Assembly: GCA_029851415.1 (NCBI GenBank)
Contig: CM056743.1
Coordinates: forward strand, 94,958,501-95,022,500
Source: Eretmocerus hayati
Lineage: Eukaryota; Arthropoda; Insecta; Hymenoptera; Aphelinidae
Length of the DNA: 64,000 nucleotides
Reading direction: 5' to 3'
Shown here: piece by piece, positions 1 through 64,000 of the stretch
Position numbering within the stretch: position 1 is the first letter of the stretch
How the letters are laid out: every line of letters starts with the position of its first letter
Position numbers and translations under genes: made by a program
Notes under the pieces: model-generated
Told to the model about the DNA's origin: nothing
Databases searched by the model: none
The model's input: the letters and a program-made list of their open reading frames with translations, nothing else

Positions 1-3000
1 GACACAAGAGCGGATATTGGGGAAAATGATGATGCTTGAGATTTGACTTTCTTCCTCTGCCAGAACTTCAACCTGATCAATCCATAGACGTTGAAATCCG
101 GTTTCCTCTACCATTCATATGAGATATGCGCACTTCGTGCATGAGTACCTCGGAGCTGACGACTCCTCTTACGTAGAAAACGATTTATGACGCCACAAGG
201 AGAATCGAAAGAATGATGATGACGCGTTTGGAATCATGACGACACTTCTCGCGTGGAAGACAACTCAAGACGACACAAGGACGAATGTACGGGAAAATGA
301 TGATGATTGGGATTTGACTTTCATCCCCTGCCAAAACTTCAACCCAATCAATCCATATCCGTTGAAATACGGTTTCCTGTACCATTTATATGAGATGTAC
401 GCTTTTCGTGCATGAGTACACCGAAGCACACTCAGAATGACTGAGCTGTCACAAATACGACATTCACAAAGATGTTGGGGATTATGATGACACCCCTTTC
501 ATAGGAACCAATTTATAATGCGACAAACGTTTAGAATCATGACGACTCCTCCTACCTAGGAGACGATTCATGACGCCCCAAGGAGAATCGACAGGATGAT
601 GATGATGCGTTTGGGATAATGATGACACTTCTCACGTGGAAGACGACTCAAGATGACACAAGAGCGGATATTGGGGAAAATGATGAACCTTGAGATTTGA
701 CTTTCTTCCTCTGCCAGAACTTCAACCTGATCAATCCATAAACGTTGAAATCCGGTTTCCTCTACCATTTATATGAGATATGCGCACTTCGTGCATGAGT
801 ACCTTGGAGCTGACGACTCCTCTTACGTAGGAGACGATTCATGACGCAACAAGGAGAATCGACAGAATGATGTTGACGCGTTTGGAATCATGACGACACT
901 TCTCACGTGGAAGACGACTTAAGACGACTCAAGGGCGGATATACGAAAAAATGATGATGCTTGGGATTGACTTTCATCCTCTGCCAGAACTTCAACCTAA
1001 TCAATCCATATCCGTTGAAATACGGTTTCCTGTACCATTCATATGAGATGTGTGCACTTTGTGCATGAGTACACCGCAGCACACTTAGGATGACTGAGCT
1101 GTCACAGATACGACATTCAGAAAGATGTTGGGAATTATGATGACACTTCTCCACGTCGTAACCGATTTATGATGCCACAAGGAGAATTGAAAGAATGATG
1201 ATGACGCGTTGGAATCATGACAACACTTCTCACGTGGAAGACGACTCAAGACGACACAAGGGCGAATATACGGAATGAAGATGATGTTTGGGATTGACTT
1301 CCATCCTCTGCCAGAACTTCAACCTAACCAATCCATATCCGTTGAATTACGGTTTCCTGTACCATTTATATGAGATGTCTGCGGTTCGTGCATGAGTACA
1401 CCGAAGCACACTTAGGATGACTGAGCTGTCACAAATACGACATTCACAAAGATTTTGGGGATTATGATGACACCTCTTTCATAGGAATCGATTTATGATG
1501 CCACAAACGTTTAGAATTATGACGACTCCTCTCATGTAGAAGACAATCCATGACGCCACAAAGAGAATCGACGGAATGACGATGACCCGTTTGGAATTAT
1601 GACGACACTTCTCACGTGGAAGACGATTTGAGATGACACAAGAGCGGATATACGGGAAATGATGATGCTTGAGTTTCGACTTTCTTCCTCTGCCAGAACT
1701 TCAACCTAATCAATCCATAGACGATGAAATACGGTTTCCTCTACCATTTATATGAGATATGCGCATTCGTGCATCAGTACCTCGGAGCTGACGACTCCTC
1801 TTACGTAGAAGACGATTTATGACGCCACAAGGAGAATCGAAAGAATGATGATGACGGGTTTGGAATTATCACGACACTTCTCACGTGGAAGACGACTTTA
1901 GACGACACAAGGGCGAATGTACGGGAAAATGATGATGCTTGGGATTTGACTCTCATCCCCTGCCAGAACTTGAACCTAATCAATCCATATTCGTTAAAAT
2001 ACAGCTTCCAGTACCATTCATGTGAGATGTGCGCACTTCGTGCATGAGTACACCGAAGCACACTTAGGTTAACTGAGCTCTCTCAGATACGACATTCCCA
2101 AGTATGTTGGGGATTATGATAACACTTCTTTACGTAGGAACCGATTCATGATGCCACAAACGTTGAGAATTATGATGACTCCTCCTACGTAGAAGACGAT
2201 TCATGACGCCACAAGGAGAATCGACAGGATGATGATGACGCGTTTGGAATTATGACGACACTACTCACGTGGAAGATGACTCAAGACGACTCAAGGGCGG
2301 ATGTACGGAAAAATGATGATGCTTCGGTTTTGACTTTCATCCCCTGCCAGAACTTCAACCTAATCAACCAATATCCGTTGAAATACGGTTCCCTGTACCA
2401 TTCATATGAGATGTGTGCACTTTGTGCATGAATACACCGAAGCACACTGAGGATGACTGAGCTGTCACAGATACGACATTCACAAAGATGTTGGGAACGA
2501 TGATGACACTTCTTCACGTGGAAACCGATTTATGATGCCACAAACGTTTAGAGTCATGACGATTCCTCTTACGTAGAAGACGATTTATGACGCCACAAGG
2601 AGAATTGAAAGAATGATGATGACGCGTTCGGAGTTATGACGACTATTCTCACGTGGAAGACGACTTAAGACGACACAAGGGCGAATGTACGGGAAAATGA
2701 TGATGCTCGGGATTTGACTCTCATTCCCTGCCAGAACTCCAATCTAATCAATCCATATTCGTTGAAATACGGTTTCCTGTATCATTTATATGAGATATGG
2801 GCACTTCGTGCACGAGGACAAGGAAGCACACTTAGGATGACTCAGCTGTCACAGATACGACGTTCACAAAGAAGTTGGGAATTATGATGACACTTCTTTA
2901 CGTAGGAACCGATTCATGATGCCACGAAAGTTTAGAATTATGACGACTCCTCTCACGTAGAAGACGATTCATGACGCCACAAAGAGAATCGACGGAATGA

Positions 3001-3739
3001 CGATGACGCGTTTGGGATAATGACGACACTTCTCACGTGGAAGACGACTTGAGACGACTCGAGGGCGGATATACGGAAAAATGATGATGCTTGGGATTGT
3101 CTTCCATCCTCTGCCAGAACTTCAACCTAATCAATCCATATCCGTTGAAATACGGTTCCCTGTATCATTTATATGAGATATGCGCACTTCGTGCACGAGT
3201 ACACCGAAGCACACTTAGTATGACTCAGCTGTCACAGATACGACGTTCACAAAGAAGTTGGGAATTATGATGACACTTCTTCACGTAGGAACCGATTCAT
3301 GATGCCACAAAAGTTTAGAATTATGACGACTCCTCTCACGTAGAAGACGATTCATGACGCCACAAAGAGAATCGACGGAATGACGATGACGCGTTTGGGA
3401 TAATGACGACACTTCTCACGTGGAAGACGACTTGAGACGACTCGAGGGCGGATATACGGAAAAATGATGATGCTTGGGATTGTCTTCCATCCTCTGCCAG
3501 AACTTCAACCTAATCAATCTATATCCGTTGAAATACGGTTCCCTGTACCATTCATATGAGATGTGTGCACTTCGTGTATGAGTACACCGAAGCACACTTA
3601 GGATGACTGAGCTGTCACAAATACGACATTCACAAAGATGTTGGGAATTATGATGACACCTCTTTACGTAGGAACCGATTCATTATGCAGGAACTGTTCA
3701 GGATTATGACGACTCCTCTCACGTAGAAGACGATTCATG

Positions 3740-6700
3740 ACGCCACAAAGAGAATCGACGGAATGACGATTTCGCGTTTGGGATAATGACGACACTTCTC
3801 ACGGGGAAGACGACTTAAGACAACACAAGGGCGGATATACGGAAAAATGATGTTGCTTGAGATTTGACGTTCTTCCTCTGCCAGAACTTCAACCTAATCA
3901 ATCCATATCCGTTGAAATACGGTTCCCTGTACCATTCATATGAGATGTGTGCACTCTGTGCATGAGTACACCGAAGCACACTTAGGATGACTGAGCTGTC
4001 ACAAATACGACATTCACAAAGATGTTGGGGATTATGATAACACTTCTTTACGTAGGAACCGATTTATAATGCCACAAACGTTGAGAATTATGACGACTCC
4101 TCCTACGTAGAAGACGATTCATGACGCCACAAGGAGAATTGAAAGAATGATGATGACGCGTTCGGAATCATGACGACTATTCTCACGTGGAAGACGACTT
4201 AAGACGACACAAGGGCGAATGTACGGGAAAATGTTGATGCTTGGGATCTGACTTTCATTCCCTGCCACAACTTCAACCTAATCAATCCATATCCGTTCAA
4301 ATACGGTTCCAAGTATCATTCATATGAGATATGCGCACTTCGTGCACGAGTACACCGAAGCACACTTAGGATGACTCAGCTGTCACAGATACGACGTTCA
4401 CAAAGAAGTTGGGAATTATGATGACACTTCTTTACGTAGAAACCGATTCATTATGCAGGAACTGTTCAGGATTATGACGACTCCGCTTACGTAGAAGATG
4501 ATTTATGACGCCACAAGAAGAATCGACAGGATGATGATGATGCTTTTGGGATTATCACGACACTTTTCACGTGGAAGACGACTTAAGACGACACAAGGGC
4601 GGATATACGGAATAAAGATGATGCTTGGGATTTGATTTCCATCCTCTGCCAGAACTTCGACCTTATCAATCCGGATTCGTTAAAATACGGCTTTCTGTAC
4701 CATTCATGTGAGATGTGCGCCCTTTGTGCATGAGTACACCGGAGCACACTTAGGATGACTGAGCTGTCACAGACACGACATTCACAAAGATGTTGGGAAT
4801 TATGACGACACTTGTTTACGTAGGAACCAATTTATGATGCGACAAATGTTTAGAATTATGACGACTCCTCCTACGTAGAAGACGATTCATGTTGCCAAAA
4901 GGAGAATCGAAAGAATGATGATGACGCGTTTGGAAATTATGACGACACTTCTCACGTGGCAGACGACTTAAGACGACTCAAGGGCGGATATACGGAAAAA
5001 TGATGATGCTTGGGATTGACTTCCATCCTCTGCCAGAACTTCAACCTAATCAAATCATATTCGTTGAAATACGGTTTCCTGTATCATTTATATGAGATAT
5101 GCGCACTTCGTGCACGAGTACACCGAAGCACACTTAGTATGACTCAGCTGTCACAGATACGACGTTCACAAAGAAGTTGGGAATTATGATGACACTTCTC
5201 TACGTAGGAACCGATTCATGATGCCACAAAAGTTTAGAATTATGACAACTCCTCTCACGTAGAAGACGATTCATGACGCCACAAAGAGAATCGACGGAAT
5301 GACGATGACGCGTTTGGGATAATGACGACACTTCTCACGTGGAAGACGACTTGAGACGACTCGAGGGCGGATATACGGAAAAATGATGATGCTTGGGATT
5401 GTCTTTCATCCTCTGCCAGAACTTCAACCTAATCAATCCATATCCGTTGAAATACGGTTCCCTGTACCATTCATATGAGATGTGTGGACTTCGTGTATAA
5501 GTACACCGAAGGTAACTTAGGATGACTGAGCTGTCACAAATACGACATTCACAAAGATGTTGGGGATTATGATGACACCCCTTTCATGGAAATCGATTTA
5601 TGATGCCACAAACGTTTAGAATTATGACGACTCCTCTCACGTAGAAGACGATTCATGACGCCACAAAGAGAATCGACGGAATGACGATTTCGCGTTTGGG
5701 ATAATGACGACACTTCTCACGGGGAAGACGACTTAAGACGACACAAGGGCGGATATACGGGAAAATGATGTTGCTTGAGATTTGACGTTCTTCCTCTGCC
5801 AGAACTTCAACCTAATCAATCCATATCCGTTGAAATACGGTTCCCTGTACCATTCATATGAGATGTGTGCACTCTGTGCATGAGTATACCGAAGCACACT
5901 TAGGATGACTGAGCTGTCACAAATACGACATTCACAAAGATGTTGGGGATTATGATAACACTTCTTTACGTAGGAACCGATTTATGATGCCACAAACGTT
6001 GAGAATTATGACGACTCCTCCTACGTAGAAGACGATTCATGACGCCACAAGGAGAATTGAAAGAATGATGATGACGCGTTCGGAATCATGACGACTATTC
6101 TCACGTGGAAGACGACTTAAGACGACACAAGGGCGAATGTACGGGAAAATGTTGATGCTTGGGATTTGACTTTCATTCCCTGCCAGAACTTCAACCTAAT
6201 CAATCCATATCCGTTCAAATACGGTTTCCTGTATCATTTATATGAGATATGCGCACTTCGTGAACGAGTACACCGAAGCACACTTAGGATGACTCAGCTG
6301 TCACAGATACGACGTTCACAAAGATGTTGGGAATTATGATGACACTTCTTTACGTAGGAACCGATTCATTATGCAGGAACTGTTCAGGATTATGACGACT
6401 CCTCTTACGTAGAAGATGATTTATGACGCCACAAGAAGAATCGACAAAATGATGATGATGCTTTTGGAATTATCACGACACTTTTCACGTGGAAGACGAC
6501 TTAAGACGACACAAGAGCGGATATACGGAATAAAGATGATGCTTGGGATTTGATTTCCATCCTCTGCCAGAACTTCGACCTTATCAATCCGTATTCGTTA
6601 AAATACGGCTTCCTGTACCATTCATATGAGATGTGCGCCCTTTGTGCATGAGTACACCGAAGCACACTTAGGATGACTGAGCTGTCACAGACACGACATT

Positions 6701-7590
6701 CACAAAGATGTTGGGAATTATGATGACACTTGTTTACGTAGGAACCAATTTATGATGCGACAAACGTTTAGAATTATGACGACTCCTCCTACGTAGAAGA
6801 CGATCCATGTTGCCAAGAGGAGAATCGAAAGAATGATGATGACGCGTTTGGAATTATGACGACACTTCTCACGTGGCAGACGACTTAAGACGACTCAAGG
6901 GCGGATATACGGAAAAATGATGATGCTTGGGATTGACTTCCATCCTCTGCCAGAACTTCAACCTAATCAATCCATATTCGTTGAAATACGGTTTCCTGTA
7001 TCATTTATATGAGATATGCGCACTTCGTGCACGAGTACACCGAAGCACACTTAGGATGACTCAGCTGTCACAGATACGACATTCACAAAGATGTTGGGAA
7101 TTATGATGACACTTCTTCACGTAGGAACCGATTCATTATGCAGGAACTGTTCAGGATTATGACGACTCCTCTTACGTAGAAGATGATTTATGACGCCACA
7201 AGAAGAATCGACAGAATGATGATGATGCTTCTCGAATTATCACGACACTTTTCACGTGGAAGACGACTTAAGACGACACAAGGGCGGATATACGGAAAAA
7301 TAATGATGCTTCGGTTTTGACTTTCATCCCCTGCCAGAACTTCAACCTAATGAATCCATATCCGTTGAAATACGGTTCCCTGTACCATTCATATGGGATG
7401 TGTGCACTTTGTGCATGAATACACCGAAGCACACTGAGGATGACTGAGCTGTCACAGATACGACATTCACAAAGATGTTGGGAACGATGATGACACTTCT
7501 TCACATGGAAACCGATTTATGATGCCACAAACGTTTAGAATTATGACGATTCCTCTTACGTAGAAGACGATTTATGACGCCACAAGGAGA
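3740..7590. repeat. Higher-order satellite repeat, ~1.92-kb period
   Basis: Monomer-specific variants return after five monomers. GAATGACGATTTCGCG is at 3761 and again at 5679, a spacing of 1918 bp. The variant with GATGATGCTTTTGG next to TATCACGACACTTTTC is near 4533 and 6453. Adjacent monomers are much less alike than monomers 1918 bp apart, which indicates recent amplification of a five-monomer block. Confidence 0.8.
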
Positions 7591-8499
7591 ATTGAAAGAA
7601 TGATGATGACGCGTTCGGAATTATGACAACTATACCCACGTGGAAGACGACTTAAGACGACACAAGGGCGAATGTACGGGAAAACGATGATGCTTGGGAT
7701 TTGACTCTCATTCCCTGCCAGAACTTCAACCTAATCAATCCATATTCAATGAAATACGGTTCCCTGTATCATTTATATGAGATATGGGCACTTCGTGCAC
7801 GAGGACAAGGAAGCACACTTAGGATGACTCAGCTGTCACAGATACGATGTTCACTAAGGAGTTGGGAATTATGATGACACTTCTTTACGTAAAAACCGAT
7901 TCATGATGCCACAAAAGTTTAGAATCATGACGACTCCTCTTACGTAGAAGACGATTTATGACGCCACAAGGAGAACCGGAAGAATGATCATGACGCGTTT
8001 GGAATTATGACGACTCTTCTCACGTGGAAGACGACTTAAGACGACACAAGGGCGAATGTACGGGAAAATGATGATGCTTGGGATTTGACTTTCATCCTCC
8101 GCCAGAATTTCAACCTAATCAATCCATATTCGTTCAAATACGGTTTCCTGTATATTTGAATGAGATATGGGCACTTCGTGCATGAGTACACCGAAGCACA
8201 CTTAGGATGACTGAGCTGTCACAAATACGACATCCACAAAGAAGTTGGGAATCATGATGACACTCCTTCACGTAGAAACCGATTTTTGATGCCACAAACG
8301 TTTAGAATTATGACGACTCCTCTTACGTAGAAGACGATCTATGACGCCACAAGGAGAATCGAAAGAATGATAATGCCGCGTTTGGAATTATGACGATACT
8401 TCTCACGTGGAAGACGACTTAAGACGACACCAGGGCGGATATACGGGATAATGATGATGCTTGGGATTTGACTTTCATCCTCTGCCGGAACTTCAACCT

Positions 8500-11400
8500 A
8501 ATCAATCCTAAGTCGCTATAATACGTTCTCCTGTACCATTTATATGAGATATGCGCACTTCGCGCATGTGTACACCGAAGCACACTCAAGATGAATGAGC
8601 TGTCACAGATACGTTTGGAATTATGAGAACTTTTCTCTCGTGGAAGATCAATTATGACGCCACAAGGAATGATGTACAGAATAATGGAGATGCTTCGTAC
8701 TCAACTTTCTTCTACCGCTAGCACTTCAACCTGATCGATCTGAAATCGTTGCTCAGACACATCGACGAATCTGAGGTCCTCGAAAGTGTGTTCCGTAACA
8801 AAGTATAGGCTCTCCTCATATTTATGGGAAATATACGTACTTCGTGCATGAGCACATCGAAGCACACTTCTGACGACTGTGTCACGAAAACTCATTTAGA
8901 ATCATGACGACTCCTCCCACGTAGAAGACGATTCATGACGCCTCGAGGAGAATCGACAGAATGATCATGACGCGTTTGGAATTATTACGACACCTAACAC
9001 GTGGAAGACGACGTAAGATGACACAAGCGGGGATATACGGAAAAATGATGCTGCTTGGGATTGACTTTCATCCTCTGCCAGAACTTCAACCTAATCGATC
9101 CATAGACGTTGAAATACGGTTCCCTGTACCATTAATATGAGACGTGTGCACTTCGTGCATGAGTACACCGAAGCACACTTAAGATGACTCAGCTGTCACA
9201 GATACGACATTCCCAAAGATGTTAGGAATTATGACAACACCTCTCACGTGGAAGGCGACGTAAGACGACACAAGCGGGGATATACGGAAAAATGATGATG
9301 CTCGAGATTTGACTTTCTTCCTCTGCCAGAACTTCAACCTAATCGATCCATAGACGTCGAAATACGGTTTCCTCTACCGTTTATATGAGATATGCGCATT
9401 TCGTGCATGGGTACTTCGAAGCTGACGACTCCTCTTACGTAGAAGACGATTTATGACGCCAAAAGGAGAATTGACAGAATGTTGTTGACGCGTCTGGTAT
9501 CATGCCGACACTGCTCACGTGGGAGACGACTTAAGACGACTCAAGGGCGGATATAGGGAAAAATGATGATGCTTGGGATTGACTTTCATCCTCTGCCAGA
9601 ACTCCAACCTAACAGATCCATATCCGTTGGAATACGGTTGCCTGTACCATCTGTATGAGACGTGTGCACTTCGTGCATGAGTACACCGAAGCACACTTAG
9701 GATGACTGAGCTATCACAGATACGACATCCACAAAGAAGTTGGGAATTATGATGACACTTCTTTACGTAGAAACCGATTCATGATGCCACAAACGTTTAG
9801 AATTATGACGACTCCTCTTACGTAGAAGACGATTTATGACGCCACAAGGAGAATTGGAAGAATGATGATGACGCGTTTGGAATGATGACGACTCTTCTCA
9901 CGTGGAAGACAACTTAAGACGACACAAGGGCGAATGTACGGGAAGATGATGATGCTTGGGATTTGACTTCCATCCCCTGCCAGTACTTGAACCTGATCAA
10001 TCCATATTCGTTAAAATACGGTTTTCTGTACCATTTATATGAGATATGCGCACTTCGTGCATGAGTACACCGAAGCACACTTAAGATGACTCAGCTGTCA
10101 CAGATACGACATTCACAAAGATGTTAGGAATTATGATGACACTTCTTTACGTAGGAACCGATTCATGATGCCAAAACTGTTCAGGATCATGACGACTCCT
10201 CTCACGCAGAAGACAATTCATGACGCCACAAAGAGAATCGACGTAATGACGATGACGCGTTTGGGATAATGACGACACTCCTCACTTGGAAAACGACTCA
10301 AGACGACACAAGGGCGGATATACGGAAAAATGATGATGCTCGAGATTTGACCTTCTTCTTCTGCCAGAACTTCAACCAATCGATCCATAGACGTTGAAAT
10401 ACGGTTTCCTCTACCGTTCATATGAGATATGCGCATTTCGTGCATGAGTACTTCGAAGCTGACGACTCCTCTTACGTAGAAGACGATTTATGACGCCACA
10501 AGGAGAATTGACAGAATGTTGTTGACGCGTTTGGTATCATGCCGACACTCCTCACGTGGAAGACGACTTAAGACGACTCAAGGGCGGATATACGGAAAAA
10601 TGATGATGCTCGGGATTGACTCTCATCCTCTGCCAGAACTCCAACCTAATCAATCCATATCCGTTGAAATACGGTTTCCTGTACCATTTATATGAGATGT
10701 GTGCACTTCGTGCATGAGTACACCGAAGCACACTTAGGATGACTGAGCTGTCACACATACGACATTCACAAAGGTGTTGGGAATTATGATGACACATCTT
10801 CGAATGGTAACCGTTTCATGATGACACAAACGTTTAGAATTATGACGACTCCACTTACGTAGAAGACGATTTATGACGCCACAAGGGAAATCGAAAGAAT
10901 GATGATGACGCGTTTGGAATGATGACGACTCTTCTCACGTGGAAGACGACTTAGGACGACACAAGGGCGAATGTACGGGAAAATGATGATGCTTGGGATT
11001 TGACTTTCATCCCGCGCCAGAATTTCAACCTAATCAATCCATATTCGTTCAAATACGGTTTCCTGTATATTTAAATGAGATATGGGCACTTCGTGCACGA
11101 GTACACCAAAGCACACTTAGGATGACTCAGCTGTCACAGATACGACATTCAATAAGATGTTGGGAATTATGATGACACTTCTTTACGTAGGAAACGATTA
11201 ATGATGCCACAAACGTTTAGAATCATGACGACTCCTCTTACGTAGAAGACGATTTATGACGCCAGAAGGAGAATCGAAAGAATGATGATGACGCGTTTGG
11301 AATCATGACGACACTTCTCACGTGGGTGACGACTCAAGACGACACGAGGGCGAATGTACGGGAAAATGACGATGCTTGTGATTTGACTTCCATCCCCTGC

Positions 11401-13900
11401 CAGAACTTCAACCTAATCAATCCTAAGTCGCTATAATACGTTCTCCTGTACCATTTATATGAGATATGCGCACTTCGCGCATGTGTACACCGAAGCACAC
11501 TCAAGATGACTGAGCTGTCACAGATACGTTTGGAATTATGAGAACTTTCCTCTCGTGGAAGATCAATTATGACGCCACAAGGAATGATGTACAGAATAAT
11601 GGAGATGCTTTGTACTCAACTTTCTTCTACCGCTAGCACTTCAACCTGATCGATCTGAAATCGTTGCTCAGACACATCGACCAATCTGAGGTCCTCGGAA
11701 GTGTGTTCCGTAACAAAGTTTAGGCTCTCCTCATATTTATGGGATATATACGTACTTCGTGCATGAGCACATCGAAGCACACTTCTGACGACTGTGTCAC
11801 GAAAACTCATTTAGAATCATGACGACTCCTCCCACGTAGAAGACGATTCATGACGCCTCGAGGAGAATCGACAGAATGATGATGACGCGTTTGGAATTAT
11901 TACGACACCTCTCACGTGGAAGACGACGTAAGATGACACAAGCGGGGATATACGGAAAAATGATGATGCTTGGGATTGACTTTCATCCTCTGCTAGAACT
12001 TCAACCTAATCGATCCATAGACGTTGAAATACGGTTCCCTGTACCATTTATATGAGACGTGTGCACTTCGTGCATGAGTACACCGAAGCACACTTAAGAT
12101 GACTCAGCTGTCACAGATACGACATTCCCAAAGATGTTAGGAATTATGACGACACCTCTCACGTGGAAGGCGACGTAAGACGACACAAGCGGGGATATAC
12201 GGAAAAATGATGATGCTCGAGATTTGACTTTCTTCCTCTGCCAGAACTTCAACCTAATCGATCCATAGACCTTGTAATACGGTTTCCTCTACCGTTTATA
12301 TGAGATATGCGCATTTCGTGCATGAGTACTTCGAAGCTGACGACTCCTCTTACGTAGAAGACGATTTATGACGCCAAAAGGAGAATTGACAGAATGTTGT
12401 TGACGCGTTCGGTATCATGCCGACACTCCTCACGTGGAAGACGACTTAAGACGACTCAAGGACGGATATAGGGAAAAATGATGATGCTTGGGATTGACTT
12501 TCATCCTCTGCCAGAACTCCAACCTAATCAATCCATATCCGTTGGAATACGGTTTCGTGCACCATCTATATGAGACGTGTGCACTTCGTGCATGAGTACA
12601 CCGAAGCACACTTAGGATGACTGAGCTGTCACACATACGACATTCACAAAGATGTTGGGAATTATGATGACACTTCTTCGAGTGGAAACCGTTTCATGAT
12701 GACACAAACGTTTAGAATTATGACGACTCCTCTCACGTAGAAGACGATTTATGACGCCACAAGGAGAATCGAAAGAATGATGATGACGCGTTTGGAATGA
12801 TGACGACTCTTCTCACGTGGAAGACGACTTAAGACGACACAAGGGCGAATGTACGGGAAAATGATGATGCTTGGGATTTGACTTTCATCCCCTGCCAGAA
12901 CTTCAACCTAATCAATCCATATTCGTTCAAATACGGTTTCCTGTATATTTAAATGAGATATGCGCACTTCGTGCACGAGTACACCGAAGCACACTCAGGA
13001 TGACCCAGCTGTCACAGATACGACATTCACAAAGATGTTGGGAATTATGATGACACTTCTTCGAGTGGAAACCGTTTCATGATGACACAAACGTTTAGAA
13101 TTATGACGACTCCTCTCACGTAGAATACGATTCATGACGCCACAAGGAGAATCGAAAGAATGATGATGACGCGTTTGGAATGATGACGACACTTCTCACG
13201 TGGATGACGACTCAAGACGACACGAGGGCGAGTGTACGGGGAAATGACGATGCTTGTGATTTGTCTCCCATACCCTGCCAGAACTTCAACCTAACCAATC
13301 CATATCCGTTGAAATACGGTTCCCTGTACCATTTATATGAGATATGTGCACTTCGTGCATGAGTACACCGAAGCACACTTAGGATGACTGAGCAGTCACA
13401 GATACGACATCCACTTCTTTACGTAGAAACCGATTCATGATGCCAAAACTGTTCAGGATCATGACGACTTCTCTCACGCAGAAGACGATTTATGACGCCA
13501 CAAGGAGAATCGACAGGATGATGATGATGCGTTTGGAATTATCACGACACTTCTCACGTAGAAGACGACTTGAGACGACACAGGGGTGGATATACGGGAT
13601 AATGATGATGCTTGAGATTCGACTCTCATCCTCTGCCGGGACTTCAACCTAATCAATCCTTAGTCGCTTTAATACGTTCTCCTGTACCATTTATATGAGA
13701 TATGCGCACTTCATGCATGTGTACACCGAAGCACACTCAAGATGACTGAACTGTCACAGATACGTTTGGAATCATGAGAACGTTTCTTACGTGGAAGATC
13801 AATCATGACGCCACAAGGAAAGATTTACAGAATAATGCAGATGCTTCGTACTCAATTTTCTTCTACCGCTAGCACTTCAACCTGATCAATCTGAAATCGT
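8500..13900. repeat. Higher-order satellite repeat, ~2.9-kb period
   Basis: Long nearly identical segments repeat about 2915 bp apart. The segment with CCTAAGTCGCTATAATACG is near 8507 and 11422; the variant monomer with CTACCGCTAGCACTTC is near 8710 and 11627; the GCCTCGAGGAGAATCGAC variant is near 8940 and 11855. The second copy runs up to the insertion site of the palindromic element. Confidence 0.75.
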
Positions 13901-13911
13901 TGCTCGGACAC

Positions 13912-13917
13912 ATCGAC
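13912..13917. repeat. Target-site duplication, left copy (ATCGAC)
   Basis: ATCGAC directly precedes the element end AGTAGGG and is repeated directly after the other end (31816-31821). Uninterrupted satellite copies, for example near 33561, read CACATCGACCAATC, so the pre-insertion site had a single ATCGAC. Confidence 0.9.
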
Positions 13918-13947
13918 AGTAGGGTAGGAGAGCGGGGGAGACGAAGT
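13918..13947 (+). repeat. Left terminal inverted repeat tip
   Basis: The tip begins AGTAGGGTAGGAGAGCGGGG and is matched by the reverse complement of the right end, with one difference in the first seven bases (AGTAGGG against AGTAGGT). Homology to the right arm continues inward without a break. Confidence 0.85.
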
Positions 13948-13969
13948 AGGTCACACCTTTTCTCACTCT

Positions 13970-14312
13970 CCCCATAAGTAAAGCATTGCGCGCGGATCCT
14001 GACGAATGCATTGCAAGTATAGGCAACTGCACTATCATGCTTTTTTCACTCATCCGCGCTCGCCTCTCATTTTTCCTCCATTGCGCGCGGATCTTGACAA
14101 TTGTATGGCAAACTGAACTCCGAGCTCGGTTCTTTACCCCCGTCCATAAGAATATCATTGCCCGCGGATCCTCACGAAATACATTGGGAGGATAGGCAAC
14201 TGCTCGTCTCCGTGCTCGGCATAACGGGATAGGCCCGCACTCATATCCATCAATAATATTTGAGGAATATCGAGCTCATATTTTTGAAAGAAGCCTCTCA
14301 CTCTTTCAGCGG

Positions 14313-14343
<31 letters not shown>

Positions 14344-14690
14344 ATTCCTCGTTCATGCTGATTGCAGTGCGGGAGTCAGGGATCAGAAGACACACTCCCA
14401 ACGTGAGATCAAATAATATTTGATGATTCAAATAATATTTCTCGCCAGCTAAGATGAGCGCGGATTCCCCACCTTCCACGCAGTGAAAAAGACGTTCTCT
14501 CATAAGTATACCATTGTGTTCGGTTCCTATTAGGAGCATTGCAGACACAGCGCATGCATGCTTTTCACCACGCATGCATGATTCCACACGTCCCCCCCTA
14601 TAAAATACATTGACTGCGGTTACTATAACGGGCTCATGCTACTCCCACTTTCCACGTAAACGAAGCATTGTCCGCGTATCCTATAACACA
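13970..14690 (+). promoter_or_regulatory. Subterminal array of a GC-rich recurrent motif (left)
   Basis: A loose consensus, CATAAG-N5-CATTG(C/T)CCGCGGATCCTATAACG, recurs at about 13973-14001, 14080-14094, 14145-14175, 14501-14533, 14598-14630 and 14656-14686. Copies also lie at 15385-15417 and 17605-17622. Many are preceded by a C/T-rich run ending TTTCC or CCCC. The right arm has the mirror set. The role is unknown. Position and iteration resemble subterminal protein-binding sites or origin iterons; repeated promoters are another possibility. Confidence 0.6.
14317..14340 (+). repeat. (CT)n microsatellite
   Basis: A simple CT run of about 24 bp. The equivalent GA run on the right arm (near 31404) is shorter. 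Confidence 0.85.
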
Positions 14691-14740
14691 TGCCCATAGA
14701 TGTGATTACATCCATACGCAAAGGGCCTAGGCATATATAC

Positions 14741-15122
14741 ATTCACACACACATATACACACACACACATACACCATTCCCCCATACATACACACAGACA
14801 CACTCTCATAAGAACACACACACACACCTTCTCACGCGAACACACACACATACACCCTCCCGTACATAAACACACACACACTCTCATAAGAACACCCCAT
14901 ACATACACACAGACACACTCTCATAAGAACACACACACACACCCTCTCACGCAAACACACACATACACCCTCCCATACATACACACACACACTCTCATAA
15001 GAACACCCCATACATACACACAGACACACTCTCATAAGAACACACACACACACACATACACCCTCCCATACATACACACACACACACACTCTCATAAGAA
15101 TACACACCCTCATACGATCACA
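14741..15122 (+). repeat. CA-rich minisatellite (left arm)
   Basis: Alternating CA runs are separated by CTCTCATAAGAACAC and CCTCCCATACATACAC segments, giving an irregular minisatellite. The apparent reading frames rich in Cys and Val on the other strand are products of the dinucleotide repeat and are not genes. Confidence 0.9.
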
Positions 15123-16023
15123 CACATCTACGTTCAACACACGTTTAACGCACGATCCACGAGCATCGCTCGTTCCAAATGATATTTTCCCAGAAAAATA
15201 ATATTTCCCCAATATTCCTCGAGACGGATATAGAACACCACATATATCCTCGCATCTTCACTCCTTTCCCTCCTCAAACAACTCTCCTCCTTCCTCACGC
15301 TTTGTCACAATGAAACACATTTAAGGGTATAGCAAGCCTCATCTGCATGATTGTCATCATGCATGGACGATTTCACGCTTTCCCGTATGAAATGCATTGC
15401 GTGTGGATCCTATAACGGTCTCTCATACAGATGCTACAACGAGTACATGGAGTTTGATAGAGCTAGCACGTATGCGTTGCTAGCTAACCCACAGCTATTG
15501 AGTACACACTCCCCCATATATTTGGCTATGGATAAAGTGCATTTCATGGTTTCCCTGCCCGCAGGACCCTATGGCTAACATGCTTTGCTGGTATATACAG
15601 GGGCCCGCCATAAGACAGACATATACATAAACACACGTTCAACGCACGATCATCGCTTGATTGAAATAATATATCTCAAAAATCATATCTCTCAAGCCGA
15701 GATAAAACTCATATAATCCATCCCATCTCCATTCCTTTCACTCTCAACCAGCCACTCTCCCCCTCTCAGACAAACCTCTTCCCCTCTCACTCGCTCCCAT
15801 GCACAATGATCCCATATACTCCCTCCCTCTCTCTCACTCTCGTTCTCGAGTCAGCTATACTCCGAGCCAGCTACCAGTCTTTTCTTCAGTCGTTTGAAAT
15901 TCCATGCCTTTCGCAAAGCTGCTTAATGATTTCTGCAAGCTGCAATTCAAGTCCGTGGCTTGAGGAGTAGCATTACTGGGAATGAGTTTCGTACACACCT
16001 ACACTGTTGTTTACCTTGAGAAA
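15123..16023 (+). other. Non-coding upstream region of gene A (left arm)
   Basis: I see no convincing gene here. It contains one copy of the GC-rich motif (15385-15417), long C/T-rich tracts (15720-15860), and a TTCAGTCG sequence near 15890 that resembles an arthropod initiator. The part from about 15940, with AAGTCCGTGGCTTGA, resembles the sequence upstream of gene B (AAGTCCGTTGCTTGA near 16684). This suggests the A and B units arose by tandem duplication that included their leaders. Confidence 0.5.
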
Positions 16024-16520
16024 ATGTTTAGACAAATTTCACTACGACTCTGTGATTATCAAGGCTTTTACTATATATGAACATACACTGTAACTATGTC
16101 TCTCTCGTTTTCACAGATCAGGAAATATCGCTCATGAAGCTTTGGTCAGCACGTTCTGAAATGAGACGCCATAACACACCACGGACCATGAGAGAGTATA
16201 TAGGATGTCTCCAAGACGTGCTCTCCGAGTTATTGAGACGAGATTCTTCAGATTTTCTAATAATATTCCAATTGATGAATCCAAACGATCAACGTGATTT
16301 AGAGCGTATGGGAGCAAGACTGTATTGTAGCTCACCCGTTGAAATTGATCGAGCAAGGTATTCAAACTTTAACGCTCACACGTACTGTATTTTTAAAGGA
16401 AAGTACTCGGAAATTTATCACATTATTCACAACTATGATATTTCAAATTTAGACTTTATACTTGAGAATCCAGCAGTGTATAATATTTCTGATTTAGGTT
16501 TCATCCCTGAGAATCCATAA
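16024..16520 (+). CDS. Gene A, left copy: spliced small protein, unknown family
   Basis: Two exons are inferred: 16024-16051 (28 nt, starting at ATG) and 16117-16520, joined in phase 1, giving 143 residues. The 65-nt intron ends in TTTTCACAG. The donor here is GTGATT, whereas the right-arm copy has the consensus GTGAGT, so splicing of this copy may be impaired. Without splicing, an ATG inside the intron (16077) could start a 147-residue variant. The protein shares a pattern with gene B: a SLM.LW.AR start, then GAR.YC.SP.EID, then a GK...IY..I.N stretch. No signal peptide or membrane segment is obvious. I do not recognise the family. Gene B lies just downstream on the same strand. Confidence 0.72.
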
Positions 16521-16891
16521 GACTCATAATTTATCTCTCTCGCTCTGGTTTGGTGTTGGCTATTACCTACTCTCATGCGCAATGGTCTCACATACCTCTC
16601 TTCTCACTCACTCTCATGCGGTATATCCCGTTCTTTGCGTGATCGTTGTCTGAAATTTAGGAAGAAGTGAGACTCTTACCTGAAGTCCGTTGCTTGATGA
16701 GCAGATACATCAAACAAGTTTTTACAATCTACCCCTGTCAATCAAGTTTCATTTTAAAACATACTCAATCACAGGCAGATATCACACAACTATTCGAAAA
16801 AATCCATCAATCTCACTCCAGTTTTCGAATTGCTCGTGTGCACATCGTTCTCTTTGGCCTCCAATATTTTTGTGAAATCATCACGAAAAAA

Positions 16892-17367
16892 ATGAACCAG
16901 CTCAACAGGAACCAACTTTGTGAGTAACAGAATTCAATTTTTATATTTCTCCACACATCCCATAGGTACTTCAACGAGCTTTTTTTCTCTCTCCTCCAGT
17001 CCAACAAGTTTCCTTAATGAACCTCTGGTGGGCAAGAATGGGAGTGAGCCGTTCGACGAATCCTCAAAACATTGCAGCATATACGGAAGCTCTGAACGTC
17101 GCGCAAACCATACTAGATCGAGGCGAGTTCATGAATTTCACAATAGTGTTTCACCCGTATAACTCCAACGACTCCACCATACTCGAAGTGGTCGGAGCAA
17201 GGAGATATTGCGACTCACCGATAGAAATCGATCTATCGAGACTATCCGATTTCCATCCTTACACTAATTTCATCTACCGAGGTAAATTTCAACAGATATA
17301 TCGCCTCATTAGGAATTTCCTTATATACGCATTGGACTTTGTTGTAGAGATTCCTACAGAGGATTGA
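16892..17367 (+). CDS. Gene B, left copy: spliced paralogue of gene A
   Basis: Exon 1 is 16892-16919 (28 nt from ATG) and exon 2 is 17000-17367, giving 131 residues. The 80-nt intron runs from GTGAGT to a pyrimidine-rich tract ending CTCCTCCAG. Intron position and phase are identical to gene A, and the spliced product aligns with A from its start (QQVSLMNLWWAR against QEISLMKLWSAR) through SPIEIDLSRLSDF and IYRGKFQQIYRLIRNF. The C-terminus is shorter than that of A. Function is unknown. Agreement between two paralogues on exon length, phase and splice sites is strong evidence that this is a real gene. Confidence 0.77.
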
Positions 17368-17848
17368 AGAGAAATTAACACCTTGAGATCGAAATTCATT
17401 CTTCTTCACCAATGGTTTCTCTCATAATTATGATGTAGATTCCGATCAATGTAAAATAGAAAGGAACATATGTGACGTTGTTATTGTGATAAATGCTTCC
17501 TCAATTCTACCAACATTCTACTTTGTCTAATTGTCCCCCCACCCCCTCCCCAACCTCCACACCGTTTCCTCCCAAGCGTTCAGTAGCTAACGAGGACACT
17601 CTTATTACCCGCGGATCCTACAGCGCTCAGATAACACATCGTCTCCTATGCATAGCGAGTATATCGCACGCGGGTCAGAGAGGGGTGGGTCCTACAAGAT
17701 ACAGACACACACACTCACATGCTTAACGCGCATTTACTACATTTAACACGTTCAACACGCGATCATGGTGCATATATTCTCTTACCTCACATAATATTTT
17801 GCTCAAATCTCGTCCGTCTTGTGTCATGCACCGATCCTATGGCATCAT
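17368..17848 (+). other. Intergenic region, left arm
   Basis: No supported gene. It includes a C-rich stretch (17536-17575), one copy of the GC-rich motif (17605-17622) and a CACACA run (17704-17716). Confidence 0.5.
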
Positions 17849-18070
17849 ATGCATGAGGATCCCCCAATCAAGGAATATTGTCAACTTTGTCAGTTTGACA
17901 ATATTGACATGTTTCGTAGCGCAACCCCACAATTTGACAAATGCAAATTCGTGAACAAAATCCATCGTATTAATCATATTCTGCTTTCTCTCATCTATGT
18001 TTCATTCCACTATCATCTTCGATCATCTCCCACAGACGATTGGTATGTGAAAATATTCAATGTGAATTGA
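17849..18070 (+). CDS. ORF M, left copy: hypothetical 73-residue protein
   Basis: It opens at ATG 17849 and ends at 18070. The translated sequence is the same in the right arm (27686-27907). It has two CxxC-like cysteines near the start (EYCQLCQFD) and a hydrophobic stretch (HILLSLIYVSFHYHL) that is too short and polar to call a membrane helix with confidence. It lies tail to tail with gene C. A perfect 11-bp inverted repeat (17874-17905) falls inside the ORF, so the start may instead lie further in or the ORF may be incidental. Confidence 0.35.
   Translation: MHEDPPIKEYCQLCQFDNIDMFRSATPQFDKCKFVNKIHRINHILLSLIYVSFHYHLRSSPTDDWYVKIFNVN
17874..17905 (+). other. Perfect 11-bp inverted repeat
   Basis: AATATTGTCAA and TTGACAATATT are separated by 10 nt. 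The mirror copy is at 27851-27882. It could form a hairpin or bind a dimeric protein. Confidence 0.6.
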
Positions 18071-18182
18071 GCTACTTGAGATTTATCGTTAGCCCGTCTT
18101 GGCTCTGTAAACGTACGTGAGGCAATGATATAAACAACATCCATTGTCGTGGAGGCAGATTTATATTCTCGCTCTAACCCAA

Positions 18183-18452
18183 TCAAGATTGTTCAATTTT
18201 GTCAACGGAAACATATCTATCATAGTATGAGTTTTTATAAAATACTTGAAACAATATTTTATCAGTTTGCTTATCGATAATCACAAATTTGCGCACATCT
18301 GGAGGATTGTTAAAACGTATGCAATAGTTCACATCATGTAGCTCTCTGAGTTTTGGATCGAGATCCATCAATGCAGTCTTCGACTCGAAAACTCTTTTCA
18401 CTCCACAATACTCTTGATACGTCACTACTCGAGGATCAAAGGGCTGATCCAT
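18183..18452 (-). CDS. Gene C, left copy: hypothetical 89-residue protein
   Basis: An intact ORF from ATG (complement of 18452-18450), preceded on the coding strand by GGGAAGA. Its translation is identical to the right-arm copy (27304-27573). The sequence has mixed charged and aromatic residues with normal protein-like composition: a DPRVVTYQEYCGVKRVFE start and a YYDRYVSVDKIEQS end. There is no signal peptide or transmembrane segment. It is divergent from gene D across a ~270-bp shared upstream region. The family is not recognised. Confidence 0.6.
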   Translation of the reverse strand: MDQPFDPRVVTYQEYCGVKRVFESKTALMDLDPKLRELHDVNYCIRFNNPPDVRKFVIIDKQTDKILFQVFYKNSYYDRYVSVDKIEQS

Positions 18453-18722
18453 TCTTCCCGTTTCTCACTTCAAACAGAATCGGATGACCTTTTTTTCTTT
18501 TTGACGATGCAGCTCTGCTGAGTTCCTTCACTCAAATGTACTATAGCGCGAGCTCGCGTAGCCAGAAGCCCTGTATGAAGATCCGAAGAGAGATGATGCG
18601 CGTAAAGATAGAGGGGCAGTAGCTGAGTAATGTCCTGTTCTGAGCTCGGGGTTATACACAGTCTCCATCAGATCGAGCTTGATAGCACACCCTGAATTCG
18701 GCAGAATCACCTGGTGGTCAAT
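18453..18722. promoter_or_regulatory. Shared upstream region of divergent genes C and D (left)
   Basis: The segment between the two start codons holds a T-rich run (18489-18501) and a 12-bp perfect palindrome CGCGAGCTCGCG near 18547, beside a CTATAG sequence. Being the only gap between divergently read ORFs, it is the natural place for a bidirectional promoter; this is inference. The right arm version carries a ~60-bp tandem duplication. Confidence 0.45.
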
Positions 18723-18995
18723 ATGGATTACGAATTATATAATTGCGTACATTTTCTCGATAGCGGTGGTACAATGCATGGCAAAGAGGGACTACAGTCA
18801 TACAAAGCACGACGATTTCCTGACGATTTCGAACTTTTACCAGGAGAGTCGAAAATCAGTGTCCATATCTATCACCAAGAAAAAGTTAGTCAGGAATGTA
18901 TCGATGACGCCTGCTTTCAATTCAACATCCTAGATCTCGAACTGTGGATCGATGATTTATACTTCTATAGTTTCAAGGAATCAAAAATATTATAA
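18723..18995 (+). CDS. Gene D, left copy: hypothetical 90-residue protein
   Basis: The ORF has its first ATG at 18723; an in-frame GTG lies 9 nt upstream. The product is acidic and aromatic, starting MDYELYNCVHFLDSGG and ending FYSFKESKIL. The right copy differs at only a few residues (T/P, L/P and D/G changes). The gene is divergent from C. No domain is recognised. The start is chosen because ATG is preferred in a eukaryote and it fits the divergent layout. Confidence 0.55.
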   Translation: MDYELYNCVHFLDSGGTMHGKEGLQSYKARRFPDDFELLPGESKISVHIYHQEKVSQECIDDACFQFNILDLELWIDDLYFYSFKESKIL

Positions 18996-19011
18996 CGTTT
19001 GCTGAAATTCG

Positions 19012-19194
19012 ATGATTGAGGATGTTGAAGCATACTGTGCAAGGAGAATGGAGCGAAAGTACGAATTTCTGTGTGAGTTATCGGGCACAGTCTCTGAGTT
19101 CAAGTGCGGAAAGAGTGGTATGGGTGGAATAGAGATTTTTGACCCCATCAAATCATCAAAATATCAAATATTCTTGGAGCCAATGATTGGATGA
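19012..19194 (+). CDS. ORF E: possible exon, 60 residues (left arm only in full)
   Basis: It opens with ATG 19012 shortly after gene D and has a charged, protein-like sequence (MIEDVEAYCARRMERKYEFL). A consensus donor GTGAGT follows that segment at 19072, so the true gene may be a 61-nt first exon spliced onward, as in genes A and B; I could not find a convincing partner acceptor. The right arm keeps only the first part (near 26560-26690), where the ~690-bp block is missing. Confidence 0.3.
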   Translation: MIEDVEAYCARRMERKYEFLCELSGTVSEFKCGKSGMGGIEIFDPIKSSKYQIFLEPMIG

Positions 19195-19835
19195 CAAGTA
19201 ATGACAAAAATTTTAATCCTTGTACTGCAGAGTGAGATATCTAAATACGCAGATAGAAGAATATCAAATTCGATGCATCCATCATCCTTATCTTGGTTCG
19301 ATATACAGACGTCTGAATAAGATGAGAGAGACATGTCTTGCAACAGTTCAAAATTTTCCACATTTTAACTTTCACCCACTCATCAGCTCAATGCGTGGGG
19401 AATTTAAAATAGGTGCGAGCCCCACAGTCATTTCTCTACAAAAGCAAGAACGAATTTTCAAAGAGAAAATATTTTGAATATTCGCGGGTCGCCTCGAGCG
19501 TTTCATGCTTCAAGTAGAAAGTAGCATACTCAACGAGACTATCGACCCTGTCATGCCTACAATTTTAAAGCTCGCAAGTGACCGACAAGGTTTCAGACTC
19601 TGGAAAAAAGAAAGGAAGAAGCATGGTAAAGAGTGGGGAGATGAATGGTGCTGTACGGTATCACAGTCCATGATAAAAGTCCCGATACGCGTTATAGAGA
19701 CGTCGTTTTAAGGACTCATATGCTAAGCGGGGAAGAGTATATCCTCATTCCTGGATGGTGTTCATTGGTCGAGCGCTACTTTTATCGTTGGTACTGCTCC
19801 AACACGTTCAAATACTGCCACCATTTTATTTGATT
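19145..19835 (+). other. ~690-bp block present only in the left arm
   Basis: The left arm has this block between CCCCATCAA and TATATGCTAG, while the right arm joins the same flanks directly (near 26547). The block contains open, protein-like stretches in the plus direction: 19220-19477 (rich in Arg, Ile and Tyr), 19511-19711 (with WKKERKKHGKEWGDEW) and 19645-19833 (with RYRDVVLRTHMLSGEEYIL). They overlap in different frames and probably are exons or remnants of one gene. No family is assigned. Confidence 0.5.
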
Positions 19836-19863
19836 ATATGCTAGTTATTAGACATGAAATTGA

Positions 19864-20076
19864 TCAGATGAGACAATCTTCTGTTACCGATTGTGGGAAG
19901 GAAAAAATTTGATCTTTGATACTCATGGCTCTCGCAGAGCCGTCTAGCAAAGCGGAGTGGACAATTTCCGTGCCAAACATGACGATAAGTTGGACTCCTA
20001 TACACCGTGAATTTTTCAAAAACTGATTATATTTCTCACTGATTTTCTCCCGTACAATCTGTAGGATGATCCTCAC
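19864..20076 (-). CDS. ORF F, left copy: possible exon, up to 70 residues
   Basis: Open on the minus strand with no ATG near its start; an in-frame stop lies just upstream of the first GTG. A CCTACAG acceptor-like sequence follows, so this is likely a 3' exon beginning near 20055. The right copy (26301-26513) stays open, with a few replacements (H/N, K/Q, S/P). The sequence is protein-like (EKISEKYNQFLKNSRC). Function is unknown. Confidence 0.33.
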   Translation of the reverse strand: MRIILQIVREKISEKYNQFLKNSRCIGVQLIVMFGTEIVHSALLDGSARAMSIKDQIFSFPQSVTEDCLI

Positions 20077-20699
20077 CTAACTGATGAGTGTTTGAATGAT
20101 GATATTCTCAAGCTATGAAATAACTAATTACCTCAACATAATGAAATCACAGTGATGATCCATCACCAGAGCGATCAGATCAGTCTTGGGTAAGATCGGG
20201 GAAATTTTCCACTGAAAACGTATTAAGAAGCACTTTTCCTGAGAGACTTCGATTTTATATCAAGCTCATTATGCAAAAAATACACATGTTCATCAACAGT
20301 CTACTAATTTACGGTGAGTTACACATCAAGTCGAAGAGTTGAGATTACATATGAGAGATCCTACAGAACTTTTGACATTGTGCGTACTCCACGCTGTCTC
20401 TGAACCTTCAAATGATTGTCAAGTTGTCGAAATTGAATTTGATGAGTTCCAAGGCCTCTGAATCTGACTCTAATCAATGTTTTGTCCAAAGAAACTGACT
20501 ATGCACAGCACGGTCAGCAACTCTCATCTTTCTGACTATCTCTCAGCATACTAACGCCATTTTTCTGATTTCTCAGGCCTGCTGCGAAAATAACATTGCT
20601 CGAAAAATTCTGTCAAAATTCAGCGACCATCTAGACACCGTATATTTTGAGAAAGTATTGGCTTCAGTCACGTGCCCTTGAGGTGGCAGTCATGAATTA
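20077..20699 (+). other. Possible multi-exon region, unresolved (left arm)
   Basis: Several splice-like signals lie here on the plus strand: donors CTTGG/GTAAGA near 20190 and TTTACG/GTGAGT near 20314, and an acceptor TGATTTCTCAG at 20566-20576. The last is followed by an open 34-codon stretch ending at 20681 (ACCENNIARKILSKFSDHL). I could not join them in one frame with confidence. A stretch at 20354-20460 (MRDPTELLTL) resembles part of ORF I (MRGSTGLLTF) on the opposite strand at 21570. Confidence 0.3.
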
Positions 20700-21136
20700 A
20701 TGTCGAAGTCGCGTAACCGAGTTTTCACGAAAAATAGACATCTCTCGGATTCAACTTTTGAAAAAAGTAACATCTACGATAAGCACATGTTCAAAACGGA
20801 TTTCGATAGTTTGAAACAACACCATTCATATCCCGTTTGGTTTAGGTGCGTGCGACCAACTGCGTTGAAACGACAGCTCCAAGAAGATGGGTGAGTTCAT
20901 GCACCCACTCCACTGAGGGAGCTCAAATCCTCATGGCATGGGAATGGGAAGGGGGGTGCGCTCCTGAAATATTACCCCCATTTCTCTTCATCTCATTATA
21001 AACGATATTCCACAGTTTTTTGGGTCCTGACATTGAACGTTATTCGAATGAGAATCATTACAAAAATTCCATCGATGGAAGCATATGTGATCAAGATCAT
21101 GGGTGCGCTCCTATGACATTGCAATCGTTTATATAA
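20700..21136 (+). CDS. Gene G, left copy: spliced 103-residue protein
   Basis: Exon 1 is 20700-20890 and exon 2 is 21016-21136, joined in phase 2. The 125-nt intron starts GTGAGTTC and ends TTCCACAG. Without splicing the frame stops at once (TGA overlaps the donor); with splicing it continues for 40 residues of protein-like sequence to TAA. The N-terminus is basic and polar (MSKSRNRVFTKNRHLSDS), the C-terminal part acidic with two cysteines (DGSICDQDHGCAP). The right copy (25241-25677) keeps the same splice sites, with one His/Tyr change. No known domain, signal peptide or membrane segment. Confidence 0.62.
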
Positions 21137-21461
21137 AACTCGAGAACAGTTATTAATACACTGAAAAACCAATTCCTCTCCCATGAGTGTCACTATAGAC
21201 TCGATTTAGGAATTTTGTAGTGAAGGATGGGGACGCTAAACGACAAATAGGTGGAACTCGAGCACTCCCATTCATCCAATATGGTGAGAAAAAAGAAAAC
21301 TAGTGGAATGCAATGTGTATCTGTGTTTCAAGTAGCTTTTGAGTGATGTGAGTGTGTAGATTGGGATCCAATCAGACGTGCTCAATGGACCTCAGACGGC
21401 TTATCATGGTCTCCTCAATTACATTAATAACATCCTACCAAACCCTTGGGCACGTATATTT
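21137..21461. other. Intergenic, left arm
   Basis: I see no supported gene, RNA or repeat in this stretch. The short open frames on either strand lack convincing starts. Confidence 0.4.
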
Positions 21462-21689
21462 TTACTCATTTAGAGGTCCTACTAACCAGCAAAATTGTCT
21501 CCTGACGCGTGTCATAAGAAAAAAAATTTCACTCTCCAGCAGTTCAAATGTTAAAAGTCCTGTAGAACCTCTCATATACGCGCAGATTACAGTAATATGA
21601 AGGCTATCATTTGTGGGTGCGATGAATTTTCGACAGGTAGTGAATGCACGTACAACGGCGCAGGGATGAAAGAGGTACTCATCATCCAT
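21462..21689 (-). CDS. ORF I, left copy: hypothetical 75-residue protein
   Basis: It starts at an ATG (MDDEYLFHPCAVVRAFTT) and is identical in translation in the right arm (24688-24915). It contains four cysteines and a hydrophobic C-terminal half. A segment ICAYMRGSTGLLTF resembles LRLHMRDPTELLTL encoded on the other strand near 20345, suggesting an internal duplication. Function is unknown. Confidence 0.42.
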   Translation of the reverse strand: MDDEYLFHPCAVVRAFTTCRKFIAPTNDSLHITVICAYMRGSTGLLTFELLESEIFFLMTRVRRQFCWLVGPLNE

Positions 21690-21866
21690 GTTCAGTTATT
21701 TAGACAACGTATCTAACTGGTGGGAGTGATGTACTTGAATCCTTCCATGCAACAGTGGGGCAGCAAATTACCAAAGATGATGCGTCGATAGTGTCACCAG
21801 TCCACTCTCAATTCGTTCCTTCCATCTACACATGGTACATAACACCCTCAAGTTGTTCGGGTCGTA

Positions 21867-22163
21867 ATGATAACAAGCGGGGCACACCAAATCTACCCAC
21901 TCAATGTCGATGGGTACCTATTCGAGACTAAGCATAGGTGTTGCCCCCAACTACTCCTGTTATCCGATATCAATAGATATGTTTTTCACTTTTTTCAATC
22001 ACGCTTTTTGTGTTCGACATTTCTTCGGTAAAGTGTGAAGATGAAGTTGGTTTGTGTTGTGACCGCAGACCCAAAAGGATTGTACATGGGTATTATCTCA
22101 CAAACTTAAACGGAACGTCTCATGACCTTGCATCTCGACGAGCGAGGTCGAAACCACTCGATT
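21867..22163 (+). pseudogene. ORF J, left copy: frameshifted
   Basis: This matches the intact right-arm ORF (24217-24510) from the start ATG through the GAHQIYPLNVDGYLFETK region. It then carries a T-run expansion near 21985-21995 (about 5 bp longer than the right copy) that shifts the frame to a stop at 22030. The rest of the homologous sequence continues to 22163. So one arm keeps a complete ORF and the other does not. Confidence 0.55.
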
Positions 22164-22858
22164 GAAAATTCCCTACACGTATTGTATTAAAATACACTTG
22201 GCTAAAGTTACAGCTCGACCCATCAACGCGTTTCTTTCATTTTCAAGGATGAAGGATCAAAATGTGAGGTTCGTGGACTGTTACACCCGCAGTGAGGCAG
22301 ATATTCGCAGCGCCAGAGTCGAATTAATCATCGCAGTAGGTATTCTCGATTCTCCCATCAAAATACACCATCAAACTGACCAAGATGTTCAGATTAGACC
22401 CTGAACCATGCAAATCTTTTCTGTTACGGGTTTTTTCACCAAAAATGTGACATTCAATGAATGTTAGTAGCATACTAGAAAGCTCCGTTTCGAACAAAAT
22501 TGGAAGGGAACATGTCAAATAATCAAAGGCCAGCGTGAGTGAGGGTCAAGAACCGAAATTACAAGAACTGCACAAACATCTATGTCCAAAAACGAGGCAT
22601 GCCATTAATTTCATTGGTTTTGTGAGCACCATTTCCTTCAACTGGAAATAAATTTATCTGGTCAGAAATGAATTTTTTCACCCAGTGCCCGATGGAAAAT
22701 AGATGACGTCACCATCATTATTTTTATGAGCGATTCTAGAGGCAAATGTCAGTTCTGTTCATGTCAGCTCCATGCACTCATGATCCGTTTCCTGGGATGT
22801 CCATGAGGCTAATGCACATGGTGAAAATTCATACTTTTACATACGTTTTTGAGATTAT
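22164..22858. other. Inner left arm, no supported gene
   Basis: Overlapping open frames lie on both strands at 22162-22404 (plus) and 22324-22518 (minus). Neither has an ATG start, and the plus-strand frame differs between arms by three replacements. I would not call a gene here. The stretch 22520-22858 holds nothing I recognise. Confidence 0.4.
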
Positions 22859-23302
22859 ATGCCAAAACAAATGAGAAAAGCCCGCATGGGCATGCGGGTC
22901 TTCATTTTCAACTTACGATTTTTCGAACCCATATCTCTTCACGTAGATCAGATTTCGTTTAAGAGCTTCGGACACTCGAGTAATTTTCACGCTTTGTCAA
23001 TCAATCGAGTGCATGTACGCATGTTCTTGAATATTCTTGCGATGATACGAGTCTTACCATATCTGTATCACGTTTTCACTCATGCGTGTGCTCCTAATGG
23101 TGTACGATTTACATGTTTGGTTCCTAATTCCATGGTTCATGACGATGACAACGAGGATGCCAACGTTCACGGTGACGACTATTACGACGATCTCGTCAAC
23201 GACGATGTCACCACCTCGTTGTCCACCACATTGTCAACGTCAAGAACCATGGAATTAGGAACCAAACATGTAAATCGTACACCATTAGGAGCACACGCAT
23301 GA
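22859..23302 (+). CDS. ORF L, left copy: runs into the palindrome centre
   Basis: It opens at ATG 22859 (MPKQMRKARMGMRVFIF) and its first 93 codons are identical to the right-arm ORF on the opposite strand. It then crosses the asymmetric centre, where it codes an Asp-rich tail, and ends in right-arm sequence at 23302. Left and right ORFs converge and overlap. A perfect 8-bp inverted repeat CCCGCATG/CATGCGGG lies within codons 9-14. Identity between arms may reflect gene conversion near the axis rather than selection, so coding status is uncertain. Confidence 0.3.
   Translation: MPKQMRKARMGMRVFIFNLRFFEPISLHVDQISFKSFGHSSNFHALSINRVHVRMFLNILAMIRVLPYLYHVFTHACAPNGVRFTCLVPNSMVHDDDNEDANVHGDDYYDDLVNDDVTTSLSTTLSTSRTMELGTKHVNRTPLGAHA
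22884..22901 (+). other. GC-rich hairpin, left copy
   Basis: CCCGCATG-GG-CATGCGGG is flanked by GAAAAG and TCTTC. Read on the minus strand it is a GC stem followed by a T-rich run, which resembles an intrinsic terminator in form. The mirror copy is near 23484-23501. Confidence 0.55.
23138..23242. other. Asymmetric centre (~105 bp) of the palindrome
   Basis: The two arms stop matching perfectly at CCATGGTTC on the left and GAACCATGG on the right. Between them the sequence is GAC/GTC-rich and still partly symmetrical: GACAACGAGG near 23149 and CCTCGTTGTC near 23213 are reverse complements, and TGACG/CGTCA flank the edges. So the axis is an imperfect hairpin with a loop, not an abrupt unrelated spacer. 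Confidence 0.7.
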
Positions 23303-23523
23303 GTGAAAACGTGATACAGATATGGTAAGACTCGTATCATCGCAAGAATATTCAAGAACATGCGTACATGCACTCGATTGATTGACAAAGCGTGAAAATT
23401 ACTCGAGTGTCCGAAGCTCTTAAACGAAATCTGATCTACGTGAAGAGATATGGGTTCGAAAAATCGTAAGTTGAAAATGAAGACCCGCATGCCCATGCGG
23501 GCTTTTCTCATTTGTTTTGGCAT
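23182..23523 (-). CDS. ORF L, right copy: runs into the palindrome centre
   Basis: The first 93 codons are identical to the left copy. The end differs because the centre is asymmetric, giving a 113-residue product that stops at 23182. It overlaps and converges with the left ORF. The same caveats apply about gene conversion near the axis. Confidence 0.3.
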   Translation of the reverse strand: MPKQMRKARMGMRVFIFNLRFFEPISLHVDQISFKSFGHSSNFHALSINRVHVRMFLNILAMIRVLPYLYHVFTHACAPNGVRFTCLVPNSMVLDVDNVVDNEVVTSSLTRSS

Positions 23524-24216
23524 ATAATCTCAAAAACGTATGTAAAAGTATGAATTTTCACCATGTGCATTAGCCCTATGGACATCCCAGGAAACGGATC
23601 ATGAGTGCATGGAGCTGACATGAACAGAACTGACATTTGCCTCTTGAATCGCTCATAAAAATAATGATGGTGACGTCATTTATTTTCCATCGGGCACTGG
23701 GTGAAGAAATTCATTTCTGACCAGATGAATTTATTTCCAGTTAAAGGAAATGGTGCTCACAAAACCAATGAAATTAATGGCATGCCTCGTTTTTGGACAT
23801 AGATGTTTGTGCAGTTCTTGTAATTTCGGTTCTTGACCCTCACTCACGCTGGCCTTTGATTATTTGACATGTTCCCTTCCAATTTTGTTCGAAACGGAGC
23901 TTTCTAGTATGCTACTAACATTCATTGAATGTCACATTTTTGGTGAAAAAACCCGTAACAGAAAAGATTTGCATGGTTCAGGGTCTAATCTGAACATCTT
24001 GGTCAGTTTGATGGTGTATTTTGATGGGAGAATCGAGAATACCTACTGCGATGATTAATTCGACTCTGGCGCTGCGAATATCTGCCTCACTGCGGGTGTA
24101 ACAGTCCACGAACCCCACATTTTGATCCTTCATCCTTGAAAATGGAAGAAACGCGTTGACGGGTCGAGCTGTAACTTTAGCCAAGTGTATTTTAATACAA
24201 TACGTGTAGGGAATTT
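23524..24216. other. Inner right arm, no supported gene
   Basis: Mirror of 22164-22858. It contains the same ATG-less overlapping frames (23864-24058 plus; 23978-24220 minus) and nothing else I can support. Confidence 0.4.
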
Positions 24217-24510
24217 TCAATCGAGTGATTTCGACCTCGCTCGTCGAGATGCAAGGTCATAACACGTTCCGTTTAAGTTTGTGAGATAATACCCATGTAC
24301 AATCCTTTTGGGTCTGCGGTCACAACACAAACCAACTTCATCTTCACACTTTACCAAAGAAATGTCGAACACAAAAAGCGTGATTGCGTGAAAAACATAT
24401 CTATTGATATCGAATAACAGGAGTAGTTGGGGGCAAGACCTAAGCTTAGTCTCGAATAGGTACCCATCGACATTCAGTGGGTAGATTTGGTGTGCCCCGC
24501 TTGTTATCAT
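24217..24510 (-). CDS. ORF J, right copy: hypothetical 97-residue protein
   Basis: Intact from ATG (complement of 24510-24508) to TGA. The sequence begins MITSGAHQIYPLNVDGYLF, has a hydrophobic middle (LLLLFDINRYVFHAITLF), then a cysteine pair (GLCCDRR) and a basic end. The left-arm counterpart is frameshifted. Retention here but not on the left fits a gene for which one copy is enough, or simply chance. Family unknown. Confidence 0.42.
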   Translation of the reverse strand: MITSGAHQIYPLNVDGYLFETKLRSCPQLLLLFDINRYVFHAITLFVFDISLVKCEDEVGLCCDRRPKRIVHGYYLTNLNGTCYDLASRRARSKSLD

Positions 24511-24687
24511 TACGACCCGAACAACTTGAGGGTGTTATGTACCATGTGTAGAGTGAGGGAACGAATTGAGAGTGGACTGGTGACACTATCGACGCATCAT
24601 CTTTGGTAATTTGCTGCCCCACTGTTGCATGGAAGGATTCAAGTACATCACTCCCACCAGTTAGATACGTTGTCTAAATAACTGAAC

Positions 24688-24915
24688 ATGGATGATGAGT
24701 ACCTCTTTCATCCCTGCGCCGTTGTACGTGCATTTACTACCTGTCGAAAATTCATCGCACCCACAAATGATAGCCTTCATATTACTGTAATCTGCGCGTA
24801 TATGAGAGGTTCTACAGGACTTTTAACATTTGAACTGCTGGAGAGTGAAATTTTTTTCCTTATGACACGCGTCAGGAGACAATTTTGCTGGTTAGTAGGA
24901 CCTCTAAATGAGTAA
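24688..24915 (+). CDS. ORF I, right copy: hypothetical 75-residue protein
   Basis: Starts at ATG 24688. The translation is identical to the left-arm copy. It is divergent from ORF J, with about 180 bp between their starts, so the two may share a promoter region. Function unknown. Confidence 0.42.
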   Translation: MDDEYLFHPCAVVRAFTTCRKFIAPTNDSLHITVICAYMRGSTGLLTFELLESEIFFLMTRVRRQFCWLVGPLNE

Positions 24916-25240
24916 AAATATACGTGCCCAAGGGTTTGGTAGGATGTTATTAATGTAATTGAGGAGACCATGATAAGCCGTCTGAGGTCCATTGAGCACG
25001 TCTGATTGGATCCCAATCTACACACTCACATCACTCAAAAGCTACTTGAAACACAGATACACATTGCATTCCACTAGTTTTCTTTTTTCTCACCATATTG
25101 GATGAATGGGAGTACTCGAGTTCCACCTATTTGTCGTTTAGCGTCCCCATCCTTCACTACAAAATTCCTAAATCGAGTCTATAGTGACACTCATGGGAGA
25201 GAAATTGGTTTTTCAGTGTATTAATAACTGTTCTCGAGTT
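24916..25240. other. Intergenic, right arm
   Basis: Mirror of 21137-21461. No supported gene. Confidence 0.4.
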
Positions 25241-25677
25241 TTATATAAACGATTGCAATGTCATAGGAGCGCACCCATAATCTTGATCACATATGCTTCC
25301 ATCGATGGAATTTTTGTGATGATTCTCATTCGAATAACGTTCAATGTCAGGACCCAAAAAACTGTGGAATATCGTTTATAATGAGATGAAGAGAAATGGG
25401 GGTAATATTTCAGGAGCGCACCCCCCTTCCCATTCCCATGCCATGAGGATTTGAGCTCCCTCAGTGGAGTGGGTGCATGAACTCACCCATCTTCTTGGAG
25501 CTGTCGTTTCAACGCAGTTGGTCGCACGCACCTAAACCAAACGGGATATGAATGGTGTTGTTTCAAACTATCGAAATCCGTTTTGAACATGTGCTTATCG
25601 TAGATGTTACTTTTTTCAAAAGTTGAATCCGAGAGATGTCTATTTTTCGTGAAAACTCGGTTACGCGACTTCGACAT
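25241..25677 (-). CDS. Gene G, right copy: spliced 103-residue protein
   Basis: Exon 1 is 25487-25677 and exon 2 is 25241-25361, with a 125-nt intron bearing the same GTGAGT donor and CACAG acceptor as the left copy. The product differs from the left at one visible residue (Tyr for His in the DQDHG motif). Conservation of both splice sites and an open second exon supports a functional gene. No family recognised. Confidence 0.62.
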
Positions 25678-26300
25678 TAATTCATGACTGCCACCTCAAG
25701 GGCACGTGACTGAAGCCAATGCTTTCTCAAAATATACGGTGTCTAGATGGTCGCTGGATTTTGACAGAATTTTTCGAGCAATGTTATTTCCGCAGCAGGC
25801 TTGAGGAATCAGGAAAATGGCGTTAGTATGCTGAGAGATAGTCAGAAAGATGAGAGTTGCTGACCGTGCTGCGCATAGTCAGTTTCTTTGGACAAAACAT
25901 TGATTATAGTCAGATTCAGAGGCCTTGGAACTCATCAAATCCAATTTCGACAACTTGACAATCATTTGAAGGTTCAGAGACAGCGTGGAGTACGCACAAT
26001 GTCAAAAGTTCTGTAGGATCTCTCATATGTAATCTCAAATCTTCGACTTGATGTGTAACTCACCGTAAATTAGTAGACTGTTGATGAACATGTGTATTTT
26101 TTGCATAATGAGCTTGATATAAAATCGAAGTCTCTCAGGAAAAGTGCTTCTTAATACGTTTTCAGTGGAAAATTTCCCCGATCTTACCCAAGACTGATCT
26201 GATCGCTCTGGTGATGGATCATCACTGTGATTTCATTATGTTGAGGTAATTAGTTATTTCATAGCTTGAGAATATCATCATTCAAACACTCATCAGTTAG
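25678..26300 (-). other. Possible multi-exon region, unresolved (right arm)
   Basis: Mirror of 20077-20699, with the same candidate donors. The acceptor before the 34-codon open stretch is changed: the minus strand reads CCTCAAG where the left has TTCTCAG, so this copy would splice less well if the exon is real. Confidence 0.3.
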
Positions 26301-26513
26301 GTGAGGATCATCCTACAGATTGTACGGGAGAAAATCAGTGAAAAATATAATCAGTTTTTGAAAAATTCACGGTGTATAGGAGTCCAACTTATCGTCATGT
26401 TTGGCACGGAAATTGTCAACTCCGCTTTGCTAGACGGCTCTGCGAGAGCCATGAGTATCCAAGATCAAATTTTTCCCTTCCCACAATCGGTAACAGAAGA
26501 TTGTCTCATCTGA
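26301..26513 (+). CDS. ORF F, right copy: possible exon
   Basis: Open like the left copy and likewise without an upstream ATG in frame. It differs by a few replacements and keeps the same stop. It probably begins after an acceptor-like CCTACAG near 26320. Function unknown. Confidence 0.33.
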   Translation: MRIILQIVREKISEKYNQFLKNSRCIGVQLIVMFGTEIVNSALLDGSARAMSIQDQIFPFPQSVTEDCLI

Positions 26514-26700
26514 TCAATTTCATGTCTAATAACTAGCATATAATTGATGGGAGTCGAAAATCTCTATTCCACCCGTACCACTCTTTCCGCACTTGAACTC
26601 AGAGACTGTGCTCGATAACTCACACAGAAATTCGTACTTTCGCTCCATTCTCCTTGCACAGTATGCTTCAATATCCTCAATCATCGAATTTCAGCAAACG

Positions 26701-26973
26701 TTATAATATTTTTGATTCTTTGAAACTATAGAAGTATAAACCATCGATCCACGGTTCGAGATCTAGGATGTTGAATTGAAAGCAGGCGTCATCGATACAT
26801 TCCTGACTAACTTTTTCTTGGTGATAGATATGGACACTGATTTTCGACTCTCCTGGTAAAAGTTCGAAATCGTCAGGAAATCGTCGTGCTTTGTATGACT
26901 GTAGTCCCTCTTTGCCATGCATTGGACCACCGCTATCGAGAAAATGTACGCAATTATATAATTCGTAATCCAT
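26701..26973 (-). CDS. Gene D, right copy: hypothetical 90-residue protein
   Basis: Same start and length as the left copy, with a few amino-acid changes (Pro for Thr near residue 17; Pro for Leu and Gly for Asp near the end). It is divergent from gene C across a longer spacer that includes a ~60-bp duplication. Confidence 0.55.
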   Translation of the reverse strand: MDYELYNCVHFLDSGGPMHGKEGLQSYKARRFPDDFELLPGESKISVHIYHQEKVSQECIDDACFQFNILDLEPWIDGLYFYSFKESKIL

Positions 26974-27118
26974 ATTGACCACCAGGTGATTCTGCCGAAT
27001 TCAGGGTGTGCTATCAAGCTCGATCTGATGGAGACTGTGTATAATCCCGAGCTCAGAACAGGACATTACTCAGCTACTGCCCCTCTATCTTTACGCGCAT
27101 CATCTCTCTTCGGATCTT

Positions 27119-27180
27119 TATACAGGGGCCATCGTTAGCGGCCCCTCTCTTTACGCGCACCATCTCTCTTTGGATCTCCA
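27119..27180 (+). repeat. ~60-bp tandem duplication in the C/D upstream region
   Basis: The segment TTTACGCGCA(T/C)CATCTCTCTT(C/T)GGATCT occurs twice here but once in the left arm. The inserted part includes a short hairpin GGCC...GGCC. This is an arm-specific change in the presumed promoter region. Confidence 0.6.
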
Positions 27181-27303
27181 TACAGGGCTTCTGGCTACGC
27201 GAGCTCGCGCTATAGTACAGTTGAGTGAAGAAACTCAGCAGAGCTGCATCGTCAAAAAGAAAAAAAGGTCATCCGATTCTGTTTGAAGTGAGAAACGGGA
27301 AGA

Positions 27304-27573
27304 ATGGATCAGCCCTTTGATCCTCGAGTAGTGACGTATCAAGAGTATTGTGGAGTGAAAAGAGTTTTCGAGTCGAAGACTGCATTGATGGATCTCGATC
27401 CAAAACTCAGAGAGCTACATGATGTGAACTATTGCATACGTTTTAACAATCCTCCAGATGTGCGCAAATTTGTGATTATCGATAAGCAAACTGATAAAAT
27501 ATTGTTTCAAGTATTTTATAAAAACTCATACTATGATAGATATGTTTCCGTTGACAAAATTGAACAATCTTGA
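27304..27573 (+). CDS. Gene C, right copy: hypothetical 89-residue protein
   Basis: The protein is identical to the left copy. Start ATG 27304 follows GGGAAGA. It lies tail to tail with ORF M. Function unknown. Confidence 0.6.
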   Translation: MDQPFDPRVVTYQEYCGVKRVFESKTALMDLDPKLRELHDVNYCIRFNNPPDVRKFVIIDKQTDKILFQVFYKNSYYDRYVSVDKIEQS

Positions 27574-27685
27574 TTGGGTTAGAGCGAGAATATAAATCTG
27601 CCTCCACGACAATGGATGTTGTTTATATCATTGCCTCACGTACGTTTACAGAGCCGAGACGGGCTAACGATAAATCTCAAGTAGC

Positions 27686-27907
27686 TCAATTCACATTGAA
27701 TATTTTCACATACCAATCGTCTGTGGGAGATGATCGAAGATGATAGTGGAATGAAACATAGATGAGAGAAAGCAGAATATGATTAATACGATGGATTTTG
27801 TTCACGAATTTGCATTTGTCAAATTGTGGGGTTGCGCTACGAAACATGTCAATATTGTCAAACTGACAAAGTTGACAATATTCCTTGATTGGGGGATCCT
27901 CATGCAT
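27686..27907 (-). CDS. ORF M, right copy: hypothetical 73-residue protein
   Basis: Mirror of 17849-18070 with identical translation, including the EYCQLCQFD segment and the inverted repeat (27851-27882) inside it. Coding status is uncertain for the reasons given for the left copy. Confidence 0.35.
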   Translation of the reverse strand: MHEDPPIKEYCQLCQFDNIDMFRSATPQFDKCKFVNKIHRINHILLSLIYVSFHYHLRSSPTDDWYVKIFNVN

Positions 27908-28388
27908 ATGATGCCATAGGATCGGTGCATGACACAAGACGGACGAGATTTGAGCAAAATATTATGTGAGGTAAGAGAATATATGCACCATGATCACGTG
28001 TTGAACGTGTTAAATGTAGTAAATGCGCGTTAAGCATGTGAGTGTGTGTGTCTGTATCTTGTAGGACCAACCCCTCTCTGACCCGCGTGCGATATACTCG
28101 CTATGCATAGGAGACGATGTGTTATCTGAGCGCTGTAGGATCCGCGGGTAATAAGAGTGTCCTCGTTAGCTACTGAACGCTTGGGAGGAAACGGTGTGGA
28201 GGTTGGGGAGGGGGTGGGGGGACAATTAGACAAAGTAGAATGTTGGTAGAATTGAAGAAGCATTTATCACAATAACAACGTCACATATGTTCCTTCCTAT
28301 TTTACATTGATCGGAATCTACATCATAATTATGAGAGAAACCATTGGTGAAGAAGAATGAATTTCGATCTCAAGGTGTTAATTTCTCT
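27908..28388. other. Intergenic region, right arm
   Basis: Mirror of the left intergenic region. It holds a G-rich stretch (28196-28222), a copy of the GC-rich motif (28136-28157) and a short TG run. Confidence 0.5.
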
Positions 28389-28865
28389 TCAATCCTCTGT
28401 AGGAATCTCTACAACAAAGTCCAATGCGTATATAAGGAAATTCCTAATGAGGCGATATATCTGTTGAAATTTACCTCGGTAGATGAAATTAGTGTAAGGA
28501 TGGAAATCAGATAGTCTCGATAGATCGATTTCTATCGGTGAGTCGCAATATCTCCTTGCTCCGACCACTTCGAGTATGGTGGAGTCGTTGGAGTTATACG
28601 GGTGAAACACTATTGTGAAATTCATGAACTCGCCTCGATCTGGTATGGTTTGCGCGACGTTCAGAGCTTCCGTATATGCTGCAATGTTTTGAGGATTCGT
28701 CGAACGGCTCACTCCCATTCTTACCCACCAGAGGTTCATTAAGGAAACTTGTTGGACTGGAGGAGAGAGAAAAAAAAGCTCGTTGAAGTACGTATGAAAT
28801 GTGTGGAGAAATATAAAAATTGAATTCTGTTACTCACAAAGTTGGTTCCTGTTGAGCTGGTTCAT
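28389..28865 (-). CDS. Gene B, right copy: spliced paralogue of gene A
   Basis: Exon 1 is 28838-28865 (28 nt) and exon 2 is 28389-28756, separated by an 81-nt intron with GTGAGT and CTCCAG ends. It encodes 131 residues. There are two visible amino-acid differences from the left copy (Val for Ala in WWARM; Pro for Leu in TILDRG). Same relation to gene A as on the left. Confidence 0.77.
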
Positions 28866-29236
28866 TTTTTTCGGGATGATTTCACAAAAATATTGGAGGC
28901 CGAAGAGAACGATGTGCACACGAGCAATTCGAAAACTGGAGTGAGATTGATGGATTTTTTCGAATAGTTGTGTGATATCTGCCTGTGATTGAGTATGTTT
29001 TAAAATGAAACTTGATTGACAGGGGTAGATTGTAAAAACTTGTTTGATGTATCTGCTCATCAAGCAACGGACTTCAGGTAAGAGTCTCACTTCTTCCTAA
29101 ATTTCAGACAACGATCACGCAAAGAACGGGATATACCGCATGAGAGTGAGTGAGAAGAGAGGTATGTGAGACCATTGCGCATGAGAGTAGGTAATAGCCA
29201 ACACCAAACCAGAGCGAGAGAGATAAATTATGAGTC

Positions 29237-29733
29237 TTATGGATTCTCAGGGATGAAACCTAAATCAGAAATATTATACACTGCTGGATTCTCAAGTATA
29301 AAGTCTAAATTTGAAATATCATAGTTGTGAATAATGTGATAAATTTCCGAGTACTTTCCTTTAAAAATACAGTACGTGTGAGCGTTAAAGTTTGAATACC
29401 TTGCTCGATCAATTTCAACGGGTGAGCTACAATACAGTCTTGCTCCCATACGCTCTAAATCACGTTGATCGTTTGGATTCATCAATTGGAATATTATTAG
29501 AAAATCTGAAGAATCTCGTCTCAATAACTCGGAGAGCACGTCTTGGAGACATCCTATATACTCTCTCATGGTCCGTGGTGTGTTATGGCGTCTCATTTCA
29601 GAACGTGCTGACCAAAGCTTCATGAGCGATATTTCCTGATCTGTGAAAACGAGAGAGACATAGTTACAGTGTATGTTCATATATAGTAAAAGCCTTGATA
29701 CTCACAGGGTCGTAGTGAAATTTGTCTAAACAT
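29237..29733 (-). CDS. Gene A, right copy: spliced small protein, unknown family
   Basis: Exon 1 is 29706-29733 (28 nt) and exon 2 is 29237-29640; the 65-nt intron has a consensus GTGAGT donor and TTTTCACAG acceptor. The 143-residue product keeps the conserved pattern shared with gene B. The second exon is identical in translation to the left arm. The single exon-1 change is Pro for Leu at residue 9. This copy has the better donor and is the more likely to be expressed correctly. Confidence 0.75.
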
Positions 29734-30629
29734 TTTCTCAAGGTAAACAACAGTGTAGGTGTGTACGAAACTCATTCACAGTGATGCTACTCCTCAAGCC
29801 ACGGACTTGAATTGCAGCTTGCAGAAATCATTAAGCAGCTTTGCGAAAGGCATGAAATTTCAAACGACTGAAGAAAAGACTGGTAGCTGGCTCGGAGTAT
29901 AGCTGACTCGAGAACGAGAGTGAGAGAGAGGAAGGGAGTATATGGGATCATTGTGCATGGGAGCGAGTGAGAGAGGAAGAGGTTTGTCTGAGAGGGAGAG
30001 AGTGGCTGGTTGAGAGTGAAAGGAATGGAGATGGGATGGATTATATGAGTTTTATCTTGGCTTGAGAAATATGATTTTTGAGATATATTATTTCAATCAA
30101 GCGATGATCGTGCGTTGAACGTGTGTTTATGTATATGTCTGTCTCATGGCGGGCCCCTGTATATACCAGCAAAGCATGTTAGCCATAGGGTCCTGCGGGC
30201 AGGGAAACCATGAAACGCATTTTATCCATAGCCAAATATATGGAGGAGTGTGTACTCAATAGCTGTGGGTTAGCTAGCAACGCATACGTGCTAGCTCTAT
30301 CAAACTGCATGTACTCGTTATAGCATCTGTATGAGAGACCGTTATAGGATCCTCACGCAATGCATTTCATACGGGAAAGCGTGAAATCGTCCATGCATGA
30401 TGACAATCATGCAGATGAGGCTTGCTATGCCCTTAAATGTGTTTCATTGTGACAGAGCGTGAGGAAGGGGGAGAGTTGTTTGAGGAGGGAAAGGAGTGAA
30501 GATGCGAGGATATATGTGGAGTTTTATACCCGTCTCGAGGAATATTGGGGAAATATTATTCTTCTGGAAAAATATTATTTGGAACGAGCGATGCTCGTGG
30601 ATCGTGCGTTAAACGTGTGTTGAACGTAG
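29734..30629 (-). other. Non-coding upstream region of gene A (right arm)
   Basis: Mirror of 15123-16023: purine-rich tracts (29915-30030), an initiator-like sequence on the minus strand near 29865, and one GC-rich motif (30342-30378). No gene seen. Confidence 0.5.
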
Positions 30630-31023
30630 ATGTGTGCGTTCGTATGACGGTGTGTGTTCTTATGAGAGTGTGTGTGTGTATGTATGGGAGGGTGTATGTG
30701 TGTGTGTGTTTTTATGAGAGTGTGTCTGTGTGTATGTATGGGGTGTTCTTATGAGAGTGTGTGTGTGTATGTATGGGAGGGTGTATGTGTGTGTGTCCGC
30801 GTGAGAGGGTGTGTATGTGTGTGTGTGTGTTCTTATGAGAGTGTGTCTGTGTGTATGTATGGGGTGTTCTTATGAGAGTGTGTGTGTGTGTGTGTATGTA
30901 TGGGAGGGTGTATGTGTGTGTGTTCGCGTGAGAGGGTGTGTGTGTGTGTTCTTATGAGAGTGTGTCTGTGTGTATGTATGGGGGGTTGGTGTATGTGTGT
31001 GTGTATATGTGTGTGTGAATGTA
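30630..31023 (-). repeat. TG-rich minisatellite (right arm)
   Basis: Mirror of the CA minisatellite, with a different number and order of internal units, so the two arrays have changed independently since the arms formed. Confidence 0.9.
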
Positions 31024-31059
31024 TATATGCCTAGGCCCTTTGCGTATGGATGTAATATC

Positions 31060-31765
31060 ACATCTATGGGCATGTGTTAATAGGATACGCGGACAATGCT
31101 TTGTTTACGTGAAAAGTGCGAGAAGCATGAGCCCGTTATAGTAACCGCAGTCAATGTATGTCATAGGGGGGACGTGTGAAATCATGCATGCGTGGTGAAA
31201 AGCATGCATGCGCTGTGTCAGCAATGCTCCTAATAGGAACCGAACACAATGGTATACTTATGAGAGAACGTCTTTTTCACTGCGTGGAAGGTGGGAAATC
31301 CGCGCTCATCTTAGCTAGCGAGAAATATTATTTGATCTCAAATTGGGTGTGTGTCTTCTGATCCCTGACTCCCGCGCTGCAATCAGCATGAACGAGGAAT
31401 CATCGAGAGAGAGAGAGAGCAGCTGAAAGAGTGAGAGGCTTCTTTTAAAAATATGAGCTCGATATTCCTCAAATATTATTGATGGATATGTGTGCGGGCC
31501 CATCCCGTGATGCCGAGCACGGAGACGAGCAGTTGACTATCCTCCCAATGTATTCCGTGAGGATCCGCGGGCAATGATATTCTTATGGACGGGAGTGAAG
31601 AACCGAGCTCGGAGTTCAGTTTGCCATACAATTGTCAAGATCCGCGCGCAACGGGGGGAAAATGACAGGCGAGCGCGGATGAGTGAAAGAAGCATGATAG
31701 TGCAGTTGCCTATGCTTGCAATGCATTCATCAGGATCCGCGCGCAATGCTTTTCTTATGGGGAAA
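31060..31765 (-). promoter_or_regulatory. Subterminal array of a GC-rich recurrent motif (right)
   Basis: Mirror copies of the left array occur at about 31081-31110, 31560-31586, 31636-31651 and 31732-31760, each reading AGGATCCGCG(G/C)GCAATG or close. Position next to the terminus is conserved in both arms. Confidence 0.6.
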
Positions 31766-31785
31766 AGTGAGAAAAGGTGTGACCT

Positions 31786-31815
31786 ACTTCGTCTCCCCCG
31801 CTCTCCTAACCTACT
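31786..31815 (-). repeat. Right terminal inverted repeat tip
   Basis: Ends CTCTCCTAACCTACT, the reverse complement of the left tip apart from one base. Confidence 0.85.
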
Positions 31816-31821
31816 ATCGAC
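31816..31821. repeat. Target-site duplication, right copy (ATCGAC)
   Basis: Direct repeat of 13912-13917. It is followed by CAATCTGAGG, which continues the satellite variant monomer broken by the insertion. Confidence 0.9.
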
Positions 31822-34800
31822 CAATCTGAGGTCCTCGAAAGTGTGTTTCGTAACAAAGTATAGGCTCTCCTCATATTTATGGGAAATATACGTACTGCGT
31901 GCATGAGCACATCGAAGCACACTTCTGACGACTGTGTCACAAAAACAAATTTAGAATCATGACGACTCTGCCCACGTAGAAGACGATTCATGACGCCGCA
32001 AGGAGGATCGGAAGAATGATGATGATGCGTTTGGAATTATCACGACACTTCTCACGTGGAAGACGACTTAAGACGACACATGGGCGTATATACGGAATAA
32101 TGATGATGTTTGGGATTTGATTTTCATCCTCTGCCAGAACTCCAACCTAATCGATCCATAATCATTAGAAACATGGTTTTCTCCACCATTTATATGAGAT
32201 ATGCGCACTTCGTGCATGAGTACACTAGAGCAGACTTAGGATGACTCAGCTGTGACAGATACGACATTCACAAAGATGTTGGGAATTATGATGACACTTC
32301 TTCACGTAGGAACCTATTTATGATGCCACAAACGTTTAGAATTGTGACGACTCCTCTCACGTAGGAGACGATTTACGACGCCACAAAGAGAATCGACGAA
32401 ATGATGATGACGCGTTTGGAATTATGACGACACTTCTCACGTGGAAGACGACTCAAGACGACACAAGGGCGAATGTACGGGAAAATGATGATGCTTGGGA
32501 TTTGACTTTCATCCCCTGCCAGAACTTCAACCTAATCAATCCATATTCGTTCAAATACGGTTTCCTGTACCATTTATATGAGATATGCGCACTTCGTGCA
32601 TGAGCACACTGAAGCACACTCAGGATGACTCAGCTGTCGCAGATACGACATACACCAAGATGTTGGGAATTATGATGAATCTCCTTTACGTTGAAACCGA
32701 TTTATGATGCCACAAACGTTTAGAATTATGACGACCCCTCTTACGTAGAAGACGATCAATGACGCCACAAGCAGAATCGAGAGAACGATGATGACACGTT
32801 TGGAATTTTGACGACACTTCTCACGGCGAAGGCGACTTAAGACGACACAAGTGGGGATATACGGAATATTGATGATGCTTTGGATTTGACTTTCATCCTC
32901 TGCCAGAACTCCAACCTAATCAATCCATAATCGTTAAAAATACGATTTCCTCTACCATTTATATGAGATATGCGCACTTCGTGCATGAGTACACCGAAGC
33001 ACACTTAATATGACTCAGCTGTCACCGATACGACATTCACCAAGATCTTGGGAATTATGATGACACTTCTCCACGTAGGAACCTATTTATGATGCCACAA
33101 ACGTTTAGAATTGTGACGACTCTTCTTACGTAGAAGACGATTTACGACGCCACAAGGAGAATCGAAAGAATGATGTTGACGCGTTTGGAATTATCACGAC
33201 ACTTTTCACGTGGAAGACGACTTGAGACGACACAGGGGCGGATATACGGGATAATGATGATGCTTGGGATTTGACTTTCATCCTCTGCCGGAACTTCAAC
33301 CTAATCAATCCTTAGTCACTATAATACGTTCTCCTGTACCATTTATATGAGATATGCGCACTTCATGCATGTGTACAACGAAGCACACTCAAGATAACTG
33401 AGCTGTCACAGATACGTTTGGAACTATGAGAACTTTTCTTACGTGGAAGATCAATTATGACGCCAAAAGGAAAGATGTACAGAATAATGGAGATGCTTCG
33501 AACTCAACTTTCTTCTACCGTTGGCACTTTAACCTGATCGATCTGAAATCGTTGCTCAGACACATCGACCAATCCGAGGTCCTCGAAAGTGTGTTCCGTA
33601 ACAAAGTATAGGCTCTCCTCATATTTATGGGAAATATACGTACTTCGTGCATGAGCACATCGAAGCACACTTCTGACGACTGTGTCACAAAAACACATTT
33701 AGAATCATGACGACTCCTCCCACGTAGAAGAAGATCCATGACGCCTCAAGGTGAATCGACAGAATGATGATGACGCGTTTGGAATTATGACGACACTTCT
33801 CACGTGGAAGACGACTTAAGACGACACAAGGGCGAATGTACGGGAGAATGATGATGCTTGGGATTGGACCCCCATCCCCTGCCAGAACTTCAACCTAATC
33901 AATCCATATTCGTTAAAATACGGTTTCCTGTACCATTCATATGGGATATGCGCACTCCGTGCATGAGTACACCGAAGCTTACTTAGGATGACTCAGCTGT
34001 CGCAGATACGACTGTCACAAAGATGTTGGGAATTATGATGACTTTTCTCTACGTAGAAACCGTTTTTCGATGTCACAACTGTTTAGGATTATGACGACTC
34101 CTCTTACGTAGAAGACGATTTATGACGCCACAAGGAGAATCGACTGAATGATGATGACGCGTTTGGAATTATGACGACACTTCTCACGTGGAAGACGACT
34201 TAAGACGACACAAGGGCGGGTACGGAATAATGATGATGCTTGGGATTTGACTTCCATCCTCTGCCAGAACTCCAACCTAATCAATCCATAATCGTTTAGA
34301 ATACGATTTCCTCTACCATTCATATGAGATATGCGCACTTCGTGCATGAGTACACCAAAGCCCACTTAGGATGACTGAGCTCTCACAGATACGACATTTA
34401 CAAAGGTGTTGGGAATTATGATGACACTTCTTTACGTAGGAACCGATTCATGATGCCACAAACGTTTAGATTCCTGACGACTCCTCTCACGTAGAAGACG
34501 ATTCATGACGCCACAAAGAGAATCGACGGAACGACGATGATGCGTTTGGCATTATGACGACATTTCTCACGTGGAAGACTACTTGAGACGACACAAGAGC
34601 GGATATCCGGAATAATGATGATGCTTGGGATTTGACTTTCTCCCTCTGCCAGAACTTCAACCTTATCAATCCTTAGTCACTATGATACGGTTTCCTGTAC
34701 CATTTATATGAGACATGCGCACTTTGTGCATGTATACACCGAAGCACACTTAGGATGACTGAGCTGTCACGGATACGTTTGGAATTATCAGGACTTCCCT

Positions 34801-36010
34801 TACGTGGAACATCCATTATGACGCCACAAGGAAAGATGTACGGAATAATGAAATGCTTCGTACTCAGCTTCCTTCTACCGCTAGCACTTCAACCTGATCA
34901 ATCTGAAATCGTTGCTCAGACACATCGACCAATTTGAGGTCCTCGGAAGTGTGTTTCGTAACAAAGTATAGGCTCTCCTCATATTCATGGGAAATATACT
35001 TACTTCGTGCATGAGCACATCGGAGCAGACTTCTGACGACTGTGTGAGAAGAAAAAGATGTAGAATCATGACGACTCCTGCTACGTAGAATACGATTTAT
35101 GACGCCACAAGGAGAATCGACAGAATGATGATGACGCGTTTCGAATTATGACGACACTTCTCACGTGGAAGACGACTCAAGACAACACAAGGGCGGATAT
35201 ACGGAATAATGATGATGCTTAGGATCCGACTTCCATCCTTCGCCAGAACTTCAACCTAATCAATCCTCAATCGTTAAAATACGATTTCCTGTACCATTTA
35301 TATGAGATATGCGCACTTCGTGCGAGAGTACACTGAAGCACATCTAGGATGACTGAGCTGTCACGGATACGTTTGGAATTATGAGGACTTTTCTTACATG
35401 GAACATCAATTATGACGCCACAAGAAAAGATGTACGGAATAATGAAGATCCCTCGGACCCAAGTTTCTTCTACAGCCAAAACTTCAACCTGATCAATCTG
35501 AAATCGTTTTCAGACACATCGGCCAATCTGAGGTCCTCACACGTGTGTTTCGTAACAAAGTACAGGCTCTCCTCTTATTTATGGGAAATATACGTACTTC
35601 ATGCATGAGCACATCGGAGCACACTTCTGACGACTGTGTCACAAAAAACACATTTAGAATCATGACGACTCCTCTTACGTAGAAGACGATTCATGACGCC
35701 GCAAGGAGGGTCGACGGAATAATCATGACCTATTAAGGACTCTGACGTCACTTCTCACGTGGAAAACGACTCATGACGATAGAAGGGCGGATATACGGAA
35801 TAATGGTGATGTTTGGGATCTGATTTTCATCCTCTTCCAGAACTTCAACCTCATCAATCCATATTCGTTGCTCTGTCTTATCATTCAATGTGACGCCTCA
35901 GAACTCTATTGTCACAAAATACGGTCTCCTCTACGATTTATATGAGCTATGCATACTTCGTGCATGAGTACACCGAAGCAAACTTAGATTGACTGAGCTG
36001 TCACAGAGAA
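31822..36010. repeat. ~383-bp satellite array, right block
   Basis: Continuation of the same satellite as the left block, more diverged towards its right edge. The variant monomer with the TTCTACCG...CAACCTGATC segment recurs near 33512, 34872 and 35470. The array fades out after about 35900-36010. No gene is visible. Confidence 0.92.
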
Positions 36011-37724
36011 GTCTGAGCTGTCCATTCATAGAACTGATTTCGATAGATTGGGCTGTCTATGATGATACGAGCTTCCATAAATAAAGCTCACGCTTCAAAA
36101 AGAGACATATTACTCCTCCAACTCTCGTCAAGAGAGCAGAGAGAAAGTAGTGAGATGGTTTTGTACTCCCATCACACAAGTTCTCACAATAGCCATGGAT
36201 TGACGATGTGGTCACCGATACTACTAATGTTCTCAACTCTCAGTACCGTGTGATTTGGTTGTCGGACTTCAGTCCTGAATGGGAGGATACAGAGGTCTTC
36301 GAAACGTTGACACTTTTTGGAGAATAAACTTGATTTGTAAAAGCTCCTACCATTCTATATATCCCGTTCGATTGAATCAGATATATGTATACCTACGATC
36401 GTACATGATTCGCTGAAAATGAATGGCTGTGTACCAGGGTGAGCCGAAAAATGACTTTTCCAGGAATCGATACGCCCTAGGGCGCAAAAGTTGGGTTTCT
36501 ATACGTAGATATGAAAGAACTCTCGTTGGTCACTGAGAAATGAGATTTAAAGTTCCGGCAAGAGCCATCAAGGTTTCCTCCAGACTAAGACAGACTAGGT
36601 GGCAACACAACTGCCTGAGAATTGTCGAGGAGTACCGAAAAAACGTTCGCAAAGCTCTTATAAGAGTCTCCGGGGAACTTCAAAGAAAGCGTTGAATGTC
36701 CATTGTCAGTTTGATTCCACAGAACTAACTGCCCAACACCCTGAGAGATCCTAAAATACTCCCATGAAGTTTCTGAGATACTTCTCGGGAATTCTCTGCT
36801 AGCTCCGCGATAGCTTCCTGAAAGCTCCGATGGGACGCTGGCTGTCAATTAGCTCCCCCAGGGTTATCGCAATTTCGTAGATACGAATACGTCGAAATTC
36901 TTCTTCGGAAATTGATGACCGCTATCATTATACGTATCTAAGCCTCAGCGAGTGAGTACGTTTCATTTTCAATTCCAAACCAAGGACTGGTAGATATAAT
37001 GGCTATCAATGTGCAAAATTTTCCCCGAGTTTTTTATTGCACTATCTTTGAAGTTAATATCATATTATGTCTGAGAGAACTTAAGGCATTGGATCGATCG
37101 CATATAATATGCATCCCTCATAACCGTTGCTAGATAATTTTGTCGCGGACTGCATCATCATCTCCACACGCATCTAGTCCGCCGTCTCTGGCTTCTATGC
37201 TGTTATCAAACAAGGGCGGCTGGCCGCGGGATCACAGCTGATGAATCAAATTTCTTCAGTCTGATCCATGTTCACACTCCTCAAATACCAGTTGTAATAG
37301 CGCTCAGCGTTTCAACCGAGATCTCGACATTCTCGACTCGAGGACTTTCGCGAGTCGAAATGGGAAAGAAGAAAACTCTTGTGTGTATTGATACTTTATC
37401 ATTGCCAAGAACTCAGCTTAGATCCTGCACCTCCATGATCTCAGATAAATAATTCATCCCTGGTCGTTACAGGCTAATTTCGATTGTGTTTACTATCGCA
37501 TAACCTCCAACATTTGTTGACGGATCGATCGATTACACATCCTAGAATAATGCAATCTAAACTTATGAAGCCTTCAAAAAGATCCACTGTGTTCGAACTC
37601 TACGATTCTTTATGACTTAATCCTTCTAATGCAGGCTTGAGGCTAGACGCAATCAAAATTGTCAACGGAGACATAGCGGCTGTAGTACAAGTTGCACAGA
37701 AAGCGAGCGATCGAGGAAAGCATT
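36011..37724. other. Unassigned sequence between two satellites
   Basis: I find no gene, RNA or repeat family I can support. There is a 12-bp perfect palindrome CGCCCTAGGGCG near 36472. A short minus-strand frame at 36585-36848 has low-complexity Ser-rich coding and no support. Confidence 0.4.
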
Positions 37725-39135
37725 TCCCTGACACTTGTTCGCCATCAACATTAGGTTTGGAATTTCTCATGTGCTAGATCAATGAGATGGCTTGAGAATG
37801 CCACGCTTCACCCAATGTATTCGGTGGATTTTATCCTCAATGAGTTCGGAGAAACTCACTCAGCTGTACCCGTAGATTTATCGTTCCGGATGAAGTCATG
37901 AAAGGAGATGCGATCATCCCATTAGTTCTGGATTCTCGGATATTCAGCTCAATTTGTCACCGGCATGCGATATACAATGAGCAGTTCGAAGAAGTTTCCT
38001 AAACGCAGGCAACACCATGCTACCCTTCCACCGGGAAGGAATGAGAAAGGAACACCAGTCGATGGATTGACAAATGGTCTGTAATCGCACTATAGTTGTG
38101 AACTGCAATTGTAGCTTTCCCTAATATTTTTTGGCCATAAACATTAGGTTCGGAATTTTTCATTTGCTAGATCGATGGGATGGCTTGAGGATGCCACGCT
38201 CTACCCAATGTATCCGATGGATCACATCGTTTTCGAGGATCGGGTAGAATCCGAGCCCGTATAGTTCTGAGGTGAACTTGCATCTCCGTGATTGGATCTC
38301 GTTGCGATTGCATGCTAGATCAATGGGATCGGTCAGTATCGAAATTCTACACTGCAGAATCACCTTGGAATGATCGTGACCTCTGATAACGGATTCTCGG
38401 GTTCCTCGAGTGGAATACCGCGGATCCATTCGACTTCTGAGATTTGGAGTACTCTGTATTCGATTGCTTCATTGATGAGGTCGGAGGGAGTCACTCAGCC
38501 GTACCCGTAAATTTATCGTTCCGGATGTAGTCATGGAAGGAGTTGCGATTGTTACATATGTTCTGAATTCCCAAAACGTTAGCTCGATTCGTCACCGACA
38601 CGCAACATACAATATGCGGCTGCAACAGGTTTCCGGACCGCAGTCAAGACCATGTCACCATTGCACCGGGGGGGAGTAAAAAAGGAACACGAATAGACTG
38701 ATTGACGAATGGTGTGTGATCGCTTTATAGTTGGGATCCGAAAATGTAGCTTCCCTCAACATTTTTTGGGGATAAACATTAGGTTCGGAATTTTTCATGT
38801 GCTAGATCAATGAGATGCTTGAGAATGCGTCGCTCTACCCAATGTATTCGGTAGATTTTATCTTTCCCGACGACTGGGAAAAATCCGATCTTGTGTAGGT
38901 CTGAGGTAAACTTGGTTCACCATGATTGGATCCCGTTGTGATTGCTTGCCAGATCAATGGGATCAGTCAGCATCAAAATTCTACACTGCAAAATGTTAAT
39001 GGAATAATCGTGACCTCTGATAATGGGTTCTCGGGTTCCCCGTATGTAATACCGCGGATCCACTTGACTATTGAGAACTGAAGAACTCTGTATTTGATTA
39101 CACCGTTGATGAAATCGGGAGAATTCACTGAGCTG
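37725..39135. repeat. ~635-bp satellite, left block
   Basis: Tandem copies marked by ACATTAGGTT(C/T)GGAATTT at about 37750, 38142 and 38775. The spacing of the last two is ~633 bp; the first monomer has an internal deletion of ~240 bp. Shared landmarks include CTAGATCAATG(A/G)GATGG and GATCGTGACCTCTGATAA. It is interrupted at 39135 by the LTR retrotransposon. Confidence 0.88.
39132..39135. repeat. Target-site duplication of the LTR element, left (GCTG)
   Basis: GCTG precedes the 5' LTR and is repeated after the 3' LTR (56484-56487). Intact satellite copies (for example near 57111) read CACTGAGCTGTACCC with one GCTG. Confidence 0.8.
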
Positions 39136-41999
39136 TGTGACGGGTAAACCGTCACAGCCGAATTTGGGAAAAATCTCTCGTCGCCGTCTCGAGCCAGCAA
39201 CCGAGAAGTGCAAGTATTGATCCAAAATACTTCTCTTTTGTTGAGGGCTGGCTCGAGAGGACGACGGCAACGAGCAACGAGGGAGATGGACGGATGCTGC
39301 GGGTGCCGATATGTCTGCGCGCGGGCAACCCTCCCGGCGCCCAGGTTAGCCGCTGTAGCCCGGTCAAGGAGGCTGCAGAATCAGCAGCCGACGGATCACA
39401 ATTTCCACAGCTGGGCGGCCCGGATGGCTTCCCCAGGGCACTGAGGCCTTGTATGGCCCTTATACCGGCCCTCCCACACCCCACGGACATGCTATTCCTC
39501 AACACCATGCCCCGGGGCGGGTGTGTATACCCCGGCGTGCGGACGACGGCGACGATGGCGACGGACGAGGCCCTCGCTCGCGGGTGGGCGAGGGCATGCT
39601 TTTGCACCACAACATCGCGTGTATGATGTATATAAAATTGATGCACGACGCGGGCGGGTGATGGACCCGGTGCCACACGCACACACGACACGCACACTGC
39701 TGCAGGATACACGGAGATGGTGCGGACGGCATGCGGGCCCGGGTGACGACAACAGCATCCAGCAGACGGATGGCTCTTCTGGTGATGCGCTCCCCGGGCT
39801 GCCAGCCATCCAGGCAATCGCCCCATACGCTGCAGCCCGGGGCAGCGGGCATGCATGCGACAATGGGGTTATGTACCCCCATAGCACCTGATACCTAGGT
39901 ACATCGCGTACCTAGTGTACCACACACACGCGCACCATTGAAATAGCACTGTGGTGGCCACCCACGGCTCGGGTGACCATCACGCGGACGCGGATGGGCC
40001 CGGGTGACCCAGCGGACGACGGCGACGACGGACAGGCCGGTACACGCGGCAAGAGCAGACAGCTGACTGGCGGCGGACGAGATGTGGCGGCGCTGCGGGC
40101 ACGTAAATCCGGGCCACACCCGGGCGCTCGTGGCCACAAAAATCTGACGGACGACTACCTGGACAACGGTCACTGGGCGAGCTTGGACTTGCGGACGATA
40201 TTTACATGTACTTAGGGTTATGCACACATGAGTATGTGCAATGGGACTGTGCTCAGTATATATATAGATATACTGTGGCCATGAGGACTTGATATTATAA
40301 TGCCACGGGCGGCCGCGAGTATATATAGATATACAGTGGCCATACGGACGTTATATAGATATACAGTGGCAATACGGACGTTATATAGATATACACGGAC
40401 ATGTATAAGGGCTATACGAGGTGAAAGCGTGGAGTTGCGGCAAGCGCGAGTGCGCGATGCCTCCGCGTGTATTTTAGCGGTGCATGCGCGTGAGCAGGAC
40501 AGAATATTCTCTGGGTGGAGGCATCAGGTCCGTAGATACTGCAATTGATGCGCTTGCAGTGAATTTCGGAGACTCTGAGCTACTGTATAGGACAAGTATA
40601 GCGGGCTGGACTTGAAATTTGGCGCGCTCGGCCGCCAGTTGGCGCTGCTGGTGTTCCGGTAAAAATTGGACGGACCAATCAGAGAGCTTGACTTCAGTGA
40701 AGACGAAGGCGCGAACTTGGTGAAGAAGAAGTAGCCATTGTGTCACTTGTGGATCGCCTACTGTGCCGGACACACGTATCAGTCGCGCCCGCGAATAAAA
40801 TTAGGAGCACGTGCCCAGACGCGAGTCCCTCCAGGAGTCCGTGTTGCCAGGACAAGTAGCTTGGGACCCAGTGGACCACGGGAGCAATAATTGGACCCCA
40901 AAAATAGTCGGAGCAGCAGATAAATCGGACGAGGACAAATACGCAAGCCAGGACGATGGCAGCCAACGGTGAGTGGTTTTGCTAAATCTTTTTGGATTCT
41001 CTCGTCGGGAGTGCGCTAAGAGCCTCGTGCGTGCGGAGGGCAGATCGTCGTGCCCGCGGACTGGACAGGCTCCTGGAGGGGCTTCGCGAGCTGGTGCACC
41101 GCGTGTTCGTGGACAAGACGTCCCAAGTGACGTACGCGCGTTGGAAAATTGCACCAGCGGACCAGGAGCAGCAACCGCGTCGCGCATAAAATTTTGGAGC
41201 AGCAGTTTGGAGGAGTTTGACGCGTGCTCGTGGACAAGACGTCTTGGAAAGACGTGCGCGCGGTAGGAAATTCGTGTCGTGGACAGACCTCCTGGAGGAG
41301 GCGCGCGTGGACGAGGACCTAGTGAATATTGAACGATATATATCTGGACTAGGAGCCAGGTGCGTGATCGTGCACCTGTTGCTCGAGCGTGTGGGACAAC
41401 CGAGCATCGGAGCACAAGCCATCTTGGGTGCTTGCCGTTCCGCGCGCGTTGCGTGGGCTGCAGAGCGGCCATTTTGGACGATACATTTGGGAGTAATTAA
41501 ATTTGTGGAAAATTATCGGAGCAGGGACTGGACAAGCTGTGCTCTACGGAGCACAGGTAGATTTCGCGAGTGATTGGACGGAGTGTGGCCTTTTTCCTTT
41601 GTGTAGCGAATTTTCTTATTGTATTTCACAGGTTAATTGAGAGACGTTTGAGATTTGATGAGATTGACTGATATTTTCGGACAGTGATTAGAGTCATTCG
41701 GACGAATGTCGGTATAGAATCATATGTGAAATTTAATGTATCGACCGCGTAGAAGCAGCGTAAAGAATAGAGGCCAAATTATTTATTATTAAAAATTCGA
41801 TTTATTATTTATGAGCGTGCGCCCTCCCTCCCCCACTTTATTTCCAGGGTTGAGTCACGGTAGGTGTTGCTGAGGACGAGTAGCGGAGTAGCTGAACTTC
41901 GGAGCCGTTTCGCCGTTCGCGCGCGTATTACCTGCGATCTTAGGTCAAGAGTCCCGTTGAAAAATAAATTAGTTGTGCTGGTAGAAATACCACGTCACA
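39136..41999 (+). repeat. 5' LTR (2864 bp)
   Basis: Starts TGTGACGGG and ends GTCACA; it is matched end to end by 53620-56483, also 2864 bp, with about seven visible base differences. It begins with a perfect 8-bp inverted repeat (TGTGACGG...CCGTCACA). A TATA-like GTATATAAAA lies near 39628, and AATAAA-type signals near 40793 and 41962. Several antisense frames are open across the GC-rich part in both LTRs but resemble no known protein. Confidence 0.95.
40256..40401 (+). repeat. Tandem repeat inside the 5' LTR
   Basis: About four copies of a ~30-bp unit built on TATATAGATATACAGTGGC plus ATACGGACGT. The same array is in the 3' LTR (54740-54885). Being AT-rich and iterated within an LTR, it may be an enhancer, which is inference. 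Confidence 0.75.
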
Positions 42000-42001
42000 A
42001 A

Positions 42002-42020
42002 TGGCGACCGTGACAGGACT
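42002..42020 (+). promoter_or_regulatory. Primer-binding site, tRNA-Arg type
   Basis: TGGCGACCGTGACAGGACT starts 2 nt after the LTR. Its complement ends ...GTCACGGTCG-CCA, which from memory is the 3' end of insect tRNA-Arg(UCG). A TGG start complementary to CCA is diagnostic of a tRNA-primed element. Confidence 0.82.
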
Positions 42021-42642
42021 CTGCGGCTTCTGAAAAATTCAGAATAAAAATTTACGGACTAGACGCGAAGCGCTGCGAATATTTTGGACGGATCGGAAAT
42101 TTTTCCGATATATTGGACTTGGAAATTTCGCGATTTTGGACAGATTTGCGTGCGTGCGAGGCTCTTCGCGTAGTAGTAGTAGTGTAGTGCCCTCTCTCAC
42201 ACCCTAATCATATTGAAGGTGAATATTTCTCCCCGTATGTGAATATTATGAGCCCCCCTGCAGCCCTGCTCCCTAGGACAAGTAGAGTAGTTGCTTAAAA
42301 TCATTTTTTGCGAGAATTTCCACTCGTGTAGAATAATTTTTATAGCATCTTACCAAGGTTTTAGGACAGTTAGTTGAATTTTTCGGACTTGGAAAAATTC
42401 TAGTGGCCCCTATGTATGCAGATTGATCCTCCCAATGCATGGTGTGATGACTGAATAATTTGTTGATGTATAATTTGGACATGATAATGATTCTGGCCTG
42501 TACCATTTCCACGTAAGTACTCCCTCACCTCGGACAAGGAAATTCTTTGGAATTTCATCCTATCCAAATCCTATTCTTGGACTCTGGCAGGGTCTTAGGT
42601 ATTTCTGTGGTGACTTGGACCTTAGGTGGTTGGGAAATTTTA

Positions 42643-42975
42643 CGGACAAGACTCAATTGCTGAGTATTGGGTTCGCCGATAAATTTTCCTAGGACTTTGG
42701 AATAAATTTAAGGTTACTAGGAAATCGGACGAGACTCAGTTGACGAGTATTAGGACCCGTGAAAAATTTTCTAGGACTTTTGAATAAATTTAGGGTTACC
42801 AGGAATTCGGACAAGACTCAATTGCTGAGTGTTAGGTTCTCTGATGATTTTTTCTAGGACTTGAACATAAATTTGGGTTTACTAGATAATCGGACGAGAC
42901 TGACTTGCTGAGAGAGTTAGGATCCGTGAAAATTTTTCTGGATACTTTTGAATAAGTTTAGAGGACGGAGTGGAC
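42643..42975 (+). repeat. ~83-bp leader repeats (four copies)
   Basis: CGGAC(A/G)AGACT starts copies at 42643, 42726, 42808 and 42891 (spacing 83, 82 and 83 bp). Each has a potential small stem (ACTCA...TGAGT), an AATAAATTTA segment and two to three GGAC sites. The array lies in the untranslated leader before gag, where packaging or translation signals of retroelements usually lie. Confidence 0.78.
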
Positions 42976-43096
42976 TGATTTGCGGACAATAGAGGGCTGA
43001 ATAGTTGCAGGTGGGATTATTAGAGAACAGAGACACGATTTTATTTGTCTAGGATGGACTGAAGATCGAATTGTTGGACGTTCGGACGGGTGTAGA

Positions 43097-46000
43097 ATGA
43101 AAAGAGGCAGACCTCCGGGCAAAAAGAATAAAGTAGTTGAACAACCAAAACTACCGTTGCCTGGACTGCTGAAGTGTGGGGATCAGGACCTCATTCGACT
43201 GTTAGAGAGGGACGAGCGGTATTTACATTTGGCTAAATTAATTTGGCCACTGGACGGTGAACAGATCACCACGCGATTGCAAGCTAAAGGACTGAACGAG
43301 CGCGGGACTAGAGAACGGACTCGATCTCGGTTAATTAGATCGGAAATTCGGGACTGTTTTCCGGACGAGGACGTGCCGTGGGACCCTCAAATAGACGAGG
43401 CTGGTGGAGTAGACCCTTTTGCCCACCCAGAAGAGTGGCGTCGCCCACCATTGACCTTGCATAGCTCAGCCTGCGCGACTTCTACTGGAACAGGAAGTTC
43501 AATGGCCATGAACTCGACTCAAGGGGTGGGGCTCACGGGGGCTGCGGGTGCTTCAACCCACGGTATTCCAAACTCGGACGGACAAGTGCGGGAGCCTCTC
43601 GCCCTCACGATTCCGGTGACCTCTTTGACGAATGTGACGAGCCGGTTGACGACGACAGTGACCACAGTGAGCACAGCGAGCACCACCACTAGCTCGGCAT
43701 TCCAAGTGACGAGTAGTATTCCACGCCCAATCTCATCGCCAGCTGCAGGCCGCTCACCGTTTATCGTGCCTGCTACGACGGCTTATCAGATCTCCGCGAC
43801 AGGGTATCAATTGATGAGCCGAATGGCTGCGATGTCTCAGGCCATATTAGCGGGAGCAGCTATACCGGACGCGCCCGCTACAACCGCTGTTCAGCAGCCT
43901 CGGACTTGGGCAAGGGCGGACGACATGATATTGACTCCCGGACTAGGGGGCCCAATGCCACCCCGGACGAGGACCACGGAGCCTATGTCGACACTAGGAC
44001 ACATGAACACATCGGTTGCTAATACCTCTGGGGTCAGAGTAGCGGACCAGCGTCGGTTGTTTGACCCAGAGAGCGATGATGGGATGTCAAACCCGCGGAG
44101 CCGGACGAGTGACAGTGACTCGCAAGCTCTTCCCGAGAATTACGTACCAAAGCAACCAACTGGGTCTCGGTATTCGCGGCTTCTAACGACGGACTACCGG
44201 GACATGGAAAGAGCTATGGGAAATACTCCGGACGCAGCTCGCAGGCAGTCTCAGTGGTGGAACGCAACGATGGAATGGGACGATGGTGATTTGAAAGGCG
44301 CGAAGCCTCGCGCGAGTCGCGGGCGCTGTCGAGACTCAGTTTATGGACGTGACCGTCGTGATCACTCTAGAGACGACGACCCACCTCCGGTGCACTCACG
44401 CACCAGAGATCGACGGGTGGAGTATCGCGATGATTCCAGCGATAGCGGACGTAGCTATAGGGACCGGGTGAAAGTTTATGACGCGCGGCCCCGACAAGTA
44501 GAGCATGTGCCTGCAAGCCACCCTGCGGTTAGTGGACCAACATACTTGCCTGAACACAGAGAGCCTGCTGGTCAACACCAACCCCAGTTGAGGGACGTGA
44601 ACGCGGACCAGAGGCCCCTCGAACCCCAGGTGGACAGTCACGGGCCTCGTAGCGGACCAGAACCGGCTCGGGTGGAACGAGCACGCCCTCAGGGTTGCTC
44701 AATTCAACGGACGGAACCAGAACCAATCCATCGTGAGCGCAATCGCTCAGGTGAGAGTAGGCGCAGCCAGAATCATCCGTCCCACTCACAGAGAGGACGA
44801 GACGATTCTCGAGAAAGTAGGGGACGCAGAGATTCCTCTCGTGGACAAGGGAACGGACGTGAGCGAGAATCGGGAAATCGCGCGGATCAGCGGCGCTCGA
44901 GGGACGGTCATGATAGGCGCGAAAGACCGAGAGACGCGGACCGCTGGCGTGATAATCGTCGCAGCAATTATAGAGACAGCTCTTCGGACAACTCAGCTGA
45001 GCGAAACTCACGACGTGATCGGAGATCCGGGTCTGATTCGGACAGATCAAGGCGCCGAGGCGGGCGTCGGGGATCTAGGGACTCGCGTAGGAACAGACGC
45101 GATGGGAATAGGGACCGCGGACGTGATAGTAGCAGTGACTCGGACTATGACTCTTCGGACGGTGAATCAACCCGTAGTCGCGGTGGACAAGTAACGGGAC
45201 GGACGTTCCAAGTGATCAAAATGCTGCAGAGCATGAAAATCAATTTTGGCGGTAGTGAGAAAGATGGACCAGAGGACTTCTTGGCCAATCTTAAGGACTG
45301 TAGGCGTATGTTACCGGTGTCTGACAGGGAAATGCTCTCAGCAGTGCCAGCAGCCCTCAGCAAGGACGCTAGACACTGGTTTAGGACTCACCAGGACGAG
45401 TTTAGGGACTGGATTGATTTTAAGCGCGCTTTTAGGACTCAATACGTGGGTCACTTGGACCGCCAGGACTTAATGGACGAGCTGTTGCATCGGACCCAAG
45501 CGAAAGGCGAGAAAGTGGCAAAGTATTTGACGTGCGTGAAGATCATTCTGGGACACTTTAAGAGGCCATTGAGGGACAGGGACGTTTTTGAAATCGTGCG
45601 CAGAAATCTACTGCCAGAATTGCGGAAATACTTGGACACGAGAGATGTGCGAAACTTGGACGATATTCAGTACTACGGAAAGAGGTTTGAGAAGGACAGG
45701 GACTTGGACGCTCGATACGCAGCGCCCCCACCAAGGGACAAGGCACGCATACCTGGAGCAGCGTACCAAGGACCCGCACAAGCCCCTCAGAGAGGTAGAT
45801 CTGGGAAGACGGAGACTGCTGCACTAGAGCAAACGGACTTAGCACAGATCGAGGCATCTAAACCTGCCCCAAGTGCGCAGAACACGAGTCAGGGTCGTAA
45901 TAAGGGACAGACTGGCAAAAACGGAGCTAGGAACGGACAAAATCAGGCCACGCCAACTGGCGCAGCGACGCCTAGTGCCCCACCTGCCACGCCACCGAGT

Positions 46001-46474
46001 GCTCCGACTCCAGTCACGCAGCCCTCGCCTGCCCCTCCGACACACTGGAATCCGGACCCTGGACAATGGGCCATGATGTACCCTCGGTACCCATACTTTC
46101 CTTATCCGGGATACGGACCACGGAGGCCACCAGGCAGCGGACGAGTGCGCCCACAGGTAGATCGCGCGGTGAGAGGGGAACAGTTGGCCAAGGGACTCTG
46201 CTTTAACTGTAACAAACCGGACCACTTTGCAAATGTATGCCCCACTCGACAATGCTATAAGTGCTCCGCACTTGGACATACCGCAAATGAATGCCCAGAT
46301 GCTGCAACTGCTACATCGGGAGCCGGAGCTCTGGTGAAGGACAGGTGTCAGCTATGCAATAAAGAGGGGGTGACTGCGCAAAACTGCCCGGACTGCAAGT
46401 ATCGACTTGAGTATGTGGGAAACGGACCAGCGGGGGCCCAGAAGGACCCAAGTGCTGTGCCCCCGCCCAAATAA
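43097..46474 (+). CDS. gag: Gag polyprotein (1125 residues)
   Basis: Structural protein forming the particle and binding the element RNA. The N-terminus (KRGRPPGKKNK, residues 2-12) matches an AT-hook. Residues ~120-330 are Ser/Thr-rich. Residues ~400-700 are a long Arg/Ser/Asp-rich tract resembling splicing-factor RS domains. A retrotransposon capsid domain follows at ~700-875 (DGPEDFLANLKDCRRM; ARHWFRTHQDEFRDW; WIDFKRAFRTQY). A Pro/Ala linker leads to zinc knuckles at ~1035-1100: CFNCNKPDHFANVC, CYKCSALGHTANEC, and a third with the pattern CxxC..GV...CPxC in which the usual His is missing. The protein is much longer than typical gypsy Gag (about 300-500). Start ATG 43097 is the first in a long open frame. 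Pol overlaps its end in another frame. Confidence 0.92.
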   Translation: MKRGRPPGKKNKVVEQPKLPLPGLLKCGDQDLIRLLERDERYLHLAKLIWPLDGEQITTRLQAKGLNERGTRERTRSRLIRSEIRDCFPDEDVPWDPQIDEAGGVDPFAHPEEWRRPPLTLHSSACATSTGTGSSMAMNSTQGVGLTGAAGASTHGIPNSDGQVREPLALTIPVTSLTNVTSRLTTTVTTVSTASTTTSSAFQVTSSIPRPISSPAAGRSPFIVPATTAYQISATGYQLMSRMAAMSQAILAGAAIPDAPATTAVQQPRTWARADDMILTPGLGGPMPPRTRTTEPMSTLGHMNTSVANTSGVRVADQRRLFDPESDDGMSNPRSRTSDSDSQALPENYVPKQPTGSRYSRLLTTDYRDMERAMGNTPDAARRQSQWWNATMEWDDGDLKGAKPRASRGRCRDSVYGRDRRDHSRDDDPPPVHSRTRDRRVEYRDDSSDSGRSYRDRVKVYDARPRQVEHVPASHPAVSGPTYLPEHREPAGQHQPQLRDVNADQRPLEPQVDSHGPRSGPEPARVERARPQGCSIQRTEPEPIHRERNRSGESRRSQNHPSHSQRGRDDSRESRGRRDSSRGQGNGRERESGNRADQRRSRDGHDRRERPRDADRWRDNRRSNYRDSSSDNSAERNSRRDRRSGSDSDRSRRRGGRRGSRDSRRNRRDGNRDRGRDSSSDSDYDSSDGESTRSRGGQVTGRTFQVIKMLQSMKINFGGSEKDGPEDFLANLKDCRRMLPVSDREMLSAVPAALSKDARHWFRTHQDEFRDWIDFKRAFRTQYVGHLDRQDLMDELLHRTQAKGEKVAKYLTCVKIILGHFKRPLRDRDVFEIVRRNLLPELRKYLDTRDVRNLDDIQYYGKRFEKDRDLDARYAAPPPRDKARIPGAAYQGPAQAPQRGRSGKTETAALEQTDLAQIEASKPAPSAQNTSQGRNKGQTGKNGARNGQNQATPTGAATPSAPPATPPSAPTPVTQPSPAPPTHWNPDPGQWAMMYPRYPYFPYPGYGPRRPPGSGRVRPQVDRAVRGEQLAKGLCFNCNKPDHFANVCPTRQCYKCSALGHTANECPDAATATSGAGALVKDRCQLCNKEGVTAQNCPDCKYRLEYVGNGPAGAQKDPSAVPPPK

Positions 46475-49400
46475 GTGAGATCTTGGGAACGGACGAGAAG
46501 CCCGTGAGCTTTGTGGAAGGCTTACGGAGTGATAAGTGTCCGGAGACCCAAGCGGACGAGAAGCCCGTGAGCTTTGTGGAAGGCTCACGGAGTGATAAGT
46601 GTCCAGAGGGTGAAATAGAAGTGAAACTCGCGAGTCTTGTGGAAGACTTGGCTGGAGATGAGAGAGCAGTGAAACATGAGACAAAGAGCCTGGTAGAGGG
46701 CGACGTAGACGGGACACGGTTAGCTACGCCACGGGTCGCGGGACCCGAGAACCTTGAGGAAGGTGTGGCTGGGGCGCGACCGAAAACACCATGGATCGTG
46801 GGATCCGAGAACCGTTGGGACGGTATGGTGAAGGACCGGACTACCAAACCCTGGGCAGTGAGAGCAAAAGACCGTGAAGCGGGTCGTGCGAGTTGTAAAG
46901 ACCCCACAGAACGGTGGGTGATTGTGGATGAATGGACCCCAGGGAAGGGGGCAGTGCGGAAGCGGTACACTGGGGAAGCAGCAGATCGAATCATGCATGG
47001 GCAGAGAGAAGTCAAGAAGCTCTCCACGCTCGGGGTGCTGCGCGCTATGGCCGAAACGGACATTCCCTTGGCTGACAAATTTCTTCCCATAGCAAGACCG
47101 ATTGACCAGACGGACCACTCTTCAAGGAACGGAGAACCCGAGATAAATTCTAAGCTGGGGACTGGTGAGGCCAGCAAGGCTGTCAAGAATTATCAAGCGT
47201 GGCTCAAGTTCATGGAAGCTGAGGAGGTCGAGTCAACAGTTGAAATCTCCGAGGCGGCTGGAGTAACTGAAGCTCGGAGCTTCGACGACGGACGAACCGG
47301 TCATGTGGCCCCGGAATACCGTGTATTTGCGTACGTGGGACCATGGACTGCTGAGGAACTGGACAGAGGACCGGACGTGAAGCCCGTGCCACGGAACTAT
47401 GTTGAGGTGGTACTCGGGGGACGATCTTTCGCGGCCTTGTATGACCCAGGAGCCCAAGTGTCTATGGTGGGCCCAAAGGTTGCCAAATACTATGAGGATA
47501 GAATTCATAGACAGGCAGGTTATCTCAAGAGCGCAGTTGGGAAGAGCGTGACTCCGGCTGCGGGTCTGTTGAGGGTAACTATGGAAATTGATGGCCATAC
47601 TCGGACTATCGTGATGCAAGTGGTGAAGGAGTTGAACCATGACATGTTGCTGGGCATGGACTTCATGGACGCGTGGCAGTCGGACTCTCAGAACGCGGAC
47701 GGTCGGTGGAGAGTATTACAAGGTGAATACAAGGACTTTATTGGGACAAATAAGGCCCCCGAAAACCGAGTTTTCGCTGAATGTGCTGGACTGGCAGCAA
47801 TTAGATTGCAGGAGAAGAGGGCTGTGGAGGACATGGTCCAAAAGATGATCGACGAAGCGGGGGACCAACTGGGCCTGACAAAGCTCAGGAAGCACAAGAT
47901 TACACTGCTGGACGATACACCGATTCGACACAAGTACAGACGTATGTCTCCGGCCATGCTAGAGGTGGCAAGAGCGGAGGTAAAGCGACTTGCGGACGCC
48001 GGACGTATAGAGCCATCAAAAAGTGCTTGGAGCAGTGCTCCTGTTTTGGTCAGGAAAGGTGATGGGAAGTACAGATTTTGCATCGACTATAGGGACTTAA
48101 ATAAAGTGACGAAAAAGGACGCGTACCCCCTCCCCAACATGGACTCTATACTGGACAAGCTGCGAAGGGCGGAATACATCTCAAAGATCGACTTAAAGGA
48201 GGCGTACATGCAAGTCCCTATGCATGAGGACAGTAAGGAGCTCACGAGCTTCTCCCTTCCGGGCGTTGGCTCCTGGGCCTTTACGTCCATGCCCTATGGC
48301 TTGACCAATGCACCCTCAGAATTTCAGCGACTTATAGACGAATTATTCGGACCTGACCTTGAACCATTTGTGTTCGGGTATCTTGACGACTTGATCATCG
48401 TAACGGACTCCTATGAGGACCATGTAAAGTACGTCAGGTTGGTTATGGAGCGCTTAATTGGAGCCGGCCTAAAAGTCAACAAGGACAAGTGTGATATCTG
48501 TTGCCAGCAGGTCAGATATTTGGGGTTTCTTCTGGACGCAGAAGGACTGAGGCCAGACCCGGAGAAGGTTGCCCCAGTGAGAGACTATCCAGCTCCGAAA
48601 AACCTAAAACAGTTGCGATCATTCTTGGGGATGGTGGGCTGGTACTCCAGGTTCATTGAACACGAATCTGAGATCAAAGTACCCCTCCTTAAACTTCTGA
48701 AGAAGGACGCGAAATGGACGTGGGACGCGGAGCAGCAAGAAGCGTTTGAAAAGCTCAAAGAAGCCCTGACAACGGCCCCGGTGTTGGCCAGGCCAGATTT
48801 TTCAAAAGTCTTCACGATCCAGTGTGACTCGAGCGCGTATAGCCTTGGAGCCGTGCTGACACAAGAAGGGGAGGACGGAGAGCACCCAATTGTGTACTGT
48901 AGTCGAAGCCTCACGCCGGCCGAAAGAAACTGGACCGCCACGGAGCGAGAGAATCTGGCTGTTTTATGGGCCATCGAAAAATTCCGACCGTATGTGGAGG
49001 GGACTCACTTCAAAGTGATTACGGACCACAGCGCTCTAAAATGGTTGAGAGAACTCAAAGATCCGACAGGACGCCTGGCTCGATGGGCTCTGAAGCTCCA
49101 GCAATGGGACTTCGAGTTGTCTCACCGCTCCGGACGGCTCCACAGGGTGCCAGATGCCCTCTCTAGGTTGCATGACCCGGCGGACGCGGAGGACGAGGAC
49201 GGGACAGAAGTAGCTGGACTAGAGATTAAATCGGACCCGTGGTACACCAAGCGAATTGAGGAGGTGCAATCCAGGCCGGAAAAATGGAGAAATTGGAGAG
49301 TTGAGGACGGACAGTTGTACAGATTTCGGACAGATGCGATGCTGGACCCGATCACATCACCGCACGAAAAGTGGCGCTTGGTAGTACCAGTAGCTCTTCG

Positions 49401-50478
49401 TGAAAGAGTATTGGAGGACGCCCATTGCATCGCTTCAGCAGGACATTTAGGGGTAGAAAAGACATATGACCGGGTGGCCAGAGAGTACTCGTGGCCCGGA
49501 CTGTATCACGACGTGGTGGTATTTGTTGGCCAATGCCAGCTATGCCAGAAGTATAATGCTTCTCAACTCGGACCTCATGGATTACTCGGGTCGCGGATCG
49601 TGGAATCGCCATGGGTGGCCATTTCAGCGGACTTGATGGAATTTCCTCCGAGCAAGAGGGGTTTCAAATACCTTCTGGTGCTTCAGGACTTGTTCACGAA
49701 GATGATCGAGACCAAACCTTTGCGTAAAGCGGACGGAAAATCGGTCCTGGCTGGGATAGAGGACTTAGTTTTGTTTCGATGGGAAACCCCGGACTATATC
49801 TTGGTGGACAACGGTAAGGAGTTCGACAATAAGCTCTTGGCGGACCGACTAGCTGAATATGGAGTCAAGCAAGTGTTTACCCCCCCTTACCATCCCCAGG
49901 CCAACGCTACGGAGCGCCAGAATAGGACTTTGAAGACCATGATAGCTCAATACGTTAAGGACGATCACAGGGACTGGGACCTACACATACATGAGTTCAG
50001 ACACGCTGTGAACACGGCAGTTCAATCGACACTAAAAGTTTCACCAGCGTTTTTGAATTACGGACGGAATCCGGGACCGGTAAAGAGCTTGAGACGTGAG
50101 CTGTTGGATGGAAAACCGGTGGAACCAATAGACGTGGACACCTGGACAGAGAGAATGAAGCGTTTGGACGCGCTGAGGGACTTCGTGTTGAAAAATATCG
50201 ATAAAGCTCGGGAAAAGCAGACTGCGCATTATAATCGCGGACGGAAACACGTACAGTTTCAGGTGGGAGATATGGTCGGACGACGGACGCACTTTCTATC
50301 AAACGCCGCGAATAAGTTTTCTAAGAAGCTCGCGCCAAAATATGAGGGACCATTCAAAATCGTGAAAGTCAAATCACCGCTAGTCTATGTACTTGAAGGG
50401 GACTTAGGTAGAACCCTGCCAGAAGCCCATGTATCCCAGTTGAAACGTTGGATCCCTCCTCGTAATTCGGACAAGTAG
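46411..50478 (+). CDS. pol: Pol polyprotein: protease, RT, RNase H, integrase
   Basis: The frame is open from 46411, overlapping the end of gag by ~21 codons in the -1 frame, so Pol is probably made by -1 frameshifting; no classical slippery heptamer is obvious. Numbering from 46483: a duplicated DEKPVSFVEG segment near the start; protease with DPGA at 321-324 (usually DSGA/DTGA) and LLGMDF downstream; RT ~470-660 with YLDD at 633-636; RNase H ~775-890 with Asp782; integrase with H981/H988 and C1018/C1021, catalytic D1050, D1109 and E1144 (34 residues between the last two); and a GPF-containing module near 1287 followed by a short tail. All catalytic residues I can check are present apart from the Ser/Thr of the protease motif. 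The RNase H and integrase sequences are typical Ty3/gypsy. Confidence 0.95.
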   Translation, partial: VCGKRTSGGPEGPKCCAPAQISEILGTDEKPVSFVEGLRSDKCPETQADEKPVSFVEGSRSDKCPEGEIEVKLASLVEDLAGDERAVKHETKSLVEGDVDGTRLATPRVAGPENLEEGVAGARPKTPWIVGSENRWDGMVKDRTTKPWAVRAKDREAGRASCKDPTERWVIVDEWTPGKGAVRKRYTGEAADRIMHGQREVKKLSTLGVLRAMAETDIPLADKFLPIARPIDQTDHSSRNGEPEINSKLGTGEASKAVKNYQAWLKFMEAEEVESTVEISEAAGVTEARSFDDGRTGHVAPEYRVFAYVGPWTAEELDRGPDVKPVPRNYVEVVLGGRSFAALYDPGAQVSMVGPKVAKYYEDRIHRQAGYLKSAVGKSVTPAAGLLRVTMEIDGHTRTIVMQVVKELNHDMLLGMDFMDAWQSDSQNADGRWRVLQGEYKDFIGTNKAPENRVFAECAGLAAIRLQEKRAVEDMVQKMIDEAGDQLGLTKLRKHKITLLDDTPIRHKYRRMSPAMLEVARAEVKRLADAGRIEPSKSAWSSAPVLVRKGDGKYRFCIDYRDLNKVTKKDAYPLPNMDSILDKLRRAEYISKIDLKEAYMQVPMHEDSKELTSFSLPGVGSWAFTSMPYGLTNAPSEFQRLIDELFGPDLEPFVFGYLDDLIIVTDSYEDHVKYVRLVMERLIGAGLKVNKDKCDICCQQVRYLGFLLDAEGLRPDPEKVAPVRDYPAPKNLKQLRSFLGMVGWYSRFIEHESEIKVPLLKLLKKDAKWTWDAEQQEAFEKLKEALTTAPVLARPDFSKVFTIQCDSSAYSLGAVLTQEGEDGEHPIVYCSRSLTPAERNWTATERENLAVLWAIEKFRPYVEGTHFKVITDHSALKWLRELKDPTGRLARWALKLQQWDFELSHRSGRLHRVPDALSRLHDPADAEDEDGTEVAGLEIKSDPWYTKRIEEVQSRPEKWRNWRVEDGQLYRFRTDAMLDPITSPHEKWRLVVPVALRERVLEDAHCIASAGHLGVEKTYDRVAREYSWPGLYHDVVVFVGQCQLCQKYNASQLGPHGLLGSRIVESPWVAISADLMEFPPSKRGFKYLLVLQDLFTKMIETKPLRKADGKSVLAGIEDLVLFRWETPDYILVDNGKEFDNKLLADRLAEYGVKQVFTPPYHPQANATERQNRTLKTMIAQYVKDDHRDWDLHIHEFRHAVNTAVQSTLKVSPAFLNYGRNPGPVKSLRRELLDGKPVEPIDVDTWTERMKRLDALRDFVLKNIDKAREKQTAHYNRGRKHVQFQVGDMVGRRTHFLSNAANKFSKKLAPKYEGPFKIVKVKSPLVYVLEGDLGRTLPEAHVSQLKRWIPPRNSDK

Positions 50479-50511
50479 TCGGACAAGTAGTTGGTGCATG
50501 CGTAGGGGGAC

Positions 50512-53040
50512 ATGCCGTACCGGCAAAGGACGGACTGTGAAATTGAGCTTGTTTCAGGTTCCAACGAGGCGGACAGGTTGGCCGAGATTCGTGAGCTGTA
50601 CGCTCAAGCAGAGAGAGCGGCGGCGGACGGAGCCATACTGGAGCTCCGAATCTCGGACGAAGAGCTCGACATGGACGAGGAGCTATTCGCACCCGGAACG
50701 GACGAGGGGTTGCCCGCACCCGAAGCGAGGCGAGAAGATCAGGCAATAGGAGGTGATGAGAGCTCGAAGCCGGATTTCTTCGAGCTCTTCCCGAATCCTG
50801 CCGACTGGAAGGAGGCCGAGAGTCTGTGGCACTTGGCGAAGCAGCGTGTTGGAGAGGCCCCCCTCCCCGAGCCACCACAATTCCATCTGATGGACTCCAC
50901 CGAGGCACGTCTGGCGGCGCTGAAAGACTGGGCGAGTCGTGTCGACCTGGCCACCACTCGCTTCGAATTTTTCCAGCGTGGTGGACTGCTTCCGGCCTGC
51001 CGAGCTCAGGGCACTGATGTCCCCCCTCAGGATGAAATCACCTCAGCTACCCAGGCACCCGCTTCTCCCACCAACAGCGACGGAGCGACTAGTGCGATGG
51101 CAAATGAAGTTGCCGCCATGGAGATCGGTAGCCCCCGCAGGTGTAGCAGCCTGCCTGAATTAACGGACGAGACGGAGCCGCGGGAAGCTCATCTATCCCC
51201 GACCCGTAACAGCGAGGGTGCTACCGCTGCAGTGGTGGACGAGACAGTACCAACAGAGGACAGCGTACCACCGACCCCGACTGTGCCGAAGGAGGTGAAG
51301 CGAGTGCGGTTTGACAAACCAGCGGAGCCGGAATTGCGCGTGGCGGTGTGTCGTCTTTCGGAGGGGGAGCTGGCGCTACATCGGTCCCGGGGAGCCATTC
51401 CTCGGACACTGAGGAGGCCGCACCAGGCCGAGTCACCCCCGGTTCCGGGAGAGGCCAGCGCTTGCGTTGTCTCCCCACCAAAAGTGATGGAGCAGACGCC
51501 AGATCCAAAAGAAGCCACCGCGAATGAAGCCGAGCATCAAGCAGAGGACGAGCTGGTGATCACGAACGACTGGGCCATGGAGCTGGGACCAACTGATGGT
51601 ATTCCCGAAGAGGAGAGGGTTACCTCGGCAGACTTGGTCCGAATGACAACTCCACCACCAGCCTATAGGGACACAGGTAACTCACGACCTCCTTCTCGGA
51701 CCTCAGCGCGCCCGGCCCCGGAGGTAATAGTGTTGGACTCTCCACGTCGTGATGGATCGCCGAGGCAGCTCCCGGACCAGCCATCCGCATCCCGACGAGA
51801 ATTCCGCCCCATCTCTCCACCGATGTGGCGCGGGGAGCCACAACCCCAAGCGTCGGCATCCAGAGCCACGCTGGATTCACTCCCACGGACCAGACACGAC
51901 ACGGGCAGCAAGAGGCGCCCGTATAACCCCAACAGGCAGCTAACGTTGGATGATTATGAGGGTGGCCCTCCCCCATATCGCAGAGAACCAGATGTGGAGG
52001 AGTTAGGGCCGAGCCAACTGGTGAGGCGAGTGCCACTGGAACGGACGACGGACGTGCGGACTCGGAATCGGGACTCGTCCCGACCCCGGACGGACAATTC
52101 TAGGCCTCGGCCAGCAGAGGCGTGGAGGCGAGACGAGGGGCATCGGGCTAGAGACACCTCCAGAACACGAGACACTTCCAGGACACAAGCCACCCCAGGA
52201 CACCAGGGCTGGAGCCCAATGAGACCGTTAGCACCAGCCAGGAGTCGGAGTCCAGCCAGGTCAAGCTCACCGCAACGCCCTAATCGCCAGCCTAGGGAAC
52301 CACCTCAGCCAAGACACCAGACGCCAAGGACTCTGCCACCCAAACGGACCGGAACGTTCCTTCGGAACCTGCCTGAAATTCCCACGGATGAAAATCTGGA
52401 CCCTCCTCCCTTCGCGTGCCTCAACTGTTGGGAGATAAGGACTCACCGATCCTCCAGCTGCCCCCAGCCTCAGCGTCGCTATTGCGAGAACTGTGGGCGC
52501 CGAGGAGTACACGTGTCTACGTGTCCTCGCTGCGCTGGTCGCTGGAGAGAACGCGAGGACTATTGGGACCGCGGCGGAGCAGCCGAGGCAACGCAACGCT
52601 TGGAAAGGATCCGTGATGAGGAACCCCGACGTGCGGACGAAGGACGAGGCCGGGACGAGCAGCGGCGGACTGCCGAAGCCGCAGACCGACGTCGACGAGA
52701 ACGCCTCCGTCGTGAAGAGGAGGAAGTGCGCGCTGCAGAAGAGCGAGCTAGGCTCGCAGCTGAGGAGGCCCAGCGTGCACAGGCTGAGCACGCTAGGCTC
52801 CGAGAGGAGGAGGCCAGGGCTCGCCTGGAGGCAGAACAAGCCCAGGCGCGAATCGCTGCGGAGGAAGCCCGGCAGAGGGAGCGAGAGGCAGCCGAAGCGC
52901 GACCTCTCGGACCTCTGTTCATTCAGCGGCTACGGGAGACCCACGAAGCCATCCAACACATGTCAGAAGCCGAGCGAGCCGAAGTCTGGCGCGGCTTCTT
53001 TTTCGTGTACCGGGACGCCAATCCACCTGACGCTCGGTAA
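50512..53040 (+). CDS. ORF3: 842-residue protein with Gag-like zinc knuckles
   Basis: It begins with ATG 50512, 33 bp after pol, and stays open to 53040. It sits where env would be but has no signal peptide or transmembrane segment. Residues ~1-110 are acidic; 150-480 are Pro/Ser/Thr/Glu-rich and likely disordered; 490-620 are Arg/Pro-rich. A double zinc motif follows at 636-674 (C636xxC639...H645...C650; C658xxC661...H667...C671PxC674), close to the paired knuckles of arthropod retroelement Gag proteins. Residues ~690-810 form a highly charged Arg/Glu/Ala coiled coil. The GV...CPRC ending resembles the last knuckle of this element's own Gag (GV...CPDC). A nucleic-acid-binding structural or accessory protein, perhaps captured from another gag, is the best guess. 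Confidence 0.8.
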   Translation: MPYRQRTDCEIELVSGSNEADRLAEIRELYAQAERAAADGAILELRISDEELDMDEELFAPGTDEGLPAPEARREDQAIGGDESSKPDFFELFPNPADWKEAESLWHLAKQRVGEAPLPEPPQFHLMDSTEARLAALKDWASRVDLATTRFEFFQRGGLLPACRAQGTDVPPQDEITSATQAPASPTNSDGATSAMANEVAAMEIGSPRRCSSLPELTDETEPREAHLSPTRNSEGATAAVVDETVPTEDSVPPTPTVPKEVKRVRFDKPAEPELRVAVCRLSEGELALHRSRGAIPRTLRRPHQAESPPVPGEASACVVSPPKVMEQTPDPKEATANEAEHQAEDELVITNDWAMELGPTDGIPEEERVTSADLVRMTTPPPAYRDTGNSRPPSRTSARPAPEVIVLDSPRRDGSPRQLPDQPSASRREFRPISPPMWRGEPQPQASASRATLDSLPRTRHDTGSKRRPYNPNRQLTLDDYEGGPPPYRREPDVEELGPSQLVRRVPLERTTDVRTRNRDSSRPRTDNSRPRPAEAWRRDEGHRARDTSRTRDTSRTQATPGHQGWSPMRPLAPARSRSPARSSSPQRPNRQPREPPQPRHQTPRTLPPKRTGTFLRNLPEIPTDENLDPPPFACLNCWEIRTHRSSSCPQPQRRYCENCGRRGVHVSTCPRCAGRWREREDYWDRGGAAEATQRLERIRDEEPRRADEGRGRDEQRRTAEAADRRRRERLRREEEEVRAAEERARLAAEEAQRAQAEHARLREEEARARLEAEQAQARIAAEEARQREREAAEARPLGPLFIQRLRETHEAIQHMSEAERAEVWRGFFFVYRDANPPDAR

Positions 53041-53607
53041 GCTGCAGGAGCAGCGACTCTGCCTCCTCGGAGCTCCTGCTAGCAGGAGATGGCAGAGTCA
53101 CAACGGGGCGGGCCCCACAAACCCAGAGCCGGTGTGCTAGCCACCGCGCCGAGCCAGAAGGCCAGAAGTGCACAGAGGATGAAGGACGGACGGTAATAGC
53201 TATGGACAGGATACGGACAAGCCGCCAGGACAAGACGTCGTAAGACGTACGCGGGGCGATGAATCGGACCACAGTAAGATGCTATAATGTTCTTTTATTT
53301 TCTCTCCCTTTTTCAGGTCGAATGAATCAATGAGTCCATGATCGTAGGGCCCAGGGCGGCTTTATTCCCTCCCCGTAGGACTTTTCCCAATTTTCCTAGA
53401 GTTGTAGGACAGCCAGTAGAGTAAATTCCTTTCAGTATGATTGTGTGAGAGAGCGAGTGGGTGATGATCCCCATATTCATGAATATATAATACAATTTGA
53501 TTTTGAATCTGCTGAACGAGGCAGCGACGAGAGAATTTTAAAGGCGAGAATGCGCCACCTAAGTATCGGCAAGACCACCCCCTTCCGGAGGACCCCCCCC
53601 CCCCCTT
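53041..53607 (+). other. 3' untranslated region of the retrotransposon
   Basis: No supported gene. It includes a 13-C run (53593-53605) just before the polypurine tract. Confidence 0.6.
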
Positions 53608-53619
53608 AGTGGGGGGTAA
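53608..53619 (+). promoter_or_regulatory. Polypurine tract
   Basis: AGTGGGGGGTAA lies directly upstream of the 3' LTR start (TGTGACGGG), the expected place for plus-strand DNA priming. The upstream C13 run could pair with the G6 run. Confidence 0.75.
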
Positions 53620-56483
53620 TGTGACGGGTAAACCGTCACAGCCGAATTTGGGAAAAATCTCTCGTCGCCGTCTCGAGCCAGCAACCGAGAAGTGCAAGTA
53701 TTGATCCAAAATACTTCTCTTTTGTTGAGGGCTGGCTCGAGAGGACGACGGCAACGAGCAACGAGGGAGATGGACGGATGCTGCGGGTGCCGATATGCCT
53801 GCGCGCGGGCAACCCTCCCGGCGCCCAGGTTAGCCGCTGTAGCCCGGTCAAGGGGGCTGCAGAATCAGCAGCCGACGGATCACAATTTCCACAGCTGGGC
53901 GGCCCGGATGGCTTCCCCAGGGCACTGAGGCCTTGTGTGGCCCTTATACCGGCCCTCCCACACCCCACGGACATGCTATTCCTCAACACCATGCCCCGGG
54001 GCGGGTGTGTATACCCCGGCGTGCGGACGACGGCGACGATGGCGACGGACGAGGCCCTCGCTCGCGGGTGGGCGAGGGCATGCTTTTGCACCACAACATC
54101 GCGTGTATGATGTATATAAAATTGATGCACGACGCGGGCGGGTGATGGACCCGGTGCCACACGCACACACGACACGCACACTGCTGCAGGATACACGGAG
54201 ATGGTGCGGACGGCATGCGGGCCCGGGTGACGACAACAGCATCCAGCAGACGGATGGCTCTTCTGGTGATGCGCTCCCCGGGCTGCCAGCCATCCAGGCA
54301 ATCGCCCCATACGCTGCAGCCCGGGGCAGCGGGCATGCATGCGACAATGGGGTTATGTACCCCCATAGCACCTGATACCTAGGTACATCGCGTACCTAGT
54401 GTACCACACACACGCGCACCATTGAAATAGCACTGTGGTGGCCACCCACGGCTCGGGTGACCATCACGCGGACGCGGATGGGCCCGGGTGACCCAGCGGA
54501 CGACGGCGACGACGGACAGGCCGGTACACGCGGCAAGAGCAGACAGCTGACTGGCGGCGGACGAGATGTGGCGGCGCTGCGGGCACGTAAATCCGGGCCA
54601 CACCCGGGCGCTCGTGGCCACAAAAATCTGACGGACGACTACCTGGACAACGGTCACTGGGCGAGCTTGGACTTGCGGACGATATTTACATGTACTTAGG
54701 GTTATGCACACATGAGTATGTGCAATGGGACTGTGCTCAGTATATATATAGATATACTGTGGCCATGAGGACTTGATATTATAATGCCACGGGCGGCCGC
54801 GAGTATATATAGATATACAGTGGCCATACGGACGTTATATAGATATACAGTGGCAATACGGACGTTATATAGATATACACGGACATGTATAAGGGCTATA
54901 CGAGGTGAAAGCGTGGAGTTGCGGCAAGCGCGAGTGCGCGATGCCTCCGCGTGTATTTTAGCGGTGCATGCGCGTGAGCAGGACAGAATATTCTCTGGGT
55001 GGAGGCATCAGGTCCGTAGATACTGCAATTGATGCGCTTGCAGTGAATTTCGGAGACTCTGAGCTACTGTATAGGACAAGTATAGCGGGCTGGACTTGAA
55101 ATTTGGCGCGCTCGGCCGCCAGTTGGCGCTGCTGGTGTTCCGGTAAAAATTGGACGGACCAATCAGAGAGCTTGACTTCAGTGAAGACGAAGGCGCGAAC
55201 TTGGTGAAGAAGAAGTAGCCATTGTGTCACTTGTGGATCGCCTACTGTGCCGGACACACGTATCAGTCGCGCCCGCGAATAAAATTAGGAGCACGTGCCC
55301 AGACGCGAGTCCCTCCAGGAGTCCGTGTTGTCAGGACAAGTAGCTCGGGACCCAGTGGACCACGGGAGCAATAATTGGACCCCAAAAATAGTCGGAGCAG
55401 CAGATAAATCGGACGAGGACAAATACGCAAGCCAGGACGATGGCAGCCAACGGTGAGTGGTTTTGCTAAATCTTTTTGGATTCTCTCGTCGGGAGTGCGC
55501 TAAGAGCCTCGTGCGTGCGGAGGGCAGATCGTCGTGCCCGCGGACTGGACAGGCTCCTGGAGGGGCTTCGCGAGCTGGTGCACCGCGTGTTCGTGGACAA
55601 GACGTCCCAAGTGACGTACGCGCGTTGGAAAATTGCACCAGCGGACCAGGAGCAGCAACCGCGTCGCGCATAAAATTTTGGAGCAGCAGTTTGGAGGAGT
55701 TTGACGCGTGCTCGTGGACAAGACGTCTTGGAAAGACGTGCGCGCGGTAGGAAATTCGTGTCGTGGACAGACCTCCTGGAGGAGGCGCGCGTGGACGAGG
55801 ACCTAGTGAATATTGAACGATATATATCTGGACTAGGAGCCAGGTGCGTGATCGTGCACCTGTTGCTCGAGCGTGTGGGACAACCGAGCATCGGAGCACA
55901 AGCCATCTTGGGTGCTTGCCGTTCCGCGCGCGTTGCGTGGGCTGCAGAGCGGCCATTTTGGACGATACATTTTGGAGTAATTAAATTTGTGGAAAATTAT
56001 CGGAGCAGGGACTGGACAAGCTGTGCTCTACGGAGCACAGGTAGATTTCGCGAGTGATTGGACGGAGTGTGGCCTTTTTCCTTTGTGTAGCGAATTTTCT
56101 TATTGTATTTCACAGGTTAATTGAGAGACGTTTGAGATTTGATGAGATTGACTGATATTTTCGGACAGTGATTAGAGTCATTCGGACGAATGTCGGTATA
56201 GAATCATATGTGAAATTTAATGTATCGACCGCGTAGAAGCAGCGTAAAGAATAGAGGCCAAATTATTTATTATTAAAAATTCGATTTATTATTTATGAGC
56301 GTGCGCCCTCCCTCCCCCACTTTATTTCCAGGGTTGAGTCACGGTAGGTGTTGCTGAGGACGAGTAGCGGAGTAGCTGAATTTCGGAGCCGTTTCGCCGT
56401 TCGCGCGCGTATTACCTGCGATCTTAGGTCAAGAGTCCCGTTGAAAAATAAATTAGTTGTGCTGGTAGAAATACCACGTCACA
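53620..56483 (+). repeat. 3' LTR (2864 bp)
   Basis: Same length and ends as the 5' LTR. Visible differences lie at the positions matching 39313, 39371, 39936, 40851, 40865, 41490 and 41899 of the 5' copy (approximate). That is ~0.25% divergence. Confidence 0.95.
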
Positions 56484-56487
56484 GCTG
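56484..56487. repeat. Target-site duplication of the LTR element, right (GCTG)
   Basis: Direct repeat of 39132-39135. The satellite resumes with TACCCAGGAACTC, matching TACCCACGAAC in intact monomers. Confidence 0.8.
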
Positions 56488-59400
56488 TACCCAGGAACTC
56501 ATGGTTCTGTTCAGAATGGTGGAAGAAGATGCGGAGTTTGAATTGGTCTTGGAGATGTGGTTCTCCAGTACCACTACCCACCGACACGCAACATGCAATA
56601 TTCAATCGAAGCGGGTTTTCTGACTACAGTCAATCACATATTTCCACAGGACCGATAAAACCCGGGAATGGAACCCGAGTCGATCGATTGGTGAACGGTT
56701 TTTAATCGCACTATAGTTTGACCGCAATCGTAAATTTCCCTGACCCTCATTCGCCATCAACATTAGGTTTGGAATTTCTCATGAGCTAGATCAATGAGAT
56801 GGCTTGAGAATGCCACGCTTTACCCAATGTATTCGGTGGATTTTATCTTTTTCGATAATTGGGGAAAATCCGATCTCATATATTTCTGGGATGGATTTGG
56901 TTCTCCATGATTGGATCTCGTTGCGATTGCTTGCTAGATCAATGGGATCGGTCGGTATCAAAATTCTACACTGCACAATGACTATGGAATGATCGTGACC
57001 TCTGATAACAGAATATCGAGTTCCCCGAGTCGGAAACCGCAGATCCATTCAACTATAGAGAACTGGAGAACTCTGCATTCGATTGCTCCGTCGATGGAAT
57101 CGGGAGAACTCACTGAGCTGTACCCACGAACACATCGTCCTGTCCAAAACGGTGGAGGAAAATGCGGAGCTGGAACTGGTCTTGAAGATGTGAATCTCCA
57201 GTACGACTACTCACCGACACGCAACATGCAATATTCGATCGAGAAGGGTTTTCTGACTGCAGTCAATAACATATTTCCACTTGACCGATGGGAAACGGGA
57301 AATCGAACGCGAGTCGATCGTTTGACGAATGGTATGTAGTCGCACTATAAAAGGGATTCGACATTCTAGCTCTCCCTAACATTTCTTGGCCATAAACATT
57401 CGGTTCGGGATTTTCCATGTGCTAGATCAATGAGATGGCTTGAGGATGCCACGCTGGACCCAATGTAATGGGTGGATTCTATCTTTCTCGAGGATGAGGA
57501 GGAATCCGAGCTCATATAGTTCTGGGTTGAATTTGGTTCTCCGTGATTGGATCTCGTTGCGATTGCTTGCTAAACCACTGGGATCGGTCAGTATCGAAAT
57601 TCTACACTGCATAATGACAATGGATGACCGTGACCTCTGATACCGGATTTTCAGGTTCGCCGTGTGGATTACCGCGGATCCATTCGACTATTGAGAACTG
57701 GAGAACTCTGTAGTCGATTGCTCCGTTGATGAAATCGGGGGATTTCACTAAGCTGTATCCACGAACTCATCGACCTGTCCAAAACGGTGAAGGAAGATGC
57801 AGAGTTCCAATTGGTCTTGAGAATGTGATTCTCCAGTACGACTACTCACCGATACGCAACTTTCGATATTCAATCGAGACCTGTTCCCTGACTGCAGTCA
57901 ATAACATATTCCCACTTGCCCAATGAAAAACGGGAAATGGGACCCGAGTCGATCGATTGCCGAATGGTTTGTGGTCGCACTATAGTAGGGATTCGCAGTT
58001 CTAGCTTCCCCTAACATTTCTTGGCCATGAACATTAGGTTCGCTATTTTCCATAAGCTAGATCAATGAAATGGCTTGAGGATGCCAAGTTGTACCCAGTG
58101 TATTAGGTGGATTCCATCTTTTTCGAGGAATGGGTAATATCCGATCTCACGTTGTTCTGCGGTAAATTTGGTTCTCCATGATTGCATCCCGTTGCGATTG
58201 CTTGCTAGATCAATGGGATCGGTCAGCATCGAAATTCTTGCGAAATGACCATGGAATAATCGTGATTTCTGATAACGGATTCTCAGGTTCTCCGTGTGGA
58301 ATATCGCGGATCCATTCGACTATTGAGATCTGGAGAACTCTGTTTCCGATTGCTACATTAATGAGGTCGGAGTAACTTACTCAGCTGTTCCCGATAATTC
58401 ACCGGTCCGGATGAAGTCATGAAAGAAGACGCGATCGTCTCATTGGTTCTGGATTCCCGTATCTTCAGCTCGATTTGTCACCAACACGCAACATACAATA
58501 TGGAGTTCAATTAGGTTTCCGAAACGCAGTCAACACCATGCGACCCTTCCACCGGGAAGGAATGAAGAAGGAACACGAGTTCATCGATTGACGAATGGAT
58601 CGTAATCGCACTATCGTAGGGAACCGCAAGTGTAGCTTTCCCTAACATTTTCTGGCCATGAGCAGTAGGTTCGGAATCTTTTATGTGCTAGATCAATGGG
58701 ATGGCTTGAGAATGACACGCTCTACCCAATGTATTCGGTGTATAAAATCTTTCTCGAGGATTGGGAAAAAGTCGAGCTCATATAGTTCTGAGGTGAATTC
58801 GGTTCTCCATAATTGGATCTCGTTGTGCTTGCTTGCTAGATCCGTGGGATCGGTCAGTATTAGAATTCTACACTGCAAAATCACCTTGGAATGATCGTGG
58901 CCTCTGATAACGGATTCTCGGGTTACCTGAGTGGAATACCGCGGATCTATTCTACTATCGAGAACTGGAGAACTCTGTTTTCGATTGCTTTGTTGATGAA
59001 ATCGGGAGATCTCACTGAGTTGTATCCACGAATTCACCGTCCTGTCTGAAACGGTGAAGGGAGATGCGGAGTCCGAATTGGCCTTGGAGATGTGATTCTC
59101 CAGTACGACTACTCACCGACATGCAACATGCAATATTCAATCGAGACGGGTTTTCTGACTTCAGTCAATGACATATTCCCACTTGACCGATGGAAAACGG
59201 GGAATGGAACCCGAGTCGATCGTTCGACGAATGGTTTGTAATTGCACTATAGTTGGGACCGCACTTGTAGCTTTCCCTAACATTTTTCCGCCATAACCAT
59301 TAGGTTCGGAATTTTTCATATGCAATATCAATGAGATGGCTTGAGATTGCCACGCTCTACCCAATGTATTCGGTGGATTTGATGTTCTTCGAGGATTGGG

Positions 59401-59520
59401 AAAAATCCGATCTTACATAGTTCTGAGGTGAATTTGGTTCCCCATGATTGGATCTTGTTGTGATTGCTCGCTAGATCAATGGGATCGCTCGGTATCGAAA
59501 TGCTACAATGCATAATGACT
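56488..59520. repeat. ~635-bp satellite, right block
   Basis: Monomer marks ACATTAGGTTCGG (or close variants) are at about 56759, 57396, 58030, 58663 and 59298, giving periods of 633-637 bp. Two subtypes differ in the segment after the ACTCAGCTGT/ACTGAGCTGT mark: one has CCTGTCCAAAACGGTG, the other TCCGGATG(A/T)AGTCATG. The array ends abruptly at ~59520 with CATAATGACTCAACGCCC. No gene. Confidence 0.9.
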
Positions 59521-59582
59521 CAACGCCCAATTCTGCTTGTAGACTAAGACATATAGAAGTTATAGTTAATGACATGTATGAG

Positions 59583-59658
59583 TAGAATGGTCTAGTCGAT
59601 AGCGCGCTTGCTTTTGGATCTGGAGGTCCCGGGTTCAAACCAAAGTAAATTTTTTTTT
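59583..59658 (+). other. tRNA-like fragment, possible SINE head
   Basis: TGGTCTAGTCG (59588) fits an internal A box and GGGTTCAAACC (59631) a B box, spaced as in a tRNA, followed by a T9 run that would stop RNA polymerase III. The region around TTTTGGA and GGTCCCGGGTTCAAA recalls tRNA-Pro, but the anticodon stem does not pair and no acceptor stem is evident. So it is a degenerate tRNA or a tRNA-derived SINE, not a working tRNA. Confidence 0.5.
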
Positions 59659-60054
59659 CCAATTCTTACGCGAACATTCCTCGTGACTATTTAGACAATT
59701 CAGAAAAAAGTCACTCGAAGTGCGAAAACCATCGTTTGCGCCCTAGTATCATAATATACTATTCTAGCGAGGTGAAAAATCTCTCATATAACTCTGGATG
59801 TCATGACAGTCTGGCTTGTTGTAACGGATGAGAGGAAAATTCCACTTTAACTTGTCCCCTTAACGTTCTACTCTGTAGACACGTAGAGCTACCATTTTTC
59901 TCAATTTCAATCTGCATGATTAGATATTAATTCTTATGACTCGTGTGAATTTCATTAAAGGAGTTTTAATATAAATGAATTCTCGGGACCAATCTCGACT
60001 ACTTTGAAAATATCCAATTCCAAATCCTTACAGACCTCGCCATCATGGTAGAGG
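59659..60054. other. Unassigned sequence
   Basis: AT-rich; nothing recognised on either strand. Confidence 0.4.
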
Positions 60055-60625
60055 GCATACTTCGTAGGTTATCATGACCCCCATTCACCCTAGAGGTCAC
60101 GTTGACCAATATCATTAAGATCTATCTGGACGTAAAATTTTTCGTTCTTTCAGAATCTGAGGTCAAATGGGGGTTTTCATTCGAAAATTCAAAGAAAGCC
60201 ACAATGGGGCGAATTGGGGTGGTTTGGGGGAATTGGGGGGGCACATCTGAACCTTCATTTGATATCCAACAACTTTTGTATTCAACATTTTTTTGCACGA
60301 CGTAACCCTGGGGATATACGGGGGGGTCCCGTACTTCGTAGGTTATTATGACTCCCATTCACCCCTGGAGGTCACCTTGACCAATGTTACACGGACCTAT
60401 CTGGACGTGAAATTCTTCGTTCTTTCAGAATCTGAAGTCAAAAATGGGGGTTTCTATTAGAAAATACAAAGTTAGCCACAATGGGGCAAATTGGGGGGGG
60501 GGGAATTGGGGGGGTGTACATCTGAACCTTCATCCGATATCCAACAACTTTTGTAATCAACATTTTCTTGCACAACATAACCCTGGGGAGATACGGGGGG
60601 TCCGGTACTTTTTGGACATACTGTA
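60055..60625. repeat. Tandem duplication (two ~275-bp copies)
   Basis: Copies begin at about 60058 and 60331 with TACTTCGTAGGTTAT and share GGAC(GT)...TTCTTCGTTCTTTCAGAATC, ATATCCAACAACTTTTGTA and AACCCTGGGGA. Each holds a cluster of G runs (60206-60241; 60483-60514). It looks like part of a dispersed repeat. The short reading frames here lack support. Confidence 0.75.
60206..60241 (+). other. G-quadruplex-forming run, copy 1
   Basis: Four runs of four or more G separated by 5-8 nt, enough for an intramolecular G-quadruplex. Copy 2 (60483-60514) has three blocks with a very long central run (11 G). Confidence 0.6.
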
Positions 60626-60778
60626 GACTTGCATAAAATTACACCTCTCTCATTAGAAAATTTCATCCGTTTACCGTGCTCATCAACTTCTTCGAATATT
60701 CAAGGAATCAACAAGCGTACACCCAGTCGTATTCTCATTATGCAAAAGTGTAGAATCCGGAAACAATCATGTGTGCCA

Positions 60779-61301
60779 TTATTTATCAATATGCTCATCC
60801 GCTGATTTATTATTTTTCAGAATTCCATTCAATTTTTCAAACTTCAATTCAGTATTGTGCAACTCCTTCTGGCCAAATCACTCTTCACGTCTGCCCACTT
60901 TCCAATATTTTCCAGATATGGCAAATTTCCTTCCTCTCATACGTGTACTTCACTTTGCAGTTTCATACTCTTGTATAAGTTTTTACAATCAGATTCAATG
61001 GTCTGCAAACTTTTCTCAGTTGCATCAATCGAGCGATAAGTGCAAGTTAATTCCTCTGATGTATCCTGTAGTTGGCAAGTGAGCATACTCTGCTTCTCTT
61101 TCAAATAACGTAACCTTGCCAAAAAAAACCATGATCCTTCTCATGGTCAATGGACTCAATATCTAATTCTTTTATTTGGTACTGAAGCGACGAAAGAGTA
61201 CCTATTACAGTGTCAACTATCATACTAATATCATCATTCAACTGCTGAAGTTTAGGAGGGCTTGGGAAATCTTCATCTTGTCTTCCAACGAGATATAAAA
61301 T
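60779..61301 (-). pseudogene. Decayed coiled-coil protein gene fragment
   Basis: On the minus strand an acceptor-like AACTAACAG (61302-61310) opens a frame of polar, helix-rich sequence (KLQQLNDDISMIVDTV, then SSLQYQIKELDIESI). The frame shifts at an A8/T8 run (61121-61128) and continues as LRYLKEKQSMLTCQLQDTSEE and SLQTIESDCKNLYKSMKL. It shifts again near 60950, and a final stretch (ELKFEKLNGILKNNK) ends at TAA 60779. Heptad-like spacing suggests a coiled-coil protein. At least two frame breaks make it a pseudogene, unless sequencing errors at homopolymers are involved. The parent family is not identified. Confidence 0.5.
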
Positions 61302-61310
61302 CTGTTAGTT

Positions 61311-61689
61311 CAAATGTCTTTGGTACTGAGCTGAACGATATCTCCAAATTTTAACAATCTCTCTTTATACTGCCTTACTGGTTTTCTACTGACATATGTC
61401 TCAGATTGTAGCACATTTGTTCATGACCACAATCCAGAATCATTGTTTTGTTGAATGGTGCAATGAACTTGTGAGATATCCGATCCTACAATCTGGACTT
61501 CACACTCTGCTGCAAAAGTTCGATTGGATTCGATTGAAATACATCCAATCGTTCTGAATCTAGAATCTCATGATGAATTTGAAACATGACTTTCAGGAAT
61601 GAAGAAGATTGGAGTTCAATAACGATCAATGATGTTGATCATGATTCGAACAGTATAGACCAATCTTCACCAATGCAGACTTTTCGCAT
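61311..61689. other. Unassigned sequence
   Basis: May contain further exons or introns of the decayed coiled-coil gene; nothing I can define. Confidence 0.35.
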
Positions 61690-64000
61690 TGAAAGTGAGA
61701 TTGCCAATCAATCTCAATACTTACTGCCAGTATTCGGAAGTCGATGTTCTATCTGTATGAATGCTGATTCCCTTGATAGAATATCGCGATTCCAATCTGT
61801 GTGAATTCCATAAAAAAGTATTGACATGCTATGTGTCCTATCTACTTCAATCGATTCCAACACTGTTTTTCAGTAATGGAAACATCGAGATCTCAATCCG
61901 CCTCAATCGACCTCAATACTGACTGGAAGCATTGGAGACCTTAAGCCCTATTTATCTGAATCGATTCGAATACTGGATATCATTATTAGAATACCGAAAT
62001 CCTATCTGCCTCAATCGATTTCAATCCTGTTTCCCAGTATTGGGAACATCGAGATCTCAATCCGCCTCAATCGACCTCAATACTGACTGGAAGCATTGGA
62101 GACCTTAAGTCCTATTTATCTGAATCGGTTTGAATGCCGGATATCATTATTAGAATTCCGAAATTCTATCTGCCTCAATCGATTCGAATACTGTTTTTCA
62201 GTATTGGGAACATCGAGAACTCAATTCCCCTCAATCGACCTCAATACTGACTTTCAGTCATTTTGACAAATCAACGTCTTACATATACGTCACTCACATT
62301 ACAGCTGAGGTTTCAATAGAATCCAATACTTATTCTAATCATGATCGCATTAACATATCATCGCATTACATAACTAAACGCTATTTGGAGGTTCTGTCAC
62401 TTATCAGTCTTATATAGGAACAGGAGAGATGGTTCGTCGCTTGCGAGAATGCAATCTCATGATATTTGGATGCAAACTGGGATGGTCATCGGAACGCCAC
62501 CTAGCGTCAGCCACTCGAATTCATCAGCCGCAATCGATTCCAACACTAACTTTCAGGAATGGTAATTTCGATATCTCACACAACGTCGATCGGTCCCAAT
62601 ACTGACTATGAGCATTGACGAGTTTATTCATCGTCCTTAATCGATTTAAATGCTGAATAACAGTATTGAGGACTTGAAATCCTATCAGTCCCAGTCGATT
62701 CCAGTACTGTTGTCTAGTATTGGGAACATCGAGATCTCAACCCACTTTAATCGATCTCAATACTGACTGTGAGTATTGGAGTCATTATATTCTAATATCC
62801 TGAATCGATTTCAGCATTGTCTCTCAGTATTGGGTAGATCGCTATCTCAATCAGCTTCAATCGATCTCAATACTGATTTTCAGCATCGGAAACCTTATAT
62901 CCTATTGACCTGAATCGGATTGACTGCTGGATATCAGTATTGGGGACGTGAAATCCTATCTGCCTCAATCGACTCCAGAACTGTTTTTCAGTATTGGAAA
63001 CATCGGGTTCTCAATCCGCTTCAATCGATCTCAATACTGCTTTTCAGCATTGACGACCTTATATCATATTTACCTGGGTCGGATTGATGGCTGAATATCA
63101 ATATCCAGGACTTGAAATCCTATCTGCCCCAATATATCCCAGTACTGTTTTTCAGAATTGGAAACATCGAGATCTCAATCAGCTTCAATCGATTTCAATA
63201 TTGATTTTCAGCATTCCAGACATTATATGATATTTACCTGGATCGAGTTGAATGCTGAATATCAGTATTGAGGACTTGGAATCCTATCTGCCCCAATCAA
63301 TTCCAGTACTGTATTTTAGTATTGGGAATATCGGGATCTGAATACGCTTCAATCGATCTCAATACTGATGTTCAGCACTTCAGACCTCATATGATATTTA
63401 CCTAAATCGAATTGAATGCTAAATATCAGTATTGAGGACTTGAAATCCTATCTACCCCGATCGATTTCAGTACTGTTCTCCAGTATTGGGAACATCGAAA
63501 TCTCGACCCACTTTAATCGATCTCAATACTGACTGTAAGTATTGAAGCCTTTATATCTCAATAACCTGAATCGATTCGAGTACTGTCTCTCATTATCCGG
63601 TAGATCGCTACCTCAATCCACTCCAATCGATCCCAATACTAAATGTAAGCATAAGTAACCTTATGATATCCTGTCTACTTGAATCGACTTGAATGTTGGA
63701 AATCAGTATTGGAGAATTGAGATCCTTCCTGCCCCAACTCATTCCAATACCGTTTCCAAATATTGGAAACACTGAGATCCCAAACCGCTTCAATCGATCT
63801 CAATACTGATTTTCAGCATCGGAAACCTTATATCCTATTCACCTGAATCGAATTGAATGCTGGATATCAGTATTGAGGACCTGAGATCTTATCTGCCCCA
63901 ATCCAATCCAGTAAAGTTTTTCAGTCATGGGAACATCGGGATCTCAATCCGCTTCAATCGATCTCAATCGTGATTTTCAGCATTGCAGACTTCATATCGT
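61690..64000. repeat. ~164-bp hairpin satellite
   Basis: AACATCG(A/G)GATCTCAAT recurs at about 61881, 62045, 62209, 62725, 62999, 63162, 63328 and 63491, mostly 163-164 bp apart. Each monomer has two half-units of ~82 bp, each with a dyad such as CAATACTG...CAGTATTG around a T-rich loop. A ~250-bp non-satellite stretch interrupts it at ~62270-62520. The array runs off the window end. Confidence 0.9.

Follow-up and report, generated by a model that had tools for sequence, protein, structure and literature searches.

Probable Maverick-derived palindromes with a doubled end in Eretmocerus hayati, and a possible hairpin route to their equal arms

What kind of element consists almost entirely of one inverted repeat, and how do its two halves come to match? 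The question is raised by a window of 64,000 nucleotides of Eretmocerus hayati (the whole stretch analysed; contig CM056743.1, positions 94,958,501 to 95,022,500), in which a near-perfect palindrome, 13918-31815, is embedded in satellite DNA with ATCGAC on both flanks (Table 1). A sequence-only reading had described two reverse-complement arms of ~9 kb with precise ends (AGTAGGG.../...CCTACT), and the window sequence bears out both, 13918-23165 pairing with 23217-31815 and the right end starting AGTAGGT when read inward. The aligned arms differ at 53 of 1170 columns (4.5%) in the terminal stretch and at 103 of 7344 (1.4%) in the inner stretch, with 15 indel runs, of which the biggest (681 nt) is present in the left arm only. 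The satellite has the same orientation on both sides, and an uninterrupted paralogous copy reads ...CACATCGGCCAATCTGAGG..., holding the six letters once, with one mismatch, as had been said of the duplication.

Palindromes of this kind form a family in the genome, found through gene A homology, with copies on all four large contigs. All five with both ends read (a count that leaves out c2_85, c2_100, c1_87, c1_88, c3_69 and c4_73) start with AGTAGG, and their target duplications are perfect and all different (ATCGAC, AACAAC, AAGGGT, GTCAGG, GTGACC). A genome search for the same ends with different 6-bp duplications, which the earlier reading had suggested as a check, thus recovered such copies, and its claim that the palindrome was inserted as a unit stands on the target duplication, the empty paralogous site and these five same-ended copies. 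Fold-back reads are a known sequencing artefact, and the palindromes are known here from assembled sequence alone; an assembly or read artefact is nevertheless unlikely, and to our minds barely conceivable, because the satellite flanks run in the same direction rather than being mirrored, 6-bp duplications occur at five loci, the arms carry private differences, and copies lie on all four large contigs.

Table 1. Features of the palindrome and its surroundings, in window positions
Feature	Positions	Strand	Basis or remark
Target-site duplication ATCGAC, left	13912..13917		sequence
Left arm of palindrome	13918..23165	+	sequence self-comparison
Terminal repeat, left copy, starts AGTAGGG	13918..14327	+	comparison with Maverick C4:69282151-69302640
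CA-rich minisatellite in arm	14740..15126		sequence
Gene A exon 1, 28 nt, predicted	16024..16051	+	splice prediction, arm alignment
Gene A exon 2	16117..16520	+	both window arms identical here
Gene B exon 1, 28 nt, predicted	16892..16919	+	prediction, arm alignment
Gene B exon 2	17000..17367	+	paralogue of A, 40% amino acid identity
ORF D, 89 aa, plausible gene	18183..18452	-	ORF, arm comparison
ORF E, 90 aa, plausible gene	18723..18995	+	ORF, arm comparison
Stretch with 681 nt private to left arm	19147..19832		arm alignment
Copy of 1.23-kb dispersed genomic repeat	20348..21578		mirror position has one too
Central spacer (loop), non-palindromic	23166..23216		centre conserved in other copies
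Right arm of palindrome	23217..31815	-	without 681 nt of left arm
Gene B exon 2, right arm	28389..28756	-	28389-28739 is ORF from first in-frame ATG; remainder by mirror position
Gene A ORF, right arm	29237..29680	-	ORF
Terminal repeat, right copy	31405..31815	-	95% identical to left copy
Target-site duplication ATCGAC, right	31816..31821		sequence
Uninterrupted paralogous satellite copy (empty-site comparison)	35440..35600	+	sequence comparison

The roughly ten small genes per arm initially proposed are not borne out: clear spliced genes were found only in A and B, the small ORFs D and E are plausible genes, and the rest of the arm, which includes the dispersed repeat, has no recognisable coding. 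The donor GT of gene A exon 1 is retained in 16 of 17 aligned arm copies, being GG in c2_85_L. No relative was found for protein B in a database search or for protein A among viral contigs, and no Pfam family for the A/B genes; a Pfam scan of 65 left-arm ORFs gave six matches at chance level (E 0.0043-0.045), a PHROG search nothing beyond weak matches, and Rfam no match in the window. An ankyrin-like PDB match (best E 0.00045) was set aside, as the matches were mostly synthetic repeat proteins and the structure model was too poor for a test; mean pLDDT of the predicted models was 55.6 for B and 57.0 for D. A polydnavirus segment, considered for the spliced small genes, was rejected on the ends and target duplications.

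The element had been thought to match no standard transposon class, a view that gives way once its ends and 6-bp duplication are compared with Maverick/Polinton elements, for which PMC8097293 describes the same kind of ends and 6-bp target duplication and reports vertebrate termini as (AGT)2. The palindromes have long terminal repeats with AGT-type ends (AGTAGG...) and 6-bp duplications in 5/5 cases with both ends read, and they share the terminal repeat and an A/B gene with Mavericks of the same genome. One of these, C4:69282151-69302640, which was read nearly whole, has the same ends and the duplication TAGGTC; its terminal inverted repeats (TIRs) match the window terminal repeat at 90-91% over 346 nt and 88-91% over 138-139 nt, and it carries rve integrase (6e-14), double-jelly-roll capsid (5.6e-99) and A32-type ATPase (1.4e-6) domains, together with one A/B homologue at 44-51% identity to the palindrome genes. 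A protease had no Pfam match in this Maverick, and its polymerase is unconfirmed, the candidate ORF having no match in Pfam, NCBIfam or PDB.

Exactly one A/B homologue lies near one end in all nine Maverick-sized terminal-repeat pairs, which were paired by eye; a tenth pair (C3:94.14-94.17 Mb), excluded as too long at 32.8 kb apart, also has one. An A/B homologue is present in both arms of 7/7 two-armed palindromes, a count that is not independent because the palindromes were found through gene A. Since Mavericks have the homologue once, at one end, and palindromes have it in both arms, the palindromes have the look of non-autonomous Maverick derivatives in which one end was doubled. They occupy several insertion sites and have termini and sequence in common with an autonomous-type relative in the same genome. 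They differ from Mavericks in being nearly all inverted repeat, in having one Maverick end doubled, in arms that appear to have been equal at insertion, in the host DNA of some arms, and in core genes not found: the window's left arm (65 ORFs; frames 15120-17401; six frames 17401-23192) gave no match to a retroviral-type integrase (rve), protein-primed B-family polymerase, capsid, packaging ATPase or protease, and neither polymerase nor integrase was found in the palindrome parts scanned. The DNA of Maverick C4:69282151-69302640 past its TIR does not align to the window arm, where only the A/B protein does, and no immediate parent was thus identified. The all-inverted-repeat form is itself unusual, and our literature search returned no earlier description of such a Maverick form or of such defective Maverick satellites.

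Large inverted-repeat DNA transposons of the Foldback/Mutator type are known, and they are likewise mostly inverted repeat, so one of these, or else a pair of oppositely oriented insertions of Mavericks or of fragments, might be proposed instead. Foldback/Mutator elements differ in their ends, genes and target duplications, which are 9 bp long rather than 6 bp, and no Mutator transposase match was found in the left arm (same ORFs and frames); one 6-bp duplication surrounds the whole palindrome, the outer ends are the same, the short central loop is conserved, and the TIR and gene homology are those of Mavericks, which makes either proposal highly improbable. A one-time inversion and two nested insertions were rejected on the single outer duplication, the same ends and the conserved loop.

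The history of the arms can be followed in three sister copies, in which all 55 informative sites (55/55) agree between both arms of each copy, 41 sites are private to one arm, none crosses copies, and the true pairing of arms is the only one of 15 free of conflict. In the arm tree (c4_73 left out; c1_87, c1_88 and c3_69 entered as single arms) the left and right arms of one copy are joined firmly in 5/7 two-armed copies, those of c4_44 weakly (90/83, zero-length branch), and those of c2_95 not at all. Site patterns and tree together support arms that were equal at insertion, and with one parental end at both termini the palindromes have the make-up of snap-back genomes. Identity among the main arm blocks reaches 98.96-99.81% in four young copies, and older arms have diverged (c2_85 4.4%, c2_100 6.1%). 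Counting the other way, in the sisters the blocks spanning the centre are just 96.4-98.0% identical and indel patterns are mixed, in part from trimming and simple repeats; in an outer piece of 1457 columns, arms differ in at least two copies at 8 columns.

Long chromosomal palindromes undergo gene conversion, and the palindrome may instead move as an ordinary unit whose arms are equalised later in the chromosome. Post-insertion conversion could act as such an equaliser, and the window copy speaks for it, having a 798-bp identical stretch between its arms (0.001 of 2000 shuffles reach that length) and a middle that has diverged less than the ends, neither of which is explained by the hairpin model given below. 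Slow conversion would, however, leave crossing patterns, and therefore the sister copies, where shared changes always occupy both arms of the same copy and one-arm changes are private, count against it, as does the arm divergence of the two old copies; we consider this explanation rather unlikely.

Both arms of all three sisters contain a 4.3-kb host segment from a single locus (C2:46613241-46617554), its borders sharp where read (c4_44). Alternatively, each palindrome could have arisen separately, when a complete Maverick folded back by mistake on a single occasion, and would not reproduce as a palindrome. New folding does seem to recur, given the relocated centre of c1_79 and a different Maverick subfamily (C3:121792618-121809219; ends AGTAGTGG, duplication GTAGTT) with arms 99.97-100% identical across the 3.6 kb read; the 1-kb centre read there is not palindromic, so that element was rejected as a complete palindrome and the claim is limited to long inverted arms. 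Three copies with different target duplications nevertheless have their centre in common, and the host segment that they carry in collinear arms is the same one; the inner arm is common to the window copy, c2_85 and c2_100, and the centre is common to the window copy, c4_44, c1_81, c2_95 and c1_87, and we regard independent errors as very unlikely.

The reading we prefer, at a probability of roughly 0.7, is that these are non-autonomous Maverick palindromes with a doubled end, copied in trans by Mavericks, their arms re-equalised in each cycle via a hairpin. The doubling of the end is supported by sequence comparison; at the founding event, one Maverick end (terminal repeat plus A/B genes) would have been doubled head-to-head round a short loop, replacing both the core genes and the opposite end. 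Resident Mavericks probably copy and integrate the palindrome in trans, their protein-primed polymerase and integrase recognising the common terminal repeat. During strand-displacement replication the displaced strand could form a hairpin of 9 kb, capped by the centre of roughly 50 nt, and either arm mismatches would be repaired or one arm would template the whole next molecule, giving a new copy that integrates with equal arms, which would then diverge anew. With such re-equalising, whatever one arm acquires, be it a change or a fragment of host DNA, would show in both arms of descendants. We give about even odds to the wider proposal of a lineage of palindromic Maverick satellites reproducing in the form of a giant hairpin, proofreading or re-templating its arms each cycle, with a captured host fragment fixed in both arms and spread.

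Known viral systems offer parallels. SYREC (symmetric recombinants of adenovirus 12 and cell DNA) and other symmetric defective adenoviruses have one viral end at both palindrome termini, and SYREC has cellular DNA inside both arms and protein-primed helper replication, likenesses all to our preferred reading, but the palindromes here sit in chromosomes between target duplications, are present in many copies and spread as a transposon does. Adeno-associated virus, a parvovirus with single-stranded DNA, differs in that its genomes are not integrating transposons. Its snap-back genomes are, according to PMC8235507, self-complementary subgenomic satellites, and in this they resemble the palindromes.

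Palindromes with arms equal at insertion would preserve an intermediate of replication in fossil form. Maverick replication has been inferred mainly from gene content. According to PMC8097293, no particles of Mavericks had been observed. The palindromic copies may make protein-primed, hairpin-forming Maverick replication directly testable. They would also show how virus-like transposons can bring copies of kilobase-sized host chromosome pieces to new sites, and the hairpin lineage, if true, would be a DNA transposon in which concerted evolution is built in.

Earlier reading of this DNA from its sequence alone had described a palindrome inserted as a unit into satellite DNA, and both observations behind that description held: the inverted repeat spans positions 13918-31815 of the window, and the 6-bp duplication ATCGAC borders it on either side. 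The surrounding satellite (384-bp unit) has the same orientation left and right of the palindrome, and an uninterrupted paralogous satellite copy at window ~35440-35600 carries a single ATCGGC. A fold-back read could produce an artefactual palindrome, which would be expected to mirror the flanks as well; the flanks are unmirrored, which argues against this explanation. When both arms are aligned, differences occupy 53 of 1170 terminal and 103 of 7344 inner columns, i.e. 4.5% at the ends (13918-15129) versus 1.4% in the middle (15130-23160), approximately threefold, together with 15 indel runs (one being 681 nt missing from the right arm) and a single 798-bp stretch without any difference. Both arms also hold a 1.23-kb dispersed repeat (window 20348-21578) with 1018 candidate places genome-wide, of which 40 were scored; copies are mostly 77-83% identical and occur on all four large contigs. 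Elsewhere in the window, a Ty3-type LTR retrotransposon (39136-56483; direct repeats of 2864 bp, 99.76% identical), encoding a gag with a zinc knuckle, a protease-RT-RNaseH-integrase ORF and a third ORF of 844 aa without a Pfam family, splits a second satellite of ~635-bp units (37839-39136 and 56483-59520), and a third satellite of 164-bp period occupies 61836-63983.

Searching the same genome (692 Mb, 17 contigs) with gene A of the arms gave 18 places. Apart from the window, ten loci were examined as separate stretches of sequence: six form inverted pairs (c1_79, c4_44, c1_81, c2_95, c2_85, c2_100), and four are one-armed or disrupted (c1_87, c1_88, c3_69, c4_73). Both ends, with their duplications, were established for four of these palindromes (Table), of which c1_81 is longer than the other fully bounded copies, with foreign sequence toward its left end. 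Gene-A copies lie at 79-89 Mb of C1, 86-100 Mb of C2, 70-95 Mb of C3 and 45-74 Mb of C4, near the middle of these four large contigs, and are perhaps pericentromeric.

Table. Coordinates of palindromes, related loci and arm genes
Feature	Coordinates	Duplication	Remarks
Gene A exon 1, predicted	window 16024-16051		28 nt
Gene A exon 2	window 16117-16520		
Gene B exon 1, predicted	window 16892-16919		28 nt
Gene B exon 2	window 17000-17367		
Palindrome c1_79	C1:79173117-79191798	AACAAC	both ends
Palindrome c4_44	C4:44821299-44840155	AAGGGT	both ends
Palindrome c2_95	C2:95489594-95508416	GTGACC	both ends
Palindrome c1_81	C1:81368219-81392088	GTCAGG	both ends
Host locus matching inner arm of c4_44, c1_81 and c2_95	C2:46613539-46617492		minus strand; two adjoining blocks
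Second inverted-arm element	C3:121792618-121809219	GTAGTT	ends AGTAGTGG
Inverted-arm Maverick, second subfamily	C1:10924756-10939561		
Inverted-arm Maverick, second subfamily	C3:129307204-129320686		

Each arm carries two paralogous genes, A and B, which are 40% identical and share an identical exon architecture. Of 17 aligned arm copies, 16 keep the gene A donor GT; exon 1 of gene B is readable in 15 of 17, with a donor GT in 13 of these 15 and GC in both c2_85 arms. Among eight copies (one arm each), exon 2 is open in 6/8 for A and in 6/7 readable for B. Pairwise dN/dS, from non-independent pairs, is 0.11-0.96 for A (28 pairs), 0.14-2.32 for B (21 pairs, one > 1) and 0-1.18 for D, a small ORF and plausible gene (10 pairs, one undefined), which we take to indicate that A and B are weakly constrained, with nothing firm for D. 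The arm genes matched no database family; the Pfam scans covered six frames of 17401-23192 and the plus frames of 15120-17401, with X at stops, and ORFs of at least 45 aa outside those stretches.

The ends and the A/B gene point to Mavericks (Polintons) resident in this genome. A terminal-repeat search gave at least 73 matches (40 of 90 candidates scored), and pairing them by eye yielded nine inverted pairs 20.5-23.7 kb apart, i.e. Maverick-sized, a tenth pair 32.8 kb apart being excluded from the nine. Almost all of one element was read, stretch by stretch, along with a portion of one end in each of two others. The former (C4:69282151-69302640; terminal inverted repeats of 634 bp, 97.5%; duplication TAGGTC) encodes an integrase, a double-jelly-roll capsid protein, an A32-type ATPase and a single A/B homologue (44-51% identity); a polymerase was looked for in it and none was confirmed. 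It also holds a fragment of a ribonucleotide reductase small subunit (stretch L037:2259-2774). The stretch C4:69774500-69778500 is 94.9% identical to this Maverick across 3.5 kb, and its terminal repeat matches the one in palindrome c4_44 at 95-97% identity. A genome search with protein B gave 79 matches (141/141 candidates scored), with exactly one homologue, near one end, in 9/9 Maverick-sized pairs and in the tenth, and homologues in both arms of 7/7 two-armed palindromes, which are not independent, having been located via gene A. Vertebrate Mavericks are reported to end in (AG)3 and (AGT)2 and to make 6-bp duplications (PMC8097293), which the palindrome features fit. Capsid-family matches number at least 126 (scored, from 909 candidates); many have a frame of ~410-460 aa that is open, without a stop, so that the genome apparently bears a heavy Maverick load and possible helpers are plentiful.

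The data support arms that were equal when the palindromes inserted, as judged from sequence comparisons. Identity between the main arm blocks is 99.61-99.79% for c1_79, 99.81% for c4_44, 99.5-99.7% for c1_81 and 98.96-99.80% for c2_95; centre-spanning blocks of the last three, a sister trio, are 96.4-98.0% identical. In a tree of 17 arms (outer 3-kb piece), left and right arms joined firmly in the window copy, c1_79, c1_81, c2_85 and c2_100, weakly in c4_44 (90/83, zero-length branch), and not in c2_95. Seven copies, with 14 arms, gave 1457 columns that could be read throughout. Among the variable ones, 140 showed the two arms of each copy in agreement and 157 were private one-arm changes; the remaining 38 comprised 30 one-copy arm differences at columns where copies also vary and 8 columns with arms unlike in at least two copies. 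The trio alignment (7734 columns, outer ends and centre removed beforehand) held 55 copy-specific sites in both arms, 41 private to one arm, one three-state site, and no site common to single arms of different copies; of 15 possible arm pairings only the true one was conflict-free, the runner-up having 9 conflicts. Indel runs were less clean, with mixed patterns at trimmed ends and simple repeats. Arms of old copies have diverged (4.4% in c2_85, 6.1% in c2_100), and therefore drift apart after insertion.

When arm pairing is judged by a 15-match criterion, 54 nt stay unpaired at the centre of each trio member and 105 nt in the window copy (a second measurement gave 51 nt); for c1_79 the figure is 65 or 147 nt, depending on the axis chosen. 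The 125 nt leading to the window axis are 97-99% identical in c1_87, c1_81, c2_95 and c4_44, and partial at 93% in c1_79. Folding of the centre beats 200/200 shuffles, in a piece that contains arm sequence, which pairs by construction. In c1_79 the old centre lies inside both arms and the axis is relocated (C1:79182492 region, stretches L009 and L010), which we interpret as the palindrome having re-folded later around a new hinge. Nested repeated centres were seen in c1_87 (L021:5300-6000).

The trio also appears to carry host DNA. Beyond the six arms, its inner arm (L011:6000-9900) has one genomic match at 98% (Table) and thirteen further partial ones at 66-73%. Reading the flanks extended the trio-like segment to C2:46613241-46617554, where homology ends abruptly on both sides (breakpoints read in c4_44) and the flanks (~0.5 + 0.7 kb read) show no match to the element. 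Because the segment has a single genomic place, and because neither of its ends is present in the window copy, nor its inner end (the one tested) in c1_79, we infer capture from host to element.

Taken together, the data support a Maverick ancestry of the ends and gene, several insertions, recurrence, and one host segment carried in both arms. We propose that the palindromes are non-autonomous Maverick derivatives with one end doubled: helper Mavericks would copy the palindrome by protein-primed replication, the displaced strand would fold into a long hairpin, the arms would be equalised in the hairpin state, and insertion would be integrase-mediated. A similar explanation has been given for symmetric adenovirus-cell recombinants; it did not appear among the viral-analogue matches listed. 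Snap-back genomes of AAV are a published parallel (PMC8235507). Among the literature matches listed for palindromic or foldback Mavericks and their kin, and for viral analogues (subscription journals mostly outside), no paper was on palindromic Mavericks by title or abstract start.

An opposed pair of capsid genes at C3:121.8 Mb led to a second inverted-arm element, whose arms are 99.97% identical across 2964 bp and 100% across 680 bp at the ends, and whose centre (1 kb) is not palindromic. Two further loci, at C1:10.92-10.94 Mb and C3:129.31-129.32 Mb, hold its 3-kb arm piece as inverted pairs, and at least four near-identical places hold it singly (40 of 420 candidates scored). In all three elements, both arms contain a capsid match with an open frame, the ends having been read for the first only; the C1 and C3:121.8 elements have 685 nt of centre in common, and the centre of the third is more complex. 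It is therefore probable that two or more Maverick subfamilies gave rise to doubled one-end forms.
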